DNA of 64,000 nucleotides from Oscillospiraceae bacterium (GTDB taxonomy: Bacteria; Bacillota; Clostridia; Oscillospirales; Oscillospiraceae): contig JAFRDQ010000086.1 of assembly GCA_017411225.1 (NCBI GenBank), positions 26,603 to 90,602 on the forward strand, read 5' to 3'. The position numbers and the translations under genes were made by a program. A model generated the notes under the pieces. It saw only the letters and a list, made by a program, of their open reading frames with translations, was not told the DNA's origin and searched no databases. This document shows, in pieces, positions 1 to 64,000 of this stretch. Within the stretch, counting starts at the first letter, position 1, and each line of letters starts with the position of its first letter.

Positions 1-657
1 TCCTTCACTGAACTGTTTCATGCGCTGTGCCTGCGAGAGCGACGGAGTGCAGTCCTCGCTCTCAATGGTCTCCAGCAGGTCGTACTGCTCCTGATCACGA
101 AGGTAGGAGAGTGCCACTGCAGGCGTGAGCGCAATGCGGCCCTCATCCACCAACTGCAGAAGCTCCGGGATCAGATGCGTCAGACGGATATAGCGGTGTA
201 CTTTGTCGGCACTGTCATTTGCAGCCTCACCGACCCTCGCAGCGGCATTCCACTTCGTTGCAACTTGCGACGAAGTTAAATCCGAGCGTTTGCCCTGCCG
301 CTTCAGTGCATCAAGCTTTAGCTTATAGGCAAACGCCTTTTCGCTGGGAAGCAGATGCTCCCGGTGGAGATTGCTGTCCACGAGCATAACAGCAGCCGTA
401 TCCCGGTCAATGACATAGATTTGGACAGGAACCTCATGGATTCCTGCCCGCTTCGCAGCGTGAAGTCTCCGATGTCCGGAGACCACTTCGTATTCATTTT
501 GAGCGTTTTCCAATGGCCGAACGATCAATGGAGTGAGGATGCCGAACTCCCGAATGCTGTCTACAAGCGCTTCCATTTCGTCGTTGTCCTTCACGCGGAA
601 GGGATGACCTTCAAACGGATGCAGATTGGTAATTTGAATGATAGTAGGGGTATTCAT
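1..657 (-). CDS. ParB-family partition/nucleoid-occlusion-like protein (partial, C-terminus off window)
   Basis: The reading frame stays open from an ATG at 657 to the window edge, so only the N-terminal ~219 residues are visible. It starts with the ParB/Srx-like segment (residues ~8-95) containing the signature VSGHRRLHAAKRAG and the box SNLHREHLLPSEKAFAYK, then a helix-turn-helix region. It aligns throughout with the complete 279-aa ParB at 43660-44499. ParB of this type binds DNA at centromere-like sites and in mobile elements often doubles as a regulator. It starts 3 bp after the relaxase stop, so the two are co-transcribed. I see no ParA nearby; segregation here may rely on the ParM-like gene instead. 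Confidence 0.85.
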   Translation of the reverse strand, partial: MNTPTIIQITNLHPFEGHPFRVKDNDEMEALVDSIREFGILTPLIVRPLENAQNEYEVVSGHRRLHAAKRAGIHEVPVQIYVIDRDTAAVMLVDSNLHREHLLPSEKAFAYKLKLDALKRQGKRSDLTSSQVATKWNAAARVGEAANDSADKVHRYIRLTHLIPELLQLVDEGRIALTPAVALSYLRDQEQYDLLETIESEDCTPSLSQAQRMKQFSEG

Positions 658-660
658 GTT

Positions 661-2040
661 TTAACGATTCCTTTCTCTGTTGCGCTCGCGCTGGAGGGCT
701 TGCTTCTCAGCCTCCCGTTCCGCGAGCAGGATTTCATACAGTTTTTCGCTGCGCTTCAAAATGTTTTCCGCGCACCGGAGCTCCTCTCGCAGAGGCTGGA
801 GCTTCTCGGTGCAGGCGTCCCGCTTCGCCTTGATCTCCTGTTCTATTTCAGGAGATTTCGGCCTGCGGAGCTGATTGCGAAAGCCCTGCCGGTCGTGCTC
901 CAGCAGGGCGATCTGTTCTCTTGTGTCATCCATGAAACGGTGGAGATCCACGTCCGTATGGATGTTGTATTTTCCGAGCAGCCGCGTTTCTCGGTCGATC
1001 TGATCGAGCTTCGCCAGCTCCATACGAAGGGACGGTGAGAGCGGACGCACCTTCTGCTTCTGTGCCTCCGGGTCCTGCGCGAGATTGAGCAGTTTCAGCA
1101 CGGCATAGAAGATCACGTCCAGAATCACAACGTCCGCGCGCTTGCAGTGCGTGATTTCAAATCCAAGGCGCTGTTCGATGCTCAGCAGTGGAAAGCCCTT
1201 CGGCCGATACGGCAGATTGCTGTTCCACACGACATAGAAGCGGTTGGAATTGATGTTCGATACCAGCCGCTGACGAATGCTCTCCTTGGAATAGCCCATC
1301 CGATCCAGCCGGACGGCGCGCTCCCAATCCTTTGCCTTGACGGAGAAGCGCTGCCAGTCGATGGTGTAGCCGAGACCGCGAAGCTGATCCGCGAACTGAT
1401 CCCATGTGCCTGCAATCGAAAGGCAGTATTCGATATCCTCCTTGAGAATGTCCCGGTGGGTGTGCCTGCCATCTTTGTGTACCCAGTAGGCGCCCTTCTC
1501 CCCACCGTAGAAGCGGGCGTTCTGAATGACTGACAGGCCATGCTCCACGCAGATGTTGTCGGAGATCTCCCGCAAGCGGTAGTGATCCTTTTTATGATTG
1601 TGGTATTTCAGCCCTGTTTTGCAGGAGACGGAGTTCACGACGAAGTGATTGTGCAGAGAATCTGTGTTGAGATGGGTCGTGACGACCACCTCATAATCTC
1701 CCCACATCTCCCGCGCGGTCTCCAAACCGATCTGATGACATTCCTCAGGTGTGACCTCTCCGGGCCGGAAGCTCTGGAAGCCATGATAGGCGACGTTCCG
1801 CCCCTTCTTCCCATATCGGCGCTTGGTCTCTTGCATTTGAGAATAGGCGTCCTCCACACGGCAGTTGATGGCAGAGACATACATCTGCTGATCGGTTTTC
1901 TCCGGATTCTCAACATAGCGCAGCGCCTGCGCCAGATCGTCGTCCAGATGCTTGCGGTCGATGGTCTTGTCCGGATTCTCAGCATAGTCCAGTACATCTT
2001 TGAGCCGGCCTTTCACCGGCCAAAAGCCTGTGGTCGCCAT
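661..2040 (-). CDS. Relaxase (MobA/VirD2-type mobilization nuclease)
   Basis: About 459 aa. The N-terminal half is a relaxase domain: the three-histidine metal site is visible as H123 followed by H130-N-H132 (TTHLNTDSLHNHFVVNSVS), and a conserved AYHGFQSF segment lies near residue 85. Such enzymes nick one strand at oriT and lead it into a recipient. A GTG at 2046 overlaps the MobC stop, but the ATG at 2040 gives an N-terminus (MATTGFW) matching the second relaxase (MATTKLW, 44496-45851), so I chose it. The C-terminal third is charged and probably helical. Operon: mobC, relaxase, parB. Confidence 0.88.
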   Translation of the reverse strand: MATTGFWPVKGRLKDVLDYAENPDKTIDRKHLDDDLAQALRYVENPEKTDQQMYVSAINCRVEDAYSQMQETKRRYGKKGRNVAYHGFQSFRPGEVTPEECHQIGLETAREMWGDYEVVVTTHLNTDSLHNHFVVNSVSCKTGLKYHNHKKDHYRLREISDNICVEHGLSVIQNARFYGGEKGAYWVHKDGRHTHRDILKEDIEYCLSIAGTWDQFADQLRGLGYTIDWQRFSVKAKDWERAVRLDRMGYSKESIRQRLVSNINSNRFYVVWNSNLPYRPKGFPLLSIEQRLGFEITHCKRADVVILDVIFYAVLKLLNLAQDPEAQKQKVRPLSPSLRMELAKLDQIDRETRLLGKYNIHTDVDLHRFMDDTREQIALLEHDRQGFRNQLRRPKSPEIEQEIKAKRDACTEKLQPLREELRCAENILKRSEKLYEILLAEREAEKQALQRERNRERNR

Positions 2041-2042
2041 GC

Positions 2043-2354
2043 TCACACCTCCGAGAGCTCTGCGCGGATCTCCTCCGGAGTTTGAACGCCGGGAGAGAAG
2101 AAGGTTGCGCGAAACCGATTCAGTGTGCTTTCCACCTCTGCCTCCAGTTCTGGGGACATGGGCTTTTTCAGCAGACGGAGCAGGTCGTCATGGAGCGACC
2201 AAAACTGCTCCGGAAGCGGAAACGCCCTCGGCTCATAGCCGAGGGCGCGCTGCCGAAGATACTCGCCCTGCTTCAACCCACAGGACTTTGCGAGCTTTGC
2301 GATCCGCTGCTTTTCTGCAGCTGAGACCGTAAAATTGAGTTGTGTGCTTTTCAT
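2043..2354 (-). CDS. MobC-like relaxosome accessory protein (ribbon-helix-helix)
   Basis: 103 aa starting at ATG 2354, chosen because a GGAGGA ribosome binding site lies just upstream (2359-2364); longer frames reach into the preceding noncoding hairpins. The N-terminus (TQLNFTVSAAEKQRIAKLA, then GLKQGEYLRQRAL) is typical of MobC/RHH proteins that bind oriT and help the relaxase. Its stop overlaps the upstream GTG of the relaxase, so translation is probably coupled. It shares its size and position with the MobC at 45851-46156, though sequence similarity is modest. Confidence 0.75.
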   Translation of the reverse strand: MKSTQLNFTVSAAEKQRIAKLAKSCGLKQGEYLRQRALGYEPRAFPLPEQFWSLHDDLLRLLKKPMSPELEAEVESTLNRFRATFFSPGVQTPEEIRAELSEV

Positions 2355-2709
2355 TTTTCCTCCTAAAACAGCAAAAGACCGGCAGCATGAAAACTGTCGG
2401 TCTTTCAAAATATAACGGTATACCGTGATAGATATACTCTGATTGTATGCCAAGGGGATTGGGGAGTGCGCTCCCCAAAGGCTGCCGTACTCATGCGGCA
2501 GTGGAAAAGCCTATGGTTTTTCCCTGCTTGCTACGGTGACAGACACCGTTTTCCGGGTGTCCTTGGGCGCATGAAAAGCGCCCTTTTCCCCGCGGGTGTC
2601 ATTTTCCATACCTTTTGACGGTATGGGAATCATGAGGCCGTTTCGATTGGTTCTACTTTGGATGGAATCTGACAGGCATACGACGGTCACTTTTCTCAGC
2701 AGTTGACGG
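2355..2709. other. Noncoding region with hairpins, candidate oriT of element 1
   Basis: 355 bp without a convincing gene, directly upstream of mobC-relaxase, where oriT of such elements usually lies. It contains several inverted repeats: AAAGACCGGCAG with CTGTCGGTCTTT at about 2376-2407, the palindrome TTGGGGAGTGCGCTCCCCAA at 2459-2478, GCTGCCG/CGGCAG around 2481-2501, and GGGCGC/GCGCCC near 2563-2583. A similar G4-TGC-C4 palindrome sits in the equivalent place in element 2 (46191-46206), which supports a shared transfer function. The nick site itself cannot be placed. Confidence 0.45.
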
Positions 2710-3003
2710 TCAGAAGGCGCTTTCAAGGAAATTATCCAACGCCGTGTCGTCTTCATCAGCAGACAAAACAGTCTGTGGCTGCGGCTTCACCGGCTGAGAA
2801 GAGAGTTCCGCCCGGATTACGCCGAGGATCTGCTGCTGGAAGGCAGCACATGCTTCCTCCTGCGTCAGTTGCTTGGCATACGCACACACAGCATCGAGGA
2901 TATATGCGTTCCGGGAACCGGGAACGCTTTGCAGAATGTCCCACGCCTCCCGACCGCGTTCCTTGTCCAGATTGAACCGGAGCTTGTGGAATCGGATGCT
3001 CAT
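2710..3003 (-). CDS. Small protein downstream of ParM-like gene, possible partition adaptor
   Basis: 97 aa, starting 1 bp inside the parM-like frame (overlap 3000-3003), so translation is coupled. The N-terminal half (IRFHKLRFNLDKERGREAWDIL, here abbreviated by position 2-24) and the segment SRNAYILDAVCAYA look like a ribbon-helix-helix DNA-binding fold; the C-terminal tail is acidic. In ParM/StbA systems the gene next to the actin commonly encodes the DNA-binding adaptor (ParR/StbB), and this position, size and apparent fold fit that job. No catalytic motif is visible. I recognise the position more than the sequence, so the role is inferred. Confidence 0.55.
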   Translation of the reverse strand: MSIRFHKLRFNLDKERGREAWDILQSVPGSRNAYILDAVCAYAKQLTQEEACAAFQQQILGVIRAELSSQPVKPQPQTVLSADEDDTALDNFLESAF

Positions 3004-3923
3004 AGTTTCACCCCTTTCTTCAGATACCGTTCGGCGAGATACTCATATCCCTTCGCCGTGGCGCAGATGTCGTCGAGGATTGTGACACGGCGTCGGTCGT
3101 ATTTGCCGAAGTTTCGGATGAGGCAACCGCCGCCACCGACCACATAGAGCTGCATCAGCGCTGGGTTGTACTCATGCTCCCGCAGGCGCTGGAAGATCTG
3201 TGCGACATACTGCTGTGCAACAGCGGTCATCAGCTCCAGATACTCTTTCTGGATCTCCGCCTTGCCGGTGCGCAGCACCTCCTGAATGGTGAAATCGTCG
3301 ATGGTCGTATGATACCGATCCATGAAGGCTGCTCGGATCGCCTGCACACACTGCTGCGTTCCGAACTTCTCCGTGAACATGGCGAGGGAGTCCGGCTTGC
3401 CGTTGCGGAGATAGAGCAGATTCATCGTGCCGTTGCCGATGTCCGCCAGCAGCGTCACGCCCTTGAAGCTGCCGAGCCGATCTGCTACCGCAGAGAAGCC
3501 CTGCGGAAATACGTCGGCGCCAACGATGCGGATGTGGTATTCCACCTTCTTGAACACGAAGTGCACTTCCTTATTTTTCAGCAGGTATGCCTTAAATTGT
3601 TCCTTCTGACCGCTGACCCAGTTGAGGGGCAGACCGGCAGCGATGTGCACGTCCGCCTCCGTGAGCCCGGCATTGTGCAGTTCCATGGCAATGGCGGCGA
3701 GGGTGAGAATGTAATAATCCTCGTCCTGCATCTTCTCCGGCAGAAATTCCTTGTGACCTTCTCCAATGAGATAGTAGCGCCCCTCATATACCAGAAGGTC
3801 CTTGGTAAAGAGGGGCTCTGTGTCGTGGCCGACCACGCCGGCAGGGAAACAGTGGCTTGCGGTCTTAATGTTCCCATAGCCATGGTCGACGCCGATGATT
3901 TTGGTTCCGTTGAAATCTTTCAC
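3000..3923 (-). CDS. ParM/StbA/Alp-type actin-like plasmid segregation ATPase
   Basis: 307 aa with a GTG start at 3923 overlapping the stop of the upstream VLP gene. Actin-fold ATPase landmarks are present: phosphate-1 loop IIGVDHGYGNIKT (residues ~9-21), connect/phosphate-2 segment LLADIGNGTMNLLYL (~160-174), and the C-terminal adenosine-type motif VVGGGGCLI (~262-270). Proteins of this family polymerise to push sister copies of a replicon apart. Finding it in an element with relaxase and helicase but maintained in a chromosome suggests the element has an extrachromosomal, replicating phase. Element 2 lacks this gene. Confidence 0.85.
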   Translation of the reverse strand: MKDFNGTKIIGVDHGYGNIKTASHCFPAGVVGHDTEPLFTKDLLVYEGRYYLIGEGHKEFLPEKMQDEDYYILTLAAIAMELHNAGLTEADVHIAAGLPLNWVSGQKEQFKAYLLKNKEVHFVFKKVEYHIRIVGADVFPQGFSAVADRLGSFKGVTLLADIGNGTMNLLYLRNGKPDSLAMFTEKFGTQQCVQAIRAAFMDRYHTTIDDFTIQEVLRTGKAEIQKEYLELMTAVAQQYVAQIFQRLREHEYNPALMQLYVVGGGGCLIRNFGKYDRRRVTILDDICATAKGYEYLAERYLKKGVKL

Positions 3924-4144
3924 TGTGATAAATCCTCCGTTTCGTTTTGACAGATTTCGTGGTTGAGGTTGGCGTCTGCCGGCAAGACAGCTTCAGCGAA
4001 AAACCGGCAGACGAGCTTCTGTGACCGGATCTGTGCACAGGGCGCTTCCATGAGCAGACAGATTCCGTCGTCACAGTTGCAGCAGTGCTTTCTCGCGAGA
4101 GAATGAACGGCTGCGGCCTGTTTGGCAGACAAATGTTTCAGCAT
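3920..4144 (-). CDS. Cysteine-rich VLP domain protein
   Basis: 74 aa from ATG 4144, preceded by a strong GGAGGTGATC ribosome binding site. The frame is open further upstream, but that part is the noncoding hairpin at 4168-4200. The CCNCDDGICLLM pattern and downstream cysteines match the small Cys-rich VLP proteins that are common in conjugative and mobilizable elements of Clostridia. Function is unknown; the cysteines could hold a zinc ion. It overlaps the parM-like start by 4 bp and so heads the segregation operon. Confidence 0.7.
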   Translation of the reverse strand: MLKHLSAKQAAAVHSLARKHCCNCDDGICLLMEAPCAQIRSQKLVCRFFAEAVLPADANLNHEICQNETEDLSQ

Positions 4145-4167
4145 AAGATCACCTCCAAAAACAGAAT

Positions 4168-4207
4168 CTGCCCCCACTTGGCTGAAAAAAGTGGGGGCAG
4201 TTATCAA
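4168..4207. repeat. Conserved 12-bp-stem hairpin plus shared tail (GTGGGGGCAGTTATCAA)
   Basis: CTGCCCCCACTT (4168-4179) pairs perfectly with AAGTGGGGGCAG (4189-4200). The 30-bp stretch 4178-4207 recurs without a mismatch at 47890-47919 in element 2, and a shorter stem version with the same GTGGGGGCAGTTATCAA tail is at 5856-5889. No U-run follows on either strand, so a simple terminator is unlikely. A single-strand replication initiation site or a protein-binding site is possible. Confidence 0.6.
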
Positions 4208-4264
4208 ATATTGCGATTTCGCGTTTTCGGCAAATCAAAGCAAATAGAAATAGAGTCGCCGGGA

Positions 4265-4281
4265 GGGTGTACGTTCGTACG
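4265..4281. repeat. 17-bp inverted repeat, left copy bracketing the D5-like helicase gene (element 1)
   Basis: GGGTGTACGTTCGTACG, itself containing the hyphenated palindrome GTACG-TT-CGTAC. It lies 5 bp beyond the helicase stop codon. The exact reverse complement is at 5764-5780 on the other side of the gene, and the same pair occurs in element 2 at 46424-46440 and 47817-47833. Confidence 0.7.
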
Positions 4282-4285
4282 CCGC

Positions 4286-5623
4286 TTACGCAAGACGGCA
4301 TACGCCCGCATACCCTCTCAGCCGCTTTCCGTTCTCATAGAGATTGTTGGAACCGACCATTCCGTATTGTTCTGCCTGCATGCCCATCTGTTGCACAAAG
4401 CTGCCTTTGCTCATGGACGGATATGCGTTGTCTTCGCACCAGTTCAGATACACCTCATAGAGCTCCTTCGTGCTGCAGGAAAAGCCTGGCTCGATCTTGA
4501 TGTAGCCCTCAGACTCCAGAAAGCCGCTCACGGTATTGCTCTCATAGATGCTCTCATCCAGATTCCGCTTTGCCCGTTCGCTGACCGTAAAATTGTAGCC
4601 GTTTGCCATCAGACGACGCAATCCCTCCAGCGCCCAGAGGAAAATGCCGTCGAGCTCCTTCAACAGCTTTTCGGACAGATATGGATCGTCCTCGCGGTCG
4701 TCAGGTCTGTCCTTCGTTTTCAAAATGAGCTGTCTGCGGTAGAAGCCGTAGCTGCGGTCATACAGCGATTTCAGCGATCCGTTGCCGAAGCCGATCAGTC
4801 TTGCGTACATGGCACCCTGATAGCTCTGGATGCCCTTGCGCTCCAGATCCATCGGAATCTCGGAGGTGACGATCGCTTTGATGGTGTTCGTCTCCGGCAG
4901 GGCCTCCAGCTTCATGTCATCGTCCACCAGAAGGAGCTTGTGCTCCAAATCCGCTCTGGCAAAGCGGTTCGTCGCCACCTTGGCAATGCTGCCGGCGTAG
5001 AGGCTGTCGCCAAAGAGCGCCGAGAGCACGACGCCGATGCGGGATTTGCCCTCTCCGCCCTTGCCGATGATCATGAGCATCTTCTGCGCTCTCGTAGTGG
5101 GGAGGAGACAGTAGCCGAAATACTCCTGTACCGTCGGAATGTCCTCCGGATACAGCAGCTCTCCGAGGAACTGCAGCCATCGCTTCGGCTCCGGCGCATC
5201 CGGGAGATACGCCACCGGAAGTCGGCTGACGCAGACCTCCTTTTCCTCCGAAAGGCCGCTGTCCACAAACAAAGTGCCATTTGCGACATGGATGCGGTCC
5301 TCACGGGCAGGGAGCGCAGCGCAATAGGCCTCGGATTTGAGGACGTCAAACAGCGCCGGCATTTTCTTTGCAAGGCCGGTATGGATATACGGCTTGAGCT
5401 TCTGATAGATCTCACTCCGGATGCTGCCCTCATCTGAAATCCAACCGTCCGCACCGAAGAATTTGCGGTTCATGTGAACCATGGGGTGCTCTGAGAGGAA
5501 TTCCTCACAGAACAGCACCTCATCAATGGTGTCCCTGTGTAGCCAGATCGGTGCCTCCTGCTGCTCATTGCTTTCGGTTGCCTCAATCGCCTGATTGAGG
5601 TCTTTGTTTTCTTTGTTGTTCAT
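4286..5623 (-). CDS. D5/P4-type plasmid-phage helicase (DUF5906-like primase-helicase)
   Basis: 445 aa. The N-terminal ~170 residues resemble the D5 N-terminal region, followed by a superfamily 3-type helicase core: Walker A GKGGEGKS at 187-194, Walker B LLLVDDD near residue 248, and the sensor-like segment RLIGFGNGSLKSLYD near 300. The C-terminal ~60 residues resemble the poxvirus D5-type tail. No palm-domain primase motif is visible, so I would call it a replication helicase. It is about three-quarters identical by eye with 46448-47782, and both copies lie between the same 17-bp inverted repeats. Confidence 0.8.
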   Translation of the reverse strand: MNNKENKDLNQAIEATESNEQQEAPIWLHRDTIDEVLFCEEFLSEHPMVHMNRKFFGADGWISDEGSIRSEIYQKLKPYIHTGLAKKMPALFDVLKSEAYCAALPAREDRIHVANGTLFVDSGLSEEKEVCVSRLPVAYLPDAPEPKRWLQFLGELLYPEDIPTVQEYFGYCLLPTTRAQKMLMIIGKGGEGKSRIGVVLSALFGDSLYAGSIAKVATNRFARADLEHKLLLVDDDMKLEALPETNTIKAIVTSEIPMDLERKGIQSYQGAMYARLIGFGNGSLKSLYDRSYGFYRRQLILKTKDRPDDREDDPYLSEKLLKELDGIFLWALEGLRRLMANGYNFTVSERAKRNLDESIYESNTVSGFLESEGYIKIEPGFSCSTKELYEVYLNWCEDNAYPSMSKGSFVQQMGMQAEQYGMVGSNNLYENGKRLRGYAGVCRLA

Positions 5624-5942
5624 AAAAATGTTCTCCTTTGAATAAATGATGGTTTTTGGCGTACGAACGTACAGAGCTGTTTTGAAAATTTTTTGCTCTC
5701 CAGAGCTCAGAGTCCCGTTTATGGGACTCGATTTTTTTATAATGAAACTGACAGCCCATATTGCGTACGAACGTACACCCTTCTCTGCACTTCTTTTTCT
5801 GCCGACGAATGTGTTTGCAGCCCTCCTTTCGCTCTGAATTTCGGCAGAAAAAGAACCCCACTTTCTGAAAAAGTGGGGGCAGTTATCAAATATTCTGAAA
5901 ACCGGTTTTCGAGGCGCAAAAACCGGAAAGGAGCGTGGTTGA
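5624..5942. promoter_or_regulatory. Divergent control/replication region with five inverted repeats
   Basis: 319 bp between the helicase and the RNA polymerase-like gene, with no convincing gene. In order: GTACGAACGTAC at 5661-5672; palindrome GAGTCCCGTTTATGGGACTC at 5710-5729 followed by a T-run, so possibly a plus-strand terminator, and repeated at 49129-49148; the 17-bp repeat 5764-5780; a 13-bp stem CTTTTTCTGCCGA (5793-5805) with TCGGCAGAAAAAG (5841-5853) whose loop holds AAGGAGGG on the minus strand; and the hairpin 5856-5878 with the shared tail. The 5764-5889 part is conserved upstream of the helicase of element 2. Confidence 0.6.
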
Positions 5943-8936
5943 ATGGCAAATCAATATATCATTCCGCAGATCTCGGCGCTGAGCCTGCTGGTGCACAACA
6001 AAAGCACGACGCTCACGGATCACGACTGGCAGAATCTGATCGAGCGGACGGTGCAGGATGACTGCCCGATCTTCTATCAGGCACGCAAGCTGATGGGCAG
6101 AGACAAGCCCTATCCCGGAGACGAAGAGAGCCTGTATGATGTGTTCGTGTACATCGACTTCTCCGGCATCTTCGATCGCAAGCCGGTTGGTCAGGTGCTG
6201 GAGCTGCAGAAAAAGGCAGAGGAGCTCTTTCGCCCGGAGGGGGTGGAGCTGGATATCCGTTTCGAGCTGAAACACTATGTCGCTTTCGAGCGCTCCGCAA
6301 GCATGGGAAGGGCGAACCGGCTTGCCTTTGTCCGAAAGGACATTTATGAAAAGCTCCGGGAGCACATGATGCTCGGTATGGAGATCGGTAAGTGCCAGCT
6401 CTCCAAGCTCTATGCCTATAACGCCCTGATGTTCACTGACGGCGACCGGATCACGAGCGGCGAGTTTCTGAACGCCAAACACATCATCGTCATCGACAAT
6501 CCGAAAACGCTGGTGCGGGATGTGCCGGTCATCACCGTGACGGATGACGGTTCTTTGGATGCGATGCGCACCTATCGCCGCATTCAGGATCAGATGGATG
6601 TGGAGGTGCTGGAATTCGACGGCGAGGGTCTGGTGTCGAAGGAGCTGGCGCCGCTGCTCTGCGGCTATGAGGGCGAGCACCATTCCTTTCAGATCCGTCT
6701 GCCGTACATCAAGGGCGTTGTCCATGAGGTGGACTACAAGCGCCTGTTCCACGAGCTTAAAATCTCCGAGGTCACAGACATCTGGGGAGAGCGCCACCGG
6801 ATCGACGATGTGGATCTCGTTCTCACCAAGAGCATGTTCAAGGGGTTCGGTTGGATGACTGAAAACGGACTGACCTGGGCGGAGTATCTGGAGCGCTGCC
6901 GAAAGTACGGTCACGCTCTGTATGTTTCCGGGCGGGACAAGCCGGAGCAGGACGGCGTGATCGATCTGAACTACCAGTTTCTGATCACGCTTGCCATCTC
7001 CGAGGAGGAGTTTCGCCCGTCGGATCTTCCGCTTGGCTGGGATCACTCCCCGGAGGACGATCCGCGCCAGTGGCTCACGAAGACGACGGAGACTACCTAC
7101 TACAATCTGATGGCAGACGAGAAAACACGGCTAAGCTATTTCACCCGCCGTCTGCTCGGCCACAAGCCGGATCACCCGGATGACCGATGGCGGCGTGCGG
7201 AGCTGCTGCAGAAGCACCCGGAGTTTATCCATGAGACTATCTTCACCAAGGAGCTCTCCGACCATGCGGAGCGCATCCGAAAGGGATATGCGCTGGGGCA
7301 GCTGCTGGTCGCAGGGGATAACCGGTATCTCTCGGATGATCTGATGCGTCTGCTCGCGCACATGACAGGCAGCCAGGCGCTGTGGTCGGAGTGTCTCGAT
7401 GGGAATCAGATCTATGCGCCGCAGCCGTGCTATCTCCCGTCGGATCACTACACGGTGCTCCGCAGTCCGCACATCGCCCGCAACGAGGAGGCGCTGGTCA
7501 CGCCGCTGCCGAAGGCCGGGCATTTTCGGAAGAAATATCTCTCTCACCTGAATTATGTGCTGATGGTGGATTCCCGGTCGCTGATCCCGGAACGGCTGGG
7601 CGGTGCGGACTATGACGGCGATATGGTCAAGACGGTCGCGGACCCGATGCTGAATCAGTGTGTTCTGCGCAGCTTCTCTGACGGGATGCCGCCGGTTTTG
7701 AAGATTCCTGCTGCGGAGCCGCTGATCTCGGACGCGAACGACTGGCAGGCACGGTTTGAGACCGTGAAGCGTACCTTTTCCTCCCGCGTCGGGCAGATCA
7801 GCAACGCCGCCATGCGCCGGGGCGTGATCGCCTATAACGAAAACAGCTCACCGGAGGCGCAGCAGCGCTACCGGGAGGAGACGGAAACGCTCTCCATTCT
7901 GACCGGGCTGGAGATCGACTCTGCCAAAAGCGGCGTCAAGCCGGATCTCAGTGCTTACCTCGGAAACCAGTCCTCCGTCAGGAATGTGTTTCTCCGGTAC
8001 AAGGCGATTGCCGGCGATGATGATAACCGGAAGTGGTATGAGTCCACGAAGCAGGCGCGGCTGAAAGCCTATTTTGCTTCCGTGGATTGGAGGAAGGTCA
8101 GTTCCAACCTTGAGAAGCTGCCGTATTACGCGCACAAGCTGAAGGAGGACACCGTGCTGGTTCAGCCAGAACCCGCTGACGATGCGGCGCTGTTTCTCTT
8201 CGCGCAGGACCCGGACTGGAAAACGAAGCTTGATCCGCAAGCCATGCAGAGGATGCAGGAGATCATATCCGCCTACGAGGAGGCGCAGCGGCGCTGCCGT
8301 ATGCGGAGGTTTCTCCCGGATGCGTTTCCGCGCCGGAAGGACATTGTCCGCATCCTGTATGCCCGCGGGCAGGAGGAGCTGTACGATGTGGACTATCTCT
8401 ACAGCCTGCTGGAGAATGTGAACTACACAAACCTGCAGGCGGCGCGTCGGATGCTCACGGAGCAGGCGTGGCACCTCACACCGCCGGAGGATCGCCGGAC
8501 GGTGTTCTACCGCATTGGGGAGCACCTGCGGAACATCTACCGGTTTGAGGAGCTGTTTTGTGATTTCCGCTGCGGTGGTTACCGGGTTCTTGGCGATCTG
8601 ATCTGCGACTGGGACGATTACCTCCAGCGGGAGGGCATTGAAAATCATCTGATCTACAAGGATGACGGCGAGGATCTGCAGCACCTGCTGTATGATGCGG
8701 ACCGCAAGCGGGACATTCAGGAGTATTTGATCTCGCAGTGCAGCTCTCTACTGGGCAAAGCGAATCTGACCAACAACGAGGACGTGAAATGTGCTGCCGC
8801 ATTGGGAAAGCGCCGGTTCATTCTGGAAGTCATGCCGGGCGCCATTCTGGCCTATGAGCAGCTGCAGGAAATCCACAGGAAAGCGGAGAAGCGAGCGGAT
8901 CGCAGAGCATTTCTAAGGAGGTTGATTCAGAGATGA
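5943..8936 (+). CDS. QDE-1/YonO-like two-barrel RNA polymerase (RdRP-superfamily homolog)
   Basis: 997 aa, ATG 5943 with AAAGGAG upstream. The catalytic double-psi barrel signature is clear: LGGADYDGDMVKTVADP with the metal-binding aspartates D556, D558 and D560. It is followed, in the order seen in the cellular RNA-dependent RNA polymerases, by RVGQISNAAMRRG (~614-626, compare GIISNAH) and a EIDSAKSGVKP segment with K662 (compare the DFPKTG lysine). The length fits phage YonO-type enzymes. Known members make RNA on DNA or RNA templates as single subunits. In this mobile element it could transcribe the element, make replication primers or act in defence; this is inference. The stop overlaps the next start (ATGA). 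Confidence 0.8.
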   Translation: MANQYIIPQISALSLLVHNKSTTLTDHDWQNLIERTVQDDCPIFYQARKLMGRDKPYPGDEESLYDVFVYIDFSGIFDRKPVGQVLELQKKAEELFRPEGVELDIRFELKHYVAFERSASMGRANRLAFVRKDIYEKLREHMMLGMEIGKCQLSKLYAYNALMFTDGDRITSGEFLNAKHIIVIDNPKTLVRDVPVITVTDDGSLDAMRTYRRIQDQMDVEVLEFDGEGLVSKELAPLLCGYEGEHHSFQIRLPYIKGVVHEVDYKRLFHELKISEVTDIWGERHRIDDVDLVLTKSMFKGFGWMTENGLTWAEYLERCRKYGHALYVSGRDKPEQDGVIDLNYQFLITLAISEEEFRPSDLPLGWDHSPEDDPRQWLTKTTETTYYNLMADEKTRLSYFTRRLLGHKPDHPDDRWRRAELLQKHPEFIHETIFTKELSDHAERIRKGYALGQLLVAGDNRYLSDDLMRLLAHMTGSQALWSECLDGNQIYAPQPCYLPSDHYTVLRSPHIARNEEALVTPLPKAGHFRKKYLSHLNYVLMVDSRSLIPERLGGADYDGDMVKTVADPMLNQCVLRSFSDGMPPVLKIPAAEPLISDANDWQARFETVKRTFSSRVGQISNAAMRRGVIAYNENSSPEAQQRYREETETLSILTGLEIDSAKSGVKPDLSAYLGNQSSVRNVFLRYKAIAGDDDNRKWYESTKQARLKAYFASVDWRKVSSNLEKLPYYAHKLKEDTVLVQPEPADDAALFLFAQDPDWKTKLDPQAMQRMQEIISAYEEAQRRCRMRRFLPDAFPRRKDIVRILYARGQEELYDVDYLYSLLENVNYTNLQAARRMLTEQAWHLTPPEDRRTVFYRIGEHLRNIYRFEELFCDFRCGGYRVLGDLICDWDDYLQREGIENHLIYKDDGEDLQHLLYDADRKRDIQEYLISQCSSLLGKANLTNNEDVKCAAALGKRRFILEVMPGAILAYEQLQEIHRKAEKRADRRAFLRRLIQR

Positions 8937-9778
8937 CGAATGAATGGGCGGAGTTCCGGGCGTATACGACGCAGCCGGTCTATACCTGTGCCTCCAAGCG
9001 AGACCACAGCTATCTTGGCCGGTTCACGATAGACATGATTCAGGAGCCGGTCGGGCTGGCGCGCATTCTCACGATTCTCGCACGGGGGTATCTGTTTCAC
9101 GATGCGGACGGAGCGCTTTTGAACGGCAGTCCCTACGACCGCACAGACCACGCCCGCCGTGCGCTTTGTGCGTGGTGCAGCGTGCCGGAAAAGAAAAAAA
9201 GCTCCGATCCTCCGGTGGACTTTCGAGCGTTGTCCACCGAATTTCCGGAGCTTGTGGATGATAGGGGCAGGGGCTGGTATTACCGGCATGTGAAGGCGGT
9301 GATTGCCTTCGTCCGCGCCCATCCGCAGGAGACGGACCAATGGACGCAGAAAAAGATCGGCCCGATTTCCAAAGGCTTCACGAACGACTGGAAGAAGAAA
9401 GTGCGCCAAATGCAGGTGCCGGTGTTTCACTACAAAACGAAGGGCGCGTGGATTCACCGGTTTGACGATATGATTGCCGACGCGCTGGAGGCAGGGCCGC
9501 TGCGGACGGAGGAATACCCGCTGCCCGACGAATATGTAAAGCGGATTGGCGAAGTGGTCTCTGATGACAAGCTGAAATCAGTCACAGCCGAGGTAATACG
9601 GTTCTATCTCGCCAACCGCAGCGACGATACCCCGTGGGTTGTCCTCCCGGTGCAGAGCTTCGACGCCTACTACGGCAGCACCGCATTCAGCAAAAAGCAG
9701 CTTGCCGCCATACCCAAGGAGCTGATTGTGCGCGAATACCGGGACGGAATTTGCCGGATTTGCTTGATGGAATCATAA
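8933..9778 (+). CDS. Uncharacterised partner of the two-barrel RNA polymerase
   Basis: 281 aa, translationally coupled to the polymerase by a 4-bp ATGA overlap, so made in proportion to it. I do not recognise the family. It has no membrane segment or signal peptide, is rich in Trp, Arg and Asp, and includes an RGWYYRHVKAVIAFVRAHP helix and a basic FTNDWKKKVRQMQVPVFHY stretch (~150-168) that could contact nucleic acid. The C-terminus ends with two cysteines (ICRICL). Tight coupling argues for a dedicated subunit, template loader or effector. A terminator follows at 9784-9809. Confidence 0.6.
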   Translation: MTNEWAEFRAYTTQPVYTCASKRDHSYLGRFTIDMIQEPVGLARILTILARGYLFHDADGALLNGSPYDRTDHARRALCAWCSVPEKKKSSDPPVDFRALSTEFPELVDDRGRGWYYRHVKAVIAFVRAHPQETDQWTQKKIGPISKGFTNDWKKKVRQMQVPVFHYKTKGAWIHRFDDMIADALEAGPLRTEEYPLPDEYVKRIGEVVSDDKLKSVTAEVIRFYLANRSDDTPWVVLPVQSFDAYYGSTAFSKKQLAAIPKELIVREYRDGICRICLMES

Positions 9779-9783
9779 AAAAT

Positions 9784-9809
9784 TGCCCGACTCCCAATGG
9801 AGTCGGGCA
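9784..9809. terminator. Bidirectional intrinsic terminator
   Basis: TGCCCGACTCC and GGAGTCGGGCA form an 11-bp perfect stem with a 4-nt loop. On the minus strand it is followed by ATTTTTT, so it ends the S-layer gene strongly; on the plus strand it follows the polymerase operon. Confidence 0.8.
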
Positions 9810-9826
9810 TCTTACATTGGATTTGC

Positions 9827-11983
9827 TTATTTTGCCACGTTTTCACAGAAGCGCATCAGAATGGTTGCTACCTGAGCGCGGGTGGCATTGCCCTGAGGCA
9901 CAATCGTTTTTGTGGTTACGCCCTGAATCAGCTTCGCGCCGACGGCCCACTGCACGGCGTCCTTTGCCCAGCCGCTGACGCTTCCGGCGTCTGTGAAAGC
10001 AGCCAGATCGTCCTTGGCGGAGACATCATACTTCTTGAAGTTCGCGTAGCGCAGCAGAAGCGTGGCGGACTGCTCGCGCGTGACGTCTGCATCGGGGTCA
10101 AATTTGGTTGCCGAAATGCCCTTCACAATGTCGTTTCCGGCAGCCCAGCAGACGGCGTCCGTGTACCAGGTTCCATCCTTCACATCGTCGAACGGGTTGT
10201 CATATTCGGAGGCATCCGGCTCACCGGCCATGCGGTAGAGCACTGTGACGAACATGGCGCGGCTCATGGCAGTTTCCGGTGCAAAGGTGGTGTCAGACAT
10301 GCCCTTGAAGAGACCATGCTTCACGGCATACGCAACAGAATCGGCATACCATGCGTCGTCCTTCACGTCGGTGAAGGGATTTTCATACGGCTCTTCCAGA
10401 TAGACTGCGATTCTGCCCTGCGGCTTGGCGTAAGTATCGCCGATCTTGCCGCCCAGCACCTGATCGATGTACATGGCGACGATGTCGCGGGTCTTGACGC
10501 CGTTGCCGTTGTTGATGTATTTCGCGTTTCCGCCGTCACGAAGGTCCTTGATGGTGTAAGCGGTGTCGTTGCCGTTCATGAGATAGTTGTCGGTGATGAG
10601 CGCGTAGGTCGCCTTGGGATCAAAGTCCTTTCCGGCGACGCTCTGGATCTCAACGCGGCTGACTTCCTTCGCGCGGAAGAACTTGCCGTATTCCTCGCCG
10701 GCCTGATACTCCTTGTATTTGTGAACCGCGTACTCGATGCCGGAGACCTGCCCGAAGCCGGGGCAGAGTTCCTCGCCGTAGTCTTTGGAGGGAGAGGTGC
10801 CCGCCTCCAAAATGTTCAGCAGGTCGCTGCCGGTCACATACAGAATGCCCACGCCCATGGGGGAGAAGGGCAGCGCGCGGAGCAGATCAGTTTTGGTCAC
10901 GTCGCCGGGATAGAGGAACTGATCACAGTTGCCGCCGTTCTGAATGGCGACAACCGGCGCGTCCTTCTGGAAGCCGTCAATCTTGTTTTCCGCGTACCAT
11001 TTGAGCGCGTCGGCCACGAGGTCGCCCAGGTTGGTCTCTTCCTTCCATCCGATGCTGTCCGCACCGCAGAGGGTCACGTCGTTCACAGCAATCTTGTCGG
11101 CCTCACCGGCGGCCTTGGCTTCCGCGGCGAGCTTTGCCACGTCCGCATCCGGGGTCACAGCGGGGAGCTTTTCCTCGGTGACAGCTTTGGTGGCGTTGTC
11201 GATCACATACACGCCGCAGACTGCCTTGCCGTCATTCGTGATGGAGATGGTCACGGTGGTGCCGGAAACCTCGGCGCCGGAGTTGTTCAGGCAGACGCTG
11301 ATGCCGCTGCCAAACTGGACCGCCGCGGGATCGCCGAAGGTGTAGCCCTTGGCAAAGTCATCCTGGAGCAGCGACGGAACGGCGGTATCGGTCAGCGCAT
11401 AGACCGTCACCGCGCCGTCAAAGAAGCTGGCGGAAGCGTCAAAGTCGTAGTAGCCGGTGGCGTCTTCGCCTTTGGTGACGTTGGAGCTGATGACCTTGAA
11501 GGCGGCAGGCGCTTTGGCGTCACGGCTTGCCATGACGGCTTCGGCAGCCCATGGGGCGTTGATGCGGTATTCCTCTGCGTCAGCGCCGCGCAGCAGCTCC
11601 GCCTGCGTGAAATACTTATGGAGATTTGCGTGGTAGATCATGCCGGTGGTGGCGTCCGCGTAGAAAAACTCGCGGGTGCCCATGGCGGCAGCGTCATACC
11701 CGGCGGCGTCCATCAGGTTATAGATGGCGAGACCGCGATCCACGTTGGCAGAGGCCTTGCCCTGCAGATAGTTGCCCGCGTCCACGAGCAGCACGTCCGC
11801 ACCTTTGGCGGCATAATCCGCTTTCGCCGCGGCGACGGCAGCATACTGATCCACGTCGCCGTTCAAATTGCCGGTGTAAATGACGACGGTTTTGCCCTCA
11901 TATGCGCCCGCGGCAGAAGCGGCGGGAACGAGCAGCGCAACGATCATCATCACGGCCAGCAGCAAAGACAATGACTTCTTCAT
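9827..11983 (-). CDS. S-layer-anchored 5'-nucleotidase-like protein with degenerate catalytic motifs
   Basis: 718 aa: signal peptide (MKKSLSLLLAVMMIVALLVP, cut near ASAAG), a metallophosphoesterase-like domain (~28-290), a 5'-nucleotidase C-terminal-like domain (~320-510, with IQNGGNCD and ALPFSPMG), and three SLH repeats (~530-715) that bind secondary wall polymers. The usual metal-binding motifs are altered: YTGNLNGD replaces the expected DxH, DAGNYLQG replaces GD, and MGTREFF replaces GNHE. It therefore looks like a pseudoenzyme, perhaps a ligand binder. The promoter carries the island's metal-type operator (12048-12061), so it is likely metal-regulated. Confidence 0.8.
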   Translation of the reverse strand: MKKSLSLLLAVMMIVALLVPAASAAGAYEGKTVVIYTGNLNGDVDQYAAVAAAKADYAAKGADVLLVDAGNYLQGKASANVDRGLAIYNLMDAAGYDAAAMGTREFFYADATTGMIYHANLHKYFTQAELLRGADAEEYRINAPWAAEAVMASRDAKAPAAFKVISSNVTKGEDATGYYDFDASASFFDGAVTVYALTDTAVPSLLQDDFAKGYTFGDPAAVQFGSGISVCLNNSGAEVSGTTVTISITNDGKAVCGVYVIDNATKAVTEEKLPAVTPDADVAKLAAEAKAAGEADKIAVNDVTLCGADSIGWKEETNLGDLVADALKWYAENKIDGFQKDAPVVAIQNGGNCDQFLYPGDVTKTDLLRALPFSPMGVGILYVTGSDLLNILEAGTSPSKDYGEELCPGFGQVSGIEYAVHKYKEYQAGEEYGKFFRAKEVSRVEIQSVAGKDFDPKATYALITDNYLMNGNDTAYTIKDLRDGGNAKYINNGNGVKTRDIVAMYIDQVLGGKIGDTYAKPQGRIAVYLEEPYENPFTDVKDDAWYADSVAYAVKHGLFKGMSDTTFAPETAMSRAMFVTVLYRMAGEPDASEYDNPFDDVKDGTWYTDAVCWAAGNDIVKGISATKFDPDADVTREQSATLLLRYANFKKYDVSAKDDLAAFTDAGSVSGWAKDAVQWAVGAKLIQGVTTKTIVPQGNATRAQVATILMRFCENVAK

Positions 11984-12016
11984 GAGGAACTCCTCGCTTT
12001 CTTTTGGGATAGGTCA

Positions 12017-12061
12017 AGTATAGCGACGTGGTTTTTTTGCCACAACCTACCCCCGGGGATA
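12017..12061 (-). promoter_or_regulatory. CsoR-box promoter of the S-layer protein gene
   Basis: Reading the minus strand: palindrome TATCCCCGGGGGTA (12048-12061), -35 TTGTGG (12040-12045), 17-bp spacer, -10 TATACT (12017-12022). Site 1 of the twelve-member set. Confidence 0.8.
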
Positions 12062-12110
12062 ATTTTTGATTTTTCAGCAGAATGCAAAAAAAGACAAATC
12101 ATTTTTTGTG

Positions 12111-12150
12111 AAAAACACAGCCCGCTGAAAAACCAGCAGGCTGTGTTTTA
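12111..12150 (-). terminator. Intrinsic terminator of the lipoprotein gene
   Basis: An AAACACAGCC/GGCTGTGTTT stem, extended by CTG/CAG, overlaps the stop codon of the lipoprotein gene; the A/T tails give a U-rich end on the minus strand. Confidence 0.65.
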
Positions 12151-13356
12151 TCCTACGTAAATGGAACCGGAAACACCCAGCTCCACAGCGATTCTGGCAG
12201 GGTCAACGTCCGCGTACCAGTCCGGATAGAGGAGCTTTGCAAAGCACAGCTTGTAATATAGCTGCTGCTCGGGTGTGCCGGCTTCCGCAGCGGACGGCAC
12301 GATAAGGATCCGTCTGTCCGGAAAGCGCGAGAGCAGATTTTCGTATGCGTCAGAGAGCGCGCCGGAGGTGCATTTTACCAGCACGTTCGGATTCTTCTCT
12401 CGTACCCAATCGTCGTCTACCTCGCCGCCGCCCCGGTTTTCCGCCACATTCAGGACCGTTGTTCCGGCAAGCAGAGGGCTGTATCCGGGCGTGATGTGAT
12501 CCGTGTCATATTCCAGATAGGCGGAGACTTTCTGGCAGGCATAGAGAGATTCGTTTGTGTTCTGCAGCACAAACGTCCAGTAGGCGAAGGGGTCATAGGT
12601 CCAGTGGGCATAGAGCGTCTGGTCCGCCTGAACTGTGATGACGGTTTCCGGCGCGATCAGATCTCCGCCGTCCGGCGCCGTGAACCAGCCGTCAAACGCA
12701 TAGCCCGGCTGCGTCGGAGCGGGCAGCGCACCGTAGGCGTCACCCGGATAAATGCTTCGCGTCAGTTCGGAGCGCAGCAGTCTGCCGCCCTGCGGATCGA
12801 GCGAGAGCGTATACGCCTCCATCTGTGACCAGTGGGCATAAAGCGTGTGCGGCTCCGAGAGGGTTACGATCGTGTTTTCGGTGACTCTTGTGCCGCCGTT
12901 TCGGGTGAAGTACCACCCGGTAAAGGCAAATCCCGTGCGCTTTGCGTCCGGCAGGGCACCGTACACGCTGCCAGGCTGCACCTGGACGGCCTCGCGGCCG
13001 CATTCGCCGCCGTTCGGGTCCAGCGTGACAGCGATTTTTTCTTTCTGCTTCTCAATCTGCTCTCCCTGACCGGGCGTGATGATGCTTACGTTGCTCTCCG
13101 GGGTGGTCTGTTTGTCGTCTTTGGAAGGCGAGGAGGGATTATCCGGATTGGGCGAAGTATCCGGTGGTCTGGTCGGCGTTGGCGTCGGCGTGCTTTCCGG
13201 CTCCGGCGTCGGCGTTGGGGAGGGATCGGGCAGGGGCGCCTGCTCCAGCACAATATCTGCGACCGGCCCTTTCAGAATCCGCATCCGGCATCCGGCGAGG
13301 GAGCAGATCAGGCAGGCGGCAAGCAGCGCGGCAGAGAATCGTTTCACCATGCGCAT
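12148..13356 (-). CDS. Lipoprotein with two InlB-type B-repeats and a C-terminal binding-protein-like domain
   Basis: 402 aa. Type II signal peptide with lipobox SLAGC (Cys ~22), then a Pro/Thr/Ser-rich wall-spanning linker (~45-95), two Listeria-Bacteroides-type repeats (~108-178 and ~183-252, each with a GY/GFxFxGWF/Y core and a final LYAHW), and a ~150-residue C-terminal domain. The last domain contains DDWVREKNPNVLVKC, reminiscent of metal/vitamin B12 periplasmic binding proteins, but is too short for a full one. It follows the degenerate CsoR gene by 12 bp and shares its promoter, which suggests a surface role in metal uptake. Function is not established. Confidence 0.7.
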   Translation of the reverse strand: MRMVKRFSAALLAACLICSLAGCRMRILKGPVADIVLEQAPLPDPSPTPTPEPESTPTPTPTRPPDTSPNPDNPSSPSKDDKQTTPESNVSIITPGQGEQIEKQKEKIAVTLDPNGGECGREAVQVQPGSVYGALPDAKRTGFAFTGWYFTRNGGTRVTENTIVTLSEPHTLYAHWSQMEAYTLSLDPQGGRLLRSELTRSIYPGDAYGALPAPTQPGYAFDGWFTAPDGGDLIAPETVITVQADQTLYAHWTYDPFAYWTFVLQNTNESLYACQKVSAYLEYDTDHITPGYSPLLAGTTVLNVAENRGGGEVDDDWVREKNPNVLVKCTSGALSDAYENLLSRFPDRRILIVPSAAEAGTPEQQLYYKLCFAKLLYPDWYADVDPARIAVELGVSGSIYVG

Positions 13357-13368
13357 TTCCTGTGATCC

Positions 13369-13662
13369 TCACTTGGAGAAGTATTTTCTTGCGGTGTAAA
13401 ATGCGTTGTCCAGCCGCTGAGTGTCATGCGATTCGTGCGCCTCCATCAGGGCTTGGTCCATTTCACCGCGCATCAGCTCGTTTGCCGTGGAGGACAGCGC
13501 AGAGCGCACTGCCGCCAGCTGTAGCATGACGCTGGTGAAATCTTCGCCCTCGTCAATCATCTTTTTCACACGAGCGAGATGGCCGAGATTTCGGTTGATG
13601 CGGTGCCTGACAGATTTGGAATAAACCGTGCCGTGCTCTGCCTTTGATTCCTTCTGATCCAA
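13369..13662 (-). CDS. CsoR/RcnR-family regulator lacking the metal ligands
   Basis: 97 aa with a TTG start at 13662, supported by GGAGG eight bases upstream. The DUF156 four-helix core is intact (SVRHRINRNLGHLARVKKMI, then SVMLQLAAVRSALSSTANEL). The cysteine and His/Cys ligands that define CsoR, RcnR and InrS are absent: by comparison with the paralog at 28996-29346 (C62, H87, C91), this protein has F42, E67 and A71. It should still fold and bind DNA but not sense metal in the usual way. It may be a constitutive or heteromeric regulator. It is transcribed from a divergent region with two diverged CsoR-type boxes, which suggests autoregulation. Confidence 0.82.
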   Translation of the reverse strand: MDQKESKAEHGTVYSKSVRHRINRNLGHLARVKKMIDEGEDFTSVMLQLAAVRSALSSTANELMRGEMDQALMEAHESHDTQRLDNAFYTARKYFSK

Positions 13663-13695
13663 ACCGAGCGCCTCCTTCTTTCGGAATTTGACGAC

Positions 13696-13740
13696 ATTAT
13701 AGCCTCCTTTTGTGAGACTTCACAACCTGGGGAGGGGGAT
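13696..13740 (-). promoter_or_regulatory. CsoR-box promoter of the csoR-like/lipoprotein operon
   Basis: Minus strand: diverged palindrome ATCCCCCTCCCCAGG (13726-13740), -35 TTGTGA (13720-13725), 18-bp spacer, perfect -10 TATAAT (13696-13701). Site 2. Confidence 0.75.
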
Positions 13741-13788
13741 GTTTTTTCGGAAAAATAGCTGTGAGAACCAAATTTTGTGCAATTTTAC

Positions 13789-13832
13789 ATCCCCCGCCCC
13801 CGGTTGTGACACCGCTGGGAAAACGCTAAGAT
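13789..13832 (+). promoter_or_regulatory. CsoR-box promoter of the ECF S-component/MoxR operon
   Basis: Box ATCCCCCGCCCCCGG (13789-13803, diverged right half), -35 TTGTGA (13804-13809), 17-bp spacer, -10 TAAGAT (13827-13832). Site 3, back to back with site 2. Confidence 0.75.
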
Positions 13833-13862
13833 AAGTTTATTCCAAGCGGAAGGAGACGGGTT

Positions 13863-14423
13863 ATGAGCAAAATGTCTTCTGTCAGACGATCAACCATCTG
13901 TGCGCTGTGTATCGCCCTCTGCATCGTGCTGCCAGTGGCGTTCCATGCGCTGGGCGTCGGCGCAGTGTTTCTGCCGATGCACATTCCGGTGTTTCTCTGC
14001 GCGCTGACCTGCGGCTGGGGCTATGGGATGTTCTGCGGCATTGCCGGCTGCGTGCTCTCTTCGCTGCTCACGGGCATGCCGACCATCACGGGGCTGCCTG
14101 CCATGGCGGCAGAGCTTGCGATATACGGGCTAATCACCGGCCTGCTGATCCAGATCATCCATACGAAAAATGTCTACGCGGATTTATATCTCTCGGTCGT
14201 TGCCGCGATGATTCTCGGCCGTGTCGCGGCAGGCGTGATCAATGCCCTGATTTTCGCCCGCGGCGTGACCTACAGCCTTGCCATGTGGGCGTCGGCCTAT
14301 CTCTTCACGAGCTGGCCGGGCACCATACTGATTCTCATTGCCGTTCCAGCGCTGATTCTCGCGCTGATGCGCGCCAAGCTCATCCCGGAGCGTTATCCGA
14401 AAGCAGGAGGAAGAAAAGCATGA
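13863..14423 (+). CDS. ECF transporter S component-like membrane protein
   Basis: 186 aa with about six predicted membrane segments and a short charged tail, the size and layout of ECF (energy-coupling factor) S components, which capture a vitamin or metal and pass it to a shared ATPase module. Features such as GMFCGIAGCVLSSLLTGMP and the conserved helix ending RVAAGVINALI fit that class. ATG 13863 follows AAGGAGACGG. No ECF ATPase genes lie in the window, so it would use a housekeeping module. It heads an operon with a methyltransferase and MoxR genes under a CsoR-type box; the substrate is unknown, and a metal chelate is a reasonable guess. Confidence 0.65.
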   Translation: MSKMSSVRRSTICALCIALCIVLPVAFHALGVGAVFLPMHIPVFLCALTCGWGYGMFCGIAGCVLSSLLTGMPTITGLPAMAAELAIYGLITGLLIQIIHTKNVYADLYLSVVAAMILGRVAAGVINALIFARGVTYSLAMWASAYLFTSWPGTILILIAVPALILALMRAKLIPERYPKAGGRKA

Positions 14424-15007
14424 TTGATAAAAATGACGTCATCCGGTTTTTTGACCGCTGTGCCCCGTTTTGGGATGCGGAGATGATACGGAAAGAGGAT
14501 CTGATCTGCGCGATTCTGGATTACGGCGGAGTAACCGCCGGGGCAGACGTGCTGGACGTCGCCTGCGGCACCGGCGTGCTGTTCCCGGACTATCTGGCGC
14601 GGAACGTCGCCTCCGTCACCGGGATCGACATTTCTCCAGAGATGGCGAAGATTGCCGCCTCCAAATATCCGCCCGAGCAGGTGCGCGTCATCTGCGGCGA
14701 TGTGGAGACGGAGATGTTCGACCGGCAGTTTGATGTGGTCATGGTCTATAACGCCTTTCCGCATTTTCCGGATGCGAACGCGCTCATCTCAGCGCTTGCA
14801 AAGGTCACAAAGCCCGGCGGCAGACTCTCTGTTGCGCACAGCATGAGCCGCGCGCAGCTGGATCATCATCACAGCGGCGCCGCGCACCCGATTTCCAACG
14901 GGCTCATGAGCGAGGACGATCTCGCGGCGGTCTTCGCGCCGTATTTCGATGTGGACGTCAAGATCTCGGACGACCGGATGTATCAGGTCTCCGGCGTCAG
15001 AAAGTGA
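14420..15007 (+). CDS. Class I SAM-dependent methyltransferase (1 of 5 in the island)
   Basis: 195 aa, coupled to the S-component gene by an ATGA overlap. Rossmann-fold motifs: motif I VLDVACGTGVLFPDYL (~45-60), motif II VTGIDISPEMAKIA (~66-79), acidic GDVE near 93, motif post-II DVVMVYNAFPHF (~103-114), and KPGGRLSVAH. The histidine cluster AQLDHHHSGAAH (~150) is unusual and could bind a metal. Substrate unknown. Its co-transcription with an S component suggests it acts on the transported compound, which is inference. Confidence 0.75.
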   Translation: MIDKNDVIRFFDRCAPFWDAEMIRKEDLICAILDYGGVTAGADVLDVACGTGVLFPDYLARNVASVTGIDISPEMAKIAASKYPPEQVRVICGDVETEMFDRQFDVVMVYNAFPHFPDANALISALAKVTKPGGRLSVAHSMSRAQLDHHHSGAAHPISNGLMSEDDLAAVFAPYFDVDVKISDDRMYQVSGVRK

Positions 15008-15014
15008 GAGGCAG

Positions 15015-15953
15015 ATGAAAAACCAATTATCCGCCGTCTGCGGCGAAGTGAACAAGGTCATCATCGGCAAGCAGGACGTGGTCGAGAAGGTGCTCATGGC
15101 CATGCTGGCTGACGGGCACATCCTGCTCGATGACGTCCCCGGCGTCGGCAAGACGACCTTGGCCGTGGCCTTTGCCCGCGCGATCGGCCTGAACTATTCC
15201 CGCATCCAGTTCACACCCGATGTGCTGCCGAGTGATATCGTGGGCTTTTCCATGTATCAGCAGCAGACGGGTGAATTTCGCTATATGCCCGGTGCCGTGA
15301 CGAACGCAAACCTAGTGCTGGCAGACGAAATCAACCGCACCTCCAGCAAGACGCAGTCCGCGCTGCTCGAGGCCATGGAAGAGCGGCAGGTCACGGTGGA
15401 CGGTATGGTGCATCCGCTGCCGAAGCCGTTTCTCGTCATCGCTACGGAAAACCAGGTCGGCGCCGCGGGCACACAGCTGCTGCCCCATGCGCAGCTCGAC
15501 CGCTTCCTCGTGCAGCTCACGATCGGCTATCCCGATTTTGAGAGCGAAGTGGACATTCTCCGCGGCAGACGCACGGAAAACCCAATCGATTCCGTCCGCC
15601 AGACCATCACGGCGGCGGATCTGCTCGAGTTCCAGCGGCTGACAGCGGCTGTCACAATGAAGGACAGCATTCTGGAATACATTACGCGCCTTGCCTCCGC
15701 CACGCGCTCTCATGCGTGGATTCAGCTCGGCGTCAGTCCGCGCGGCGCGCTCGCCGTGAGCAAGATGGCCCGCGCCTGCGCCATGGTGCGCGGGCGGGAC
15801 TATGTGATCCCCGAGGACGTGCAGGCGGTCTTTTCCGATGTATGTGCGCACCGCATTCTCCTCTCGCAGAAGGCGAGAACCGAGCGCAAAACCGCGCAGG
15901 ATGTGCTCGCGCAGATCCTGCAGGACGTTGCTGCGCCGACGGCGCTGGACTGA
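15015..15953 (+). CDS. MoxR-family AAA+ ATPase
   Basis: 312 aa. Walker A DDVPGVGKTTLAVAFA (~35-50), the MoxR-typical QFTPDVLPSDIVGFSMY (~65-81), Walker B LVLADEINRTSSKTQSALLEAMEE (~98-121, given here only as landmark), and sensor-1 IATENQ. MoxR ATPases work with VWA or DUF58 partners as chaperones, in several known cases for metal-cofactor insertion or envelope assembly. ATG 15015 was chosen for its GAGAGGCAG upstream site; a longer frame overlaps the methyltransferase. The DUF58 gene follows after 4 bp, the classic pairing. Here the operon is under a metal-type box. Confidence 0.85.
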   Translation: MKNQLSAVCGEVNKVIIGKQDVVEKVLMAMLADGHILLDDVPGVGKTTLAVAFARAIGLNYSRIQFTPDVLPSDIVGFSMYQQQTGEFRYMPGAVTNANLVLADEINRTSSKTQSALLEAMEERQVTVDGMVHPLPKPFLVIATENQVGAAGTQLLPHAQLDRFLVQLTIGYPDFESEVDILRGRRTENPIDSVRQTITAADLLEFQRLTAAVTMKDSILEYITRLASATRSHAWIQLGVSPRGALAVSKMARACAMVRGRDYVIPEDVQAVFSDVCAHRILLSQKARTERKTAQDVLAQILQDVAAPTALD

Positions 15954-15957
15954 AACC

Positions 15958-17034
15958 ATGTGGAAACGAAGGCTGGTGTGGCTGCTGCTGATTCTGGCAG
16001 CGGCTGCGCTGTATCTGTTTGAAAACAACGGCGCGACGCTTGCGGTGCTGCTGATTGTGTTGCTTGTGCCGCTCTTTGGCATCCTGCTTGCCGCCTTCGG
16101 AACAAAGAATGCGACAGCTGACATTGTGCTGCCGGAGCGCTGTGCCTGCGGTGATGAAATCCACGGTGCGCTGCACTCTCAGACCCGTGGTGAGGCTGTG
16201 CTCCTCGTTGAGAATCATCACACCGGCGAGTCGGCGGAGCTCTCCCTGCCGCTTATGCGGAGTGAAACACCCTTTACTGTACAGGCCGCGTGCTGCGGCG
16301 TCGTGCGCGCAAGGGTAAAGCATCTGCTTGCGCGGGATCTCTTCGGCCTCGCCGCGTGGAAGTGCCCGGTCACCTCCGAAGCGGCGACCGTGGTGCTGCC
16401 CGCACTGTTTCAGCCGGAGGTTGTGCTCACGGAGAGTTCCTTTGCCATGCTCGACAGCGAGGAATATTCCGCCGTGAAGCCTGGCTTTGATCCCAGTGAG
16501 ACCTTCGGCATCCGGGAATATCGACCCGGCGATAATATCAAGACTATCCACTGGAAGGCCTCGCAGAAAACGGGCGAGACCATGATCCGCGAGCTCAGCC
16601 TCCCGGTAGAGCATCAGGTGCTGCTGCGATATGAAAACCCCGCGCTCGGTCAGGCGGCGCCGGAGACGATCCACAGCATGACGACGCTGCTGCTGAGCCT
16701 GTCCGCTGTGCTCACAGAGCAGGGCGTTGTCCACGATCTCGGCTGGCGCGGCGCACTCTGGCAGATTGATTCTGAGGATGCTCGCCTTGCAGCGATGGAT
16801 GCGCTGCTGTCCCTTCCTCCGGAGACGGCGCCTGCGCTCCCGGCGCGCATCGGCGGAAGCTATGCCCATGTGGCGACAATCTCTGCAGAGCCGGTGCTGG
16901 GGCTCGCGGATCTCTATAACGGCAGTCACGTCACGGTGCTTAAGCCCGGCGCCGGCGCGGAGGGCATGCAGCCGGACGGCACGGTGCAGATCTGTTATGA
17001 ATCGCTGGAGCAATTGGGGAGGGTAGAGCTGTGA
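15958..17034 (+). CDS. DUF58 domain protein, membrane-anchored
   Basis: 358 aa from ATG 15958. Two N-terminal membrane segments (~5-45) are followed by a cytoplasmic or surface domain with the hallmark DUF58 sequence FGIREYRPGDNIKTIHWKAS (~183-202). DUF58 proteins are usually encoded beside MoxR and are thought to be VWA-like partners or clients of that ATPase. The stop overlaps the GTG start of the next gene. The membrane anchor places the MoxR complex at the inner face of the envelope. Confidence 0.85.
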   Translation: MWKRRLVWLLLILAAAALYLFENNGATLAVLLIVLLVPLFGILLAAFGTKNATADIVLPERCACGDEIHGALHSQTRGEAVLLVENHHTGESAELSLPLMRSETPFTVQAACCGVVRARVKHLLARDLFGLAAWKCPVTSEAATVVLPALFQPEVVLTESSFAMLDSEEYSAVKPGFDPSETFGIREYRPGDNIKTIHWKASQKTGETMIRELSLPVEHQVLLRYENPALGQAAPETIHSMTTLLLSLSAVLTEQGVVHDLGWRGALWQIDSEDARLAAMDALLSLPPETAPALPARIGGSYAHVATISAEPVLGLADLYNGSHVTVLKPGAGAEGMQPDGTVQICYESLEQLGRVEL

Positions 17035-18212
17035 AATCCAATACCCTTGTTGTATCCGGAGCGAGCGTTGATCGGCAGCTGCCCTATGCCGCTGTGTTTC
17101 CGTTTTTGCTTTGCGTGGCCCTTTGGGGCGCGTTTTTGTGGATGGTTGGCCGTATTACGCTGCTGCCGTATTCCGCGGCAGGTTCCCTTGCCGCGCTGTT
17201 TCCGGTCTTTTGCCCGTCGCGAAAACACCGGCGTCTGGTTGGCTGTGCGCTGCTGATTCTGCTCACATTGACTGCTCTTTTGTTTTGGCGTCAGGTCTTT
17301 GGCGGACTTGCGGGGCTTCTAAATCGGCTCTTTGATTTGAGCGCTGCCCGTCAGCGGTATTTGTATGACAATTTTGCCGTTTCTGCGATTTCTCCGATTC
17401 CGGCGGTGCTGTGGGGCTCCGCACTGACTGCGGTCTGTTTCGGCTGGCTCGGCGCGCGGAAACGCGCGCTGCCTGGCGTGCTCGCGGCTGCGTTCACCGC
17501 TGTCTCCTGTGCCTATTTCGGCGTCACACCCGGTGCGGCATGGCTGCTGGGGATTTTGGCGCTCTCAGGGCTCTCCATGGCAGCGAGGTCTGAGCTTCGA
17601 GCGGCTGTCCTTTTGCTGGCTTCTGCGGCGGTGATTGCAGGGCTCACGCTCTGGCTCCTGCCGGGAGAAAACGCGCGCGTCTCCGTGCTGGACAATCAGC
17701 TGCGCGACACGCTCGCCCTGACCACTGTGACGCAGCAGCGGCAGCCGGAGAATGCTCCCACACCCACGCCGGAAAGCCAGCCGGAGCAAGAGAACAAAGA
17801 GCCCATGCTCCTCCAGATCCGGGAGAGCATGGACCCCAAAACCATCCTTTTGATTGTGTTGATTGCGGTGATTCTTTTGGTGCTGTTTGTCCCTGCCATT
17901 CTCCGTGACCGGCTGCAGAAGCGGCGCGACCGAAACCGCGCGGGAATGGAGAGCGAGAACAATGCCGAGGCGATTCGCGCCACCTTCCGCTATGCGCTGC
18001 TCTGGCTGCGCGCTTCCGAGAGCGATGCGCTGGAGATGCCCGGCTATGACGCTGCATACAAGCTCTGGCAGGAGGCCGCTTTCAGCGACCATGCCATGAG
18101 TGACACCCAGCGTGATCAGATGACGGCATTTCAGCAAACGGTCTCCGACACCATACAAAGCCGCGCCGGAAGGCGGCTGAGGTGGAAACTACGGTATCGA
18201 TACGCACTCTGA
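17031..18212 (+). CDS. Polytopic membrane protein of the MoxR-DUF58 operon (TgpA/DUF4129-like)
   Basis: 393 aa with a GTG start at 17031 overlapping the DUF58 stop. About six N-terminal membrane segments (to ~205), a large extracytoplasmic loop (~210-270) rich in Pro/Glu/Gln (TPTPESQPEQENKEP), one more membrane segment (~278-300), and a C-terminal cytoplasmic helical domain with RYALLWLRASESDALEMPGY, which resembles the DUF4129 tail of TgpA-like proteins. The transglutaminase core usual in that family is missing. It completes the operon; a terminator follows at 18219-18255. Confidence 0.7.
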   Translation: MKSNTLVVSGASVDRQLPYAAVFPFLLCVALWGAFLWMVGRITLLPYSAAGSLAALFPVFCPSRKHRRLVGCALLILLTLTALLFWRQVFGGLAGLLNRLFDLSAARQRYLYDNFAVSAISPIPAVLWGSALTAVCFGWLGARKRALPGVLAAAFTAVSCAYFGVTPGAAWLLGILALSGLSMAARSELRAAVLLLASAAVIAGLTLWLLPGENARVSVLDNQLRDTLALTTVTQQRQPENAPTPTPESQPEQENKEPMLLQIRESMDPKTILLIVLIAVILLVLFVPAILRDRLQKRRDRNRAGMESENNAEAIRATFRYALLWLRASESDALEMPGYDAAYKLWQEAAFSDHAMSDTQRDQMTAFQQTVSDTIQSRAGRRLRWKLRYRYAL

Positions 18213-18214
18213 AT

Positions 18215-18452
18215 CAAAGCTGCGGGGAAAGCACAGAATATGCTTTCCCCGCAGCGGTTTTGGAGAGAGTCATGCGATACATGGCATGATCGCACGATAT
18301 ATGAAAGAGACGCAAATGAAGAAGCTCCGATTTGGGAGGGGTGCGGGGAGAACACATTGTGCCTGTCCTCCCCGCAATTTGGAAGGGGGTGTGCAGGCGC
18401 AGACCAAAACGCCTGTACATGGAAGCGAGACTTGAAAGATCAGAAGTTTTAT
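18215..18452 (-). ncRNA. Candidate metal-controlled small RNA, copy 1
   Basis: A promoter with a CsoR-type box (18459-18503) fires leftward but no gene follows before the convergent operon end. The ~238-nt transcript ends at a perfect stem terminator (18219-18255). It shares with copy 2 (20066-20273) a 5' box containing GA(G/T)CTTTCAAGTCTC (minus strand), a hairpin at 18390-18419 with the identical loop TTTTGGTCTG, a second hairpin GCGGGGAG/CTCCCCGC (18343-18350 with 18368-18375), and a TTCTTCATTT box. The first stem differs from copy 2 by paired changes. Reading frames do not align between copies, which argues against a conserved peptide. Confidence 0.65.
18219..18255. terminator. Bidirectional terminator
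   Basis: GCTGCGGGGAAAGCA and TGCTTTCCCCGCAGC form a 15-bp perfect stem with a 7-nt loop; flanked by TTTG on both strands. It ends the MoxR operon (plus) and small RNA copy 1 (minus). Confidence 0.8.
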
Positions 18453-18458
18453 GGTTAA

Positions 18459-18503
18459 AGCTTAGCATAGGAAAAAGAGCCGCACAAGCTACCCCCGGGG
18501 ATG
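18459..18503 (-). promoter_or_regulatory. CsoR-box promoter of small RNA copy 1
   Basis: Minus strand: CATCCCCGGGGGTA (18490-18503), -35 TTGTGC (18482-18487), 17-bp spacer, -10 TAAGCT (18459-18464). Site 4. Divergent from site 5. Confidence 0.8.
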
Positions 18504-18622
18504 TATTTTGAAAAGTATTTTTCCTTGATTTTTCAATGCTTTGCAGCGTTAAAATCAGCCTGAAAATCCTCTATCCCCCCGATACGGAAGCAATCAAAAA
18601 GCGCATGAAAACCTGCAATGGA

Positions 18623-18667
18623 TATCCCCCGGGGTAGCTTGTGGCGGCATTGCCCTTGTGATATGGT
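18623..18667 (+). promoter_or_regulatory. CsoR-box promoter of the MATE gene
   Basis: TATCCCCCGGGGTA (18623-18636), -35 TTGTGG (18639-18644), 17-bp spacer, -10 TATGGT (18662-18667). Site 5. The in-frame ATG at 18663 lies inside the -10, so translation must begin further down. Confidence 0.82.
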
Positions 18668-18701
18668 GGCGCAAGACAACAAAAATGGACGGGGCGAGAA
18701 T

Positions 18702-20054
18702 TTGAAAAAGACGTTAGACCTGACCGAGGGGAACATCTGGAAAAAGATGCTGCTGTTTGCGCTGCCGCTTCTTGGTACCAGCTTCATTCAGCAGCTGTAT
18801 AATACGGTCGATCTGCTGGTTGTCGGCAATTTACTCGGCAAGGAAGCGCATGCCGCCGTTGGCGCAAGCTCGCTGCTGACCACCTGCGTGGTGGGCTTCT
18901 TCACCGGGCTCTCTGTGGGTTGCGGTGTCATGACGGCGCAGGCCAGAGGCGCGGGCGACCGGAGAAAGCTCGACCGCATCCTCCACACTGCCATGGGCGT
19001 CAGCCTTGCCGGCGGCGCAATCCTGTCCGTTCTGGGCGTGGCGCTTGCACGGCAGTTTCTGGTCTGGATGAACGCGCCGGAGGAGATCCTCGCTCCGGGC
19101 GCCGGCTATGCGCGGATCTATCTTATGAGCATGATCCCGATGTGCATTTATAACATTTATGCCGGCGTTATGCGCGCCCTGGGCGATTCGGAGGCTCCCA
19201 TGCGGATGCAGCTTTGGGGCGGAGTCATCAATGTGGTCATGGATCTTGTTTTGGTCAAGCTTCTCCCGGACGGCATCTATGGCGTGGCGCTGGCGACGCT
19301 GTTTTCCCAGAGCGCGGCGGCGGTGCTGGCGGTGCGCTATCTGCGCCGCGGCACGGAATTCGGCAGGCTCGACCTCAGCCGCATCCGGCTGGAAGGGGAG
19401 ATCGTGGGCGAAATCGCAAGGCTCGGTGTTCCTGCCGGGCTGCAAAGCCTCGTGATCACGCTTTCCAACGTGTTCGTCCAGTCCGCTGTGAACTGGCTGG
19501 GCGTGGACGCCATCGCGGGGTTCGCTGCCTACTTTAAGGTTGAGCTTTTGATCTACATGCCCATCGTGGCGCTGGGCTCCGCCATGATGACCTTCAGCGG
19601 GCAGTGCTGCGGGGCGGGGAATATCCGCCGTATCTCCGAGGGCGTACGCGTGTGCATTGCCATGGGTGTGGCCTATGTTGCCGTCATGTCGGCGCTGCTG
19701 TATTTCTTCGGGCAGTATGCGTTTATGCTCTTTACGAGAGACCCGGGGGTCATCGAAAGCGGCATGCGGATCGTCCATGTGACATTCCCGCTCTATTGGA
19801 TCTATGTATTCCTTCAGATATTTGCCGAGGCTGCCAGAGGCAAGGGAAAAACGCTCCAGCCTATGCTGATCATTCTGGCGACCATTTGCGTCTTCCGAAC
19901 GGTCTGCCTTATGATCTTCACCCGCAGCGGCGTCACCATCGAGCGCGTGGCGGCGGTTTATCCCGCGGCCTGGTTCGCAGCGGCAGTTTGTCTGTTTCTG
20001 TTCTGGATGAAAGAACGACGGAGAGAAGCATTTCCGGAAAGGATGAAATTATAA
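18702..20054 (+). CDS. MATE-family efflux transporter
   Basis: 450 aa. The start is TTG 18702 (LKKTLDLTEGNIWKKML), because the upstream in-frame ATGs lie at or before the promoter -10. The protein begins with the family's typical LTEGNIWKKMLLFALPLL, then shows about twelve membrane segments in two homologous halves, including LYNTVDLLVVGNLLG and VSALLYFFGQY. MATE proteins export cationic organic compounds using Na+ or H+. Under a metal-type box in a metal-uptake island, export of a metal ligand or of a toxic metal complex is a reasonable guess. It is single-gene, ended by 20065-20101. Confidence 0.85.
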   Translation: MKKTLDLTEGNIWKKMLLFALPLLGTSFIQQLYNTVDLLVVGNLLGKEAHAAVGASSLLTTCVVGFFTGLSVGCGVMTAQARGAGDRRKLDRILHTAMGVSLAGGAILSVLGVALARQFLVWMNAPEEILAPGAGYARIYLMSMIPMCIYNIYAGVMRALGDSEAPMRMQLWGGVINVVMDLVLVKLLPDGIYGVALATLFSQSAAAVLAVRYLRRGTEFGRLDLSRIRLEGEIVGEIARLGVPAGLQSLVITLSNVFVQSAVNWLGVDAIAGFAAYFKVELLIYMPIVALGSAMMTFSGQCCGAGNIRRISEGVRVCIAMGVAYVAVMSALLYFFGQYAFMLFTRDPGVIESGMRIVHVTFPLYWIYVFLQIFAEAARGKGKTLQPMLIILATICVFRTVCLMIFTRSGVTIERVAAVYPAAWFAAAVCLFLFWMKERRREAFPERMKL

Positions 20055-20064
20055 CGCGTATTAC

Positions 20065-20101
20065 AAAAAACACGGCACACAAAATGTGCGCCGTGTTTTT
20101 T
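20065..20101. terminator. Bidirectional intrinsic terminator
   Basis: AAAAAACACGGC on one side and GCCGTGTTTTTT on the other form a stem with one internal mismatch and A/T tails. It ends the MATE gene (plus) and small RNA copy 2 (minus). Confidence 0.8.
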
Positions 20102-20273
20102 GCATATGGATCTGAAGAAGACGAAAATGAAGAAACTCCGAAAGAAAAAGGGCCGCGGGGAGAGTCAGACTGCGTGAACTCTCCCCGCAAAAAAGGGAAG
20201 GGGGGGTGTGCCGGTGCAGACCAAAACACCGACACCATGGAAGGTGAGACTTGAAAGCTCTGAAATACTTGAT
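20066..20273 (-). ncRNA. Candidate metal-controlled small RNA, copy 2
   Basis: About 208 nt from a CsoR-box promoter (20280-20324) to the terminator 20065-20101, with no gene on this strand. Hairpin 1 has stem 20208-20216 with 20227-20235 (GTGCCGGTG and CACCGACAC on the plus strand, one G-U) and loop CAGACCAAAA, identical to copy 1. Hairpin 2 is an 11-bp perfect stem (20155-20165 with 20178-20188). The CTTTCAAGTCTC box and the TTCTTCATTT box are also kept. Compared with copy 1, the stem-1 bases change in pairs, as expected for a conserved RNA structure. Confidence 0.65.
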
Positions 20274-20279
20274 GGTCAA

Positions 20280-20324
20280 AGCTTAGCACACATGGAAATC
20301 CCGCACAAGCTACCCCGGGGGATG
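20280..20324 (-). promoter_or_regulatory. CsoR-box promoter of small RNA copy 2
   Basis: Minus strand: CATCCCCCGGGGTA (20311-20324), -35 TTGTGC (20303-20308), 17-bp spacer, -10 TAAGCT (20280-20285). Site 6. Same -35 and -10 as copy 1. Confidence 0.8.
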
Positions 20325-20445
20325 AATTTTGAAAAATATTTTTTCCTTGATTTTTCAATAGTTTGAAGCCCTTCGCGGCTGCTCCTGATCCTCCATCCCC
20401 CCGATACGAAGCCAGCGGAGAAAACTGAAAAAACAGAGTATTTAA

Positions 20446-20490
20446 TATCCCCCGGGGCAGCTTGTGGAGGCGGTGCAGGTGTGATATGGT
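20446..20490 (+). promoter_or_regulatory. CsoR-box promoter of the His-rich/C_GCAxxG operon
   Basis: TATCCCCCGGGGCA (20446-20459), -35 TTGTGG (20462-20467), 17-bp spacer, -10 TATGGT (20485-20490). Site 7. The 120-bp stretch between sites 6 and 7 is a diverged copy of that between sites 4 and 5, sharing TTCCTTGATTTTTCAAT and CCCCCCGATACG. Confidence 0.82.
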
Positions 20491-20526
20491 GGAACCATCC
20501 AGAAAACAACAGAAAGGATGATTTTC

Positions 20527-20805
20527 ATGCACGATCACGAACATACGCACGATACAGCAGCGGCTCACGTCCATGCCCACCCGCACGGCGATCAAAAAGC
20601 CATGAGCCCCGAGGAAACGCTCGCGCTGCTGAACTACATGCTGGATCACAACCGGCACCACGCGGATGAGCTGCACGACGTCTGCCACAGTCTGGAGGCC
20701 AACGGCAAGTCCGAAGCGGCGGAAAAGCTCGCCGAGGCGCTGCATCATTTCGACCACAGCAACCTTCTCCTCGCCGAGGCAGTCGCCCTTGCGAAGGCAG
20801 ACTGA
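20527..20805 (+). CDS. Histidine-rich small metal-binding protein
   Basis: 92 aa from ATG 20527; the ATG nine bases earlier is too close to the AGAAAGG site. The N-terminus carries a dense histidine tract (MHDHEHTHDTAAAHVHAHPHG, ten histidines in about 20 residues). The rest is a helical hairpin with spaced pairs: LDHNRHHADELHDVCH and ALHHFDHSN. This pattern suits buffering or delivery of nickel, cobalt or zinc in the cytoplasm. I do not recognise a named family, though the helical part has the look of a small four-helix metal binder. It is co-transcribed with the C_GCAxxG protein 18 bp downstream. Confidence 0.7.
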   Translation: MHDHEHTHDTAAAHVHAHPHGDQKAMSPEETLALLNYMLDHNRHHADELHDVCHSLEANGKSEAAEKLAEALHHFDHSNLLLAEAVALAKAD

Positions 20806-20823
20806 AAACAGGGAGGAACGATT

Positions 20824-21207
20824 ATGGATTCCATGCCCAGCAAAGTGGAACTGTTCGAGAAAGGCTATAACTGCTGCCAGATCATCGCGGTCTATCTCGC
20901 GCCGGTCTGTGGCTTTGACGCCGAGGAGATCAAGGATTCCTTCAACATCATGTGCGACACCTGCGGCGGCACGTGCAGCACCCTGCGAGGCGGCACCTAC
21001 TGCCTCACCGCCTGGGCGAAGCAGCAGGGCTATGACCACGATCAGACCCGCGCTCTGGTCGATCGGCTGTATGACGCCTTCAGGGAAAAGCACGGCGGCA
21101 TCCTGTGTAAGGAAATCGCGAAGAACGACCTTATGGTCTGCGCCGGCTTTGTCGACACCGTCGTGGAGCTGACGAAGCAATTGATTGCGGAGGGAAAAAC
21201 TGCTTAA
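20824..21207 (+). CDS. C_GCAxxG_C_C family redox protein
   Basis: 127 aa. Cysteines occur in the family pattern: FEKGYNCCQ (~11-19), an internal MCDTCGGTCSTLRGGTYC stretch (~40-58) in place of the GCAxxG core, then single cysteines near 98 and 107. Such proteins are frequent in anaerobes next to redox or metal genes and are thought to use the cysteines for thiol chemistry or metal/cluster binding; no reaction is established. The extra cysteines in the central motif are a little unusual. Last gene of a two-gene operon with the His-rich protein, ended by the hairpin at 21211-21245. Confidence 0.8.
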   Translation: MDSMPSKVELFEKGYNCCQIIAVYLAPVCGFDAEEIKDSFNIMCDTCGGTCSTLRGGTYCLTAWAKQQGYDHDQTRALVDRLYDAFREKHGGILCKEIAKNDLMVCAGFVDTVVELTKQLIAEGKTA

Positions 21208-21210
21208 TCG

Positions 21211-21245
21211 AAGCGGGGATATCGTCTGATATTCCCGCTTCTTTG
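21211..21245 (+). terminator. Intrinsic terminator
   Basis: AAGCGGGGATAT (21211-21222) pairs with ATATTCCCGCTT (21229-21240) with one G-U; CTTTG follows. Confidence 0.65.
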
Positions 21246-21281
21246 TAAAATTTTCACAAAAATCTAAAAATCCTTATTTTT

Positions 21282-21327
21282 TATCCCCGGGGGTAGGTTG
21301 CGAGCGTTTGTCAACATTGTGTATACT
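21282..21327 (+). promoter_or_regulatory. CsoR-box promoter of the first ABC importer operon
   Basis: TATCCCCGGGGGTA (21282-21295), -35 TTGCGA (21298-21303), 18-bp spacer, -10 TATACT (21322-21327). Site 8. Confidence 0.8.
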
Positions 21328-21356
21328 TACCACAATAGCATATGGAGGTGGCAGCG

Positions 21357-21497
21357 GTGGATCAAACCAACATCACCATGAAAGAACGCAAGCTGCTCAA
21401 TCTGATTCGAGAGATCGGCTTCGGCGAAGTCAAGGTTTTCATCGCGGACGGCCAGCCCGTCCGGGTGGAGGAGATCAAAAAGAGCGTAAAGCTTTGA
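21357..21497 (+). CDS. DUF2292 (YezD-like) small protein
   Basis: 46 aa from GTG 21357, seven bases after GGAGG. The sequence LLNLIREIGFGEVKVFIADGQ followed by VRVEEIKKSVKL is the whole DUF2292 domain. Such proteins are found beside sulfur and metal uptake genes; their function is not known. It is the first gene behind the operon promoter and is separated from the next by a terminator-like hairpin (21527-21578), so it may be made in excess over the transporter or act as a leader. Confidence 0.75.
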   Translation: MDQTNITMKERKLLNLIREIGFGEVKVFIADGQPVRVEEIKKSVKL

Positions 21498-21526
21498 ATC
21501 TGAATAACTGACCGACTGAACAACAG

Positions 21527-21578
21527 CAGGTCCCGTTTCATGCCCAATGGGCGTGGTATGGGGTCTGTTTATTTTTTT
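21527..21578 (+). terminator. Terminator or attenuator inside the first importer operon
   Basis: CATGCCC and GGGCGTG form the inner stem, with GGTCCC and GGGGTC outside, followed by GTTTATTTTTTT. It lies between the DUF2292 gene and the methyltransferase-transporter genes, and no other promoter is obvious after it, so partial read-through probably sets transporter level. Confidence 0.6.
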
Positions 21579-21598
21579 GCAAGAAATCAGGTGATCTC

Positions 21599-22228
21599 AT
21601 GGCACATCAGATGGATCTGGATACCATCGCCGCCTTCTGGAACGGCCGCGCGGCGGAGTTTGACAGCGAGCATGACACAGAGGATCTGGCGCTCTGGAGC
21701 CGGACGCTGGAGCAGGCGATCGGTCTGAACGGCGCCGGCTCGGTTCTGGACGTCGGAACCGGCACGGGCTTTCTGGCGCTGCTGCTCGCGAAGCTCGGCT
21801 ATACCGTAAGCGGCGTGGACATCGCGGCAGATATGCTTGCGCAGGGCGTCGAAAAGGCGAAATGCTTCGGTCTGAACGTCGATTTTCGCGAGGCTGCCTG
21901 CGAGCGGCTCCCCTTTGCCGACGAGACGTTTGACGCCGTGGTCAACTGCCGCGTCATGTGGACGCTGACCGTGCCGGAGGAAGCGGTGCGGGAATGGAAG
22001 CGCGTGCTGAAGCCCGGCGGGAAGGTGATCTCGTTCATGCGCATGATGGACATGACCGGCGGCGATTTTTACGGCGGAATCGACCTGCCCCTGACGGTCG
22101 GTACGCGGGAGGCCTATTGCGAGGTCTATGACGCTGCGGGCCTCAAGCGCATTACAGTGACGGAGCTGCCGGAGGCCATGAGCTCGCAGGAACCGCACTG
22201 GACGATGTTTGTCGGGACGAAGCCATGA
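21599..22228 (+). CDS. Class I SAM-dependent methyltransferase (2 of 5), in the first ABC importer operon
   Basis: 209 aa. Motif I VLDVGTGTGFLALLLA (~50-65), motif II VSGVDIAADMLAQG (~72-85), ACERLPFADETFDAVV (~100-115), then VNCRVMWTL and LKPGGKVISF. The WxLxxPEEAVREWKRVLKPGG stretch resembles the methyltransferases at 29956 and 39211, which suggests related substrates. Its stop overlaps the permease start (ATGA), a strong tie to the transporter. It may modify the ligand that the transporter carries; no substrate can be read from the sequence. Confidence 0.75.
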   Translation: MAHQMDLDTIAAFWNGRAAEFDSEHDTEDLALWSRTLEQAIGLNGAGSVLDVGTGTGFLALLLAKLGYTVSGVDIAADMLAQGVEKAKCFGLNVDFREAACERLPFADETFDAVVNCRVMWTLTVPEEAVREWKRVLKPGGKVISFMRMMDMTGGDFYGGIDLPLTVGTREAYCEVYDAAGLKRITVTELPEAMSSQEPHWTMFVGTKP

Positions 22229-23214
22229 GAATCACGAGCTTATCCAAACGGATCATCCGCCGTATCGGGCTGCTGATCCTGGTCATGTTTATCCTCTCGC
22301 TCGTCGTGTTCTTCCTGGCGCGTCTCGCGCCCGGCGATCCGCTGCAGTCGTTTTACGGCGATCAGCTGGACTCCATGACGCAGGAGGAAATTGACGCCGC
22401 GCGCGTCCGGCTCGGCCTGAACGACGGGCTGGTGCAGCAGTATATCCGCTGGTTCACCAATGCCCTGCACGGCGAATTCGGCATCTCCCTCAAGCACAAG
22501 CAGCCGGTCATGAACGTGGTCAAGCCCCTCATCGGCAACACGCTGCTGCTGGGTGTGCTGGCCTATGCGGCGGTGTTCGGCCTTGCGACGGTGCTCGCGG
22601 TGTTCTGCGTGCTGCACGAGGAGCGGTTTCTGGACCGGCTGATCTGCCGCATCGGCACGGTATTTTATTACACGCCGGGCTTCTGGCTGGGCGTCGTGCT
22701 GGTGCTGATCTTCGCCGTGAACCTCGGCTGGTTTCCGAGCAGCGGAGCATATGACATCGGCATGAAAAACGACCTCGGCAACCGCGTCTCCCATCTGGTG
22801 CTGCCGCTGTTTGTCATGATCGCGAGCCATCTCTGGTATTACGCCTATATGATCCGCAACAAGCTGCTCGACGAGGTGCGCAAGGACTATGTCCTGCTCG
22901 CCAAATCCAAGGGCTGCACGCGCCGCCAGATCGTCTGGAAGCACTGCCTGCGCAACGTCGCGCCCACCATTGTGAGCATCATGGCCATTTCCATTCCCCA
23001 TGTCACGGGCGGAACGGTCGTGGTGGAATCCGTGTTCAGCTATCCCGGCATCGGCAATCTCGCCGTGGAGGCAGCAAAGTACCATGACTACAATCTCCTG
23101 ATGGTGGATGTGCTGATCACGGGCTTTGCCGTGTTCGTATCGAGCTTCATCGCGCAGACGATCAACGAGGAGATCGACCCGCGCATGAAAGAAATGGAGA
23201 CGATCCAATGGTAG
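22225..23214 (+). CDS. Peptide/nickel ABC transporter permease (DppB/NikB type), importer 1
   Basis: 329 aa. An N-terminal membrane helix (RIGLLILVMFILSLVVFFLA) is followed by the usual FLARLAPGDPLQ and LGLNDGLVQQYIRW of the B-type permeases, then five more membrane segments. The cytoplasmic EAA loop is KSKGCTRRQIVWKHCLRN (~235-252). It pairs with the C-type permease to form the membrane channel. Coupled to the methyltransferase upstream and overlapping the next permease by 7 bp. Confidence 0.88.
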   Translation: MRITSLSKRIIRRIGLLILVMFILSLVVFFLARLAPGDPLQSFYGDQLDSMTQEEIDAARVRLGLNDGLVQQYIRWFTNALHGEFGISLKHKQPVMNVVKPLIGNTLLLGVLAYAAVFGLATVLAVFCVLHEERFLDRLICRIGTVFYYTPGFWLGVVLVLIFAVNLGWFPSSGAYDIGMKNDLGNRVSHLVLPLFVMIASHLWYYAYMIRNKLLDEVRKDYVLLAKSKGCTRRQIVWKHCLRNVAPTIVSIMAISIPHVTGGTVVVESVFSYPGIGNLAVEAAKYHDYNLLMVDVLITGFAVFVSSFIAQTINEEIDPRMKEMETIQW

Positions 23215-24122
23215 AAACAACTTTGGAGCGCACCTCTGATTTTGAAATCGTCGGCGCAGGCTGGCGGCACCATGAGCCGAAGGAGCAGACGCCCACGCTC
23301 CGCCAGCGCCTGAAGGGCAAGCCCATCCTCGCCGCGGTAATCCTGCTGGTGATCGTGCTGGGCTGCATCTTCGCGCCGTACATCGCAAATCACGACCCCG
23401 CAAAATACTATTATGACGCCACGAGCCTTGCCCCGAACGGGGAATATTACTTCGGCACCGACTCGCTCGGCCGCGACCTGTTTTCCATCATGTTTTACGG
23501 CGGACGCTCGTCCCTGACGATCGGCGTGCTCGGCGCTGCCGTGGTGGCGCTGCTCGGCATTACCTATGGCACGCTCAGCGGCACGGCGTCCGACCGCGTG
23601 GACAGCCTGCTTATGCGCATCATGGAGCTCTTCGGTGCGATCCCGGGCATCCTGCTGATCCTCATCATCACGGCGGTGTTCCCGGCGGGCAATGTCATCT
23701 CCATGTCGCTCGTCGTGGGCATCACGGGCTGGTTCGGCCTCGCGCGTATTGTGCGCGGCGAGGTGCGGCAGATCCGCAACACGGAGTATGTGCTCTATGC
23801 CCGCAGCATCGGCGGGAAGTTTTTCTATGTCATGCGGCGGCATCTGGTTCCGAATTTCCTCTCGGCGATCATGTTCGTCGTCGTCTCCAGCGTCAGCTCC
23901 TGCATCACCACGGAGTCCACGCTCAGCTTCCTCGGCCTCGGCCTGCCGCTGGACGTGCTCTCCTGGGGCAGCATGCTCTCGCTCGCCAACCGCGCGCTGA
24001 TTCTCAACACCTGGTGGGTCATCATCATTCCCGGCCTCTTCCTCGTGATCACGCTCCTGTGCATCACGGATCTCGGCAACTATCTGAGAAAAGAGACCAA
24101 CCGCAAATCCAGCAATCTTTAA
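23208..24122 (+). CDS. Peptide/nickel ABC transporter permease (DppC/NikC type), importer 1
   Basis: 304 aa. The first ~35 residues are cytoplasmic, then a membrane helix and the C-type hallmark FGTDSLGRDLFSIMFYGGR (~84-102), followed by about five membrane segments. The EAA-like loop is ARSIGGKFFYVMRRHLVPN (~196-214), and the conserved LSFLGLGLPLDVLSWG follows. It is the second subunit of the channel. It begins before the stop of the NikB-like gene, so translation is coupled; the binding protein gene follows after 51 bp. Confidence 0.88.
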   Translation: MVETTLERTSDFEIVGAGWRHHEPKEQTPTLRQRLKGKPILAAVILLVIVLGCIFAPYIANHDPAKYYYDATSLAPNGEYYFGTDSLGRDLFSIMFYGGRSSLTIGVLGAAVVALLGITYGTLSGTASDRVDSLLMRIMELFGAIPGILLILIITAVFPAGNVISMSLVVGITGWFGLARIVRGEVRQIRNTEYVLYARSIGGKFFYVMRRHLVPNFLSAIMFVVVSSVSSCITTESTLSFLGLGLPLDVLSWGSMLSLANRALILNTWWVIIIPGLFLVITLLCITDLGNYLRKETNRKSSNL

Positions 24123-24173
24123 TTGTGAACGCAGCAGATGCGCTCATATATAATCTATCATTGGAGGTACGAA

Positions 24174-25787
24174 ATGAAACACACAAGATCCCTGATCGCG
24201 CTGCTTCTGGTTCTCGTGCTGTGCTTCTCGCTGGCCGCCTGCGGCAGCAAGGAGGAGCCCGCTCCGGCAGGCTCCGCCGAGGCGGAGACCGAAGCGGCAG
24301 AGGAGTCCGGCGGCATGAACGCGTCCAACACCCTCGTCTATGCCGGCGAAAACGAGGACACCATCAACCCGCTGCTCACCAACCACGATGAGATCACCGA
24401 CGTCATCTTCTCCGGTCTGATGAAGTATGACGGAAACGGCAAGCCCGTGACCGATCTCGCCACCGAGTACAGCTACGACGCGGACATCTTCACCTATGTC
24501 TTCAAACTGCGTGACGGCGTCAAGTGGCACGACGGCGAGCCCTTCACCGCCGAGGACGTGGTCTTCACCTACGACGAGCTGACCCACGACGACACCCTCT
24601 CCAGCAGCCTGCGCTCGGACTATGAGGACATTGTCAGTGTCGAGGCCACCGGCGACAATGAGGTCACCATCAAGCTTAGCCAGTATGACGCGAACATGCT
24701 CGGCTACTTCACCATTGGCATCGTTCCCAAGCACCTGCTCGAGGGCGAGGACATCTCCACCTGCTCCTTCAACCAGGCGCCTGTCGGCACCGGACGCTAT
24801 AAGTTCGTCGAGTGGGACGCCACCGGCGGCATGATCACCATGCAGGCGAACGCCGACTACTACGACAAGGTTCCGAACATTGAATATCTGGTCTACAAGA
24901 CCGTCGCCGTTGAGAGCACGAAGGCCACCATGCTGCAGTCCGGCGAGGCGGATCTCGCCTGGCTGAACGCCAACTACGCCGCGCAGTTTGAGGGCAAGGA
25001 CGGCTACAACGAGTGGATCTTCACCACCGCCGACTACCGCGGCGCCTCCATGGCCATGACCTCGGACTTCTGGGCCCAGAACGCGGACTCCATCGGCGTG
25101 CTGAACTACGCCATCGACAAGGAGACCATCGTCAAGAACGTACTCAACAGTCAGGGCTGCACCGCTTACAGCCCCATCCAGCTCAACCCCCTGGGCTCCA
25201 ACAAGGACGCCGACATCTACACCTATGATCTGGACAAGTTCGCCGAGGAAATGGCGAAGCTCGGCTGGGTCAAGGGTGACGACGGCATCTATGAGCGCAA
25301 CGGCACCAAGTTCCATTTCACGATCCAGACCCGCGACTATGAGGAGGAGCGCGTCGACATCGCCAACATGATGAGCACCATGCTCAAGGAAGCCGGTGTG
25401 GACATGGAGGTCGTGCTCGTGACGAAGTTTGACTGGCAGGCGGGCTACAACGGCTTCCTCGCCGGCTTTGCCACCCAGTTTGACCCCGATATGGCCTTCA
25501 AGCAGTTCACCTCCACGGGCAGCAGCAACAGCATGAAGTACTCCAATCCCAAGGTGGACGAGCTGCTGACCGCCGCCCGCCACGAGGCGGACGAGGCTGC
25601 GCGCAAGGACCTCTACGGCCAGTTTGAGGTCGAGTATGCCCAGAATCCGGGCGTACTGCTCGTCGCGTATCTGGACGGCAACTATGTCGGTACCAGCGCG
25701 CTGAGCGGACTCGATACCACCCGCGTCCTCGGCCACCACGCCGTCGGCGTCATGTGGAACATAGAGGAGTGGACGCTCGACAGATAA
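24174..25787 (+). CDS. Solute-binding lipoprotein (SBP_bac_5), importer 1
   Basis: 537 aa. Lipoprotein signal peptide with lipobox LAACGS (Cys ~23), an acidic linker, then the class C binding-protein fold: DGVKWHDGEPFTAEDVVFTYD (~117-137, landmark), PVGTGRYKFVEW, and a C-terminal HAVGVMWNIEEW. It captures the substrate outside the cell and delivers it to the permeases. The LGHHAVG histidine pair near the C-terminus might touch a metal. The family carries peptides, nickel chelates or metallophores; in this island a metal complex is most likely. A hairpin (25806-25839) separates it from the ATPase genes. Confidence 0.85.
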   Translation: MKHTRSLIALLLVLVLCFSLAACGSKEEPAPAGSAEAETEAAEESGGMNASNTLVYAGENEDTINPLLTNHDEITDVIFSGLMKYDGNGKPVTDLATEYSYDADIFTYVFKLRDGVKWHDGEPFTAEDVVFTYDELTHDDTLSSSLRSDYEDIVSVEATGDNEVTIKLSQYDANMLGYFTIGIVPKHLLEGEDISTCSFNQAPVGTGRYKFVEWDATGGMITMQANADYYDKVPNIEYLVYKTVAVESTKATMLQSGEADLAWLNANYAAQFEGKDGYNEWIFTTADYRGASMAMTSDFWAQNADSIGVLNYAIDKETIVKNVLNSQGCTAYSPIQLNPLGSNKDADIYTYDLDKFAEEMAKLGWVKGDDGIYERNGTKFHFTIQTRDYEEERVDIANMMSTMLKEAGVDMEVVLVTKFDWQAGYNGFLAGFATQFDPDMAFKQFTSTGSSNSMKYSNPKVDELLTAARHEADEAARKDLYGQFEVEYAQNPGVLLVAYLDGNYVGTSALSGLDTTRVLGHHAVGVMWNIEEWTLDR

Positions 25788-25805
25788 TCGAAATCAAGAA
25801 AACGC

Positions 25806-25839
25806 TTCAGGCCGTCAGACACAGGGCTGGCGGCCTGAA
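25806..25839 (+). promoter_or_regulatory. Intercistronic hairpin after the binding-protein gene
   Basis: TTCAGGCCG (25806-25814) pairs with CGGCCTGAA (25831-25839). No U-run follows. Such hairpins usually stabilise the upstream message so that binding protein exceeds the ATPases. Confidence 0.55.
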
Positions 25840-25853
25840 AACGAGGTGTTGCT

Positions 25854-26885
25854 ATGTCTGAACCTGTTTTGGAGCTGAAGGATCTGGCGGTGAGCTTCCG
25901 CACGCCGAAGGGCGAGGTGGAGGCCGTGCGCGGCGTGGATCTTACCGTAAACGAGGGAGAGATCCTCTGTCTGGTCGGCGAGTCCGGCTGCGGAAAGACC
26001 GTGCTGTGCCAGTCGGTCATGCACCTGCTGCCGAAATACTCCTTCGTCAAGCGCGGGAGCATGTCTGTCTGCGGCGAGGATATTACGCACTATTCCGAGC
26101 GGCAGATGCGGCATATCCGCGGCAGAAACTGCTCCATGGTGTTTCAGGATCCGCTCACCACGCTCAACCCGACGATCCCCATCGGCAGGCAGATCATGGA
26201 GGCGATCCGCAAGCAGGAGAAGGTCTCCCGCGAGGAGGCGTCGCACCGCGCCATGGAGCTGCTGGACCTGGTCGGCATCGAGGATGCGGCGCATCGCTTT
26301 TCGCTCCAGCCGCATTTCTTCTCCGGCGGCATGCGCCAGCGCTGCGTGCTGGCCATTGCGCTGGCGTCCAATCCGAAGCTGCTCTTTGCCGACGAGGCGA
26401 CCACCGCGCTGGACGTCACCGTGGAGGCGAAGATTCTCGATCTTCTGCGGGAGATTCGGCAGAAAACCGGCATCGCGATTGTGTTCATCTCCCACGATCT
26501 CGGCGCCGTGGCGCGCAGTGCCGACCGCGTGGCGGTCATGTATGCCGGAAAAATCGTGGAGATCGGCACGGCGGACGAGATCTTTTATGATCCCCGCCAT
26601 CCCTATACCTGGGGGCTGCTGTCGTCTCTGCCCGCGCTGGCTGCCGAATCCGGCGAGCTGCGCCCGATTCCGGGCATGCCGCCCTCGCTTCTGGACCCGC
26701 CACCGGGCGACGCCTTTGCCGAGCGCAACGAATACGCCCTCGCGATCGATTATGAGCAGATGCCGCCCATGTTTCCCGTGAGCGACACGCATTTTGCCGC
26801 CACATGGCTCCTGGACCCGCGTGCGCCGCGTGTCGAGCCGCCAATCCGTTTGAAAGCCGGGAGTGGAAAATGGACAAAAACCTGA
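25854..26885 (+). CDS. ABC transporter ATPase (OppD/DppD type), importer 1
   Basis: 343 aa. Walker A GESGCGKT (~42-49), Q-loop FQDPLTTLNPT (~98), signature FSGGMRQR (~160-167), Walker B LLFADEATTALDV (~180-192), H-loop ISHD. The C-terminal extension carries the oligopeptide-type tail (HPYTWGLLSSLP, then LDPPPGD) but lacks the four-cysteine cluster of some OppD proteins; a final ~60-residue extension is longer than usual. It energises importer 1 with the OppF-type ATPase, whose gene starts 16 bp before this one ends. Confidence 0.87.
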   Translation: MSEPVLELKDLAVSFRTPKGEVEAVRGVDLTVNEGEILCLVGESGCGKTVLCQSVMHLLPKYSFVKRGSMSVCGEDITHYSERQMRHIRGRNCSMVFQDPLTTLNPTIPIGRQIMEAIRKQEKVSREEASHRAMELLDLVGIEDAAHRFSLQPHFFSGGMRQRCVLAIALASNPKLLFADEATTALDVTVEAKILDLLREIRQKTGIAIVFISHDLGAVARSADRVAVMYAGKIVEIGTADEIFYDPRHPYTWGLLSSLPALAAESGELRPIPGMPPSLLDPPPGDAFAERNEYALAIDYEQMPPMFPVSDTHFAATWLLDPRAPRVEPPIRLKAGSGKWTKT

Positions 26886-27754
26886 TTTTAGAGGTGCGGG
26901 AGCTCAAGCAGCATTTCCGCATCAACGACCGTCTGACCATCAAGGCCATTGACGGCGTCACCTTCGGCATCCGGCAGGGCGAGGTGTTCGGTCTGGTGGG
27001 GGAGAGCGGCTGCGGCAAATCCACGTTTGCCCGTTCCGTCACCGGGATCTACCGACCCACAGAGGGCGAGGTTTTCTACCGCGGCGCATTGGTCTCCGGC
27101 AAAGCTGCGGACGCCGCAGCAGTCCGTCAGCGGCAGACGGAGCTGCAGACCGTATTTCAGGACTCTGCCGCCTCGCTCAATCCGCGCATGACGGTGGAGG
27201 AGATCATCCTCGAGCCGTTTCGCATCCTGCCGAACCGGCCGAATCCACAGACGCAGCGGGAAAAGCTGCTGCAGCTGATGAAGGATGTCGGCATGGCGCA
27301 GACCTATCTGCAGAAGCGCCCCGGCGAGCTCTCCGGCGGTCAGCGTCAGCGCGTGGCCATCGCCCGCGCCCTGATTACCGACCCCGCGTTTGTGGTGGCG
27401 GACGAGCCGGTCGCGTCGTTGGATATCTCCATTCAGGCGCAGATCATCAGCCTCTTTCAGCATATGCAGCGCGAGCATGGCTTTACATTTCTTCTCATTG
27501 CGCACGATCTCTCCGTGGTGCGTTTCATCTGCGACCGTGTGGGCGTCATGCTCCACGGAAAGCTGGTGGAAATGGCGCCGACGAAGGAGCTCTTCTCCAA
27601 TCCGCTGCATCCTTATACGCAGGCCCTGCTTTCTGCAATCCATGTACCGGACCCGGTTTATGAAAGAAACAAGAAGATTCTGGAGTATGATACCAAAACA
27701 CCGCTTGGCAGCACGTTTGAAGAAGTCTCCGAAGGACATTGGCTCCTGAAATAA
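26870..27754 (+). CDS. ABC transporter ATPase (OppF/DppF type), importer 1
   Basis: 294 aa from ATG 26870, after GGGAGTGG. Walker A GESGCGKST (~43-51), Q-loop FQDSAASLNPRMTV (~95), signature LSGGQRQRVAIARAL (~149-163), Walker B FVVADEPVASLDIS. The tail HPYTQALLSAIHVPDP is typical of the F-type subunits. Its start overlaps the OppD-type gene by 16 bp in another frame. Last gene of importer 1, ended by the terminator at 27783-27815. Confidence 0.87.
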   Translation: MDKNLILEVRELKQHFRINDRLTIKAIDGVTFGIRQGEVFGLVGESGCGKSTFARSVTGIYRPTEGEVFYRGALVSGKAADAAAVRQRQTELQTVFQDSAASLNPRMTVEEIILEPFRILPNRPNPQTQREKLLQLMKDVGMAQTYLQKRPGELSGGQRQRVAIARALITDPAFVVADEPVASLDISIQAQIISLFQHMQREHGFTFLLIAHDLSVVRFICDRVGVMLHGKLVEMAPTKELFSNPLHPYTQALLSAIHVPDPVYERNKKILEYDTKTPLGSTFEEVSEGHWLLK

Positions 27755-27782
27755 GAAAACAAATCTCCGGATACAAAGAAAT

Positions 27783-27815
27783 GCCCGGCGTCTTTTGACG
27801 CCGGGCGTTCTTTCG
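27783..27815. terminator. Bidirectional terminator between importer 1 and cbiM
   Basis: GCCCGGCGTC and GACGCCGGGC form a 10-bp stem with a TTTT loop; GTTCTTTCGTTTT follows on the plus strand. Confidence 0.8.
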
Positions 27816-27820
27816 TTTTC

Positions 27821-28879
27821 TTATTTCTTCGCGCCGTTCTTCTTGCGAAAGAATCCGCCGAGGAAGCAGATCAGCACCGCAAGGGCGGCGACGATCGCGC
27901 TTCCGACGAGACCGGAGACGGTGGTGCCCGCCGCGCTGTCGCTGTCAGCGAAGGCATAGTCCGGCAGGAATGAGGTCTTCTCCTGAATGGCCGCGGCCTT
28001 GTCCGCCGCGTCGCTCTGCACGCCGTAGTCCTCCTCGTCGAGACCGAGGTTCTGGCTGTAGCCCGCCTCGGCGTTGCCGAACAGGGACCACTCCAGACCG
28101 TCGGGGTTGGAGCTCGCGATCAGGCTCAGACCGCCGCCCACGATGGCAGCGACGATGGCGAGGGAGATGACCGTGGTCTTGAGGGAGTTCTTCTTCTCGG
28201 GAGCGGAGGCGTTCATGTCGCGCAGCAGCTCCGGGCGGCTCTCATAGACAAAGAGCAGCACCGCCGTGGTGATCAGACCCTCAATCAGACCGATGGCCAG
28301 GTGGATCGGCTGCATGATGCTGAGGAACACGCCGAAGGGCAGCTCCGTGATGCCGGAGAGGCTCGTCTCCACGCAGACGGAGAAGGCGCCGAGCTGCAGC
28401 GTAATGACGCAGCCGAGAATGGAGGCAAGGATGATCTTCGCGCGCGCTGCGCCCTTTGCGCCCAAGCCGGAGAACAGGCGGCTTCGCATGATCGGACGCC
28501 AGATCAGATAGTATCCGATGAAGCAGCCGTAGAACGCCATGTTCCAGACGTTCGCGCCGAGGGCAAGTAACCCGCCGTCGGCAAAGAAGAGACATTGAAT
28601 TGCCAGAATGACGATCATCGACAGGAAACCCGCCTGCGGCCCGAGCAGAGCCGAGAGCAGCATACCGCCGCACATGTGGCCCGAAGAGCCGGTGCCGGGA
28701 ATCGTGTAGTTGATCATCTGTCCCGCGAAGACGAGGGCTGCGGTGACGGCCATCACGGGGAGCTTCTGCTCCTCATCGTCTTTACGCAGCTTGTGTACGC
28801 TGACGCCGGCGGTGACGCCGGAGGCCACGTACATGGTGGCGGCTACCGCCGGGGCGAGCAGCGCGTCTGCCATATGCAT
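27821..28879 (-). CDS. CbiM/NikM-type cobalt/nickel permease fused to a PDGLE (CbiN/NikN-like) domain
   Basis: 352 aa. The N-terminus MHMADALLAP holds the family's metal-coordinating His2 and the conserved HMADALL. About seven membrane segments follow, with GTGSSGHMCGGMLLSALLGP (~62-81) as the second metal-binding stretch. From ~235 a further membrane helix and the SSNPDGLEWSL motif form the PDGLE domain, ending in another helix and a basic tail. This is the metal-specific part of a Ni/Co ECF transporter. The T and A subunits (CbiQ, CbiO) are absent from the window, so it must borrow them or work alone. Confidence 0.88.
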   Translation of the reverse strand: MHMADALLAPAVAATMYVASGVTAGVSVHKLRKDDEEQKLPVMAVTAALVFAGQMINYTIPGTGSSGHMCGGMLLSALLGPQAGFLSMIVILAIQCLFFADGGLLALGANVWNMAFYGCFIGYYLIWRPIMRSRLFSGLGAKGAARAKIILASILGCVITLQLGAFSVCVETSLSGITELPFGVFLSIMQPIHLAIGLIEGLITTAVLLFVYESRPELLRDMNASAPEKKNSLKTTVISLAIVAAIVGGGLSLIASSNPDGLEWSLFGNAEAGYSQNLGLDEEDYGVQSDAADKAAAIQEKTSFLPDYAFADSDSAAGTTVSGLVGSAIVAALAVLICFLGGFFRKKNGAKK

Positions 28880-28917
28880 AGGTCAACACTCCTTTTTTCT
28901 CTATTGAGACACCTGCC

Positions 28918-28962
28918 ATCCTAATCCATTCGGGCAAGAATCACAAGCTCCCCCCGGGGATG
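28918..28962 (-). promoter_or_regulatory. CsoR-box promoter of cbiM
   Basis: Minus strand: CATCCCCGGGGGGA (28949-28962), -35 TTGTGA (28941-28946), 17-bp spacer, -10 TAGGAT (28918-28923). Site 9. Confidence 0.8.
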
Positions 28963-28995
28963 AAATAATGCACAAATTGTTGAAGATCTTTTTGG

Positions 28996-29346
28996 TTATC
29001 TCATATAACGCTCAATGACGGCGTTCAGTTCCTCGAGCGCGTGTGTGTCGTTTTCGCCCACAGCGTCCTTGATGCAGTGCTCAATGTGATCCTTCAGAAT
29101 CACCTTGGCCGTGCTGCTGAGCGCGGACTGAACGGCCGCCAGCTGCATCAGCACCTCCGTGCAGTCGCGGCCGGTCTCCACCATGCGCTTGACGGAGTTT
29201 AAGTGCCCGATCGCGCGGGAGAGCCGGTTGATGACCGACTTGGTCTGCGTGTGGCTGTGGGTGTGCGTGTGCGGATGCTCCTCGAGGTGGTCGTGGGAAT
29301 GGTACGTTCCGTCCTCGTGCATGTGAAAGCCTCTCGGTTCGCTCAT
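28996..29346 (-). CDS. CsoR/RcnR/InrS-family metal-sensing repressor with His-rich N-terminus
   Basis: 116 aa from ATG 29346, overlapping the methyltransferase stop. Residues 8-32 hold eleven histidines (HMHEDG, HSHDH, HPHTHTHSH). The DUF156 core follows with the expected ligands C62 (TGRDCTEV), H87 and C91 (DHIEHC). Family members are all-helical tetramers that leave G/C-tract operators when Cu, Ni or Co binds. The boxes in this island match that operator type, so this protein is the best candidate regulator. Being last in an operon with its own type of box upstream (31736-31749) suggests autoregulation. The His tract favours nickel or cobalt. Confidence 0.88.
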   Translation of the reverse strand: MSEPRGFHMHEDGTYHSHDHLEEHPHTHTHSHTQTKSVINRLSRAIGHLNSVKRMVETGRDCTEVLMQLAAVQSALSSTAKVILKDHIEHCIKDAVGENDTHALEELNAVIERYMR

Positions 29347-29939
29347 AACTTGCCTCCAATCCCGGCTACCGCGCGCCCGGAAATCAGATACAGGTCGTCG
29401 GTATCGCAAATACAGTCAACTTTGAAGAAAGGTGCCCAGTCCTTTGCTTCCTCCTCCGCGCTTTTGAGTTGACGGGCAATGCCCTTCGGCAGCGTTTCGC
29501 TCAGGGCGTTCGTGCGCTTGCGGCTGAAGCCGCAGGCGACGGTCAGCCGCCCGTCCTCCCGCAGCAGGGAATAGGCCTTGGCGATGAATGCGCCGGGGTG
29601 GCGGAAGTACTGATAGGTGTTGAACGCCACGGCGAGATCATATCCCGCGTGTTCCAGCGCGAAGAAGTCGATCGTTTCAATGCTCACGCGGGGATCAAAG
29701 CTGAATTTCTCCCGCGCCATCTCCGCCATGGCGGGCGAAAAATCGACGCCCTCAACTTCATATGCTCCATAGCGCAGCAGATCCAGAATCATGCCGCCGC
29801 TGCCGCAGCCGATGTCCAGCGTATAGCCGCCGCCGCGGGGAATGGAAATCGAAGCAGTAATTTCCCGCGCCAGCTCGTTGTCGGAGTACTCCATGTCCCA
29901 AAACTGTGCGATGGAATCAAAATATTCAGCAGCCTGCAT
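29343..29939 (-). CDS. Class I SAM-dependent methyltransferase (3 of 5)
   Basis: 198 aa. Motif I TLDIGCGSGGMILDLL (~40-55), motif II VEGVDFSPAMAEMA (~62-75), DLAVAFNTYQYFRHPGAF (~103-120). The segment near 139-147 (LTVACGFSRKR) replaces the usual PGG turn, so its substrate pocket may differ from the others. It starts 16 bp after the previous methyltransferase and its stop overlaps the repressor start, placing it firmly in the deacylase-methyltransferase-repressor operon. Substrate unknown. Confidence 0.75.
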   Translation of the reverse strand: MQAAEYFDSIAQFWDMEYSDNELAREITASISIPRGGGYTLDIGCGSGGMILDLLRYGAYEVEGVDFSPAMAEMAREKFSFDPRVSIETIDFFALEHAGYDLAVAFNTYQYFRHPGAFIAKAYSLLREDGRLTVACGFSRKRTNALSETLPKGIARQLKSAEEEAKDWAPFFKVDCICDTDDLYLISGRAVAGIGGKL

Positions 29940-29955
29940 CGTTTGCTCCTTTCGT

Positions 29956-30744
29956 TCAGGGGACTGCCGGGTGAACGGCGTGCACGAGAAACATCGGCGT
30001 GGAGGCGAAGTTTACCTTCTCCTCTGCCGACCAGACGCGGCTCCATGCCTCCGTATCCGTCGTCACGTGCAGACCGAGCTTTGAGAGCACGCTGTGATCC
30101 CAGGCCGGACGTGCCGCGCGGGAGAGGGGAATGCGCATGGCGATGCGCTCCATCTGATCGAAGTTCTCTCCGATGTTCTCGTCATGGATCCCCTGCTCCG
30201 CCGTGGCTTTGCGATCGGCGTCATAGCCCTCGCGCGCAGCGTTGTCAAACAGGTAGTGATACCAGTTGGCGTCGAAGTTCAGCAGCATGCCGCCGGGGCG
30301 AAGCACGCGCTTCCACTCCTGATAGGCCGTCTCCGGATGGGGGAGATTCCATGTGAGGTTGCGGGATAGAATCACGTCAAAGCTCCCGTTCGGAAAGGAG
30401 AGCGCTTCGGCGTTCATCTCCAGAAACGTGATCTTCTCCGCGAGCGCGCCGGCGTTCTTTTTCGCCTCTGCGAGCATGGCGGGCGTGAGATCAATCGCCG
30501 TCACGTCATATCCCAGCTCTGCAAGCAGAATCGCGAAGAAGCCCGGCCCCGTGCCGATCTCCAGAACCTGTACGCTCCCTGCCTCACGGTCGGGAAACTG
30601 CCGGGCAATGTGCGCTCTCAGCTCCTCGCGCCAGACCTCGCGCTGCGAGGTGCGAAGCTCTGTCTGGTTCACTTTGGAATAGCCGTCAGCGCGGCCGGTC
30701 CAGTATTCCCGGTTTTCACTCAGAATCGTTTTGCCGGATGCCAT
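29956..30744 (-). CDS. Class I SAM-dependent methyltransferase (4 of 5)
   Basis: 262 aa. Motif I VLEIGTGPGFFAILLA (~59-74), motif II VTAIDLTPAMLAEA (~80-93), MNAEALSFPNGSFDVI (~108-123), then SRNLTWNLPHPETAY and LRPGGMLLNFDANWY. The RNLTWNLPHP...NFDA pattern is shared with 39211-39948 (RNLTWTLPHL...NFDADY), so those two form a subfamily. It starts inside the deacylase gene (29-bp overlap, other frame). The C-terminal ~90 residues are longer than in the other copies and may shape the substrate site. Confidence 0.77.
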   Translation of the reverse strand: MASGKTILSENREYWTGRADGYSKVNQTELRTSQREVWREELRAHIARQFPDREAGSVQVLEIGTGPGFFAILLAELGYDVTAIDLTPAMLAEAKKNAGALAEKITFLEMNAEALSFPNGSFDVILSRNLTWNLPHPETAYQEWKRVLRPGGMLLNFDANWYHYLFDNAAREGYDADRKATAEQGIHDENIGENFDQMERIAMRIPLSRAARPAWDHSVLSKLGLHVTTDTEAWSRVWSAEEKVNFASTPMFLVHAVHPAVP

Positions 30745-31666
30745 AGGTCACCATCGGTCCTTTCTCAATGATATTCAGCGACGCACACTGATGGATCAGC
30801 ACCCCGTCGCACGGCGCGAACGCCGTAAAGAGGCTGCGCCCGAAGTAATCGCGGATCTCGCCGAGCTTCTCGCCCTTCCGGAACCAGTCGCCCACCTGCT
30901 TTTCGGGGTACCAGCAGCCGGTGCACGGCGCGTCGTCGCTGAATTCCGCGAGCTCTGTTTTCTCGTAGGTCGTATAATCTCCCGGCAGGATGCCGATGCG
31001 GCGCAGAATGTTCCGTACGTCCGCCTTGTCCGCCTCAATCTCCTCGCGGCTGAACAGGGAGAGCTGCCCGCGCTCAATGAGCACGCTGGGAATGCCGTGC
31101 ACGGACGCCAGATTGTAAGCGCCGCCCGTGCGGCACTTCGAGCGGACGAAATACTTTGTGTTCACGCACTCGATCATCTCGCGCGCCTTCCCGGCCGCCG
31201 GCGCGTCGCCGAGGTAATAGGCGTAGGGAATCAGCTCCTCGAAGCCGTCGCCGCTGTGCAGGTCGATGTAATAGTCCACGTTGCGGATGAACACGTCAAA
31301 GAGCGTGTGCGCCAGTTTTTCCGCCGTGCTGCCCTCCGCGTCGCCGGGAAAGACCCGGTTGAGGTTCTTTCCATCCTCCCAGACCATGGACATGGTCCGG
31401 TTTTCAAAGCCGGAGCGGTTCGCCAGCGGCAGGATGATCACATTGCCGCGCAGCTCCTGCACGTCCAGCTCATTCGAGAGCTCAATGGCTGCCTGGATGC
31501 CCACATATTCCGCGTTGTGGATGCCGGCGGAGATCAGCGCGGTCGGCCCGTCCTCCATGCCGCAGAGCAGAACATGGGGCACATGCAGCTCCGTGCCGTG
31601 CACGTGGATGTGGTCTTTTACGGTTTTGCCGGGCGTCAGAGCATGCCCGGCGATGATCTTGTCCAT
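30716..31666 (-). CDS. M14-like zinc deacylase (succinylglutamate desuccinylase/aspartoacylase family)
   Basis: 316 aa from ATG 31666, preceded by GTGAGGAAAA. The zinc site is visible as GIHNAE (H50, E53) and YIDLHSGDG (His ~148), with the substrate-binding NGxxR-like NRSGFENRT near 96-104. The C-terminal ~90 residues form a beta-rich domain (GCWYPEKQVGDWFRKGEKLG). Family enzymes cleave N-acyl amino acids or similar amides. As first gene of an operon with two methyltransferases and the metal repressor, it may act on a metal ligand, for example releasing metal from it; that is inference. Confidence 0.77.
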   Translation of the reverse strand: MDKIIAGHALTPGKTVKDHIHVHGTELHVPHVLLCGMEDGPTALISAGIHNAEYVGIQAAIELSNELDVQELRGNVIILPLANRSGFENRTMSMVWEDGKNLNRVFPGDAEGSTAEKLAHTLFDVFIRNVDYYIDLHSGDGFEELIPYAYYLGDAPAAGKAREMIECVNTKYFVRSKCRTGGAYNLASVHGIPSVLIERGQLSLFSREEIEADKADVRNILRRIGILPGDYTTYEKTELAEFSDDAPCTGCWYPEKQVGDWFRKGEKLGEIRDYFGRSLFTAFAPCDGVLIHQCASLNIIEKGPMVTYGIRQNDSE

Positions 31667-31704
31667 GCTTTTCCTCACTTCATCTCGATAAAGTTCTATA
31701 TGTT

Positions 31705-31749
31705 ATCCTAACACGGTAAGCAGGGGCTCACAACCTACCCCGGGGGATA
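31705..31749 (-). promoter_or_regulatory. CsoR-box promoter of the deacylase-methyltransferase-repressor operon
   Basis: Minus strand: TATCCCCCGGGGTA (31736-31749), -35 TTGTGA (31728-31733), 17-bp spacer, -10 TAGGAT (31705-31710). Site 10. Confidence 0.82.
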
Positions 31750-31784
31750 AAAAATTGCACAAAAATGCAGAAAGTTTGAAAAAA

Positions 31785-31829
31785 TATCCCCCGGGGTAGG
31801 TTGTGCGAGCGGATTGGCAGTGCTATAAA
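31785..31829 (+). promoter_or_regulatory. CsoR-box promoter of the second ABC importer operon
   Basis: TATCCCCCGGGGTA (31785-31798), -35 TTGTGC (31801-31806), 17-bp spacer, -10 TATAAA (31824-31829). Site 11, only 35 bp from the divergent site 10. Confidence 0.84.
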
Positions 31830-31864
31830 AGTAAGACGAAACTAACAAATCAGGAGGTGTGCCG

Positions 31865-32806
31865 ATGGGCAAATATGTGCTTCGCAGAATCGTGCAGCTG
31901 ATCCCGGTGCTGATCGGTATCACGTTTTTGTCCTTCGCCATGATGCGCATCGCCGGCAGCGACGCCATCACGGAGATGTACGGCAACAAGGGCGGCGTGG
32001 ATCAGGCAATCATTGACGCGGCGCGCGCCGATCTCGGCCTCGATAAGCCCTTTTTGACGCAGTATTTCTCGTGGCTCGGCGGTATGCTCACTGGCGACAT
32101 GGGCACGAGCTACATCTCCGGGCGCAACGTGTTCGATACCTTCGTCTCCAAGCTTCCTGCGACGCTGCTGCTCACAGCGCTTTCTATTTTATTGACCATC
32201 ATCATCTCCATCCCGCTCGGGGTGCTGGCTGCGGTGCGGCACGATCGGTTCACGGACTATCTCATCCGCTTCTGCAGCTTTGTCGGAAACTCGCTGCCCA
32301 ATTTCTTCGTGGCCATGCTCCTCATGTATTTTCTCAGCATCAAGCTCGGCTGGCTGCCGGTCATTTCAAACGGCTTGAGCCTCAAGAGCGCCGCCATGCC
32401 GACGCTCACGCTCGCCATCGCCATGAGCGCGAAGTACCTCCGCCAGGTGCGCGCCACGGTCTTGGAGGAGCTCAATAAGGACTATGTCTACGGCGCACAG
32501 GCCAGAGGCGTGCGCGGCAGAGTTACGCTGTGGAAAAGCGTCATGAAGTCCTCCATGCTCACGATCATTACACTTTTGGCGCTCTCCATCGGAAGCCTCC
32601 TCGGCGGTACGGCGATTATCGAGTCCATCTTCATGTGGGACGGCGTCGGCAAGCTCGCCGTGGACGCCATCACCATGCGCGACTATCCGATCATTCAGGC
32701 ATACGTCGTCTGGATGGCGATCATCTATGTCCTCGTGAACCTCATCACCGATCTGCTGTATCACGCCATGGACCCGCGTATCAGACTGGGGGTGGTGCAG
32801 GATTGA
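31865..32806 (+). CDS. Nickel/peptide ABC transporter permease (NikB type), importer 2
   Basis: 313 aa from ATG 31865, seven bases after AGGAGG; a GTG six bases earlier is too close to that site. Six membrane segments with the B-type landmarks RRIVQLIPVLIGITFLSFAM at the N-terminus, then LGLDKPFLTQYFSWLGGM (~58-75), and EAA loop GAQARGVRGRVTLWKSVMKS (~210-229). Importer 2 is the more Nik/Cnt-like of the two systems, with short ATPases. The stop overlaps the next start (TTGA). Confidence 0.88.
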   Translation: MGKYVLRRIVQLIPVLIGITFLSFAMMRIAGSDAITEMYGNKGGVDQAIIDAARADLGLDKPFLTQYFSWLGGMLTGDMGTSYISGRNVFDTFVSKLPATLLLTALSILLTIIISIPLGVLAAVRHDRFTDYLIRFCSFVGNSLPNFFVAMLLMYFLSIKLGWLPVISNGLSLKSAAMPTLTLAIAMSAKYLRQVRATVLEELNKDYVYGAQARGVRGRVTLWKSVMKSSMLTIITLLALSIGSLLGGTAIIESIFMWDGVGKLAVDAITMRDYPIIQAYVVWMAIIYVLVNLITDLLYHAMDPRIRLGVVQD

Positions 32807-33666
32807 ACAAGGAACCGACTGTCCGCGTGCAGAAGCTGCGCCGCGATACCCTCAAGGCCAGACTCATCGTTTTCGGCACGCTTGCGATCCTGCTCCTGCT
32901 CGCGTCCGTCTTCTGCGAGCAGCTCTGCCCCTACGATCCCTATGCGCAGGATCTTTCCATCGCCAAGATGGCCCCCAGTGCTGAGCATGTCTTCGGCACC
33001 GACCGCTACGGCCGCGATATGCTCTCGCGCGTCATCGTCGGCGCGAAGACCAGCATCTTTTCCACCCTGCTGCTCGTCGCCATCATCACCGTCATTGGCA
33101 CGATCGTTGGCGTTTTCGCCGCTTGGGTCGGCGGCTGGACGGATACGATCCTCATGCGCATCTCCGACCTCTTCCTCGCGTTCCCCGGCCTCGTCTTTGC
33201 GCTGGCCGTGGCGGGCGTGCTCGGAGGCGGCCTGCACAACGCGATCATCGCGCTGGCTGCCATCTCATGGCCGAAGTTTGCGCGTATCGCCCGCAGTCAG
33301 ACGCTCGCGCAAAAGGAGATGCCCTATTTCCGTGCGGCAAAGCTCGCAGGCGGCAGCTCCATGAAGATCATTGTGAAGCACGTTCTCCCCAACATCATGG
33401 GCCCGATTCTGGTGACCTCCATGCTGGACATCGGCACCATGATGATGGAGCTTGCGGGTCTCTCGTTCCTCGGCCTCGGCGCCAAGCCGCCCGCCGCCGA
33501 GTGGGGCAGCATGATCAGTGATACCCGCGGTCTGCTGCAGACCGCCCCGTGGCTCACGTTCGCGCCCGGTCTCGCCATCTTCGTCTCCGTCATGATCTTC
33601 AATCTGCTGGGCGATACCGTCAGAGATTATCTCGACCCCAAGATGAGAAAGGGGGCGCGCGCATGA
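32803..33666 (+). CDS. Nickel/peptide ABC transporter permease (NikC type), importer 2
   Basis: 287 aa with a TTG start at 32803 overlapping the NikB stop; GGGGGTGG lies just upstream and the resulting N-terminus fits the family. Landmark FGTDRYGRDMLSRVIVGAK (~65-83), five to six membrane segments, EAA loop AAKLAGGSSMKIIVKHVLPN (~178-197), and LSFLGLGAKPPAAEWG. It forms the channel with the NikB subunit. Its own stop overlaps the next ATG, so all genes of this operon are translationally linked. Confidence 0.87.
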   Translation: MNKEPTVRVQKLRRDTLKARLIVFGTLAILLLLASVFCEQLCPYDPYAQDLSIAKMAPSAEHVFGTDRYGRDMLSRVIVGAKTSIFSTLLLVAIITVIGTIVGVFAAWVGGWTDTILMRISDLFLAFPGLVFALAVAGVLGGGLHNAIIALAAISWPKFARIARSQTLAQKEMPYFRAAKLAGGSSMKIIVKHVLPNIMGPILVTSMLDIGTMMMELAGLSFLGLGAKPPAAEWGSMISDTRGLLQTAPWLTFAPGLAIFVSVMIFNLLGDTVRDYLDPKMRKGARA

Positions 33667-34460
33667 GCAAGCTTCTGGAATATGACCGCGTAGAGATCTC
33701 CTACAACGGCAAGCCTGCCGTGCAGGACATCTCCGTCGATCTCGCCGAGGGCGAAATTCTCGGCATCGTCGGCGAATCCGGCAGCGGCAAGAGTACACTC
33801 ATCAAAGCCGCCATGGGGCTGCTTGGCCCCGCCGGCATGGTCACAAGAGGCGATATCTGGTACAAGGGCAAGGATCTTCCCGATCTGAAGCCCGCCGAGA
33901 TCCGCAAGCTCTGCGGCCCGGACTTCGGAATGATCTTCCAGAGCGCCGGCGCCAGCTTCTGCCCAATCCGCACGGTCGGTGCCCAGCTCTACGAGAGCGT
34001 CATCGAGCATGAAAAGATCACAAAAGCGGAATTTGAGGACCGCGCGTCTGAGATTCTCAGCAAGATTGGTTTCCTCGATCCGGTGCGCGTCCTCAAAAGC
34101 TATCCCTTCGAACTCTCCGGCGGCATGCAGCAGCGCGTCGGCATCGCGTCGGCCATGCTTCTGCGCCCGAGCGTGCTCATGGCCGACGAGCCGACCAGCG
34201 CGCTGGACGTCCACGTTCAGAAGCAGGTCGTGGAGGAGATGATGCTCATGCGCAAGGAGTACGGCGTCAGCATCATCATCGTCACGCACAACATCGGCGT
34301 CGTCGGCGCCATGGCGGACAACGTCCTCGTCATGCAGAAGGGCCGCGCCGTCGAGTACGGCGAGACCGACAAGATTCTCAACCACCCGGAGACGGAGTAT
34401 ACCAAAACGCTGATGGCCGCCGTGCCGCGGCTGGAGAGGGGAGGCGCGAAACATGGCTGA
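33663..34460 (+). CDS. ABC transporter ATPase (NikD type), importer 2
   Basis: 265 aa. Walker A GESGSGKST (~36-44), Q-loop FQSAGASFCPIRTV (~93), signature LSGGMQQRVGIASAM (~147-161), Walker B VLMADEPTSALDV (~167-179), H-loop VTHN. At 265 residues it lacks the long oligopeptide-type tail, as NikD and CntD do. It overlaps both neighbours by a few bases. It provides one of the two nucleotide-binding subunits of importer 2. Confidence 0.87.
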   Translation: MSKLLEYDRVEISYNGKPAVQDISVDLAEGEILGIVGESGSGKSTLIKAAMGLLGPAGMVTRGDIWYKGKDLPDLKPAEIRKLCGPDFGMIFQSAGASFCPIRTVGAQLYESVIEHEKITKAEFEDRASEILSKIGFLDPVRVLKSYPFELSGGMQQRVGIASAMLLRPSVLMADEPTSALDVHVQKQVVEEMMLMRKEYGVSIIIVTHNIGVVGAMADNVLVMQKGRAVEYGETDKILNHPETEYTKTLMAAVPRLERGGAKHG

Positions 34461-35214
34461 ACCGATCCTGTCCATCCAGAAGCTGACCAAAACCTTCAAG
34501 CTTCAGGGCAGGGAGGACGTCCACGCCGTGAAGGACGCCACCTTTGATCTCATGCCCGGCGAGTGCCTCGGCGTCATCGGCGAGAGCGGCAGCGGCAAGA
34601 CCACGCTCGTGAACATGATCACGGGTCTGCTTCCTGCCACCTCTGGCAGCGTCACGGTCGACGGTCTGGAAGTGACCAAGTGCAAGGGAAAGGATCTGCG
34701 CAAGGCATGGAAGAAGATGCAGGTCGTCTTCCAGACGCCGACGGAGTCCTTCGACCCCCGCCGTACGCTGGGCGACGGCATCTGCGAGAGTATGCGCAAC
34801 AACGGCGTCTCCAAGGCCGAGGCGCTGAAACGCGCGGAGGAGCTGCTCGAGCTCTGCGGCCTGCCGAAGGAGTTTGTGGGGCGCTATCCCCACGAGGTCA
34901 GCGGCGGTCAGTGCCAGAGAGCCGCGATCGCCCGAGCCCTTGCCATCGAACCGAAGCTCCTGATCTGTGACGAGGCGACGAGTGCGCTCGACGTCACCAT
35001 TCAGGCGGAGATCATCGAGCTGCTGACGGAGCTTCGCCGGAAGCTCGATATGTCCATCCTCTTCATCTGCCACGACATCGCGCTCGTGCAGCAGTTCTGC
35101 GACCGGCTGGTCGTCATGTACCGCGGCCAGATTGTGGAGCAGGGCGTCCCCTCCGAGGTTATCGCCGCGCCGAAGAACGGTTACACGCGAAACCTCATCA
35201 ACAGCATTCTTTAA
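34453..35214 (+). CDS. ABC transporter ATPase (NikE type), importer 2
   Basis: 253 aa. Walker A GESGSGKTT (~41-49), Q-loop FQTPTESFDPRRTL (~96), signature VSGGQCQRAAIARAL (~143-157), with an uncommon cysteine inside the signature (GGQCQR rather than GGQRQR), Walker B LLICDEATSALDV, H-loop ICHD. Overlaps the NikD-type gene by 8 bp. The binding-protein gene follows after 63 bp, the reverse of the classic nikABCDE order. Confidence 0.87.
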   Translation: MAEPILSIQKLTKTFKLQGREDVHAVKDATFDLMPGECLGVIGESGSGKTTLVNMITGLLPATSGSVTVDGLEVTKCKGKDLRKAWKKMQVVFQTPTESFDPRRTLGDGICESMRNNGVSKAEALKRAEELLELCGLPKEFVGRYPHEVSGGQCQRAAIARALAIEPKLLICDEATSALDVTIQAEIIELLTELRRKLDMSILFICHDIALVQQFCDRLVVMYRGQIVEQGVPSEVIAAPKNGYTRNLINSIL

Positions 35215-35277
35215 TCTGCATTCCGATTTCATCGGTGCAAATAAAACAACAAAGGACAGAAAGAAAGGAATCCACGT

Positions 35278-36870
35278 ATGAACAAGAGAATTCTTTCCAT
35301 GCTGCTCGTCGTTGTGCTGGCCCTCGGCCTGCTCGCCGGCTGCGGCAGCAAAGAGCAGAGCGCACCCGCCGGCAGCGAGGAAGCTGCCGCCCCCGCGGAC
35401 GCCAAGACCATGATCATCGGCGATACGACCTTCAACAGTGAAAACTGGGAAGAGACCGTCGACCCCCACACCACCTACAACGGCTGGCCCTGCATTCGCT
35501 ACGGCATCGGCGAGACGCTCGTGCACTACACCGACACCATGGAGCTGGAGCCCTGGCTCGCTACCGCATGGGAGAATGACGGCGACTGCACCTGGACCAT
35601 CACCCTGCGCGACGGCGTGAAGTTCTCCTCCGGCCGCGACATGGATGCCGCTGCTGTCAAGCAGTGCTTCGAGCACCTGCTCGAGGTCCACGACCGCGCT
35701 CCTGCCGACACCAAGATTGAGTCCATCGAGGCTGACGGCATGACCCTGACCATCAAGACCAGCGAGCCCAACCCCGCTCTGATGAACTACCTCGGCGACC
35801 CCTACGGCTGCATCATCGATGTGGACGCTACCGATTTTGACAAGGGCATCGCCGTCGGCACCGGCCCCTACGTCGTGAAGGACATGGTCACGGATGACCA
35901 CGTCACCCTCGTTCCCAACGAGCTCTACTGGGGCGGCCTCACGAACACCCAGCCGAAGCTCGATGAGCTCACCATCAAGACCATCTCCAACGGCGACACC
36001 CTCTCCTCCGCGCTGCAGGCGGGCGACATTGACGCCGCCTACGGCATGGCTTACGAGGCTTATCCGAACTTCGAGAACGACAACTACCAGTTCTCCAGCA
36101 TCCAGACCTCCCGCGCCTTCTTCGGCTCCATGAACATGACCAGCCCTGTCATCCAGGACCCCGCTGTCCGCAAGGCCATGGCCATGGGCATCGACAAGCA
36201 GGGCTTCGTTGACACGCTGCTGGACGGCCACGGTGTTGTGGGCAACGGCGCGTTCCCGGACGGCTTCTCCACCTTCGGCGGCGATAAGGTCAAGACCGAG
36301 GGTTATGATCCCGAAGCTGCTGCCAAGCTCCTGGAGGAGGCCGGCTGGGTCGACTCTGACGGCGACGGCATCCGCGAGAAGGACGGCACCAAGCTCGTCA
36401 TCCGCTGGCTGACCTATCCCAGCCGTCAGGAGCTCCCGCTGCTGGCGGAAGCTGCCCAGGCGGACCTGAAGAAGATCGGCATGGAAGTCGATATCAACTG
36501 CACCGCCAACCGCCGCGAGTTCCTGGCCGACATGACCAGCTGGGACGTCTACGCCTCCGCGCTGGTGACCGCCCCCTCCGGCGATCCGCAGTACTTCTTC
36601 ACCACCAGCTGCCTGCCCGGCCAGAGCTACAACTTCGGCGCTTATGAGAACGAAGAGGTCAATGCGCTCATGGAGCAGCTCGCCACCGAGTTCGATACCG
36701 CCAAGCGCGGTGAGCTCGCCGTTCAGCTCCAGCAGAAGATTCTGGACGACAACGCCTATCTCTTCTGCTCCTTCCTGCAGATGAACATGATCTCCAAGGC
36801 GAATGTGACTGGTTACACCGCCCACGCCTGCGACTACTATCAGGTCACTGCCGATCTGGACATTGCCTGA
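35278..36870 (+). CDS. Solute-binding lipoprotein (SBP_bac_5, NikA/CntA-like), importer 2
   Basis: 530 aa. Lipobox LLAGCGS (Cys ~22), Ala/Pro/Glu-rich linker, then the family fold: TLRDGVKFSSGRDMDAAAVK (~112-131), GTGPYVVKDMV (~195-205), SPVIQDPAVRKAMAMGID (~290-307) and GFSTFGGD. The NikA-like spacing and importer type suggest nickel-chelate or metallophore capture. Position last among the transporter genes and before a stem-loop (36890-36918) suits a highly made binding protein. Codon choice is strongly biased to C-ending codons, consistent with high expression. Confidence 0.86.
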   Translation: MNKRILSMLLVVVLALGLLAGCGSKEQSAPAGSEEAAAPADAKTMIIGDTTFNSENWEETVDPHTTYNGWPCIRYGIGETLVHYTDTMELEPWLATAWENDGDCTWTITLRDGVKFSSGRDMDAAAVKQCFEHLLEVHDRAPADTKIESIEADGMTLTIKTSEPNPALMNYLGDPYGCIIDVDATDFDKGIAVGTGPYVVKDMVTDDHVTLVPNELYWGGLTNTQPKLDELTIKTISNGDTLSSALQAGDIDAAYGMAYEAYPNFENDNYQFSSIQTSRAFFGSMNMTSPVIQDPAVRKAMAMGIDKQGFVDTLLDGHGVVGNGAFPDGFSTFGGDKVKTEGYDPEAAAKLLEEAGWVDSDGDGIREKDGTKLVIRWLTYPSRQELPLLAEAAQADLKKIGMEVDINCTANRREFLADMTSWDVYASALVTAPSGDPQYFFTTSCLPGQSYNFGAYENEEVNALMEQLATEFDTAKRGELAVQLQQKILDDNAYLFCSFLQMNMISKANVTGYTAHACDYYQVTADLDIA

Positions 36871-36889
36871 TCCATCCCGCAAAACAGCC

Positions 36890-36918
36890 GGGGGTGCTGC
36901 AAAACACGCAGCACCCCC
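36890..36918 (+). terminator. Attenuator between the importer 2 binding protein and the HMA gene
   Basis: GGGGGTGCTGC (36890-36900) and GCAGCACCCCC (36908-36918) form an 11-bp perfect stem followed by ATTTTC. Partial termination would make the HMA/ATPase pair less abundant than the importer. Confidence 0.65.
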
Positions 36919-36942
36919 ATTTTCAACATCAGGAGGAAAACC

Positions 36943-37161
36943 CTGAAGAAAACGGATGAGATCGAAGTGGACTGCGCCAACTGCGCCAACAAGATGGAGG
37001 GCGCCGCGAACAAGACCCCCGGCGTGCAGAAGGCTGTCGTGAACTATATGGCGCAGAAGATGGTCGTGGAGTTCGACGAAGGCGCCGATCCCAAGGCCGT
37101 CATGCCCGAGGTTCTGAAAAACTGCAAAAAGGTCGAAGACGACTGCGAGATTTATCTCTGA
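36943..37161 (+). CDS. Stand-alone heavy-metal-associated (HMA) domain protein
   Basis: 72 aa. There is no ATG or GTG in a suitable place; a CTG at 36943, six bases after AGGAGG, gives a full HMA domain (LKKTDEIEVDCANCANKMEG), so I infer a rare CTG start. The metal-binding motif is DCANCANKM with the two cysteines of CxxC; the rest predicts the ferredoxin-like fold and ends with KKVEDDCEIYL, adding one more cysteine. It sits 1 bp before the P-type ATPase, which lacks an N-terminal HMA domain, so it looks like the split-off metal chaperone of that pump. Confidence 0.78.
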   Translation: MKKTDEIEVDCANCANKMEGAANKTPGVQKAVVNYMAQKMVVEFDEGADPKAVMPEVLKNCKKVEDDCEIYL

Positions 37162-37162
37162 T

Positions 37163-39130
37163 ATGACAAAGAAGCAAAAAAAGATGCTGCGGCGCATTCT
37201 CATCGCCGCAGCGCTGATGATCGTACTGCACTTCGCCGTGGAGCTCCTCGGCGAGAAGGTGCACGAGCCGATCTGGTTTCTCCTGTATCTGATCCCGTAC
37301 TATATCGTCGGCAACGACATCCTGCTGAAAGCCTGGAAGGGCATTCGCAACGGGCAGGTCTTTGACGAGAACTTTCTCATGGCCGTCGCCACCATCGGCG
37401 CCATCGCCATTGCGCTCATCAGCCGCAGCGGCGATTATACCGAGGCCATCGCGGTCATGCTCTTTTATCAGGTGGGCGAGCTGTTCCAGAGCTATGCCGT
37501 CGGCAAGAGCCGAAAGAACATCGGCGCGCTCATGGACATCCGCCCGGACTATGCCAACATTGAACGCGACGGCGCGCTGGAGCGCGTCGATCCCGACGAG
37601 GTTTCCGTCGGCACGGTCATTGTCGTACAGCCCGGCGAGAAGGTGCCCATCGACGGCACTGTCATCGAGGGCGTCAGCGCGCTCGATACCAGCGCCCTCA
37701 CCGGTGAGAGCGTCCCGCGTACCGTGCACGAAAACGACGACGTGGTCAGCGGCTGCATCAACCTCTCCGGTGTTCTGAAGCTGCGCACCACGAAGGAATT
37801 CGGCGAATCCACCGCGGCGAAGATTCTCGACCTCGTGGAGAACGCCACCTCCCGCAAAGCCAAGAGCGAGAACTTCATCTCCCGCTTTGCGCGGTACTAT
37901 ACGCCCATTGTCTGCTATTGCGCCCTGGCGCTGGCGGTGCTGCCGCCGGTGGTGCGGCTCATCGGCGGCTCTGCCGCCAACTGGGGCGACTGGATCTACC
38001 GCGCCTTGACCTTCCTCGTCATCAGCTGCCCCTGCGCGCTGGTCATCAGCATTCCGCTGAGCTTCTTCGCGGGCATCGGCGGGGCGAGCCACGAGGGCAT
38101 CCTTGTCAAGGGCTCCAACTATCTGGAGGCGCTCTCCAAGACGAAAACGGTTGCCTTTGACAAGACCGGCACCATGACCCACGGCGTCTTTGAGGTGAAC
38201 GGCATCCACCACAGCAGTATGGAAAATGACAAGTTGCTCGAGCTCGCCGCCCACGCGGAGATTGCCTCCTCGCACCCGATCGCCAGAAGCATCCAGAAGG
38301 CCTATCTGGAGGGCCTCACCTGGCAGGACGACGGCGAGATCGCGCCGAAGCCGGCGGATCTGGCTTTGCGAAAGCTGGACCGCAGCCGCGTGACGGAGCT
38401 GGAGGAGATCGGCGGTCACGGCATCGTGGCGAAGATCGACGGCAGAACCGTCGCCGTCGGCAACGCCAAGCTGATGGAGCAGTTGGGTGTGCAGTACATT
38501 GACTGCCACCATGTCGGCACCATCGTTCATATGGCCATCGACGGCGCTTACGCCGGCCACATTCTGATCTCCGACGTTGTAAAGCCCACGGCGAAGGAGG
38601 CCATCCGCGCTCTGCATGATGCAGGCGTCGCGCGCACCGTCATGCTCACGGGCGACGCGCAGAAGGTTGGCGAGGCGGTCGCGTCGCAGCTCGGCATCGA
38701 CGAGGCGCGCTGTGAGCTGCTGCCGGCGGATAAGGTCTCGGCAGTGGAGGAACTGCTGCGCTCTAAGCCGGAGGGATCCATCCTCGCCTTCGTGGGCGAC
38801 GGTATCAACGACGCGCCGGTGCTGGCTCGCGCGGACGTGGGCATCGCCATGGGCGCCCTCGGCGCGGACGCGGCCATCGAGGCGGCGGACGTCGTGCTCA
38901 TGGACGACGACCCGAAGAAGATCCCGCTGGCCATCCGCATTGCGAAGAAGTGCATGCGCATCGTCTATGAAAACATCTGGTTTGCCATCGGCGTCAAGGT
39001 GCTCTGCCTGATCCTCGGCGCGTTCGGCATCGCGAGCATGTGGCTCGCCATCTTCGCGGACGTCGGCGTCATGGTCATCGCCGTCCTGAACGCGATCCGC
39101 GCGCTTTTCACCAAACATCTGCATGCCTGA
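37163..39130 (+). CDS. P1B-type heavy-metal-transporting ATPase (CadA/ZntA-like)
   Basis: 655 aa. Eight membrane segments with the metal-binding SCPCAL in helix 6 (C289, C291), the phosphorylation motif DKTGT (D333), actuator LTGESVPR (~182), the HP locus ASSHPIARS (~373) and hinge VGDGINDAPVLARADVGIAMG (~560-580). The CPC motif with a following lysine-type helix is typical of Zn/Cd/Pb exporters (P1B-2), but a few move nickel or cobalt. It has no attached HMA domain; that is the separate gene before it. Being co-transcribed with an importer is unusual. Confidence 0.87.
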   Translation: MTKKQKKMLRRILIAAALMIVLHFAVELLGEKVHEPIWFLLYLIPYYIVGNDILLKAWKGIRNGQVFDENFLMAVATIGAIAIALISRSGDYTEAIAVMLFYQVGELFQSYAVGKSRKNIGALMDIRPDYANIERDGALERVDPDEVSVGTVIVVQPGEKVPIDGTVIEGVSALDTSALTGESVPRTVHENDDVVSGCINLSGVLKLRTTKEFGESTAAKILDLVENATSRKAKSENFISRFARYYTPIVCYCALALAVLPPVVRLIGGSAANWGDWIYRALTFLVISCPCALVISIPLSFFAGIGGASHEGILVKGSNYLEALSKTKTVAFDKTGTMTHGVFEVNGIHHSSMENDKLLELAAHAEIASSHPIARSIQKAYLEGLTWQDDGEIAPKPADLALRKLDRSRVTELEEIGGHGIVAKIDGRTVAVGNAKLMEQLGVQYIDCHHVGTIVHMAIDGAYAGHILISDVVKPTAKEAIRALHDAGVARTVMLTGDAQKVGEAVASQLGIDEARCELLPADKVSAVEELLRSKPEGSILAFVGDGINDAPVLARADVGIAMGALGADAAIEAADVVLMDDDPKKIPLAIRIAKKCMRIVYENIWFAIGVKVLCLILGAFGIASMWLAIFADVGVMVIAVLNAIRALFTKHLHA

Positions 39131-39131
39131 A

Positions 39132-39176
39132 TATCCCCCACCGGGGGTTGCGGAAACCGACGTTTCGTCGTAAAAT
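39132..39176 (+). promoter_or_regulatory. CsoR-box promoter of methyltransferase 5
   Basis: TATCCCCCACCGGGGG (39132-39147, two extra central bases), -35 TTGCGG (39148-39153), 17-bp spacer, -10 TAAAAT (39171-39176). Site 12. It starts directly after the ATPase stop codon. Confidence 0.78.
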
Positions 39177-39210
39177 AAGGCACTACGAAATGACTGCAAG
39201 GAGCTTTCTC

Positions 39211-39948
39211 ATGGATCCGTTGAAACAGAGAATCATGGAATACTGGTCCCGCCGCGCGGATTCGTTCTGCGATCAGCGCATGCGCGAGCTCGTCGATCCC
39301 AAGCGGGAGCGCTGGCTCGCGGAGCTTCAGCGCTATCTGCCCAAGGACGGCGGACGGCTGCGCGTGCTCGATCTCGGCACCGGCACGGGCTATTTTGCCT
39401 TTCTCTTTGCCGCCGACGGACATGACGTCGTCGGCATCGATCTCACGGCGCATATGATCGAAAAGGCAAAGGAGGCGTCCGAGACGCTCGGGCTCCCCGT
39501 GGATTTTCGCGTCATGGACGCGGAGCATCCGGATCTGGAGGAGGCGAGCTTCGATGTGCTCGTCACGCGCAACCTCACGTGGACGCTGCCGCATTTGCCG
39601 GCGGCCTATCACGAGTGGTATCATCTGCTCAAGCCCGGCGGCGTGCTCATCAATTTCGATGCGGATTACGCGAACTACGCGGAGCTGAATGATCCGGACA
39701 ACCTGCCCGAGAACCATGCGCATAAGAACATTCCGCGGGATATGAGCGAGGAAAACGACGAGATCACCATGGAGGTCGCGGCCTATCAGCAGCCCCGTCC
39801 CCAGTGGGATGTGCAGCTGCTCCTGAGAGCGGGCTTCGAGCAGGTCCATGTGGACAACGGCATCTGGAAGCGGATCTACGCCGAGATCGACGAGTTTTAT
39901 AACCCCACACCGATCTTCACCCTCGTGGCTTACAAAGCTGAAAAATGA
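39211..39948 (+). CDS. Class I SAM-dependent methyltransferase (5 of 5)
   Basis: 245 aa from ATG 39211 after AAGGAG; an in-frame ATG 21 bases earlier lacks a site. Motif I VLDLGTGTGYFAFLFA (~50-65), motif II VVGIDLTAHMIEKA (~71-84), DAEHPDLEEASFDVL (~99-113), RNLTWTLPHLPAAYHEWYHLL and NFDADYANYAEL. It is the closest relative of methyltransferase 4 (29956-30744). It is monocistronic with its own metal-type promoter, and is the last gene of the island before element 2. Substrate unknown. Confidence 0.77.
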   Translation: MDPLKQRIMEYWSRRADSFCDQRMRELVDPKRERWLAELQRYLPKDGGRLRVLDLGTGTGYFAFLFAADGHDVVGIDLTAHMIEKAKEASETLGLPVDFRVMDAEHPDLEEASFDVLVTRNLTWTLPHLPAAYHEWYHLLKPGGVLINFDADYANYAELNDPDNLPENHAHKNIPRDMSEENDEITMEVAAYQQPRPQWDVQLLLRAGFEQVHVDNGIWKRIYAEIDEFYNPTPIFTLVAYKAEK

Positions 39949-39960
39949 ATCAGTAAACAC

Positions 39961-39990
39961 AACAGCGGAGCAATCACTCGCTCCGCTGTT
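39961..39990. terminator. Bidirectional terminator
   Basis: AACAGCGGAG and CTCCGCTGTT form a 10-bp stem (plus one inner C-G pair). It lies between the last island gene and tnpV copy 1. Confidence 0.7.
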
Positions 39991-39996
39991 CGCTGT

Positions 39997-40347
39997 TTAT
40001 ACGCAGATCAGATCGTGATATATGATCTCAGAAGCCTGATTCTGAAAGGTGGTCATCTTTTGAATCCAGAGCATCTGGTTTTCAGACTTCAGTTTTTCTG
40101 TAATTTTCTCGCGTTTTGCCATTTGCTCCATCAGTCGATCCAGCATCGCCTCCGCGGAACGGTCAACCTCTTCCAGATGTGCGTTGAGAGTCCCATTCAT
40201 CATCATGGCATCGTATACTGACCTCTGATGACTGCGGAGAAATCGCCGTCTGCGCTCACCCCAGATGCCAATGCTCGGTGATTCTGGCGGTAGCAAATCT
40301 GGGATCAAATAATCTCCTTCCCAATGGTAAGTCAGTTTTTCGCTCAT
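39997..40347 (-). CDS. TnpV-like transposon protein, copy 1
   Basis: 116 aa from ATG 40347 with GGAGGAGAG upstream. The sequence LTYHWEGDYLIPDLLPPE, then IGIWGERRRRFL and LNAHLEEVDRSAEAMLDRL, identifies the small TnpV proteins of Tn4451-type and other Clostridia elements; their role is unknown. A near copy lies at 49288-49641. The stop of the 57-aa gene upstream overlaps this start (ATGA). Confidence 0.78.
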   Translation of the reverse strand: MSEKLTYHWEGDYLIPDLLPPESPSIGIWGERRRRFLRSHQRSVYDAMMMNGTLNAHLEEVDRSAEAMLDRLMEQMAKREKITEKLKSENQMLWIQKMTTFQNQASEIIYHDLICV

Positions 40348-40517
40348 TCCAAAACTCTCCTCCAAAAGCTCGCGTCCGGCGTGTCGATGATCTTCAGAAT
40401 CAGCTGCTCCAAATCGGGACGGAGCAGGCTGTCCTTGGGCAGATCATTGCGCCAGTCATACAGTGCCTTGACGATCAACTGCCGCTCATCGTCGTTGATT
40501 TTGATTTTATAACGCAT
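40344..40517 (-). CDS. Small conserved protein coupled to TnpV, copy 1
   Basis: 57 aa (MRYKIKINDDERQLIVKAL..., ending WRRVLE). Its partner at 49638-49811 matches it at most positions, and both precede tnpV with an ATGA overlap, so the pair is a conserved cassette. It is helical and charged, with a conserved LLRPDLxxLILKIIDxPDAS stretch. No function is known to me. Confidence 0.7.
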   Translation of the reverse strand: MRYKIKINDDERQLIVKALYDWRNDLPKDSLLRPDLEQLILKIIDTPDASFWRRVLE

Positions 40518-40722
40518 GAAAAACGCCCTCCTTCGTTTGATGGTTCCATCTTAGCGAAGGAGAGCATTGCTGTCGAATGTGCGAAAACGGTTATTTGAAG
40601 TAGTCGATAAAAACAAGAAACCCGAACCCGTCGCCAATCGGCACCAGGTTCGGATTTCGTTGCTTTGGTGGGAGTCATTATTGCAAATCCCAAGCCCTGC
40701 AATGCTCGGAGTTTGGTAAGTA

Positions 40723-40974
40723 CTATTCGTCGCTCTGCTCGTCAAAGGAATAATCATTCAGTTCCGGGAAGTCTAGGAACTCAGATAGCGTCATTCCAAA
40801 GGCCAGCGCAATCTTGTGCAGGGTCATTGCCCGAGGATTTCTGGTCAGACCACGAACGATGTTGTCGATCGTAGATTGATTGATCCCGCTCATCGTAGCG
40901 AGCTTGTTGATTGCAATGCCGCGCTCCTTACAGAGCTGCCGAATCCTCTGAACATATAAATCCGAATACTCCAT
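40723..40974 (-). CDS. XRE-family HTH regulator
   Basis: 83 aa. A Cro/CI-type helix-turn-helix covers residues ~8-65 (RIRQLCKERGIAINKLATMS, then GINQSTIDNIVRGLTRNPRAMTL with the recognition helix STIDNIVRG), and the tail is acidic. Three palindromes ACCCG-N4-CGGGT lie directly upstream (40991-41101), spaced about 48 bp, over its own start region and over a divergent promoter, so it probably represses itself and the small gene at 41126. Confidence 0.82.
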   Translation of the reverse strand: MEYSDLYVQRIRQLCKERGIAINKLATMSGINQSTIDNIVRGLTRNPRAMTLHKIALAFGMTLSEFLDFPELNDYSFDEQSDE

Positions 40975-40990
40975 GACAAACCCTCCTGCT

Positions 40991-41101
40991 ACCCGTATTT
41001 GGGTTAAGAAAATGATAGCAAGAGATCCGTGTCGAATTACCCGAATACGGGTTGACAGAAGCAGATGATTCAGATTAAACTGTTTCTACCCGAAAACGGG
41101 T
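40991..41101. promoter_or_regulatory. Divergent operator-promoter region of the XRE regulator
   Basis: Three operator-like palindromes: ACCCGTATTTGGGT (40991-41004), ACCCGAATACGGGT (41039-41052), ACCCGAAAACGGGT (41088-41101). A plus-strand promoter with -35 TTGACA (41052-41057), 18-bp spacer and -10 TAAACT (41076-41081) lies between the second and third, so both would block it. Confidence 0.75.
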
Positions 41102-41125
41102 AACAACGTGCAGGGAGGAAGCGGT

Positions 41126-41341
41126 ATGGCGGATTATAAAATGATGTATACGCTGCTGTGCAAGACCATTGATGATGTGATCGATCCGCTTTCGCGGATT
41201 TCGGATGCAAAGATTTATGCTTCGTATTTGCAGAATGCATTATTGCAAGCGGAGGAAATCTACATATCTACTACTCCTTATCAAGAAGCTTCTGACTCTA
41301 AAATCATACAGCTGAAAACAGATTTCGATGGGAGTTTCTAG
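41126..41341 (+). CDS. Small unknown protein under XRE control
   Basis: 71 aa from ATG 41126, after GGGAGGAAG. It is helical (DYKMMYTLLCKTIDDVIDPL, then ISDAKIYASYLQNALLQAEE) with no membrane segment. Short helical proteins of this look are common next to XRE regulators in Clostridia elements, but I cannot name a function. It is the only gene behind the regulated promoter. Confidence 0.55.
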   Translation: MADYKMMYTLLCKTIDDVIDPLSRISDAKIYASYLQNALLQAEEIYISTTPYQEASDSKIIQLKTDFDGSF

Positions 41342-41372
41342 TGAGCAACTATGAAGCAAAATTGTTGTGAAA

Positions 41373-41425
41373 TGCACCCGGCGGTCGCGCACATTTGAGC
41401 CTTTTTGTGTGCGACCGCCGGGTGC
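41373..41425. repeat. 21-bp inverted repeat
   Basis: Arms 41373-41393 and 41405-41425 (TGCACCCGGCGGTCG... and ...CGACCGCCGGGTGCA) match with one G-U, around an 11-nt loop. No clean T-run follows. Between here and 41570 there are two CGTGGGGCA direct repeats and a GGCAAAAT/ATTTTGCC stem, but no gene. Confidence 0.6.
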
Positions 41426-41569
41426 AGACCCGTGGGGCAGGATTGGGGCAAAGTTATTTTAAAATCCGCAAAGTCAGACGAATCAACGCAAATTTCGGAT
41501 TTCATTTTTCGCTGATATTTCAAGCATTTCGCCGTGGGGCAAAATTACTCAACAATATTTTGCCGACTC

Positions 41570-41613
41570 TCATAACCCGGAGGTCGCAGGTTCGAGTCCT
41601 GTCTCCGCAACCA
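41570..41613 (+). pseudogene. 3' half of an initiator tRNA-Met (attachment-site remnant)
   Basis: From the anticodon loop (CAT at 41571-41573) to ACCA at 41610-41613 the sequence reads as the 3' half of a tRNA-fMet: ATAACCCGGAGGTC, then the T-arm GCAGG-TTCGAGT-CCTGT, then CTCCGCA-ACCA. The 5' half is missing: the preceding GACT cannot pair with CCCGG and no TGCGGAG acceptor strand lies upstream. Such halves usually mark where an integrative element recombined into a tRNA gene. Confidence 0.72.
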
Positions 41614-41617
41614 TGTC

Positions 41618-41656
41618 GAGTGAAGATAACGGATTTCGTTATCTTCACTCTTTTTT
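41618..41656 (+). terminator. Intrinsic terminator behind the tRNA half
   Basis: GAGTGAAGATAACG and CGTTATCTTCACTC form a 14-bp perfect stem followed by six T residues, the usual end of a tRNA transcript. Confidence 0.8.
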
Positions 41657-41661
41657 GTTGC

Positions 41662-41690
41662 AGCAGCAAGGTTTTCGCCTTGCTGCTTTT
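41662..41690. terminator. Second hairpin, next to the recombinase stop
   Basis: AGCAGCAAGG and CCTTGCTGCT with loop TTTTCG, then TTT on the plus strand; it may also end the recombinase message, though without a U-run on that strand. Confidence 0.6.
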
Positions 41691-41691
41691 C

Positions 41692-43401
<1,710 letters not shown>

Positions 43402-43647
43402 TCAGTCCTCCTTTCCGGCAGCCGAACAGGCATCTTCACCCGTCAGCATACCTTCTTCCATAAAGGCTGACAAATCTGCAAAGTCGCTGCCGATATAGTG
43501 GCGCAGGCAGTGGGACAGCGTTTGTTGATCGTCTCTGTGGTAGTCAACGGGCAAATACCGCGATGCCACGGTATACCGGACGCCGTTGACGGTGTATTCC
43601 TGCTCGTCATGACCAATGCCGACGATAAAGGCAGTTTCGCTGTTCAT
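43402..43647 (-). CDS. Small unknown protein between ParB and recombinase
   Basis: 81 aa from ATG 43647 with a strong AAGGAGGG site. Contains GVRYTVASRYLPVDYHRDD and IGSDFADLSAFMEEGML; no cysteine cluster, membrane helix or HTH is clear. Its position directly before the recombinase, with abutting stop and start, suggests it could be a directionality or expression partner, but that is a guess from position only. Confidence 0.55.
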   Translation of the reverse strand: MNSETAFIVGIGHDEQEYTVNGVRYTVASRYLPVDYHRDDQQTLSHCLRHYIGSDFADLSAFMEEGMLTGEDACSAAGKED

Positions 43648-43659
43648 GCAGAGCCCTCC

Positions 43660-44499
43660 TTATCTGGCGTCTCGGTCTCGGTAGCGCTGCTTTCTCAGCA
43701 GGTTGAGACCGGCGATGATGTCTTCTTTGATTTGCTTATCCGTATAGTCGGCGGGGAAGTAGGAGCGAAAATCATCCCGCCTCAGACGGATCTGCTCCCG
43801 CTGGTTCGGCTTCGGCTCGGACAGAACCGACGCGACAATCTGTGCGGTATCTCCCGCATAGAGCATTTCACTCTCCTTTCGCATCCGACATGCCTGCGAG
43901 TAGGAAGGTGTACAATCATAGAGCTCGATTGCATCCGCCACGGCACATTGTTCGTTTGGCGACAGATACGAGAGCTCTACACCGACTGAAAAGGCAATAC
44001 GGCCTTCATCCATCAGCGTCAGCAGCGGCGGAATCAGATACGTAAGACGGATATAGCGTTTAACCTGCCTGCCGCTGTCCTCCTCTGAAATAGCATCGAC
44101 GGTCAGCTTCGGGCCAACTTGGCCCGAAGTCCTGCCCTGATGCTTCAAAGCATCAAATTTCAGCTTGTAGGCGAAGGCTTTCTCACTCGGGAGAATGTGC
44201 TCCCGATGGAGATTGCTGTCCACCAGCTGAATGGCCGCCTCCTCACGGCTGACAGCGTGCACAAAGGCAGGAACCTCCGAGATTCCTGCCTTCTGCGCTG
44301 CGTGGAGCCTCCGATGACCGGAGATCACTTCATATTCCATTGGTGCGTCCTCCAGCGGACGGACGATCAGAGGCGTGAGAATGCCGTGCTCCCGGATGCT
44401 CTCCACGAGGGCATCCATTTCGGCATCGTCCCGCACCTGATAGGGGTGCCCCTCAAACGGGTGCAGATTTGCAATTGCAATATAGGTTGTGGTATTCAT
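43660..44499 (-). CDS. ParB-family protein of element 2
   Basis: 279 aa, complete. ParB/Srx domain ~10-95 with VISGHRRLHAAQKAG and SNLHREHILPSEKAFAYK; HTH-like region ~120-200 (QVKRYIRLTYLIPPLL, AFSVGVELSYL); C-terminal part with FPADYTDKQIKEDIIAGL, likely the dimer domain. It is a clear paralog of the partial ParB at 1-657. Coupled to the relaxase upstream by an overlap of 4 bp. No ParA or ParM is present in this element, so a regulatory role or help from the other element is possible. Confidence 0.87.
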   Translation of the reverse strand: MNTTTYIAIANLHPFEGHPYQVRDDAEMDALVESIREHGILTPLIVRPLEDAPMEYEVISGHRRLHAAQKAGISEVPAFVHAVSREEAAIQLVDSNLHREHILPSEKAFAYKLKFDALKHQGRTSGQVGPKLTVDAISEEDSGRQVKRYIRLTYLIPPLLTLMDEGRIAFSVGVELSYLSPNEQCAVADAIELYDCTPSYSQACRMRKESEMLYAGDTAQIVASVLSEPKPNQREQIRLRRDDFRSYFPADYTDKQIKEDIIAGLNLLRKQRYRDRDAR

Positions 44500-45851
44500 C
44501 TTTCATAACTCCTTTGTGTTCTGTGTTGTTCGGGAATGTGCTGTTCCCGCTGTTTAAGCTCGTTGTCATAGACCAGATCGAGCGTTTTCTGCATATGAAA
44601 AGACCGCGCCTCTACGGACTTGGCGAGCTTCAGCTGCTCACGCAGAGCCGTGATCGACGCGGTCTTTTCGGTTTTCTGCTGCCGCAGCGATTCCTTTGTT
44701 TCGGGATCGGCGCGGCGCATTTTGTTTTGGATAGATGTGCGCTCAGCGGCGAGCTCATCGAGCATTGACTGTTTATCCGCGATATACGCCTGCAGTTCAT
44801 CCATGGTTTCAATTCCGGTTTCGCCAAGAAATCGTGTTTCTCTGTCATACTGATCCAGCTTTCGCAGCTCCTCCCGGAGGAAGGGGCTGTTGGGTTTATA
44901 AGTCGTTCCTTTTGGGAGGATACCGAGCTGATAGCAGTAGTACAGATACAGCCGATAGATGTGAGATGGCTTCTGATGCGGGAAATGGACATGGCGAAGG
45001 TGCTCGGGAACATCAGTCTGCCAACAGACAACCGCCTTCTTCGTCTGACTTGGATGCGATGCCAGGAACCGATACATGTTCTCCGGCACCCAGCGCTTAT
45101 CCAGCGTGTCCAGACGCGTGAAGTGCGTATACTGCGGCAGCCGGATGCGGTAGTGCGACTCGCTGGTGAAATCCGTGATGTACCCGAGCCGCTGCAAGTA
45201 TTTCTCCGCTTCCCGAATGGTGAAGCTGTTTTTCAGCGCTTCCCGGATATCCTCCCGATAGACGTTGTACCGGGTTGGCTTGCCGTCCTTTTCATCGAAA
45301 TAGACCGGACGGGACGGCGCCTTGTGCGGCACAGGGATGACGGACAGACCGTGCACCTGACAGTAGTAGTCCGACACGCGGCGCATCCATTCGATCTCTT
45401 GCTTGGAGTGGTTATACTTCTTCCCATCCACGAAGGAGACGGAATTGAAAACCCAGTGGTTGTGCAAGTGCCCTTTGTCCAGATGCGTGGTGACGATGAT
45501 CTGGAACCGATCGCCCCACAGGTGTTTTGCGGTCTCTACGCCGATCTGATGACACAGCTCCGGTGTGACCTCGCCGGGCTTGAAGCTCTGGTAGCCGTGC
45601 CATGCGATATACCCGTCGGTCTTGTGGAACTGCTTCTTAGTCAGGATCATCTGCTGCACGGCAGTCTCTCTGGTGCAGTTGATGGCGGTGACATAGGTTC
45701 CGTCTGCGGTGGCTGCGGGACGCTGCACATACCTTGCCGCGTTCCACAGATCCTCCAGATCCGGGATGGGGCAGGTCTTGTCCGGGTTCTCGGCGTAGTC
45801 GATCACGTCCTGCAGCCTGCCGGAGATGTGCCACAGCTTGGTCGTTGCCAT
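44496..45851 (-). CDS. Relaxase of element 2
   Basis: 451 aa. Same architecture as the relaxase of element 1: H123, H130 and H132 in TTHLDKGHLHNHWVFNSVS, the AWHGYQSFKPGEVTPE stretch at ~84-99, and a charged C-terminal helical region (~350-451). The ATG at 45851 shares its A with the MobC stop. The two relaxases have diverged most in the middle (~150-330), which could reflect different oriT recognition. It would mobilise element 2 with help from a conjugative machine, since no type IV secretion genes are visible. Confidence 0.88.
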   Translation of the reverse strand: MATTKLWHISGRLQDVIDYAENPDKTCPIPDLEDLWNAARYVQRPAATADGTYVTAINCTRETAVQQMILTKKQFHKTDGYIAWHGYQSFKPGEVTPELCHQIGVETAKHLWGDRFQIIVTTHLDKGHLHNHWVFNSVSFVDGKKYNHSKQEIEWMRRVSDYYCQVHGLSVIPVPHKAPSRPVYFDEKDGKPTRYNVYREDIREALKNSFTIREAEKYLQRLGYITDFTSESHYRIRLPQYTHFTRLDTLDKRWVPENMYRFLASHPSQTKKAVVCWQTDVPEHLRHVHFPHQKPSHIYRLYLYYCYQLGILPKGTTYKPNSPFLREELRKLDQYDRETRFLGETGIETMDELQAYIADKQSMLDELAAERTSIQNKMRRADPETKESLRQQKTEKTASITALREQLKLAKSVEARSFHMQKTLDLVYDNELKQREQHIPEQHRTQRSYER

Positions 45852-46156
45852 CAGGTCGCCTCCTCATCCAGCGTATACGCTTCCTGCAGCTCCACGATTT
45901 TGCGCTCCAATCGACGTGCGGCCTCAGTAAATTGCGGCGACAGGTTTGCTGCCCTCAGCAGCATTTCGTGGATGTCATAGAGCTCCTGCATTACACCCCA
46001 GAACTGTTTGGGCGGCATGGTCTCTGAAGATTTTCCGGCGATGAGAGCGCAGAGATATTGAGATTGCGATACGCCGCGCTCCCTTGCCAGTCTCTCCAGC
46101 CTGCGCTTGAGTTTTGGCGGCAGGCGGAGCGTGAATTTAAGTGTTTCTTGTTTCAA
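45851..46156 (-). CDS. MobC-like relaxosome protein of element 2
   Basis: 101 aa with a TTG start at 46156, eight bases after AGGAGG. RHH-type N-terminus LKFTLRLPPKLKRRLERLA followed by GVSQSQYLCALIAG; C-terminal helix RLERKIVELQEAYTL. Same place, size and likely role as 2043-2354. Confidence 0.75.
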   Translation of the reverse strand: MKQETLKFTLRLPPKLKRRLERLARERGVSQSQYLCALIAGKSSETMPPKQFWGVMQELYDIHEMLLRAANLSPQFTEAARRLERKIVELQEAYTLDEEAT

Positions 46157-46423
46157 AATGTTTTCCTCCTGATAGATTTGTGGGGGTATTCAGGGGTGCT
46201 CCCCTGGGTCAAATGGATTGTGACGGCACAATCCGATGCTCGCTACACTCATGGACAGAGGCGGGACGCCTCCATCCAACGGATAAGAAATATGTAGCCG
46301 CACATGAAAAGGGGCGTCACTTTTTCTGGACAGGTATCGCTACAAATCGTGTGCGATTCCTCAACCGGTTCCTCTTCGGGTGATCGTTGACGGGCGTGGT
46401 GCAAATGAAAACCGGCTGAGAAA
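46157..46423. other. Noncoding region, candidate oriT of element 2
   Basis: 267 bp upstream of mobC without a convincing gene. It holds CAGGGG-TGCT-CCCCTG (46191-46206), GGATTGTG-ACGG-CACAATCC (46215-46234) and GAGGCGG/ACGCCTC-like repeats at about 46258-46273. The first matches the palindrome at 2459-2478 of element 1 in place and type. Confidence 0.45.
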
Positions 46424-46440
46424 GGGTGTACGTTCGTACG
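46424..46440. repeat. 17-bp inverted repeat, left copy (element 2)
   Basis: GGGTGTACGTTCGTACG, 8 bp beyond the helicase stop codon; identical to 4265-4281 and the reverse complement of 47817-47833. Confidence 0.7.
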
Positions 46441-46447
46441 ACCAATG

Positions 46448-47782
46448 TCACAGCATGCGGCATATTCCTTTGTAACCTCGCAGCCGCCTTCTGTCCAGAT
46501 AGAGGTTATTGGTCGGCTCCAGACCGTATTTCTGTGCCTGCATCCCCATCTGCTGAACAAAGCTGCCCATGGACATGGTGTGATACGCGTTTTCCTCGCA
46601 CCAAGTCTGATAGACCTCATAGAGATCCCTGGTGCTGCACTGATACCCTTCGCCGATGCGGATGTAGCCTTCGGATTCCAGAAATCCGGTCACGGTGTTG
46701 CTCTCATAGATGCTGTCCTCCAGATTGCGTTTCGCGCGTTCGCTTTCCGTGAAATGAAAGTCGTTTTTCAGCAGCCGGTGCAGCCCCTCCAGCGCCCACA
46801 GAAAGATGCCGTCGATCTCTGAGAGCAGCTTTTCTGACAGATACGGGTCGTCAACTCTGTTTTCCGGCCGATCCTTTGTCTTCAGAATAAGCTGCCGGCG
46901 ATAGAATCCGTCACTGCGGTCATACAGCGATTTCAGCGACCCGTTGCCGAATCCGATCAGCCGTGCGTACATGGCGCCCTGATAGCTCTGGATACCCTTG
47001 CGCTCCAAATCCATAGGAGTCTCTGCTGTGACGATGGCCTTGATGATGTTTGTTTCCGGGAGCGCTTCGAGCTTCATATCGTCATCCACCAAGAGGAGCT
47101 TGTGCTCCAGGTCCGCTCTGGCAAAGCGGTTAGTCGCCACCTTCGCGATGCTTCCGGTGTTGAGGGAGCTTCCGAACAGGGCGGATAGGACAACGCCGAT
47201 CCGAGATTTGCCTTCGCCGCCGCGGCCCACGATCATCAGCATTTTCTGCCCTCGGGTGGAGGGAATCAGACAGTAACCGATATACTCCTGCAAGGTAGGG
47301 ATGTCCTCCGGATACAGCAGCTCATGGAGAAACTGCAGCCATCGCTTCGGCTCCGGCGCATCGGGGAGATAGGACACCGGGAGGCGGCTGACGCAGACCT
47401 CCTTTTCTGTGGACAGTGTACCGTCCACAAACAGAGTGCCGTTTGCAACGTGGATGCGGTCTGCAAGCGCAGGGATCGACGCGCAGTAGGCTTCCGACTT
47501 CAGGACCTCGAACAGCGCCGGCACTTTCTTGGCAAGACCGTTGTGGATATACGGCTTTAGCCGTTTGTAGATCTCGCTTTTCAGTAGGCCTTCGTCTGCG
47601 ATCCATCCGTCCACGCCGAAGAACTTGCGGTTCATGCATACCATTGGCAGCTCTGTGAGAAGATCCTCACAGAACAGCACCTCATTGACGCCGCCGTTCA
47701 GCAGCCAACGCGGCGCTTTCTGCTCCGTGTCGGCATGGATTGCCTCACCCACAGGGGTGAGGGCTTGGTTTTCATTGTTCAT
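46448..47782 (-). CDS. D5/P4-type helicase of element 2
   Basis: 444 aa. Walker A GRGGEGKS at 186-193, Walker B LLLVDDD near 247, and the same RLIGFGNGSLKSLYDRS stretch as element 1. The N-terminal ~40 residues differ most from 4286-5623; the core is nearly the same. The C-terminus ends KRLRG-type as RRLRGYKGICRML. It probably drives replication of the excised circle. It lies between inverted copies of a 17-bp repeat exactly as in element 1. Confidence 0.8.
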   Translation of the reverse strand: MNNENQALTPVGEAIHADTEQKAPRWLLNGGVNEVLFCEDLLTELPMVCMNRKFFGVDGWIADEGLLKSEIYKRLKPYIHNGLAKKVPALFEVLKSEAYCASIPALADRIHVANGTLFVDGTLSTEKEVCVSRLPVSYLPDAPEPKRWLQFLHELLYPEDIPTLQEYIGYCLIPSTRGQKMLMIVGRGGEGKSRIGVVLSALFGSSLNTGSIAKVATNRFARADLEHKLLLVDDDMKLEALPETNIIKAIVTAETPMDLERKGIQSYQGAMYARLIGFGNGSLKSLYDRSDGFYRRQLILKTKDRPENRVDDPYLSEKLLSEIDGIFLWALEGLHRLLKNDFHFTESERAKRNLEDSIYESNTVTGFLESEGYIRIGEGYQCSTRDLYEVYQTWCEENAYHTMSMGSFVQQMGMQAQKYGLEPTNNLYLDRRRLRGYKGICRML

Positions 47783-48105
47783 AGTAATTTTCTCCTTTAA
47801 TCATGATAGGTGTTGGCGTACGAACGTACACCCTTCACTGCTCTCTTTTTCAGCCAGTAGAGTATTTGTAGCCCTCCTTCCATATAGATTTGGCTGAAAA
47901 AAGTGGGGGCAGTTATCAACAAACAAAAAACACCTGCTGTAGCAGGTGCTGCGCGTGTGGTTTGCTATAACATATGACCAATCCTTTCTGAGGGAAGGCG
48001 TCCCTCTATATGGGCAACGGCATTTCTACCCCCGAAATGTTCCTGAGGTCTGATATTTTTATAGAAAAAAGCGACATCGGCTTCATTTGCGTCATAAACG
48101 CAGAA
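47783..48105. promoter_or_regulatory. Control/replication region upstream of the element 2 helicase
   Basis: About 320 bp with no gene. The part 47817-47919 is the counterpart of 5764-5889: the 17-bp repeat (47817-47833), a stem CTTTTTCAGCCA (47845-47856) with TGGCTGAAAAAAG (47891-47903), whose bases differ from element 1 in a paired way, the AAGGAGGG-bearing loop, and the GTGGGGGCAGTTATCAA tail. A short CACCTGCT/AGCAGGTG hairpin follows at about 47930-47947. I see nothing in 47950-48105. Confidence 0.55.
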
Positions 48106-48138
48106 AGCGCCTGCAGGGGGTTACCCTCTGCAGGCGCT
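48106..48138 (-). terminator. Terminator-like hairpin
   Basis: AGCGCCTGCAG and CTGCAGGCGCT pair perfectly around GGGGG-TTA-CCCT; on the minus strand TTTC follows. It overlaps the stop codon of the sigma-like gene. Confidence 0.55.
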
Positions 48139-49052
48139 CAATCGGATTCCTTATTGAATTGTTCGTAAGCCTCGCCGATCTTTTTCAGTCGTTTCAGAAC
48201 GGCACTGTGTGTTTTGAAGTCGGTTTTCTCCGCGATCTCTTTCAGCGTGTATCCCTGTGCACGGAGCATCAGGATGCGACGATCGGTCGGATCAATGGCT
48301 TCGAGAAACTGCTCTGTGTTAACCAGTGCGATCACAGCATCCTCGAGCTTGCGACCGGGAGCTCCGAACTTAAGCGGAAAGCTCTCAAATGGGTTTTTGC
48401 AGTTGTCTTCATCTCTCTCTTCTTCCTCCTGCAGCCGCTTTGCGCGCTCTGCCTCCAGAGAGCACTCCGCATGGGGCGATCGAGTGTGATACCACGAACG
48501 GTAAAAGTCGCGCTTCTTATTGCTGTTGCGGCGGTCAAAATCTTCCGGGCAGCGAAACTCGTTCGCGGTTTGAAGGACGGCGTTCAGATGATGCTTTTCC
48601 ATCGCAGCAGGGACGATCTGCGACAAATGAGCGTGAAACTCTTCCAGAGAAACATAACCAAAGGTTTCGTGTCTGGCACTGCGATACAGCGTCTCAACAG
48701 AAGGAATGATACCGCCGTCCAGCAGTCCCTGCACCCAGTATCCGCAGGAATGCGCAATCATGTATTCCGGAGCATAACCCGAGTAGGCCTCCATGAGTCC
48801 CTTGAAACCGAGATGGTTCCAGACCATATAGGCGTAGCTGTCCATCATGAGTTCAAGAAACAGGTCGCTCTCGACCGCACGGATCACGTCCCAGTCGGTG
48901 AAATACGCGTCGATGCGTCGTGGCAGCTGCAGCTCCGGTGGCGCCCGGTCTACAAGCTCCTTCGGGAGGAACAAATACGCGGGGATGTATTCGGAGTTGC
49001 GATAGGGCGTGATTTGCCCGTTTTTTCGTTTCAGTTGGATCGGCATACGCAT
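48138..49052 (-). CDS. Sigma-70 region 4-like DNA-binding protein
   Basis: 304 aa from ATG 49052 after GGAAGGAGCGG. The first ~200 residues match no family I know (IPAYLFLPKELVDRAPPELQ; YMVWNHLGFKGLMEAYSGYAP). The last ~70 residues form a sigma-region-4-type HTH: LEAIDPTDRRILMLRAQGYTLKEIAEKTDFKTHSAVLKRLKKI, here named only by landmarks. It could be an element-specific activator or sigma-like factor. It lies at the end of element 2 that is far from the recombinase; element 1 has the two-barrel polymerase in the corresponding stretch. Confidence 0.6.
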   Translation of the reverse strand: MRMPIQLKRKNGQITPYRNSEYIPAYLFLPKELVDRAPPELQLPRRIDAYFTDWDVIRAVESDLFLELMMDSYAYMVWNHLGFKGLMEAYSGYAPEYMIAHSCGYWVQGLLDGGIIPSVETLYRSARHETFGYVSLEEFHAHLSQIVPAAMEKHHLNAVLQTANEFRCPEDFDRRNSNKKRDFYRSWYHTRSPHAECSLEAERAKRLQEEEERDEDNCKNPFESFPLKFGAPGRKLEDAVIALVNTEQFLEAIDPTDRRILMLRAQGYTLKEIAEKTDFKTHSAVLKRLKKIGEAYEQFNKESD

Positions 49053-49128
49053 CCGCTCCTTCCTGTTTAGCGTGTTGTCGGAGCGGGGAGGGAGTCTCCC
49101 ATGCTCCGACGATATTCTAGCAGGAAAC

Positions 49129-49148
49129 GAGTCCCATAAACGGGACTC
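49129..49148. repeat. Shared 20-bp palindrome
   Basis: GAGTCCCATAAACGGGACTC, the reverse complement of the palindrome at 5710-5729. It lies in the 235-bp gap 49053-49287, which otherwise holds no gene. Confidence 0.6.
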
Positions 49149-49183
49149 CGAGAACTTGATGTTCGTTTTTATGGCGGTTTTTT

Positions 49184-49227
49184 CGGAGAAATCTTTAAAA
49201 TTACATGGAATTATTATAAGTACACTT
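49184..49227. repeat. Imperfect 44-bp direct repeat, left copy
   Basis: Reads CGGAGAAATCTTTAAAATT at its start and GGAATTATTATAAGTACACTT near its end. A copy with roughly three quarters of positions kept is at 49940-49983, beyond the second tnpV cassette. Confidence 0.5.
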
Positions 49228-49287
49228 ACAATCATTTCTGAAAAAGAGGCTGCGGGATGACGGAATATCATCCACGCAGCCAATGTT

Positions 49288-49641
49288 TTATTCTGTTTCA
49301 ATCCATTCCTTGCAAACGATTTCCTCTGCGGCAAAACGGATTGTATTCATTTTCTGCACCCATTTCATTTGATTGGCGGCTTTCATCGCCTCGGTAATCC
49401 CTTCGCGTTTTGCCATTTCCGCTGTCAGCCCATCGAACATGCGCTGCGCTACCCGATCTACTTCTTCCAGATGCGCGTTCAGCGTGCCAGACATCAGCAG
49501 TCCACTGTAGAGCGGCTTTCGATGCCTGCGGAGAAACTGCCGCCTGCGCTCGCCCCAAACGCCGATCCGCGGCGATTCGGGCGGAACGAGATCGGGGATG
49601 AGATAATCGCCTTCCTGATGATAGGTTAATTTGGTTTTCAT
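49288..49641 (-). CDS. TnpV-like transposon protein, copy 2
   Basis: 117 aa from ATG 49641, GGAGGAGGG upstream. LTYHQEGDYLIPDLVPPE, IGVWGERRRQFLRRHRKPLY and LNAHLEEVDRVAQRMF match copy 1 (39997-40347), differing mainly in the C-terminal third. It is coupled to the 57-aa gene by ATGA. The cassette lies inside the 44-bp direct repeats 49184-49227 and 49940-49983. Confidence 0.78.
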   Translation of the reverse strand: MKTKLTYHQEGDYLIPDLVPPESPRIGVWGERRRQFLRRHRKPLYSGLLMSGTLNAHLEEVDRVAQRMFDGLTAEMAKREGITEAMKAANQMKWVQKMNTIRFAAEEIVCKEWIETE

Positions 49642-49811
49642 TCCACAACCCTCCTCCAAAGACTCGCATCGGGCGAGTCAATGATCTTGAGTATCAGTCT
49701 CGCAAGATCTGGACGAAGTAGATTGTCTTCCGGCAGCGTGTTTCTCCAGAGATATAGTGCTTTCACGATGATTTGCCGTTCTTCATCGTTGAATAGGATT
49801 TTATAACGCAT
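49638..49811 (-). CDS. Small conserved protein coupled to TnpV, copy 2
   Basis: 57 aa from ATG 49811 (MRYKILFNDEERQIIVKAL, ending LWRRVVE), close to 40344-40517. A longer frame starts upstream, but the GGAGGCGAT site points to this ATG. Function unknown. Confidence 0.7.
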   Translation of the reverse strand: MRYKILFNDEERQIIVKALYLWRNTLPEDNLLRPDLARLILKIIDSPDASLWRRVVE

Positions 49812-49939
49812 AAAATCGCCTCCTTCGTCTGATGGATTCATCATAACGGGAATGGCGGCAGAAGTCGAATGTGAAAAATGAAATGTGTAATACTCTAAAA
49901 CAAATACTCAGCGCAAAAACGCAAATATTCCAGTTTTCG

Positions 49940-49983
49940 CGACGAAACTTTCAAAATTGCATCGAATTATTGAAAGTATACTT
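49940..49983. repeat. Imperfect 44-bp direct repeat, right copy
   Basis: CGACGAAACTTTCAAAATT at its start and CGAATTATTGAAAGTATACTT at its end; partner of 49184-49227. It ends just before the promoter of the next gene. Confidence 0.5.
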
Positions 49984-49993
49984 TGAATAACAG

Positions 49994-50022
49994 TTGACTT
50001 AAATACATATATATGCTAAGAT
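49994..50022 (+). promoter_or_regulatory. Sigma-A-type promoter of the DUF4143 ATPase gene
   Basis: -35 TTGACT (49994-49999), 17-bp A/T-rich spacer, -10 TAAGAT (50017-50022). Confidence 0.7.
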
Positions 50023-50041
50023 TTCACTGGAGGCGATGCAA

Positions 50042-51490
50042 ATGGCAATCACAACCAAAGAGGGTATTTTGAAAGTGCTTTCCGCTTATAACCCGTGGTG
50101 GAAAACGGGCGTTGTGAATCCGAAGCTTTCCAGATCTTATAAACGCTTTGCTTTTTATGAAGCAATGAAGCGAGTAGAGCAGAAGGATCTTCGCAGAACG
50201 GTTGTTCTGACCGGGACGCGACGAGTTGGAAAAACTACGATTCAGTATCAGATGATAGAAGCCCTCCTTGCAAAGGGGGTCCCTCCGCAGAAAATCGTTT
50301 TCATTTCAATGGATCACCCTATGCTGAAACTAAGTAGTTTTGATGAGATCCTTGATTGTTATCATGAAAATATCTATGCGGAACAGGATGTATATTACTT
50401 TTTTGATGAGGTTCAATATGCACAGGATTGGGACAAATGGCTGAAAACAATTTATGATATGCAACCGGACACGCAGGTTATCGCAACCGGTTCTGCAAGT
50501 CCTGCGCTCATAAAAGGAAATCAAGAGAGTGGCGCAGGGCGCTGGTCAGTGATTCAAGTTCCCACCATGTCCTTTTATGAGTATTGCGAGCTGCTGAATC
50601 TGGATCGACCGGTGTTGCCAAAGGAACTAAAGGTTACTCCGCTTATTCATATGAGTCAGCAGGAAAGAACCCAAATAATGCTGCAGCTGTCAAAGGTTCA
50701 AAACCATTTCTCCCGTTATTTACAGGTTGGTGGGTTCCCTGAGCTTGCGCTTGCTGATAACGACATCATGGCACAGCAGATCATGCGTGAGGATGTTGTG
50801 GATAAAGTTCTTAAGCGCGACCTACCCTCTCTCTATAACATCCGAAATGCGACGGAACTGGAACGCATTTTCCTTTATCTGTGTAACGTCTCATCGGAAA
50901 TTGTGTCGATCGAAGCAGTTGCAAAAGAGCTTAGCGGCGTTTCCCGGCCTACAGTAGAAAACTATATTCAGTATCTGGAAAGCGCTAATCTGATTTACCA
51001 GAGCTGGCCGATCAATATGGCAGGGAAAAAAGTGCTGAAGGCCAGCCCCAAAATCTATATCGCAGATGCAGCAATTCGTAACGCAGTCCTAATGGATGAC
51101 TCCATGTTGACTGACCCTGTCCAGATGGGAAAGGTAGTGGAGACTGCGGTTTATAAGCATGTGGCAGCTTTCTATTATCAGCAGGCCACCTCTGTTGGAT
51201 ATTTCCGCGGCGGGAAGAGAGGCAAGGAAATCGATATCGTAGTGGACTACCCCAACACAAGGAACATTCTCATTGAAGTGAAATATCGTGAGGGGGCGCC
51301 AATTGCGGATGATGATGCGATTTCCGAACTGTGCGGAGAGTCTGCCGCTGCGATTATAGTAACAAAAAACGCCGTCGATTTCGGAGTGCAGAGCACAAAA
51401 GCTGGAAAGGACATGATTCGTATTCCCGCGTTTGCATTCCTGTATCTTCTTGGACACGCTGAAAAAAACGGGTATAAGGGAATAGAGTAA
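50042..51490 (+). CDS. AAA+ ATPase with DUF4143 domain
   Basis: 482 aa. The ATG at 50042 is eight bases after GGAGG; the one at 50036 is too close. Walker A GTRRVGKTT (58-66), Walker B DVYYFFDEVQ (~111-120), sensor VIATGSASPAL (~145-155), then the DUF4143 C-terminal part with a PD-(D/E)XK-like run: FRGGKRGKEIDIVVDY and ILIEVKYREG (~395-425). Such proteins are widespread in accessory DNA; roles are poorly known but a nuclease-ATPase function is likely. Its base composition is lower in GC than the island, like the defence genes that follow. Confidence 0.85.
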   Translation: MAITTKEGILKVLSAYNPWWKTGVVNPKLSRSYKRFAFYEAMKRVEQKDLRRTVVLTGTRRVGKTTIQYQMIEALLAKGVPPQKIVFISMDHPMLKLSSFDEILDCYHENIYAEQDVYYFFDEVQYAQDWDKWLKTIYDMQPDTQVIATGSASPALIKGNQESGAGRWSVIQVPTMSFYEYCELLNLDRPVLPKELKVTPLIHMSQQERTQIMLQLSKVQNHFSRYLQVGGFPELALADNDIMAQQIMREDVVDKVLKRDLPSLYNIRNATELERIFLYLCNVSSEIVSIEAVAKELSGVSRPTVENYIQYLESANLIYQSWPINMAGKKVLKASPKIYIADAAIRNAVLMDDSMLTDPVQMGKVVETAVYKHVAAFYYQQATSVGYFRGGKRGKEIDIVVDYPNTRNILIEVKYREGAPIADDDAISELCGESAAAIIVTKNAVDFGVQSTKAGKDMIRIPAFAFLYLLGHAEKNGYKGIE

Positions 51491-51780
51491 TTCGGCGGAA
51501 GTATGTTTGCTTAAACCGGAGAAGGGCGATAGGACATCCAGCTAGGCTCGAAGGGTCAGTTGCTGTTGGTATTTTGATTGAGCTGAAAGCAGAGAAAAAG
51601 CCGGTTGAGAAGCGCTGAAGATGTTAACAGAAAAAGCACGGCAGCAGAGCGATGAGCGAAAAAACTTGACTGCTATGCAAGCTAAGGACATTACCACCAT
51701 ACAACAATACTGAAATATGGTGTTGGATTCAGCGGGAAGAATGATGAAATTGCAATGAGAACAGATGCCGAAATGAATAA
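51491..51780. other. Gene-poor stretch with a possible nuclease-domain remnant
   Basis: No intact gene. In one plus-strand frame 51550-51618 reads EGSVAVGILIELKAEKKPVEKR then a stop, reminiscent of the IELK strand of PD-(D/E)XK domains at the end of other AAA proteins; it may be debris of a related gene. Confidence 0.3.
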
Positions 51781-51786
51781 CACAAA

Positions 51787-51817
51787 GGACGAGGCTGATA
51801 ATTTATCAGTCTCGTCC
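51787..51817. terminator. Terminator-like hairpin after the DUF2188 gene
   Basis: GGACGAGGCTGATAA and TTATCAGTCTCGTCC pair with one G-U and a very short loop; lies 6 bp beyond the stop at 51824 on the minus strand. Confidence 0.6.
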
Positions 51818-51823
51818 TCGCAG

Positions 51824-52051
51824 TTAGCCTTTGGGCGGGAAAGGATCGTTCCCGTGGCTGTCGGAACCTTGAATGCGTCCGTTCATGCCATGGATTACAA
51901 GCTCGGTTCCTTGGTTTCTGCTGATTTGTCGACCGGCCGCGATGGCCTCTGCTTTTGTTTCGTAGTGACCACTGGAGCGAGATGCTCCACCCTTCTTTAC
52001 GTCCCATCCACCATCAGAGTTTGGGACAATGTGATGTGTTTCTCTTGCCAT
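51824..52051 (-). CDS. DUF2188 domain protein
   Basis: 75 aa from ATG 52051 with GGGGGTGAT upstream. HHIVPNSDGGWDVKKGGASR, then SGHYETKAEAIAAGRQISRNQGTELVIHG match the small DUF2188 proteins over their whole length; the family folds as a compact beta-hairpin/helix unit with unknown function, often in accessory regions. Next to a second small gene on the same strand. Confidence 0.8.
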   Translation of the reverse strand: MARETHHIVPNSDGGWDVKKGGASRSSGHYETKAEAIAAGRQISRNQGTELVIHGMNGRIQGSDSHGNDPFPPKG

Positions 52052-52056
52052 AATTA

Positions 52057-52272
52057 TCACCCCCTGTTAGAGAGCGGGCAGCATGTTTTACAGCCATCCG
52101 CATCCAAGTAGAAGCGCTTTGCAGCCCTGACAGCATCAACTTCGTTCGAGAAACGCCCGACATATGTTGCATTTCTGATTCTAAGCTGTCTCATGTGCGC
52201 TTCAGTGTGAACCTCATGATGACAGCCGGGGTTATGAGTCTGATCCTTGTTGATAAAATAGTATTGAATCAT
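52057..52272 (-). CDS. Small Cys/His-containing protein of unknown function
   Basis: 71 aa from ATG 52272, AGAAAGG upstream. NPGCHHEVHTEAH near the N-terminus and a GCKTCCPLSNRG tail provide a possible C-H-C-C metal site; the middle (RNATYVGRFSNEVDAVRAAKRFYLDA) resembles a short beta-alpha unit as in DUF2188. Probably co-transcribed with the DUF2188 gene. Confidence 0.6.
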   Translation of the reverse strand: MIQYYFINKDQTHNPGCHHEVHTEAHMRQLRIRNATYVGRFSNEVDAVRAAKRFYLDADGCKTCCPLSNRG

Positions 52273-52394
52273 AAAATACCTTTCTGCTTGAGTACAAGCG
52301 GTCCGATGGGTTAATTCCTATTTGATCTTTCGAGCCATTTGGGGGGGGAGCTCGTGCGAATTCGTACGTTTAATATCACCTTCTTATATATGAA

Positions 52395-52475
52395 AAGCCG
52401 CCAGACAAACACCTGTAGGATATGGGCCAATGAGTCATTGACCGAGTCCTACAGCTTAGCTCGTCTGAGCGGCTT
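52395..52475. terminator. Long structured hairpin, possible terminator
   Basis: AAGCCGCCAGAC (52395-52406) faces GTCTGAGCGGCTT (52463-52475), inside them CTGTAGGA/TCCTACAG, and inside those CAATG/CATTG. On the minus strand TTTTCAT follows, so it could end the small gene at 52498-52692. The size also fits a structured RNA. Confidence 0.5.
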
Positions 52476-52497
52476 TCCTGTGAGTTACTCGACAGTG

Positions 52498-52692
52498 TTA
52501 TGCACCGATTTCAACCGGGATTTTGGATCTGTGTCGAACAGGACACGTAATAATGACGGTCATTTTTTCTCTCAACGCTACTGGAGTTTCAAGAACATGG
52601 CAGTGCTTGTGCCCTTCACAATTGTCACCTTCATAGGGACATTTATACACGAAAGAGCGGGGCTCTTCCGTAAACGGAGAATTTGTTTGCAA
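52498..52692 (-). CDS. Possible small zinc-binding protein
   Basis: 64 aa with a TTG start at 52692, six bases after GGAGG. YKCPYEGDNCEGHKHCHVLETP gives a Cys/His-rich zinc-finger-like core in one short stretch, and one more Cys occurs near 50 (ITCPVRHRS). It lies 15 bp after the DGQHR gene on the same strand. Real expression is uncertain. Confidence 0.42.
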   Translation of the reverse strand: MQTNSPFTEEPRSFVYKCPYEGDNCEGHKHCHVLETPVALREKMTVIITCPVRHRSKIPVEIGA

Positions 52693-52707
52693 CGATAGCC
52701 TCCTTTG

Positions 52708-53982
52708 TTAGACGATTGCTGGGGGAAGTTTGGCGTTGTCGTCGTTTCGAGCATTACGAATAATATGCCTCACTTCATCGACCTCGGCTCTAGTCAGCTC
52801 GCTCCCCATAACAAGATATGCAATAACAGCACCGGCACAGCGAATAGAATCTTTTCCGGTAATCATCTTTTTGTTCGAGCTGCCAATTACGAGGATGTTA
52901 AACCAGAGATCATTGGTGTAGCTCCAGTCGATCTTATTGAGCCTCTCAACTATTGTTTCCCACATAACGCCTTTCCGTTGGGCCTTTAGTGCTACATGGG
53001 CGAGTGCCATCTGTGTAACAGGCTTCAGAAGGATATTTTTCTCTCGCAATTTAGACACCGGGAAGTCGTTGCGTGTAAGATCAAGATATTCCTGAAAAGC
53101 CTGTATTTTAGCGAGGGAAACAACCCAGAAGTTTGCCACTTTCTGATAAGCAGCCTCCAACTCCTCCTTTACAGGCAGCACCTTTGACGAATACCGCTCG
53201 TCTTTTAATAAGGTTTCTGAAATGGTGTACAGAGCGCTCAATGTTGTGAGATTCTTGCTTCGTTGAGAGAGCGTATTGCTTTTCCAATTGACCAGTTCGA
53301 TCTTGCCAATTGGAGCAAGCGGACCTCCATCAGCGATTAGACGTCTGGCGATAACTGCGAAGGTGTCATCGTCGCTAGTGATGATGTTATCGCTTCGGCT
53401 GGTTTGCTTGGCGTATTTGTTAATCTTATTGAAGATTTTCCGAATTTTGGCGTTGTCTGTATGCTTAACCAGAATAACGCAGAGTTCGTCTTTCGCAAGC
53501 TCAGGGTGCGGAACAAGCTTGTTCATAGCGGGAAAAGTTTTTGTCCCGGCAGGGATTCCCATCATCCCTCGAATCGCGATTCTCAGACTGAGCAAGCGGT
53601 GCTGGCCATCTAGGGCAATTAAACGTTCTTTTCCGGGAAGAGTGAGGAACCCCATATCCGCCATCGGCATTGCATAAGCTTCGGGTATTTTTCCTACTGC
53701 GTCGGATAAGGGCTCAAATTTGATTTCTTCAAATCCTGAGTAAATATCAACAATTAGACTTGAGAAAAAATGGTCAGGATCATCAACGACATACGGGACA
53801 ATCTCCTCGACAATGCGACGAATATCACATTCACGTTGCATTTTTTCTTCGGCGGTCATATCAGGCCATTCAGGCATTTCTTTCGCAATGCCGACCTTCT
53901 CAACCAATTCACCAGCAGCTATCTTGACCACATAGTATTCTGTTTCACCCATACGAGCTCTAAAGCATCCCAGCGTTGCCAT
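52708..53982 (-). CDS. DGQHR-domain protein (DndB-like)
   Basis: 424 aa. The defining motif LIALDGQHRLLSLRIA is at ~121-136 (DGQHR 125-129), followed by the family's KINKYAKQTSRSDNI (~188-202) and a helical C-terminal half. DndB proteins regulate the operons for DNA phosphorothioation; other DGQHR proteins belong to less-known defence loci. It is transcribed from a perfect sigma-A promoter, divergent from the operon with the PAPS-reductase-like gene, so it is well placed to control that operon. Confidence 0.85.
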   Translation of the reverse strand: MATLGCFRARMGETEYYVVKIAAGELVEKVGIAKEMPEWPDMTAEEKMQRECDIRRIVEEIVPYVVDDPDHFFSSLIVDIYSGFEEIKFEPLSDAVGKIPEAYAMPMADMGFLTLPGKERLIALDGQHRLLSLRIAIRGMMGIPAGTKTFPAMNKLVPHPELAKDELCVILVKHTDNAKIRKIFNKINKYAKQTSRSDNIITSDDDTFAVIARRLIADGGPLAPIGKIELVNWKSNTLSQRSKNLTTLSALYTISETLLKDERYSSKVLPVKEELEAAYQKVANFWVVSLAKIQAFQEYLDLTRNDFPVSKLREKNILLKPVTQMALAHVALKAQRKGVMWETIVERLNKIDWSYTNDLWFNILVIGSSNKKMITGKDSIRCAGAVIAYLVMGSELTRAEVDEVRHIIRNARNDDNAKLPPAIV

Positions 53983-54041
53983 TAAACGATCCTCCTACGT
54001 GTTTGCCCCCTGGAAGATGGGCAACTGCATTTTCTTGTTTT

Positions 54042-54070
54042 ATTATACGCCGCAAAACATAGAATGTCAA
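54042..54070 (-). promoter_or_regulatory. Sigma-A promoter of the DGQHR gene
   Basis: Minus strand: TTGACA (54065-54070), 17-bp spacer, TATAAT (54042-54047). Directly upstream the repeats CGTGTTTTTCAAAAACA and CGTGTTTT (about 54075-54102) may bind a regulator. Confidence 0.85.
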
Positions 54071-54226
54071 CAGCAAAACACGATGTTTTTGAAAAACACG
54101 TAAAATTATATAAAAAACATTAGACGCAGAATGAACATTTCCACTGTTTACCGCTATGTTAGTGCAACAGACGGATACGTTTTTGTGTTTGAAGGGAAAG
54201 GAATGCCTTACTGTGAGGCGATTTCG

Positions 54227-54255
54227 TTGACGTTTTATTGGATAAATGATACAAT
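54227..54255 (+). promoter_or_regulatory. Sigma-A promoter of the BREX-like operon
   Basis: TTGACG (54227-54232), 17-bp spacer, TACAAT (54250-54255), about 70 bp before the first gene. Confidence 0.75.
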
Positions 54256-54325
54256 ATTTTAATTAGGCATGATTATTACGATACAAACTGGCAGATAGAA
54301 ACTGGCGTTGAAGAGGGGCGAGAAG

Positions 54326-56845
54326 ATGAGTGATAGCGCAGCTTCGGTCGTTCATAGAAAACCTTTTGATATTCAAGAAGCGGTTATGCTGCTGGATGTG
54401 TATTTGCTTGAAAAACGTAAAAAGATAAGTCGAGCTGCAGCCGCTCAGATTGCGTCGGAACGCTTACGCGAATTATCTGTACATCGCGGTATGAAGGTTT
54501 CTGCGTCTTTTAGGAGTCCGGAAGGCTTGCAAAATCGCCTCAGAAGTATTGGCTGCCTGTACGAAGGAATCGAATCTCCTTCAGCGCCGGGCACGGCGGT
54601 GTTCAGGGAAGCAGTTGATCTATATAAACATGACATGAAGAGATTTAAGGACATATTACGCGAGGCGGAATATGCCTCTCCTCAAAAAGCAACAAGGAGA
54701 ACAGGTAATAAATTCACGCGGACTAAGTTCGTTCGCACACAGGAAGACCAGCGCCTGAAGAATAAGTATCCTTCAGAGTTTAAAGAAGTCTATTATGCGC
54801 TCAAAGCTATGACTGAGAAGCATTCTGACTGCGTCACGGGGACGGATGTTTTTCTGGCGCTTGATCGTCTGATTAAGCGTAAAGTTATCCTTGAAATATT
54901 AGATAATGCGAGCTGGTCCAGGAAATCGTCTGGGAATCGGTATTGTTTTTTTGATAAGCAGGGAGAAGAAAGGAAAAGGCGGAAAATGGAAGAGGCAATG
55001 AAAAGCGCAGAAAAGGAATTTTTTGCATGGCTGCCGAGTGCTGTCCCGCCGCGTTCCTTAGAGGAAGTTCGCAGCTCCTATCAAGTGATCAGCTCTATGC
55101 TTGTGCAGAAGAAGGTGTTGCCACAACCCCTGATTGCAACCAAGCAAATTGGTCAGGTCGAAAATGCTTTAAGGCAAATAAAGGGCGTGTTTGGCAGCAA
55201 ACGGCTGAGAAACAGGGCGACTGTTCTTTTAACGGCTTATTTAGCATATCTCAGAGAAATAAAGAACTCTCAGCATGAAAAAGCTGAAATACAGGGAATC
55301 GAAATTCAAGAGGATTGGATTCGATTTGATTTTACAAATGCGCAGTCGTTTGAGCGGACATCTCCTGCGTATTGCAATGTTGGCGGAACGGTTTTGGAAG
55401 GACGCAGCTGGGCAAGGGTTTTAGTGGCAATCGTGGAGCGTGAAATTGCCAATGGCAATCCTGCGATACAATTGCTTTACAAAAAACCCCTGTATGCGAA
55501 TAGAGCTGAAAGACCGTTTTTGATGAAAGAGCGCATTGATGGGCTGAACTGCGCTGAACTTTCCAATGGCTTTTGGATCAATGTCAATTGGGGTATTCCG
55601 CGCTTGATGGAAATCATTCAGGCGTTCTGCTTGCACTGCGGATACAGCAAAAAACAAGTGGTGTTGTATGGCGTTCCCAAGGGAAGCGGCTCCTACAAAA
55701 GAGCGAACAGCGCTGAAAAGAAGGCTGTGGATCGCAGCTTTAATATGGAGAAAGCGGAGGAGCGCCTGAGAGAAGCCGGCCTGCACGGGCTTACTGTGCA
55801 GGAACTGATAGACGCGGTGCAACCCAATGCAGCGGTATCATCTACAAGAAATGCGTTAGACGGCAACCGGAGTGTGGTAGCAATGCCAGAAAACCGCTAT
55901 GTCCTTGCAGACTGCTTTTTCGACTTGGATGAAGCAGAGGACGGCTTTGCGAGAATTCTCAAGACGCACTTTGCACAGTTTGGCGGATATAGCAACAATC
56001 AGCTTCTTTTCCGCGCAGCGTCACAGGAATTGTTCATGTTTTTGAATGATAACGATTGTGAGAATATCGACGCCGTGTATGCAATTGCCCGCTATCTGTT
56101 TGAAAAAAAGGCGGACGCTGGACAGGCATATAAGTTTTCTCTTCCTCATATTTTCGAGAAAGAACCAGATTATCCCATGACGCTCAGGGGCCTGATGATC
56201 AATCGCGCCCGGAATTGCGGCGGAGTTTTGGACGCACTTGATGCCAAGAATTATCTTCAGAAGACCATGCTTGTATATGGCAGCCTTGGGCAGCTTCTGC
56301 AGATTGGCTCGTCCGACACGTTTCTTCTCTATGACTCGAATCGGTACATATTGAGTGAGTCTCTTGGAATTGACGATGTTTGGTGCCGTCGAATGCATGA
56401 CAAGATGGACGATCTCTTCCGCAAGGCGAATGTGGCATATGTCATTCCGAGAGATATAAGCAATGCGTGGATGGATACGCTGCCGGCGCTTCCTCTGGAT
56501 CTTCCGTGGACGCATCTCCTTTTGCAGGAAGTCATAGATAAGTTTCCGGCCATCGGATTCAAATCCATTTCACCAGATCTGAACCAGACGCATGATACGC
56601 TTTCTGCCGCCTTTGTACCTCTTGAATCTCCGCTGCAGTCTTTCCCGGACGTGGTGACACTTTTCATGGAAGAGCGGCACGAACTGCCGATGCGCATGCC
56701 GGGAGAGGAACTAAGAGTGGAACTGAGAGATGCGGGGATGTTGGAAGCCGGAGAGATGATATATGCACTTCCAAAGGCATTAGATGACTACCGTTTTGCT
56801 TGGACAGACGAGAATAAAACTGTGCTGATTCGCGGGAATAAGTAA
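54326..56845 (+). CDS. Large unknown protein, first gene of the BREX-like operon
   Basis: 839 aa from ATG 54326 after GAGGGGCGAG. The N-terminal ~110 residues (FDIQEAVMLLDVYLLEKRKK, ... FRSPEGLQNRLRSI, ... FREAVDLYKHDMKRFKDIL) form a domain that I have seen at the start of several accessory-region Clostridia proteins, perhaps nucleic-acid binding. The rest has no Walker, nuclease, protease or methyltransferase motif that I can recognise. It precedes the PAPS-reductase-like gene by 30 bp with no terminator, so it belongs to the defence operon, but it is not one of the standard BREX proteins known to me. Confidence 0.7.
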   Translation: MSDSAASVVHRKPFDIQEAVMLLDVYLLEKRKKISRAAAAQIASERLRELSVHRGMKVSASFRSPEGLQNRLRSIGCLYEGIESPSAPGTAVFREAVDLYKHDMKRFKDILREAEYASPQKATRRTGNKFTRTKFVRTQEDQRLKNKYPSEFKEVYYALKAMTEKHSDCVTGTDVFLALDRLIKRKVILEILDNASWSRKSSGNRYCFFDKQGEERKRRKMEEAMKSAEKEFFAWLPSAVPPRSLEEVRSSYQVISSMLVQKKVLPQPLIATKQIGQVENALRQIKGVFGSKRLRNRATVLLTAYLAYLREIKNSQHEKAEIQGIEIQEDWIRFDFTNAQSFERTSPAYCNVGGTVLEGRSWARVLVAIVEREIANGNPAIQLLYKKPLYANRAERPFLMKERIDGLNCAELSNGFWINVNWGIPRLMEIIQAFCLHCGYSKKQVVLYGVPKGSGSYKRANSAEKKAVDRSFNMEKAEERLREAGLHGLTVQELIDAVQPNAAVSSTRNALDGNRSVVAMPENRYVLADCFFDLDEAEDGFARILKTHFAQFGGYSNNQLLFRAASQELFMFLNDNDCENIDAVYAIARYLFEKKADAGQAYKFSLPHIFEKEPDYPMTLRGLMINRARNCGGVLDALDAKNYLQKTMLVYGSLGQLLQIGSSDTFLLYDSNRYILSESLGIDDVWCRRMHDKMDDLFRKANVAYVIPRDISNAWMDTLPALPLDLPWTHLLLQEVIDKFPAIGFKSISPDLNQTHDTLSAAFVPLESPLQSFPDVVTLFMEERHELPMRMPGEELRVELRDAGMLEAGEMIYALPKALDDYRFAWTDENKTVLIRGNK

Positions 56846-56875
56846 GCGCTCAGCCATAGAAAAAGAGGATTTATT

Positions 56876-59215
56876 ATGTACGGATATGAATGGACAGATC
56901 AAAACGGCATTTACCGTCTGTCTGTGAACAGTAAAATTCAAAAGGAGATACGTCCGGTTTTTAAAGAAGAACTGGATTATTTTGGATTCAACGAGCACTG
57001 GTCATATCCGGACACAAAAGCTCCCCTTTTGTGGGCAGAGGGCATTCGCCGATATGTATTGAATGGTGAATGCGTTGCCGAAGCGGTCGGCGGCGGATTT
57101 TACACGAAACCCACAATTAAATATAACAGCGAAGGATTGACGCTGAAGCCCATTGACGTTGAGGCTCTCTGGAAAGAGAATGAGCGCTTGATGCTTGGTC
57201 TCGAAAAGACAGCTATGGATTTCATCCGCAGCACGTATGAGAAATACGAAAAACAAGGCATGGCGTTTGCCGTTGCTTTCAGTGGAGGAAAGGATTCTCT
57301 GGTTCTTCTGGATCTCGTTGCTCGGACACTGTCCCCTGATAAGTTTTCGGTTGTGTTCAGCAATACAGGCATGGAGCTATCTACGACTATCCAATCTGTA
57401 GAGAAAGCAAAACAGCACTGGCCGTCTCTGAAGTTTTATGAGGCGAAGAGTCACCTTGATCCTGAAGATAGTTGGGAGGAGTTTGGCCCGCCGGGACGTA
57501 GAATGCGGTGGTGCTGTGCGGTGCATAAATCAGTTCCGACGATACTGCTGCTCCGGGAGATCACCGGCAACTACAATGTGAAAGCAGTTGTGTTCGATGG
57601 GGTGCGTGCTGAAGAAAGCGCAGCCAGAGCCGACCGAGAGGAGATAAGTGTCGGCGCAAAAAATATCAATCAGATAAACTGCAGCCCTATTCTTCGATGG
57701 GGAACTTCAGAGTTGTTTATATATTTGCTCCATAACGGAATATTAATGAATGATGCGTACCGTCTTGGACTATTTAGGGTAGGATGTATTGTTTGCCCCA
57801 TGTCTTCAAATTGGTGGGATGGAATTGTGAATGATGTTTATCCAGAAGAGATGCATCAATTACTTTCCAAGGTGGAGCAATACTCTGCAGCAACAAAGCC
57901 CCAAAGCGAAATGACGAAGTTTATCGAACAGGGCGGCTGGAAAGCTCGTATGGGCGGTCGCGGTTTGAAAAATGGTGGCAATCGAGTAGTTGAGCGGATC
58001 TTTGACGACCGTATTTCTTTCAACTTCATTTCAAAAACACAAAACTGGTTGGATGTGTGTAGTATACTCGGCCCGATTGTTTACAAGGATGGAGATACTT
58101 ATACACAGATAATCGGGAAACAAGAATTTCACTTTCAAGTGATTTCCGGCAATAATCCATCTGTTGTTTATTGGCCACATTCGAAAATGGACAGATTCGT
58201 TCTGAGCCACCTGAGAGGGGTGGCCAACAAAACGGCTTATTGCTTTGGATGCAAAGCATGTGAGGTTCAGTGCCCTGTCAATGCATTTACGATTACAGAA
58301 GACGGTCATATTTATATCAGAGAAGAAAACTGCATCCACTGCTATAATTGTATTGAATTTACCAATGGAAAGGGCTGCCTTGCGGCAAAATCGCTTTCAA
58401 TTACAGGAGGAGAAAACGGAATGGATCTGAAAGGAATGAACAGATACCAGCATTTTGGTCTGAGGCGTCCTTGGCTGGAGCACTTTTTTGTAAATAGAGA
58501 GAGCTGCTTCACTATGGGAGTTTTGGGAAATCGTCAGTATGACTCCTTGAAAGTGTGGCTTCGTGAGGGCGGTTTGCTTACTGCGACGGGAAAAGGTGAA
58601 AAATCAGGTGTTCCAACTCCACTTTTCGAGAAGATTCAGCCTTTGGGAGCGGGAAATCCTCTGACATGGGCGATTATCTGGGTCAATCTTGCTTATAACT
58701 CCATTATCACGAAATGGTATATGCTTCACGCTCCTGCAGGAGAGATATATGAAAAGAATGACCTGATCTTTCTCCTTGGTGATGATTATTCAAAGTCAAC
58801 GCGCGACAACGCTGTGACGGCTTTGCTTGAAACCTTCCGGCACAGCCCTATCGGAACCGTGCTGAAGCAGGGAATTCCCATTCCAAGCGGCAACAGCTAT
58901 AAGTTCTCAAAACAAGGCTGGAACACGCCGGACGCGGTTGCAATCCTCTATGCCCTGTATATGTGGGCAGAGGCGACGGGGCGATATACCTTTACCCTGA
59001 GCCAGATGGCTGCGGCGCGGGGGAATGCGGATGCAAAGGGTGTTGACCCGGTCTCTATCTTCGGCATCAATCCAGATCGCTTTAAGGACATCCTGCAGGA
59101 CATTGCCCTGCAATTTGACAAATATATTCGCACGACTTTTGTTGCAGATTTGGACAACGTTCAGCTCTTCCCGGAATATAAGTCTCTTGATATTCTGGAT
59201 TTGATTGTTAAGTAA
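56876..59215 (+). CDS. PAPS-reductase-family protein with ferredoxin-like domain (BrxP/DndC-like)
   Basis: 779 aa. N-terminal ~100 residues unassigned; PP-loop ATP-binding motif SGGKDS at 136-141; FSNTGMELSTT (~160-170) and the RMRWCCAVHKSVP motif (~205-217) as in PAPS reductase and DndC. Near 454-493 two 4Fe-4S-type motifs occur (CFGCKACEVQCP and CIHCYNC), then a ~270-residue helical C-terminal domain. DndC uses such parts to put sulfur into DNA; BrxP is the PAPS-reductase-domain protein of type 4 BREX. The large ATPase next door favours BREX. Substrate and reaction are not proven. Confidence 0.78.
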   Translation: MYGYEWTDQNGIYRLSVNSKIQKEIRPVFKEELDYFGFNEHWSYPDTKAPLLWAEGIRRYVLNGECVAEAVGGGFYTKPTIKYNSEGLTLKPIDVEALWKENERLMLGLEKTAMDFIRSTYEKYEKQGMAFAVAFSGGKDSLVLLDLVARTLSPDKFSVVFSNTGMELSTTIQSVEKAKQHWPSLKFYEAKSHLDPEDSWEEFGPPGRRMRWCCAVHKSVPTILLLREITGNYNVKAVVFDGVRAEESAARADREEISVGAKNINQINCSPILRWGTSELFIYLLHNGILMNDAYRLGLFRVGCIVCPMSSNWWDGIVNDVYPEEMHQLLSKVEQYSAATKPQSEMTKFIEQGGWKARMGGRGLKNGGNRVVERIFDDRISFNFISKTQNWLDVCSILGPIVYKDGDTYTQIIGKQEFHFQVISGNNPSVVYWPHSKMDRFVLSHLRGVANKTAYCFGCKACEVQCPVNAFTITEDGHIYIREENCIHCYNCIEFTNGKGCLAAKSLSITGGENGMDLKGMNRYQHFGLRRPWLEHFFVNRESCFTMGVLGNRQYDSLKVWLREGGLLTATGKGEKSGVPTPLFEKIQPLGAGNPLTWAIIWVNLAYNSIITKWYMLHAPAGEIYEKNDLIFLLGDDYSKSTRDNAVTALLETFRHSPIGTVLKQGIPIPSGNSYKFSKQGWNTPDAVAILYALYMWAEATGRYTFTLSQMAAARGNADAKGVDPVSIFGINPDRFKDILQDIALQFDKYIRTTFVADLDNVQLFPEYKSLDILDLIVK

Positions 59216-59226
59216 GGAGACGGCAT

Positions 59227-62200
59227 ATGGCAAAGTATAGTACATACATAGAACTGAGCCCACATTATGAGTCGGTGGTGGATATCGATTCTGAATCCCG
59301 CCACCCTGACATGTGGCAGGAGTATATCGTCCACGAGGATATGAAGGGGGCTATAGAGGTTATCTGTGACTCTCTGAAATATGAGGACGAGGACAAACGC
59401 CGCTCCTTCTGGATTCACGGTGCATACGGTACCGGTAAGAGTTACGCTGCCATTGTATTGAAGCATCTTTTCGAGGACAGTGTTCCTAACATCCGCAGAT
59501 TCCTGTCCAATCAGATGCTGATTCCCTACCGGGAGCGGTTTCTCTCCATTCGAGAGAAAGGCGACTTCCTTGTGATCTGGAAGAGCCAGGCTACCGATAT
59601 CCGGAGCGGCATCCAGCTTATGATGACAATGGAAGATGCCATCCGGGAAAAGCTGAAAGAGAAATACGGTGCCGCCGCGTACTATGGCAAAAAGTCTCTG
59701 GTTGCCGCAGCGCAGGAAAAAGTAAAAGACACCTCGTTTAACTGGGATGAGATCTTCATGAATCAGACCTATGCTCTCTTTGAAGAGTATGGTTCTGTTG
59801 ATCAGTTCCGTGAAGATGTTTTGGCGGGCAGCGTGAAGGCAGCCAGTATTGTTGCGCGTATTTGCCGTGACAAAGGATGGGGCCTGTTCACCAGCCTGAC
59901 CGATTTTAAAGAGTGGGTAGCAGATGTCATTGAAGGCAATCATCTTCAAGACACTGGTATTATCTTCATTTGGGACGAATTTACTTCCTACCTTCGCAAC
60001 AATCCCACAGACGATGTCTTGCAGCCCCTCTCTGAGTTTTGTAAGGAACAGCCGTTCTTTATGTTCCTGATCGTGCATAGAGCACCGAGCTGGGTGAGCC
60101 AGATCGGAGAGGAGATTTATGAGCAGATTGTACACCGCTATCATTCCCTCGACTTCCATGTCAGCGAGAGCGCTGCCTATGAGCTGATTGGCAGTTCCAT
60201 TCTGACTCGTGCAGGAATGGACGAGCAGTGGAATTCGATAAAAGATACCCTTATGAAGTCAATCAGCAAGAATTTTGCTGATTTTGACAATCTGGATATG
60301 AGCAACAAAAAAGAGCGCTTTCGTCAGCTTTGTCCGCTGCACCCGATGACGCTCTCTCTGCTTGCCATCGTTGCGCAGAACTTTGGTGCATCTCAGCGCA
60401 CTTTGTTCCGCTTCATGAAGGATCCGAAGGAATCCGAACAGAACGTTGGCTTCATCTATTATATCAACACTTATGGGCCGGATGACTGGCGCTGGTTGAC
60501 GCCCGACTTTTTGTGGGATTATTTCTTCACCAGAGAGAGCGATATGCGCAGTTTCTCTCCGGAGGCGAAGAGCGCTTATCAGCACTACATGACCAAGAGA
60601 GAACTTATTTCGGGTGATTATCACATGCATGTGTTCAAGGCCGCCATGCTTCTGCTCGCTGTCATGTCTTCCGGAACGGTCAGCAATCTTTACAGCCAGG
60701 CCACGCAGCGCAAGGTCTCTGCCACGAGTAGCACACTATATAAGTGCTTCGCAGGTCAACTGACCAAAGAGGATGTGGAGATGTATCTTGCTGATCTTGA
60801 GCAGATCGGCGTCCTTCGTCTGGATGCAATGCCCAATGGTGATAAGCGTCTTCAGATTCCCTACAGCGGGAATGCCGATGTGTTCGATGTCCGCAAGGAC
60901 ATGCTTAAGAAAAAATACACCCGCTATGAACTGTTCAAAAAGGGAGGCATTTTTGCCAAATCCATGGAGGCAAAGATCTGGGACAAAACCAATGCCTCTT
61001 TTGGAAGAATGTATATTGCGGCTTGCGATGCCGGAACGAACTCTATTAATCTGAGGTTTGGGGAAGTACAGACAGAGTTAAAAAAATCCCCCTATAAATT
61101 TGGCATCCTTGTGATTGCGATTTCCGAATCGAGTCAGTTCGCCGCCATGCAGGATAAAGTGAAAAGTCTTGCGGCGCAGGATACCACTGGCCGTATGGCA
61201 ATCTATCTGCTGAAGTCTCCGCTTACCGACGACCATCTGGATCGTTGGTATAATGCGATGACGCATTCTGAGCTTGCTGCCGAGGAAGGCAAGAGCGGCG
61301 ATGCTGATCGCTATTCTGATGAGGCCAGCACAATTATCGAAGAATGGTCCGGAATAGCAAAAGATGATCAGTTGATGGTGGTGTGTGGTGAAAAGGTATA
61401 TCCTTCCGAATACGGAACGGAATATTTTGCGCCGAAACTGGAAAGAGACATTCTGTTTGGCACGATTTTCACCGCTGCTCCGGAGCTGATTGTGACAACG
61501 AATACGGCGTTCAAAAAAATCCAGCAGAGCACGGCACTTGCCGGCGTACAGAAATCTTCGCCCAACACGCAGGTCGGCAATATCGTCAACGGCCTGAAGC
61601 AGGCGCATGTGTGGGATACGGAAGGCCTTGAGCAACTTGCGCAAAGTTCTGGCAGCGAAGGAGCTGTTGCCATAGCGAAAATTGCGAATTTCATTCTTCA
61701 GCGTTTCTCTCAAGGCACGCAGATCAAGCTGGATGCCTTTTGGCAGGATCTGCAGGAAGCGCCTTTTGGCTATTACAATAACATGACCTGTGGATATATC
61801 CTCGGCTTCCTTCTGAGATACTATGTAAGCAGTGAGTTCAGCTGGAATAAGGGTGACAACAATCCATGGCCATTGACCGAACAGACCCTTGCTACGATGA
61901 TTACGGCCATCTGCAAAGACGAGGTCGTGAATAATTATCTTTCTCCCGGCTCAGAGATTTGGCGGAAATTCAAGCCTTATGTCAAAAAAGTATTCAAGCT
62001 GGATGATGGTGAGGCGGTCAACGAGACCGAAGCCCGCAAATACATGTCGAAACAGTGCACCGAGAAGGCTGGTGCGCCATTCTGGGTTCTTAAGTATGTG
62101 CCGGAGGACAAATTTGGAGGTGCAGCAGCCAAACAGGTGGCTGATGAAATCGTTGATCTCTTCAGCGACTTCATGACCGAGACGGGAGACCAAGAACAGG

Positions 62201-63420
62201 TGATGGGCGATATCACTGTGAAGTTTACCGGTAACGCCGCTGTTCGGAACGCACTGACAAGCCTCTACTTTGATCAGAATACGGTCTATGATGCATTTAG
62301 TTCGTTTATAGCGCAGAAGTACCCGGAGCTCCAGCTGTTACGAGATACCATTGGCCTGACAAGCCACGATCTGTTTGATGCCATTCATCAGATGATGCAG
62401 GGGCAGGTATCCACATGGACGGAAACGCAAGTAGAAGAAAAGCTTGCTGAACTCTGCGTAGAATACCATGCGGTTTCGATTTTGAACAATGCGCTCAATA
62501 TAAAGCGTAAGAGCATTAAGGCGTTGAGCGCAGATATTGAAAACGCGTTCAAGAACATGAAAATACCCGGGACAGTGATCGAAAAGCTCGACTACGCATG
62601 GATTCCGGCTTTGAAGGCAATGCAGCGAATTGCCACCACCCAGTGGTCAAAAATCGAATTGACAGACCGAGAAGCCTATGTTCAGCTGCTGGAAAACGAT
62701 GCACAGAAAGTTTGGAGCAGCATCACGTCATCGCGAGCGATCCTTCAGCAGTATATGGCGAAGCATGGTCACAATTGCACTGATGAAGAGCTGGACGGCA
62801 TTTATGCGGCATTGAAAATCGTAACCTACTCTTCTCCTGCTTCCGACTTTGACGCCAGAATCGACGCTCAACTGAACAAAGTCGCATACAACCGGAACAA
62901 GGTGCGCATTCAGGCGCTTTGGGAAGCTCAGAGCGGATTTGAATCCATTACTAAGTGGTGTGATAGTTATGCCGTCCCAATCCAGTGGGTGGTAAGTGAT
63001 GATGCACTGTCTCATATTACGGTATTAAAGACTGTTCAGGACGGGAAGATAGCTGATAATACTGCGCTGCACAATGCCACACAGTACTTTGAGAGTCACA
63101 CAATCAGCGCATTGAATGACAAGAAATATATAATGGATTGCTTCATTGCTCAGGTTGGCGAGAGCTATCGAGCGGCGTTTGAGTCCACCGGGATAGTTTT
63201 GGTTTCTCGACTGAAAACGAATAAAAACCTGACATCGGATGTGTACTCTTGGTCGAACAAGGTCGGAGAGATTCGCAAAACCGTGGATGCGTTCTTGCGG
63301 GACAAGTATTGTGGCGATGCGAAACAGAGAGTAAAAACCATGCCTGAAGCGCAGCTGCGTGACAGAGTCGTTCAGCTGCTGGATGAGAACCCCGATCTCT
63401 ATTCGCTGTTTATGAAATAA
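59227..63420 (+). CDS. BrxC-like large P-loop ATPase
   Basis: 1397 aa. Walker A GAYGTGKS (65-72) very near the N-terminus, Walker B GIIFIWDEF with D250/E251, and VHRAPSW (~277) after it. The rest is long, helical and without other enzymatic motif, as in BrxC/PglY proteins of BREX systems, which are usually about 1,200 aa. BrxC is an ATPase thought to join the DNA-marking and blocking complex. It starts 11 bp after the BrxP-like gene and is followed by the PglZ-like gene after 17 bp, the gene order expected for type 4 BREX. Confidence 0.75.
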   Translation: MAKYSTYIELSPHYESVVDIDSESRHPDMWQEYIVHEDMKGAIEVICDSLKYEDEDKRRSFWIHGAYGTGKSYAAIVLKHLFEDSVPNIRRFLSNQMLIPYRERFLSIREKGDFLVIWKSQATDIRSGIQLMMTMEDAIREKLKEKYGAAAYYGKKSLVAAAQEKVKDTSFNWDEIFMNQTYALFEEYGSVDQFREDVLAGSVKAASIVARICRDKGWGLFTSLTDFKEWVADVIEGNHLQDTGIIFIWDEFTSYLRNNPTDDVLQPLSEFCKEQPFFMFLIVHRAPSWVSQIGEEIYEQIVHRYHSLDFHVSESAAYELIGSSILTRAGMDEQWNSIKDTLMKSISKNFADFDNLDMSNKKERFRQLCPLHPMTLSLLAIVAQNFGASQRTLFRFMKDPKESEQNVGFIYYINTYGPDDWRWLTPDFLWDYFFTRESDMRSFSPEAKSAYQHYMTKRELISGDYHMHVFKAAMLLLAVMSSGTVSNLYSQATQRKVSATSSTLYKCFAGQLTKEDVEMYLADLEQIGVLRLDAMPNGDKRLQIPYSGNADVFDVRKDMLKKKYTRYELFKKGGIFAKSMEAKIWDKTNASFGRMYIAACDAGTNSINLRFGEVQTELKKSPYKFGILVIAISESSQFAAMQDKVKSLAAQDTTGRMAIYLLKSPLTDDHLDRWYNAMTHSELAAEEGKSGDADRYSDEASTIIEEWSGIAKDDQLMVVCGEKVYPSEYGTEYFAPKLERDILFGTIFTAAPELIVTTNTAFKKIQQSTALAGVQKSSPNTQVGNIVNGLKQAHVWDTEGLEQLAQSSGSEGAVAIAKIANFILQRFSQGTQIKLDAFWQDLQEAPFGYYNNMTCGYILGFLLRYYVSSEFSWNKGDNNPWPLTEQTLATMITAICKDEVVNNYLSPGSEIWRKFKPYVKKVFKLDDGEAVNETEARKYMSKQCTEKAGAPFWVLKYVPEDKFGGAAAKQVADEIVDLFSDFMTETGDQEQVMGDITVKFTGNAAVRNALTSLYFDQNTVYDAFSSFIAQKYPELQLLRDTIGLTSHDLFDAIHQMMQGQVSTWTETQVEEKLAELCVEYHAVSILNNALNIKRKSIKALSADIENAFKNMKIPGTVIEKLDYAWIPALKAMQRIATTQWSKIELTDREAYVQLLENDAQKVWSSITSSRAILQQYMAKHGHNCTDEELDGIYAALKIVTYSSPASDFDARIDAQLNKVAYNRNKVRIQALWEAQSGFESITKWCDSYAVPIQWVVSDDALSHITVLKTVQDGKIADNTALHNATQYFESHTISALNDKKYIMDCFIAQVGESYRAAFESTGIVLVSRLKTNKNLTSDVYSWSNKVGEIRKTVDAFLRDKYCGDAKQRVKTMPEAQLRDRVVQLLDENPDLYSLFMK

Positions 63421-63437
63421 GGAAGGAGGACCGAGTC

Positions 63438-64000
63438 GTGACGGTTACCGAAATCAAGGAAAAACTTAGTCAGGAAAGGGGCTTTGGCTCCCGCTTCCCG
63501 GCTCGGATCATCTTCACGGAAAGCCTTGATGTGTACTCTTTGCTGGAAAATCAGCTGAAAGGCGTTTGTGATGTCACACTCAATGTCGCTGATTTTTGCA
63601 GAGCGCCAGACACGGTTCCGCAATTGGATCAGATCAAGGCAAAGCTGGATGAATACGACGGTAAGCAGGTGTTGTTGCTGTCTGTTGGCGAGTATCTCCG
63701 GCTGTGTATCAAGCGAGAGCTGAATGTCGAGCGCCGACAGTTCCTTTCGTTCTGGGAAACGCAGCAGCCGGAGGCATCAAGGACCAGAATTGTAATGCCT
63801 ATGTTCTGTTGCCGTGATATTTTCGACCGGATCGTTGGCGCGATAGATGAGCGGCAGCAGGATTATGTGTGGACTCTTGATACCTCGCCGGTTGTAAAGA
63901 ACTATAATATCACGGTTTATTCCCCCAAGTTTAAGGACTCTGTTCATGCTGATGCAGACAATCTGTCCGAATGGCTTCAAAAGTGGCCGGGTATCCTTCA
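63438..64000 (+). CDS. Probable PglZ-like protein (partial, C-terminus off window)
   Basis: GTG 63438 follows GGAAGGAGGA; the frame is open to the window end (187 residues). The visible part, with FPARIIFTESLDVYSLLENQ and RTRIVMPMFCCRDIFDRIV, has the look of the N-terminal region before the alkaline-phosphatase-like domain of BREX PglZ proteins, but the catalytic part lies outside. Its place directly after the BrxC-like gene is the main reason for the call. Confidence 0.5.
   Translation, partial: MTVTEIKEKLSQERGFGSRFPARIIFTESLDVYSLLENQLKGVCDVTLNVADFCRAPDTVPQLDQIKAKLDEYDGKQVLLLSVGEYLRLCIKRELNVERRQFLSFWETQQPEASRTRIVMPMFCCRDIFDRIVGAIDERQQDYVWTLDTSPVVKNYNITVYSPKFKDSVHADADNLSEWLQKWPGIL

Follow-up and report, generated by a model that had tools for sequence, protein, structure and literature searches.

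Composite CsoR-type box-promoters mark a putative nickel/cobalt acquisition island with two candidate small RNAs in an Oscillospiraceae genome

The 64,000-nt window analyzed here, from an Oscillospiraceae MAG (2.1 Mb, 82.6% complete), contains an island in which one combination of box and promoter recurs many times, and this raises the questions of which protein reads the box and whether it switches the genes on or off. An earlier note had listed twelve G/C-tract palindromes, each joined to a −35 of TTGTGN or TTGCGN and a 17- to 18-bp spacer, and had left the sign of regulation open. All 12 sites were present (Table 1), and they proved to be composite promoters built on a fixed 21-bp block, YATCCCC-N8-[GC]TTG[TC]G, which is followed by a spacer of 17 bp (10/12) or 18 bp (those at 13696 and 21282) and a −10. 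ATCCCC, the G two bases 5′ of the −35, and a −35 of the form TTG-G are shared by 12/12 composites. Within the window, the 21-mer with ≤3 mismatches gave 9 matches and the composite with a 17-bp spacer gave 10, versus 0 in 100 shuffles for each. The description of the boxes as identically built palindromes held for 9/12; the box at 39132 is a variant (ATCCCCCACCGGGGG), and in the divergent pair at 13696 and 13788 the C-tract is one-sided and the G half is absent. Ten of the boxes head protein operons, on both strands, as had been claimed for all of them, but those at 18459(−) and 20280(−) head none. Since the box at 12017 heads the gene at 9827-11983(−), the island begins near 9.8 kb.

Table 1. 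Features of the island (positions within the window)
Feature	Position	Strand	Remarks
Composite box-promoter	12017..12061	-	Heads SLH/5′-nucleotidase-domain gene 9827-11983(-)
CsoR2	13369..13662	-	CsoR-family; X (Cys), Y (His), Z (Cys) metal ligands absent
Composite promoter, one-sided C-tract box CCCCCTCCCC	13696..13741	-	Heads csoR2; 18-bp spacer
Composite promoter, one-sided C-tract box CCCCCGCCCCC	13788..13832	+	Operon: ECF S component, methyltransferase, MoxR-type ATPase
Putative small RNA T1, about 230 nt	18219..18452	-	Start inferred from −10, end from terminator-like hairpin
Composite box-promoter	18459..18503	-	Heads small RNA T1
Composite box-promoter	18623..18667	+	Heads MATE transporter gene
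Putative small RNA T2, about 210 nt	20063..20273	-	Start inferred from −10, end from terminator-like hairpin
Composite box-promoter	20280..20324	-	Heads small RNA T2
Composite box-promoter	20446..20490	+	Heads His-rich small protein and C_GCAxxG_C_C protein
Composite box-promoter, 18-bp spacer	21282..21327	+	Small ORF, methyltransferase, Nik/Opp-type ABC importer (22225-27754)
CbiM-PDGLE cobalt/nickel ECF component	27821..28879	-	
Composite box-promoter	28918..28962	-	Heads cbiM
CsoR1, InrS-like CsoR-family regulator	28996..29346	-	Four InrS ligand positions all kept
Composite box-promoter	31705..31749	-	Operon: aspartoacylase-like protein, two methyltransferases, csoR1
Composite box-promoter	31785..31829	+	Second Nik-type ABC importer and heavy-metal P-type ATPase (31859-39130)
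Composite box-promoter, ATCCCCCACCGGGGG variant	39132..39176	+	Heads methyltransferase

The box is centered 8.5 bp upstream of the −35 (counted to its first base), which would place the center at about −43 to −44 from the transcription start. Class II activators bind near −41.5, and the island promoters resemble their targets in combining a site close to that position (center probably about −43.5) with a degenerate −35, which matches TTGACA at 3 to 4 of 6 positions and has the A at position 4 or the C at position 5 in 0/12 composites. An extended −10 (TGn) is found in only 6/12 promoters, and this low share counts against the activation model. A different layout was found at presumed copper-type CsoR loci, where "copper-type" denotes proteins without a His-rich tail and with a weaker likeness to CsoR1: in 6/6 such loci, including one from this genome, a perfect TTGACA is followed by a spacer that the operator fills. 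This arrangement, presumably that of a repressor, was detected in 34/200 genomes (control, 0), whereas 0/12 island promoters have the classical CsoR repressor layout with the operator within a consensus −35/−10. A palindrome scan free of any promoter constraint returned 49 palindromes, 11 of these rows coming from the window or a near-identical relative (L027); the promoter score was at least 7 in 42, and the distance from center to −35 was 7 or 9 bases in 18 of the 42, the scan having picked another promoter at several true sites.

Both CsoR-family proteins that the earlier note had assigned to the island match PF02583 (Trns_repr_metal) above the cutoff. Regulators of this CsoR/RcnR (DUF156) family bind G/C-tract operators as tetramers, and operator-like boxes are present here. 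InrS binds nickel through His21, Cys53, His78, and Cys82 (PMC7055735 and PMC4235346), and CsoR1 aligns with these ligands at all four positions. In CsoR2 three of the four are missing, with Phe in place of Cys53, Glu in place of His78, and Ala in place of Cys82; a homologue in L082 has lost both Cys and kept the His. This ligand loss, the second, one-sided operator class, and the two RNAs described below had escaped the earlier note. As judged from sequence, the island regulator is likely the InrS-like CsoR1. Further CsoR genes exist in the genome (5 matches), which counts against the assignment to CsoR1; for the one that is 64% identical, on contig C43, no composite was found in the 5 kb examined. 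NikR was rejected as the regulator, being absent from 10/10 genomes of the genus in a search that was positive in 5/14 controls, and a copper regulon was rejected because the genome's presumed copper-type CsoR, which has a classical promoter of its own, is unlike CsoR1.

The box stands upstream of a nonconsensus −35, mostly before uptake genes and unlike the copper-type layout, and this favors activation by metal-free CsoR1, with release by nickel or cobalt. In such a scheme, metal-free CsoR1 would bind the G/C-tract box upstream of the −35 and recruit RNA polymerase to an intrinsically weak promoter, whose TTG[TC]G lacks the ACA of the consensus; nickel or cobalt would fill the His/Cys/His/Cys site, CsoR1 would leave the DNA, and uptake would fall. 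We hold with moderate confidence that the island serves nickel/cobalt acquisition as a regulon governed in this way, in which the two small RNAs would assist. Known CsoR, RcnR, and InrS proteins mainly repress efflux genes, which counts against an activator. For InrS, on the other side, a positive effect on nik import genes has been reported (PMC7055735).

Two other assignments of sign were weighed. Under ordinary derepression, metal-free CsoR1 would repress all twelve promoters at the −35 and metal excess would switch on what would then be a metal-excess regulon. Known CsoR, RcnR, and NreA proteins work in this mode (PMC7055735 and PMC12724321), and the set includes a heavy-metal P-type ATPase and a MATE transporter, exporter-like members that count against an uptake regulon. 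However, the genes are mostly importers, CbiM and two Nik/Opp-type systems among them, the operator lies outside the spacer, unlike at the six presumed copper-type loci, and a −35 so poor would hardly need repression, so that we consider derepression rather unlikely. The second possibility is that metal-loaded CsoR1 binds DNA and keeps uptake repressed under abundant metal, in the manner of NikR, which would invert the allostery and keep the physiology ordinary. It would give importers the right sign without activation in a genus where NikR went undetected, but CsoR-family nickel sensors all lose DNA upon metal binding, according to the available text of PMC7055735, and CsoR1 has kept the InrS ligand set; this explanation appears unlikely. 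Activation by the metal-free protein remains the reading that we favor.

The two composites without a protein operon are predicted to drive homologous structured RNAs, T1 and T2, of roughly 210 to 240 nt, beside nickel/cobalt uptake genes. They have in common a conserved 5′ box, an unpaired C-rich stretch, and hairpins resembling terminators, and boxed copies of the RNA occur in 5/10 genomes of the genus; matches to the 5′ box with one mismatch at three loci in the genus (L149, L151, and L161) and five matches outside it (L162 to L166) have no promoter box. The terminator scan gave 6 sites versus 2.7 in shuffles, a modest excess. Because the MAFFT alignment of the hairpins was poor, base pairs were traced outward from the loop: in hairpin 1, T1, T2, and the copy on contig C146 show changes of both partners at three positions, with one mismatch in T1, and hairpin 2 has one G-C to A-T change in G007a and G008. 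Membership in a known RNA family was rejected, as Rfam 15 gave 0 matches in the whole window at gathering score. Of five weak matches in a permissive scan, STnc320, ylbH, and FsrA (E, 0.08 to 0.77) overlap the end of T2 far below the cutoffs, the best FsrA likeness reaching 23.4 bits against a cutoff of 80. FsrA reportedly carries C-rich unpaired patches.

That T1 and T2 encode small proteins, or arise as by-products of divergent promoters, is a very unlikely explanation. Open frames of 72 to 101 codons do exist, but T1 and T2 do not have the same ones, and among the T1 copies of sister genomes they are shifted; no ribosome-binding site was seen before the candidate starts, and the most conserved parts are the unpaired 5′ box and the C-rich stretch; the coding reading was rejected on the ground that frames are not conserved. 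A promoter of their own, a terminator-like end, a conserved unpaired stretch, and the lack of a conserved frame, all of which T1 and T2 show, are what would be expected of trans-acting small RNAs. As such, T1 and T2 might work together with the uptake genes, their C-rich stretch and 5′ box pairing with mRNAs to spare metal in the way of FsrA or RyhB. The complement of the C-rich stretch was found before an ATG at 37 sites (3 in the reversed control); 30 of these yielded loci, 24 of them with an ORF of at least 60 amino acids, among which two pairs are the same gene. The island gene nikD2 is among these loci, but they share no theme and what was matched looks much like a normal Shine-Dalgarno site, so that no target is claimed from them. 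With ≤1 mismatch, the complement of the 5′ box matched the three RNA loci and three sites elsewhere, not above chance (control, 4).

Is the box confined to the island, and does it travel with a CsoR? In the whole genome, C146 has 2 of the 11 matches to the 21-mer and 2 of the 13 to a looser composite, and the island has the remaining 9 and 11; the controls (reversed for the 21-mer) gave 0 for both. C146 is a 6-kb contig bearing a second, partial island copy, and in the assembled part of the genome the composites lie nowhere else, so that the equal density elsewhere that would have contradicted the earlier note is not seen there. Among 200 genomes of the taxonomic family, an InrS-like CsoR (E ≤ 1e-20) was present in 60/82 with the box versus 23/118 without it (60/22/23/95; Fisher P = 2e-14). 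A strict box lies directly upstream of 12/105 distinct csoR-like genes (113 rows; reversed control, 0) and is absent upstream of the other 93/105, which counts against the model. The relatives' boxes, read by eye, head CbiM, CbiO-like, Nik, and solute-binding genes. A DNA-binding protein other than a CsoR is a very unlikely reader of the box: although the box is compact relative to published type 2 CsoR operators (PMC3902906) and 22/82 composite-bearing genomes have no InrS-like CsoR at that threshold, the composite also matches by chance (12 in the reversed control versus 166), the box co-occurs with CsoR and precedes csoR genes, and it resembles the NreA operator (PMC12724321). The earlier idea that a CsoR-family protein governs one metal regulon is well supported at the level of sequence, by PF02583, by co-occurrence, and by boxes upstream of csoR genes.

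CsoR1 has its family, CsoR/RcnR, and four ligand positions in common with the nickel sensor InrS of Synechocystis. Here, in distinction from InrS, many promoters of one fixed layout are found in a Firmicute host, together with two putative small RNAs and a ligand-poor paralogue. NreA of Mesorhizobium and the copper-type CsoR promoters likewise have G/C-tract operators flanked by TA (TATCC...GGATA; TACCCCNNNGGGGTA) (PMC12724321), but those operators fill the −35/−10 spacer, whereas the island box lies upstream of the −35. CsoR-family regulation is also known from related gut Firmicutes, in a copper meta-regulon that is dominated by csoR and copA (PMC4938975), whereas the island holds mostly importers and methyltransferases. 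A small RNA under a metal sensor, as proposed for T1 and T2, has precedents in FsrA and RyhB (Fur), NikS (NikR), and s-SodF (Nur) (PMC9294342); unlike these, T1 and T2 would be driven by a CsoR-type box. The term "csor" has 0 occurrences in the available text of that review, and our literature search found no CsoR-controlled small RNA.

Taken together, we tentatively propose that a metal-free InrS-like CsoR may serve as a dedicated class II-type activator of a whole nickel/cobalt regulon, commanding genus-restricted, metal-sparing small RNAs beside a conserved ligand-poor paralogue tied to a one-sided operator class, and that operator position may set the sensor's sign within one cell. If this is true, one protein family would use two layouts in one bacterium, an operator in the spacer silencing copper-type genes and an operator upstream activating uptake, and the control of uptake by a sensor that lets go of DNA once metal is bound would become directly testable. 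It would also add a natural ligand-poor CsoR, as well as a family of small RNAs controlled by a metal sensor in gut-type Firmicutes, in a genus without detected NikR.

All twelve composite promoters claimed in the earlier note, each a G/C-tract box followed by a −35 TTG[TC]G, a spacer of 17 to 18 bp and a −10, were present in the window, whose contig is 90.6 kb long and belongs to a 2.1-Mb MAG (82.6% complete). With the −35 as reference, 12/12 sites have an invariant ATCCCC (−15 to −10), G (−2) and TTG-G (0 to 4). The right-hand G half is variable, and in the two one-sided sites it is C-rich. Searching the whole genome with the fixed 21-mer block YATCCCC-N8-[GC]TTG[TC]G, at ≤3 mismatches, gave 11 matches (nine in the island and two on contig C146), and a looser composite gave 13 (11 and two, respectively); the reversed control gave 0 in both cases, and shuffled windows contained neither the 21-mer nor the composite. 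Matches in the assembled MAG were thus confined to the island and C146 rather than being equally dense elsewhere. These data confirmed the original observation, with corrections. C146 (L255, 6041 bases) is a diverged, partial second copy of the island, carrying a His-rich gene, a small RNA, a CsoR (68% identical), a methyltransferase and NikB; it could represent a paralogous island or, alternatively, a co-binned relative. Among named relatives, Ruminococcaceae bacterium RUG10603 (L027) was the closest found; it has the same boxes and a 98% identical CsoR1.

In the taxonomic family, the composite was present in 82 of 200 genomes, with 166 matches versus 12 in the reversed control (a hand count). 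Matches number 13 in the window's genome, 13 in its sister G005, 12 in G012 from another genus, and 1 to 5 in each of the others; named carriers include Oscillospiraceae, Cellulosilyticum, Clostridium sp. E02 and Anaerocolumna. The gene behind the box was judged by eye at 29 loci (L120 to L148). At 18 of them it was csoR-, CbiM-, CbiO-like ATPase-, Nik-, solute-binding-, methyltransferase- or MATE-like, and at the remaining 11 it fell outside these classes (e.g., rpsB), the G half being poor in most of the 11.

CsoR1 is the candidate reader of the box. It belongs to PF02583, and the solved structures that it matches best are 6ahx and InrS. The four ligand positions of InrS, as listed in excerpts of PMC7055735 and PMC4235346, all align in it; NCBIfam models gave no hit at cut-off for CsoR1 or CsoR2. 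With InrS-like CsoR defined by E ≤ 1e-20, box and gene occurred together in 60 of the 200 genomes, box only in 22, gene only in 23 and neither in 95 (odds ratio 11.3, p = 2e-14, with kin genomes counted though not independent). Of 105 distinct csoR-like genes, 12 have the strict composite immediately in front of them (control, 0), among them a CsoR2 homologue in locus L082, and at the other 93 it was not found in that position; the window's csoR1 itself is operon internal. Five CsoR-family matches were found in the window's genome, and for the one on contig C43 no composite was found within the 5 kb fetched. Family membership, co-occurrence and boxed csoR genes make it well supported, at the sequence level, that the island promoters would form a single CsoR-type regulon, as had been proposed.

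The island promoters differ in layout from presumed copper-type csoR promoters. Six of eight stretches retrieved carry csoR genes of presumed copper type, including one from the window's genome. In 6/6, TTGACA is followed by a spacer filled by AATACCCCNNNGGGGTA and then the −10; by pattern search, 34 genomes out of 200 had this layout, against 0 in the control. The NreA operator likewise fills the spacer (PMC12724321), whereas the island box lies upstream of the −35, its centre 8.5 bp before it. The island −35 is TTGTG or TTGCG in 12/12, matching the consensus at 3 to 4 of 6 positions; TGn precedes the −10 in 6/12, and the four boxed promoters within 18100-20700 were all missed by a consensus promoter scan of that interval. 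Class II activators require a weak −35 and a site near −43. Activation is favored because the box lies upstream of a weak −35, unlike spacer-filling operators. It is also favored by gene content, importers predominating in the island. InrS reportedly enhances the nik import operon (PMC7055735), and NikR was not found in 10 genus genomes. The typical targets of CsoR, RcnR and InrS are given in PMC7055735 as efflux genes freed by metal. P-type ATPase and MATE genes in the island count against activation. Taken together, geometry and gene content indicate that regulation is probably by activation.

The ligand-poor paralogue CsoR2 has Phe for Cys53, Glu for His78 and Ala for Cys82 at the InrS positions, and so is without three of four metal ligands. 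Its homologue in G002 and L082 (49% identity) keeps the histidine and shares the loss of both cysteines. In the window's genome and in G002/L082, csoR2 lies opposite an ECF S-component gene, with two one-sided C-tract boxes between.

Features of the window and their positions
Feature	Position	Strand	Remark
997-aa protein	5943-8936	+	GADYDGD motif
CsoR2	13369-13662	−	ligand-poor paralogue
Methyltransferase	14423-15004		class I
Small RNA T1	18219-18452	−	box 18459(−)
Small RNA T2	20063-20273	−	box 20280(−)
95-aa His-rich protein	20518-20805	+	behind box; homologue on C146
51-aa ORF	21342-21497	+	immediately behind 21282 box
Methyltransferase	21599-22225		class I
CsoR1	28996-29346	−	InrS-like
Methyltransferase	29343-29939		class I
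Methyltransferase	29956-30744		class I
Methyltransferase	39190-39945		class I

Among other genes, the 997-aa protein matched the RNA-dependent RNA polymerase family PF05183 (E 5e-8, weak yet above cut-off) and had no NCBIfam match. The His-rich protein, without a Pfam match, is possibly a metal chaperone. NCBIfam scanning of four of the five island methyltransferases gave none at cut-off, and the 51-aa ORF may resemble DUF2292/YezD-like small proteins.

The boxes of T1 and T2 face gaps without a conserved gene, and the stretches downstream of them are homologous (73% identical over 179 nt). Five of the 10 genus genomes have boxed copies, nine in total: two each in the window, G005 and G007, and one each on C146 and in G008 and G009. 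Conserved are a 5′ box, GANCUUUCAAG[UA]CUC, and an unpaired C-rich stretch, with hairpins between and behind; the boxed G009 copy is without the first hairpin. Folding of five copies gave z = −2.85 to −4.62, and hairpin 1 has three positions, hairpin 2 a single one, at which two-sided changes preserve the pairing. Terminator-like hairpins follow downstream (partly by eye), and reading frames vary among copies. Outside the genus, a search of 391 genomes gave five matches to the 5′ box (control, 1), all lacking the promoter box, and Rfam gave no match at gathering score. An unboxed G009 copy (L155, G009:C10) lies directly after an hsp20-like gene, as read by eye; it retains the RNA 5′ box, the C-rich stretch and a terminator-like hairpin, and is perhaps a 3′-end-derived version.

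A literature search covering few subscription journals found neither a paper on a CsoR-controlled small RNA nor a CsoR-controlled nickel/cobalt acquisition regulon for Firmicutes, which is weak evidence of absence; a gut Firmicutes study of CsoR finds mainly csoR and copA (PMC4938975). By analogy with the metal-responsive small RNAs FsrA/RyhB, NikS and s-SodF (compared in excerpts of PMC9294342), the T1 and T2 RNAs may have a metal-sparing role. The two small RNAs add to the interest of the case beyond the reading of the earlier note.
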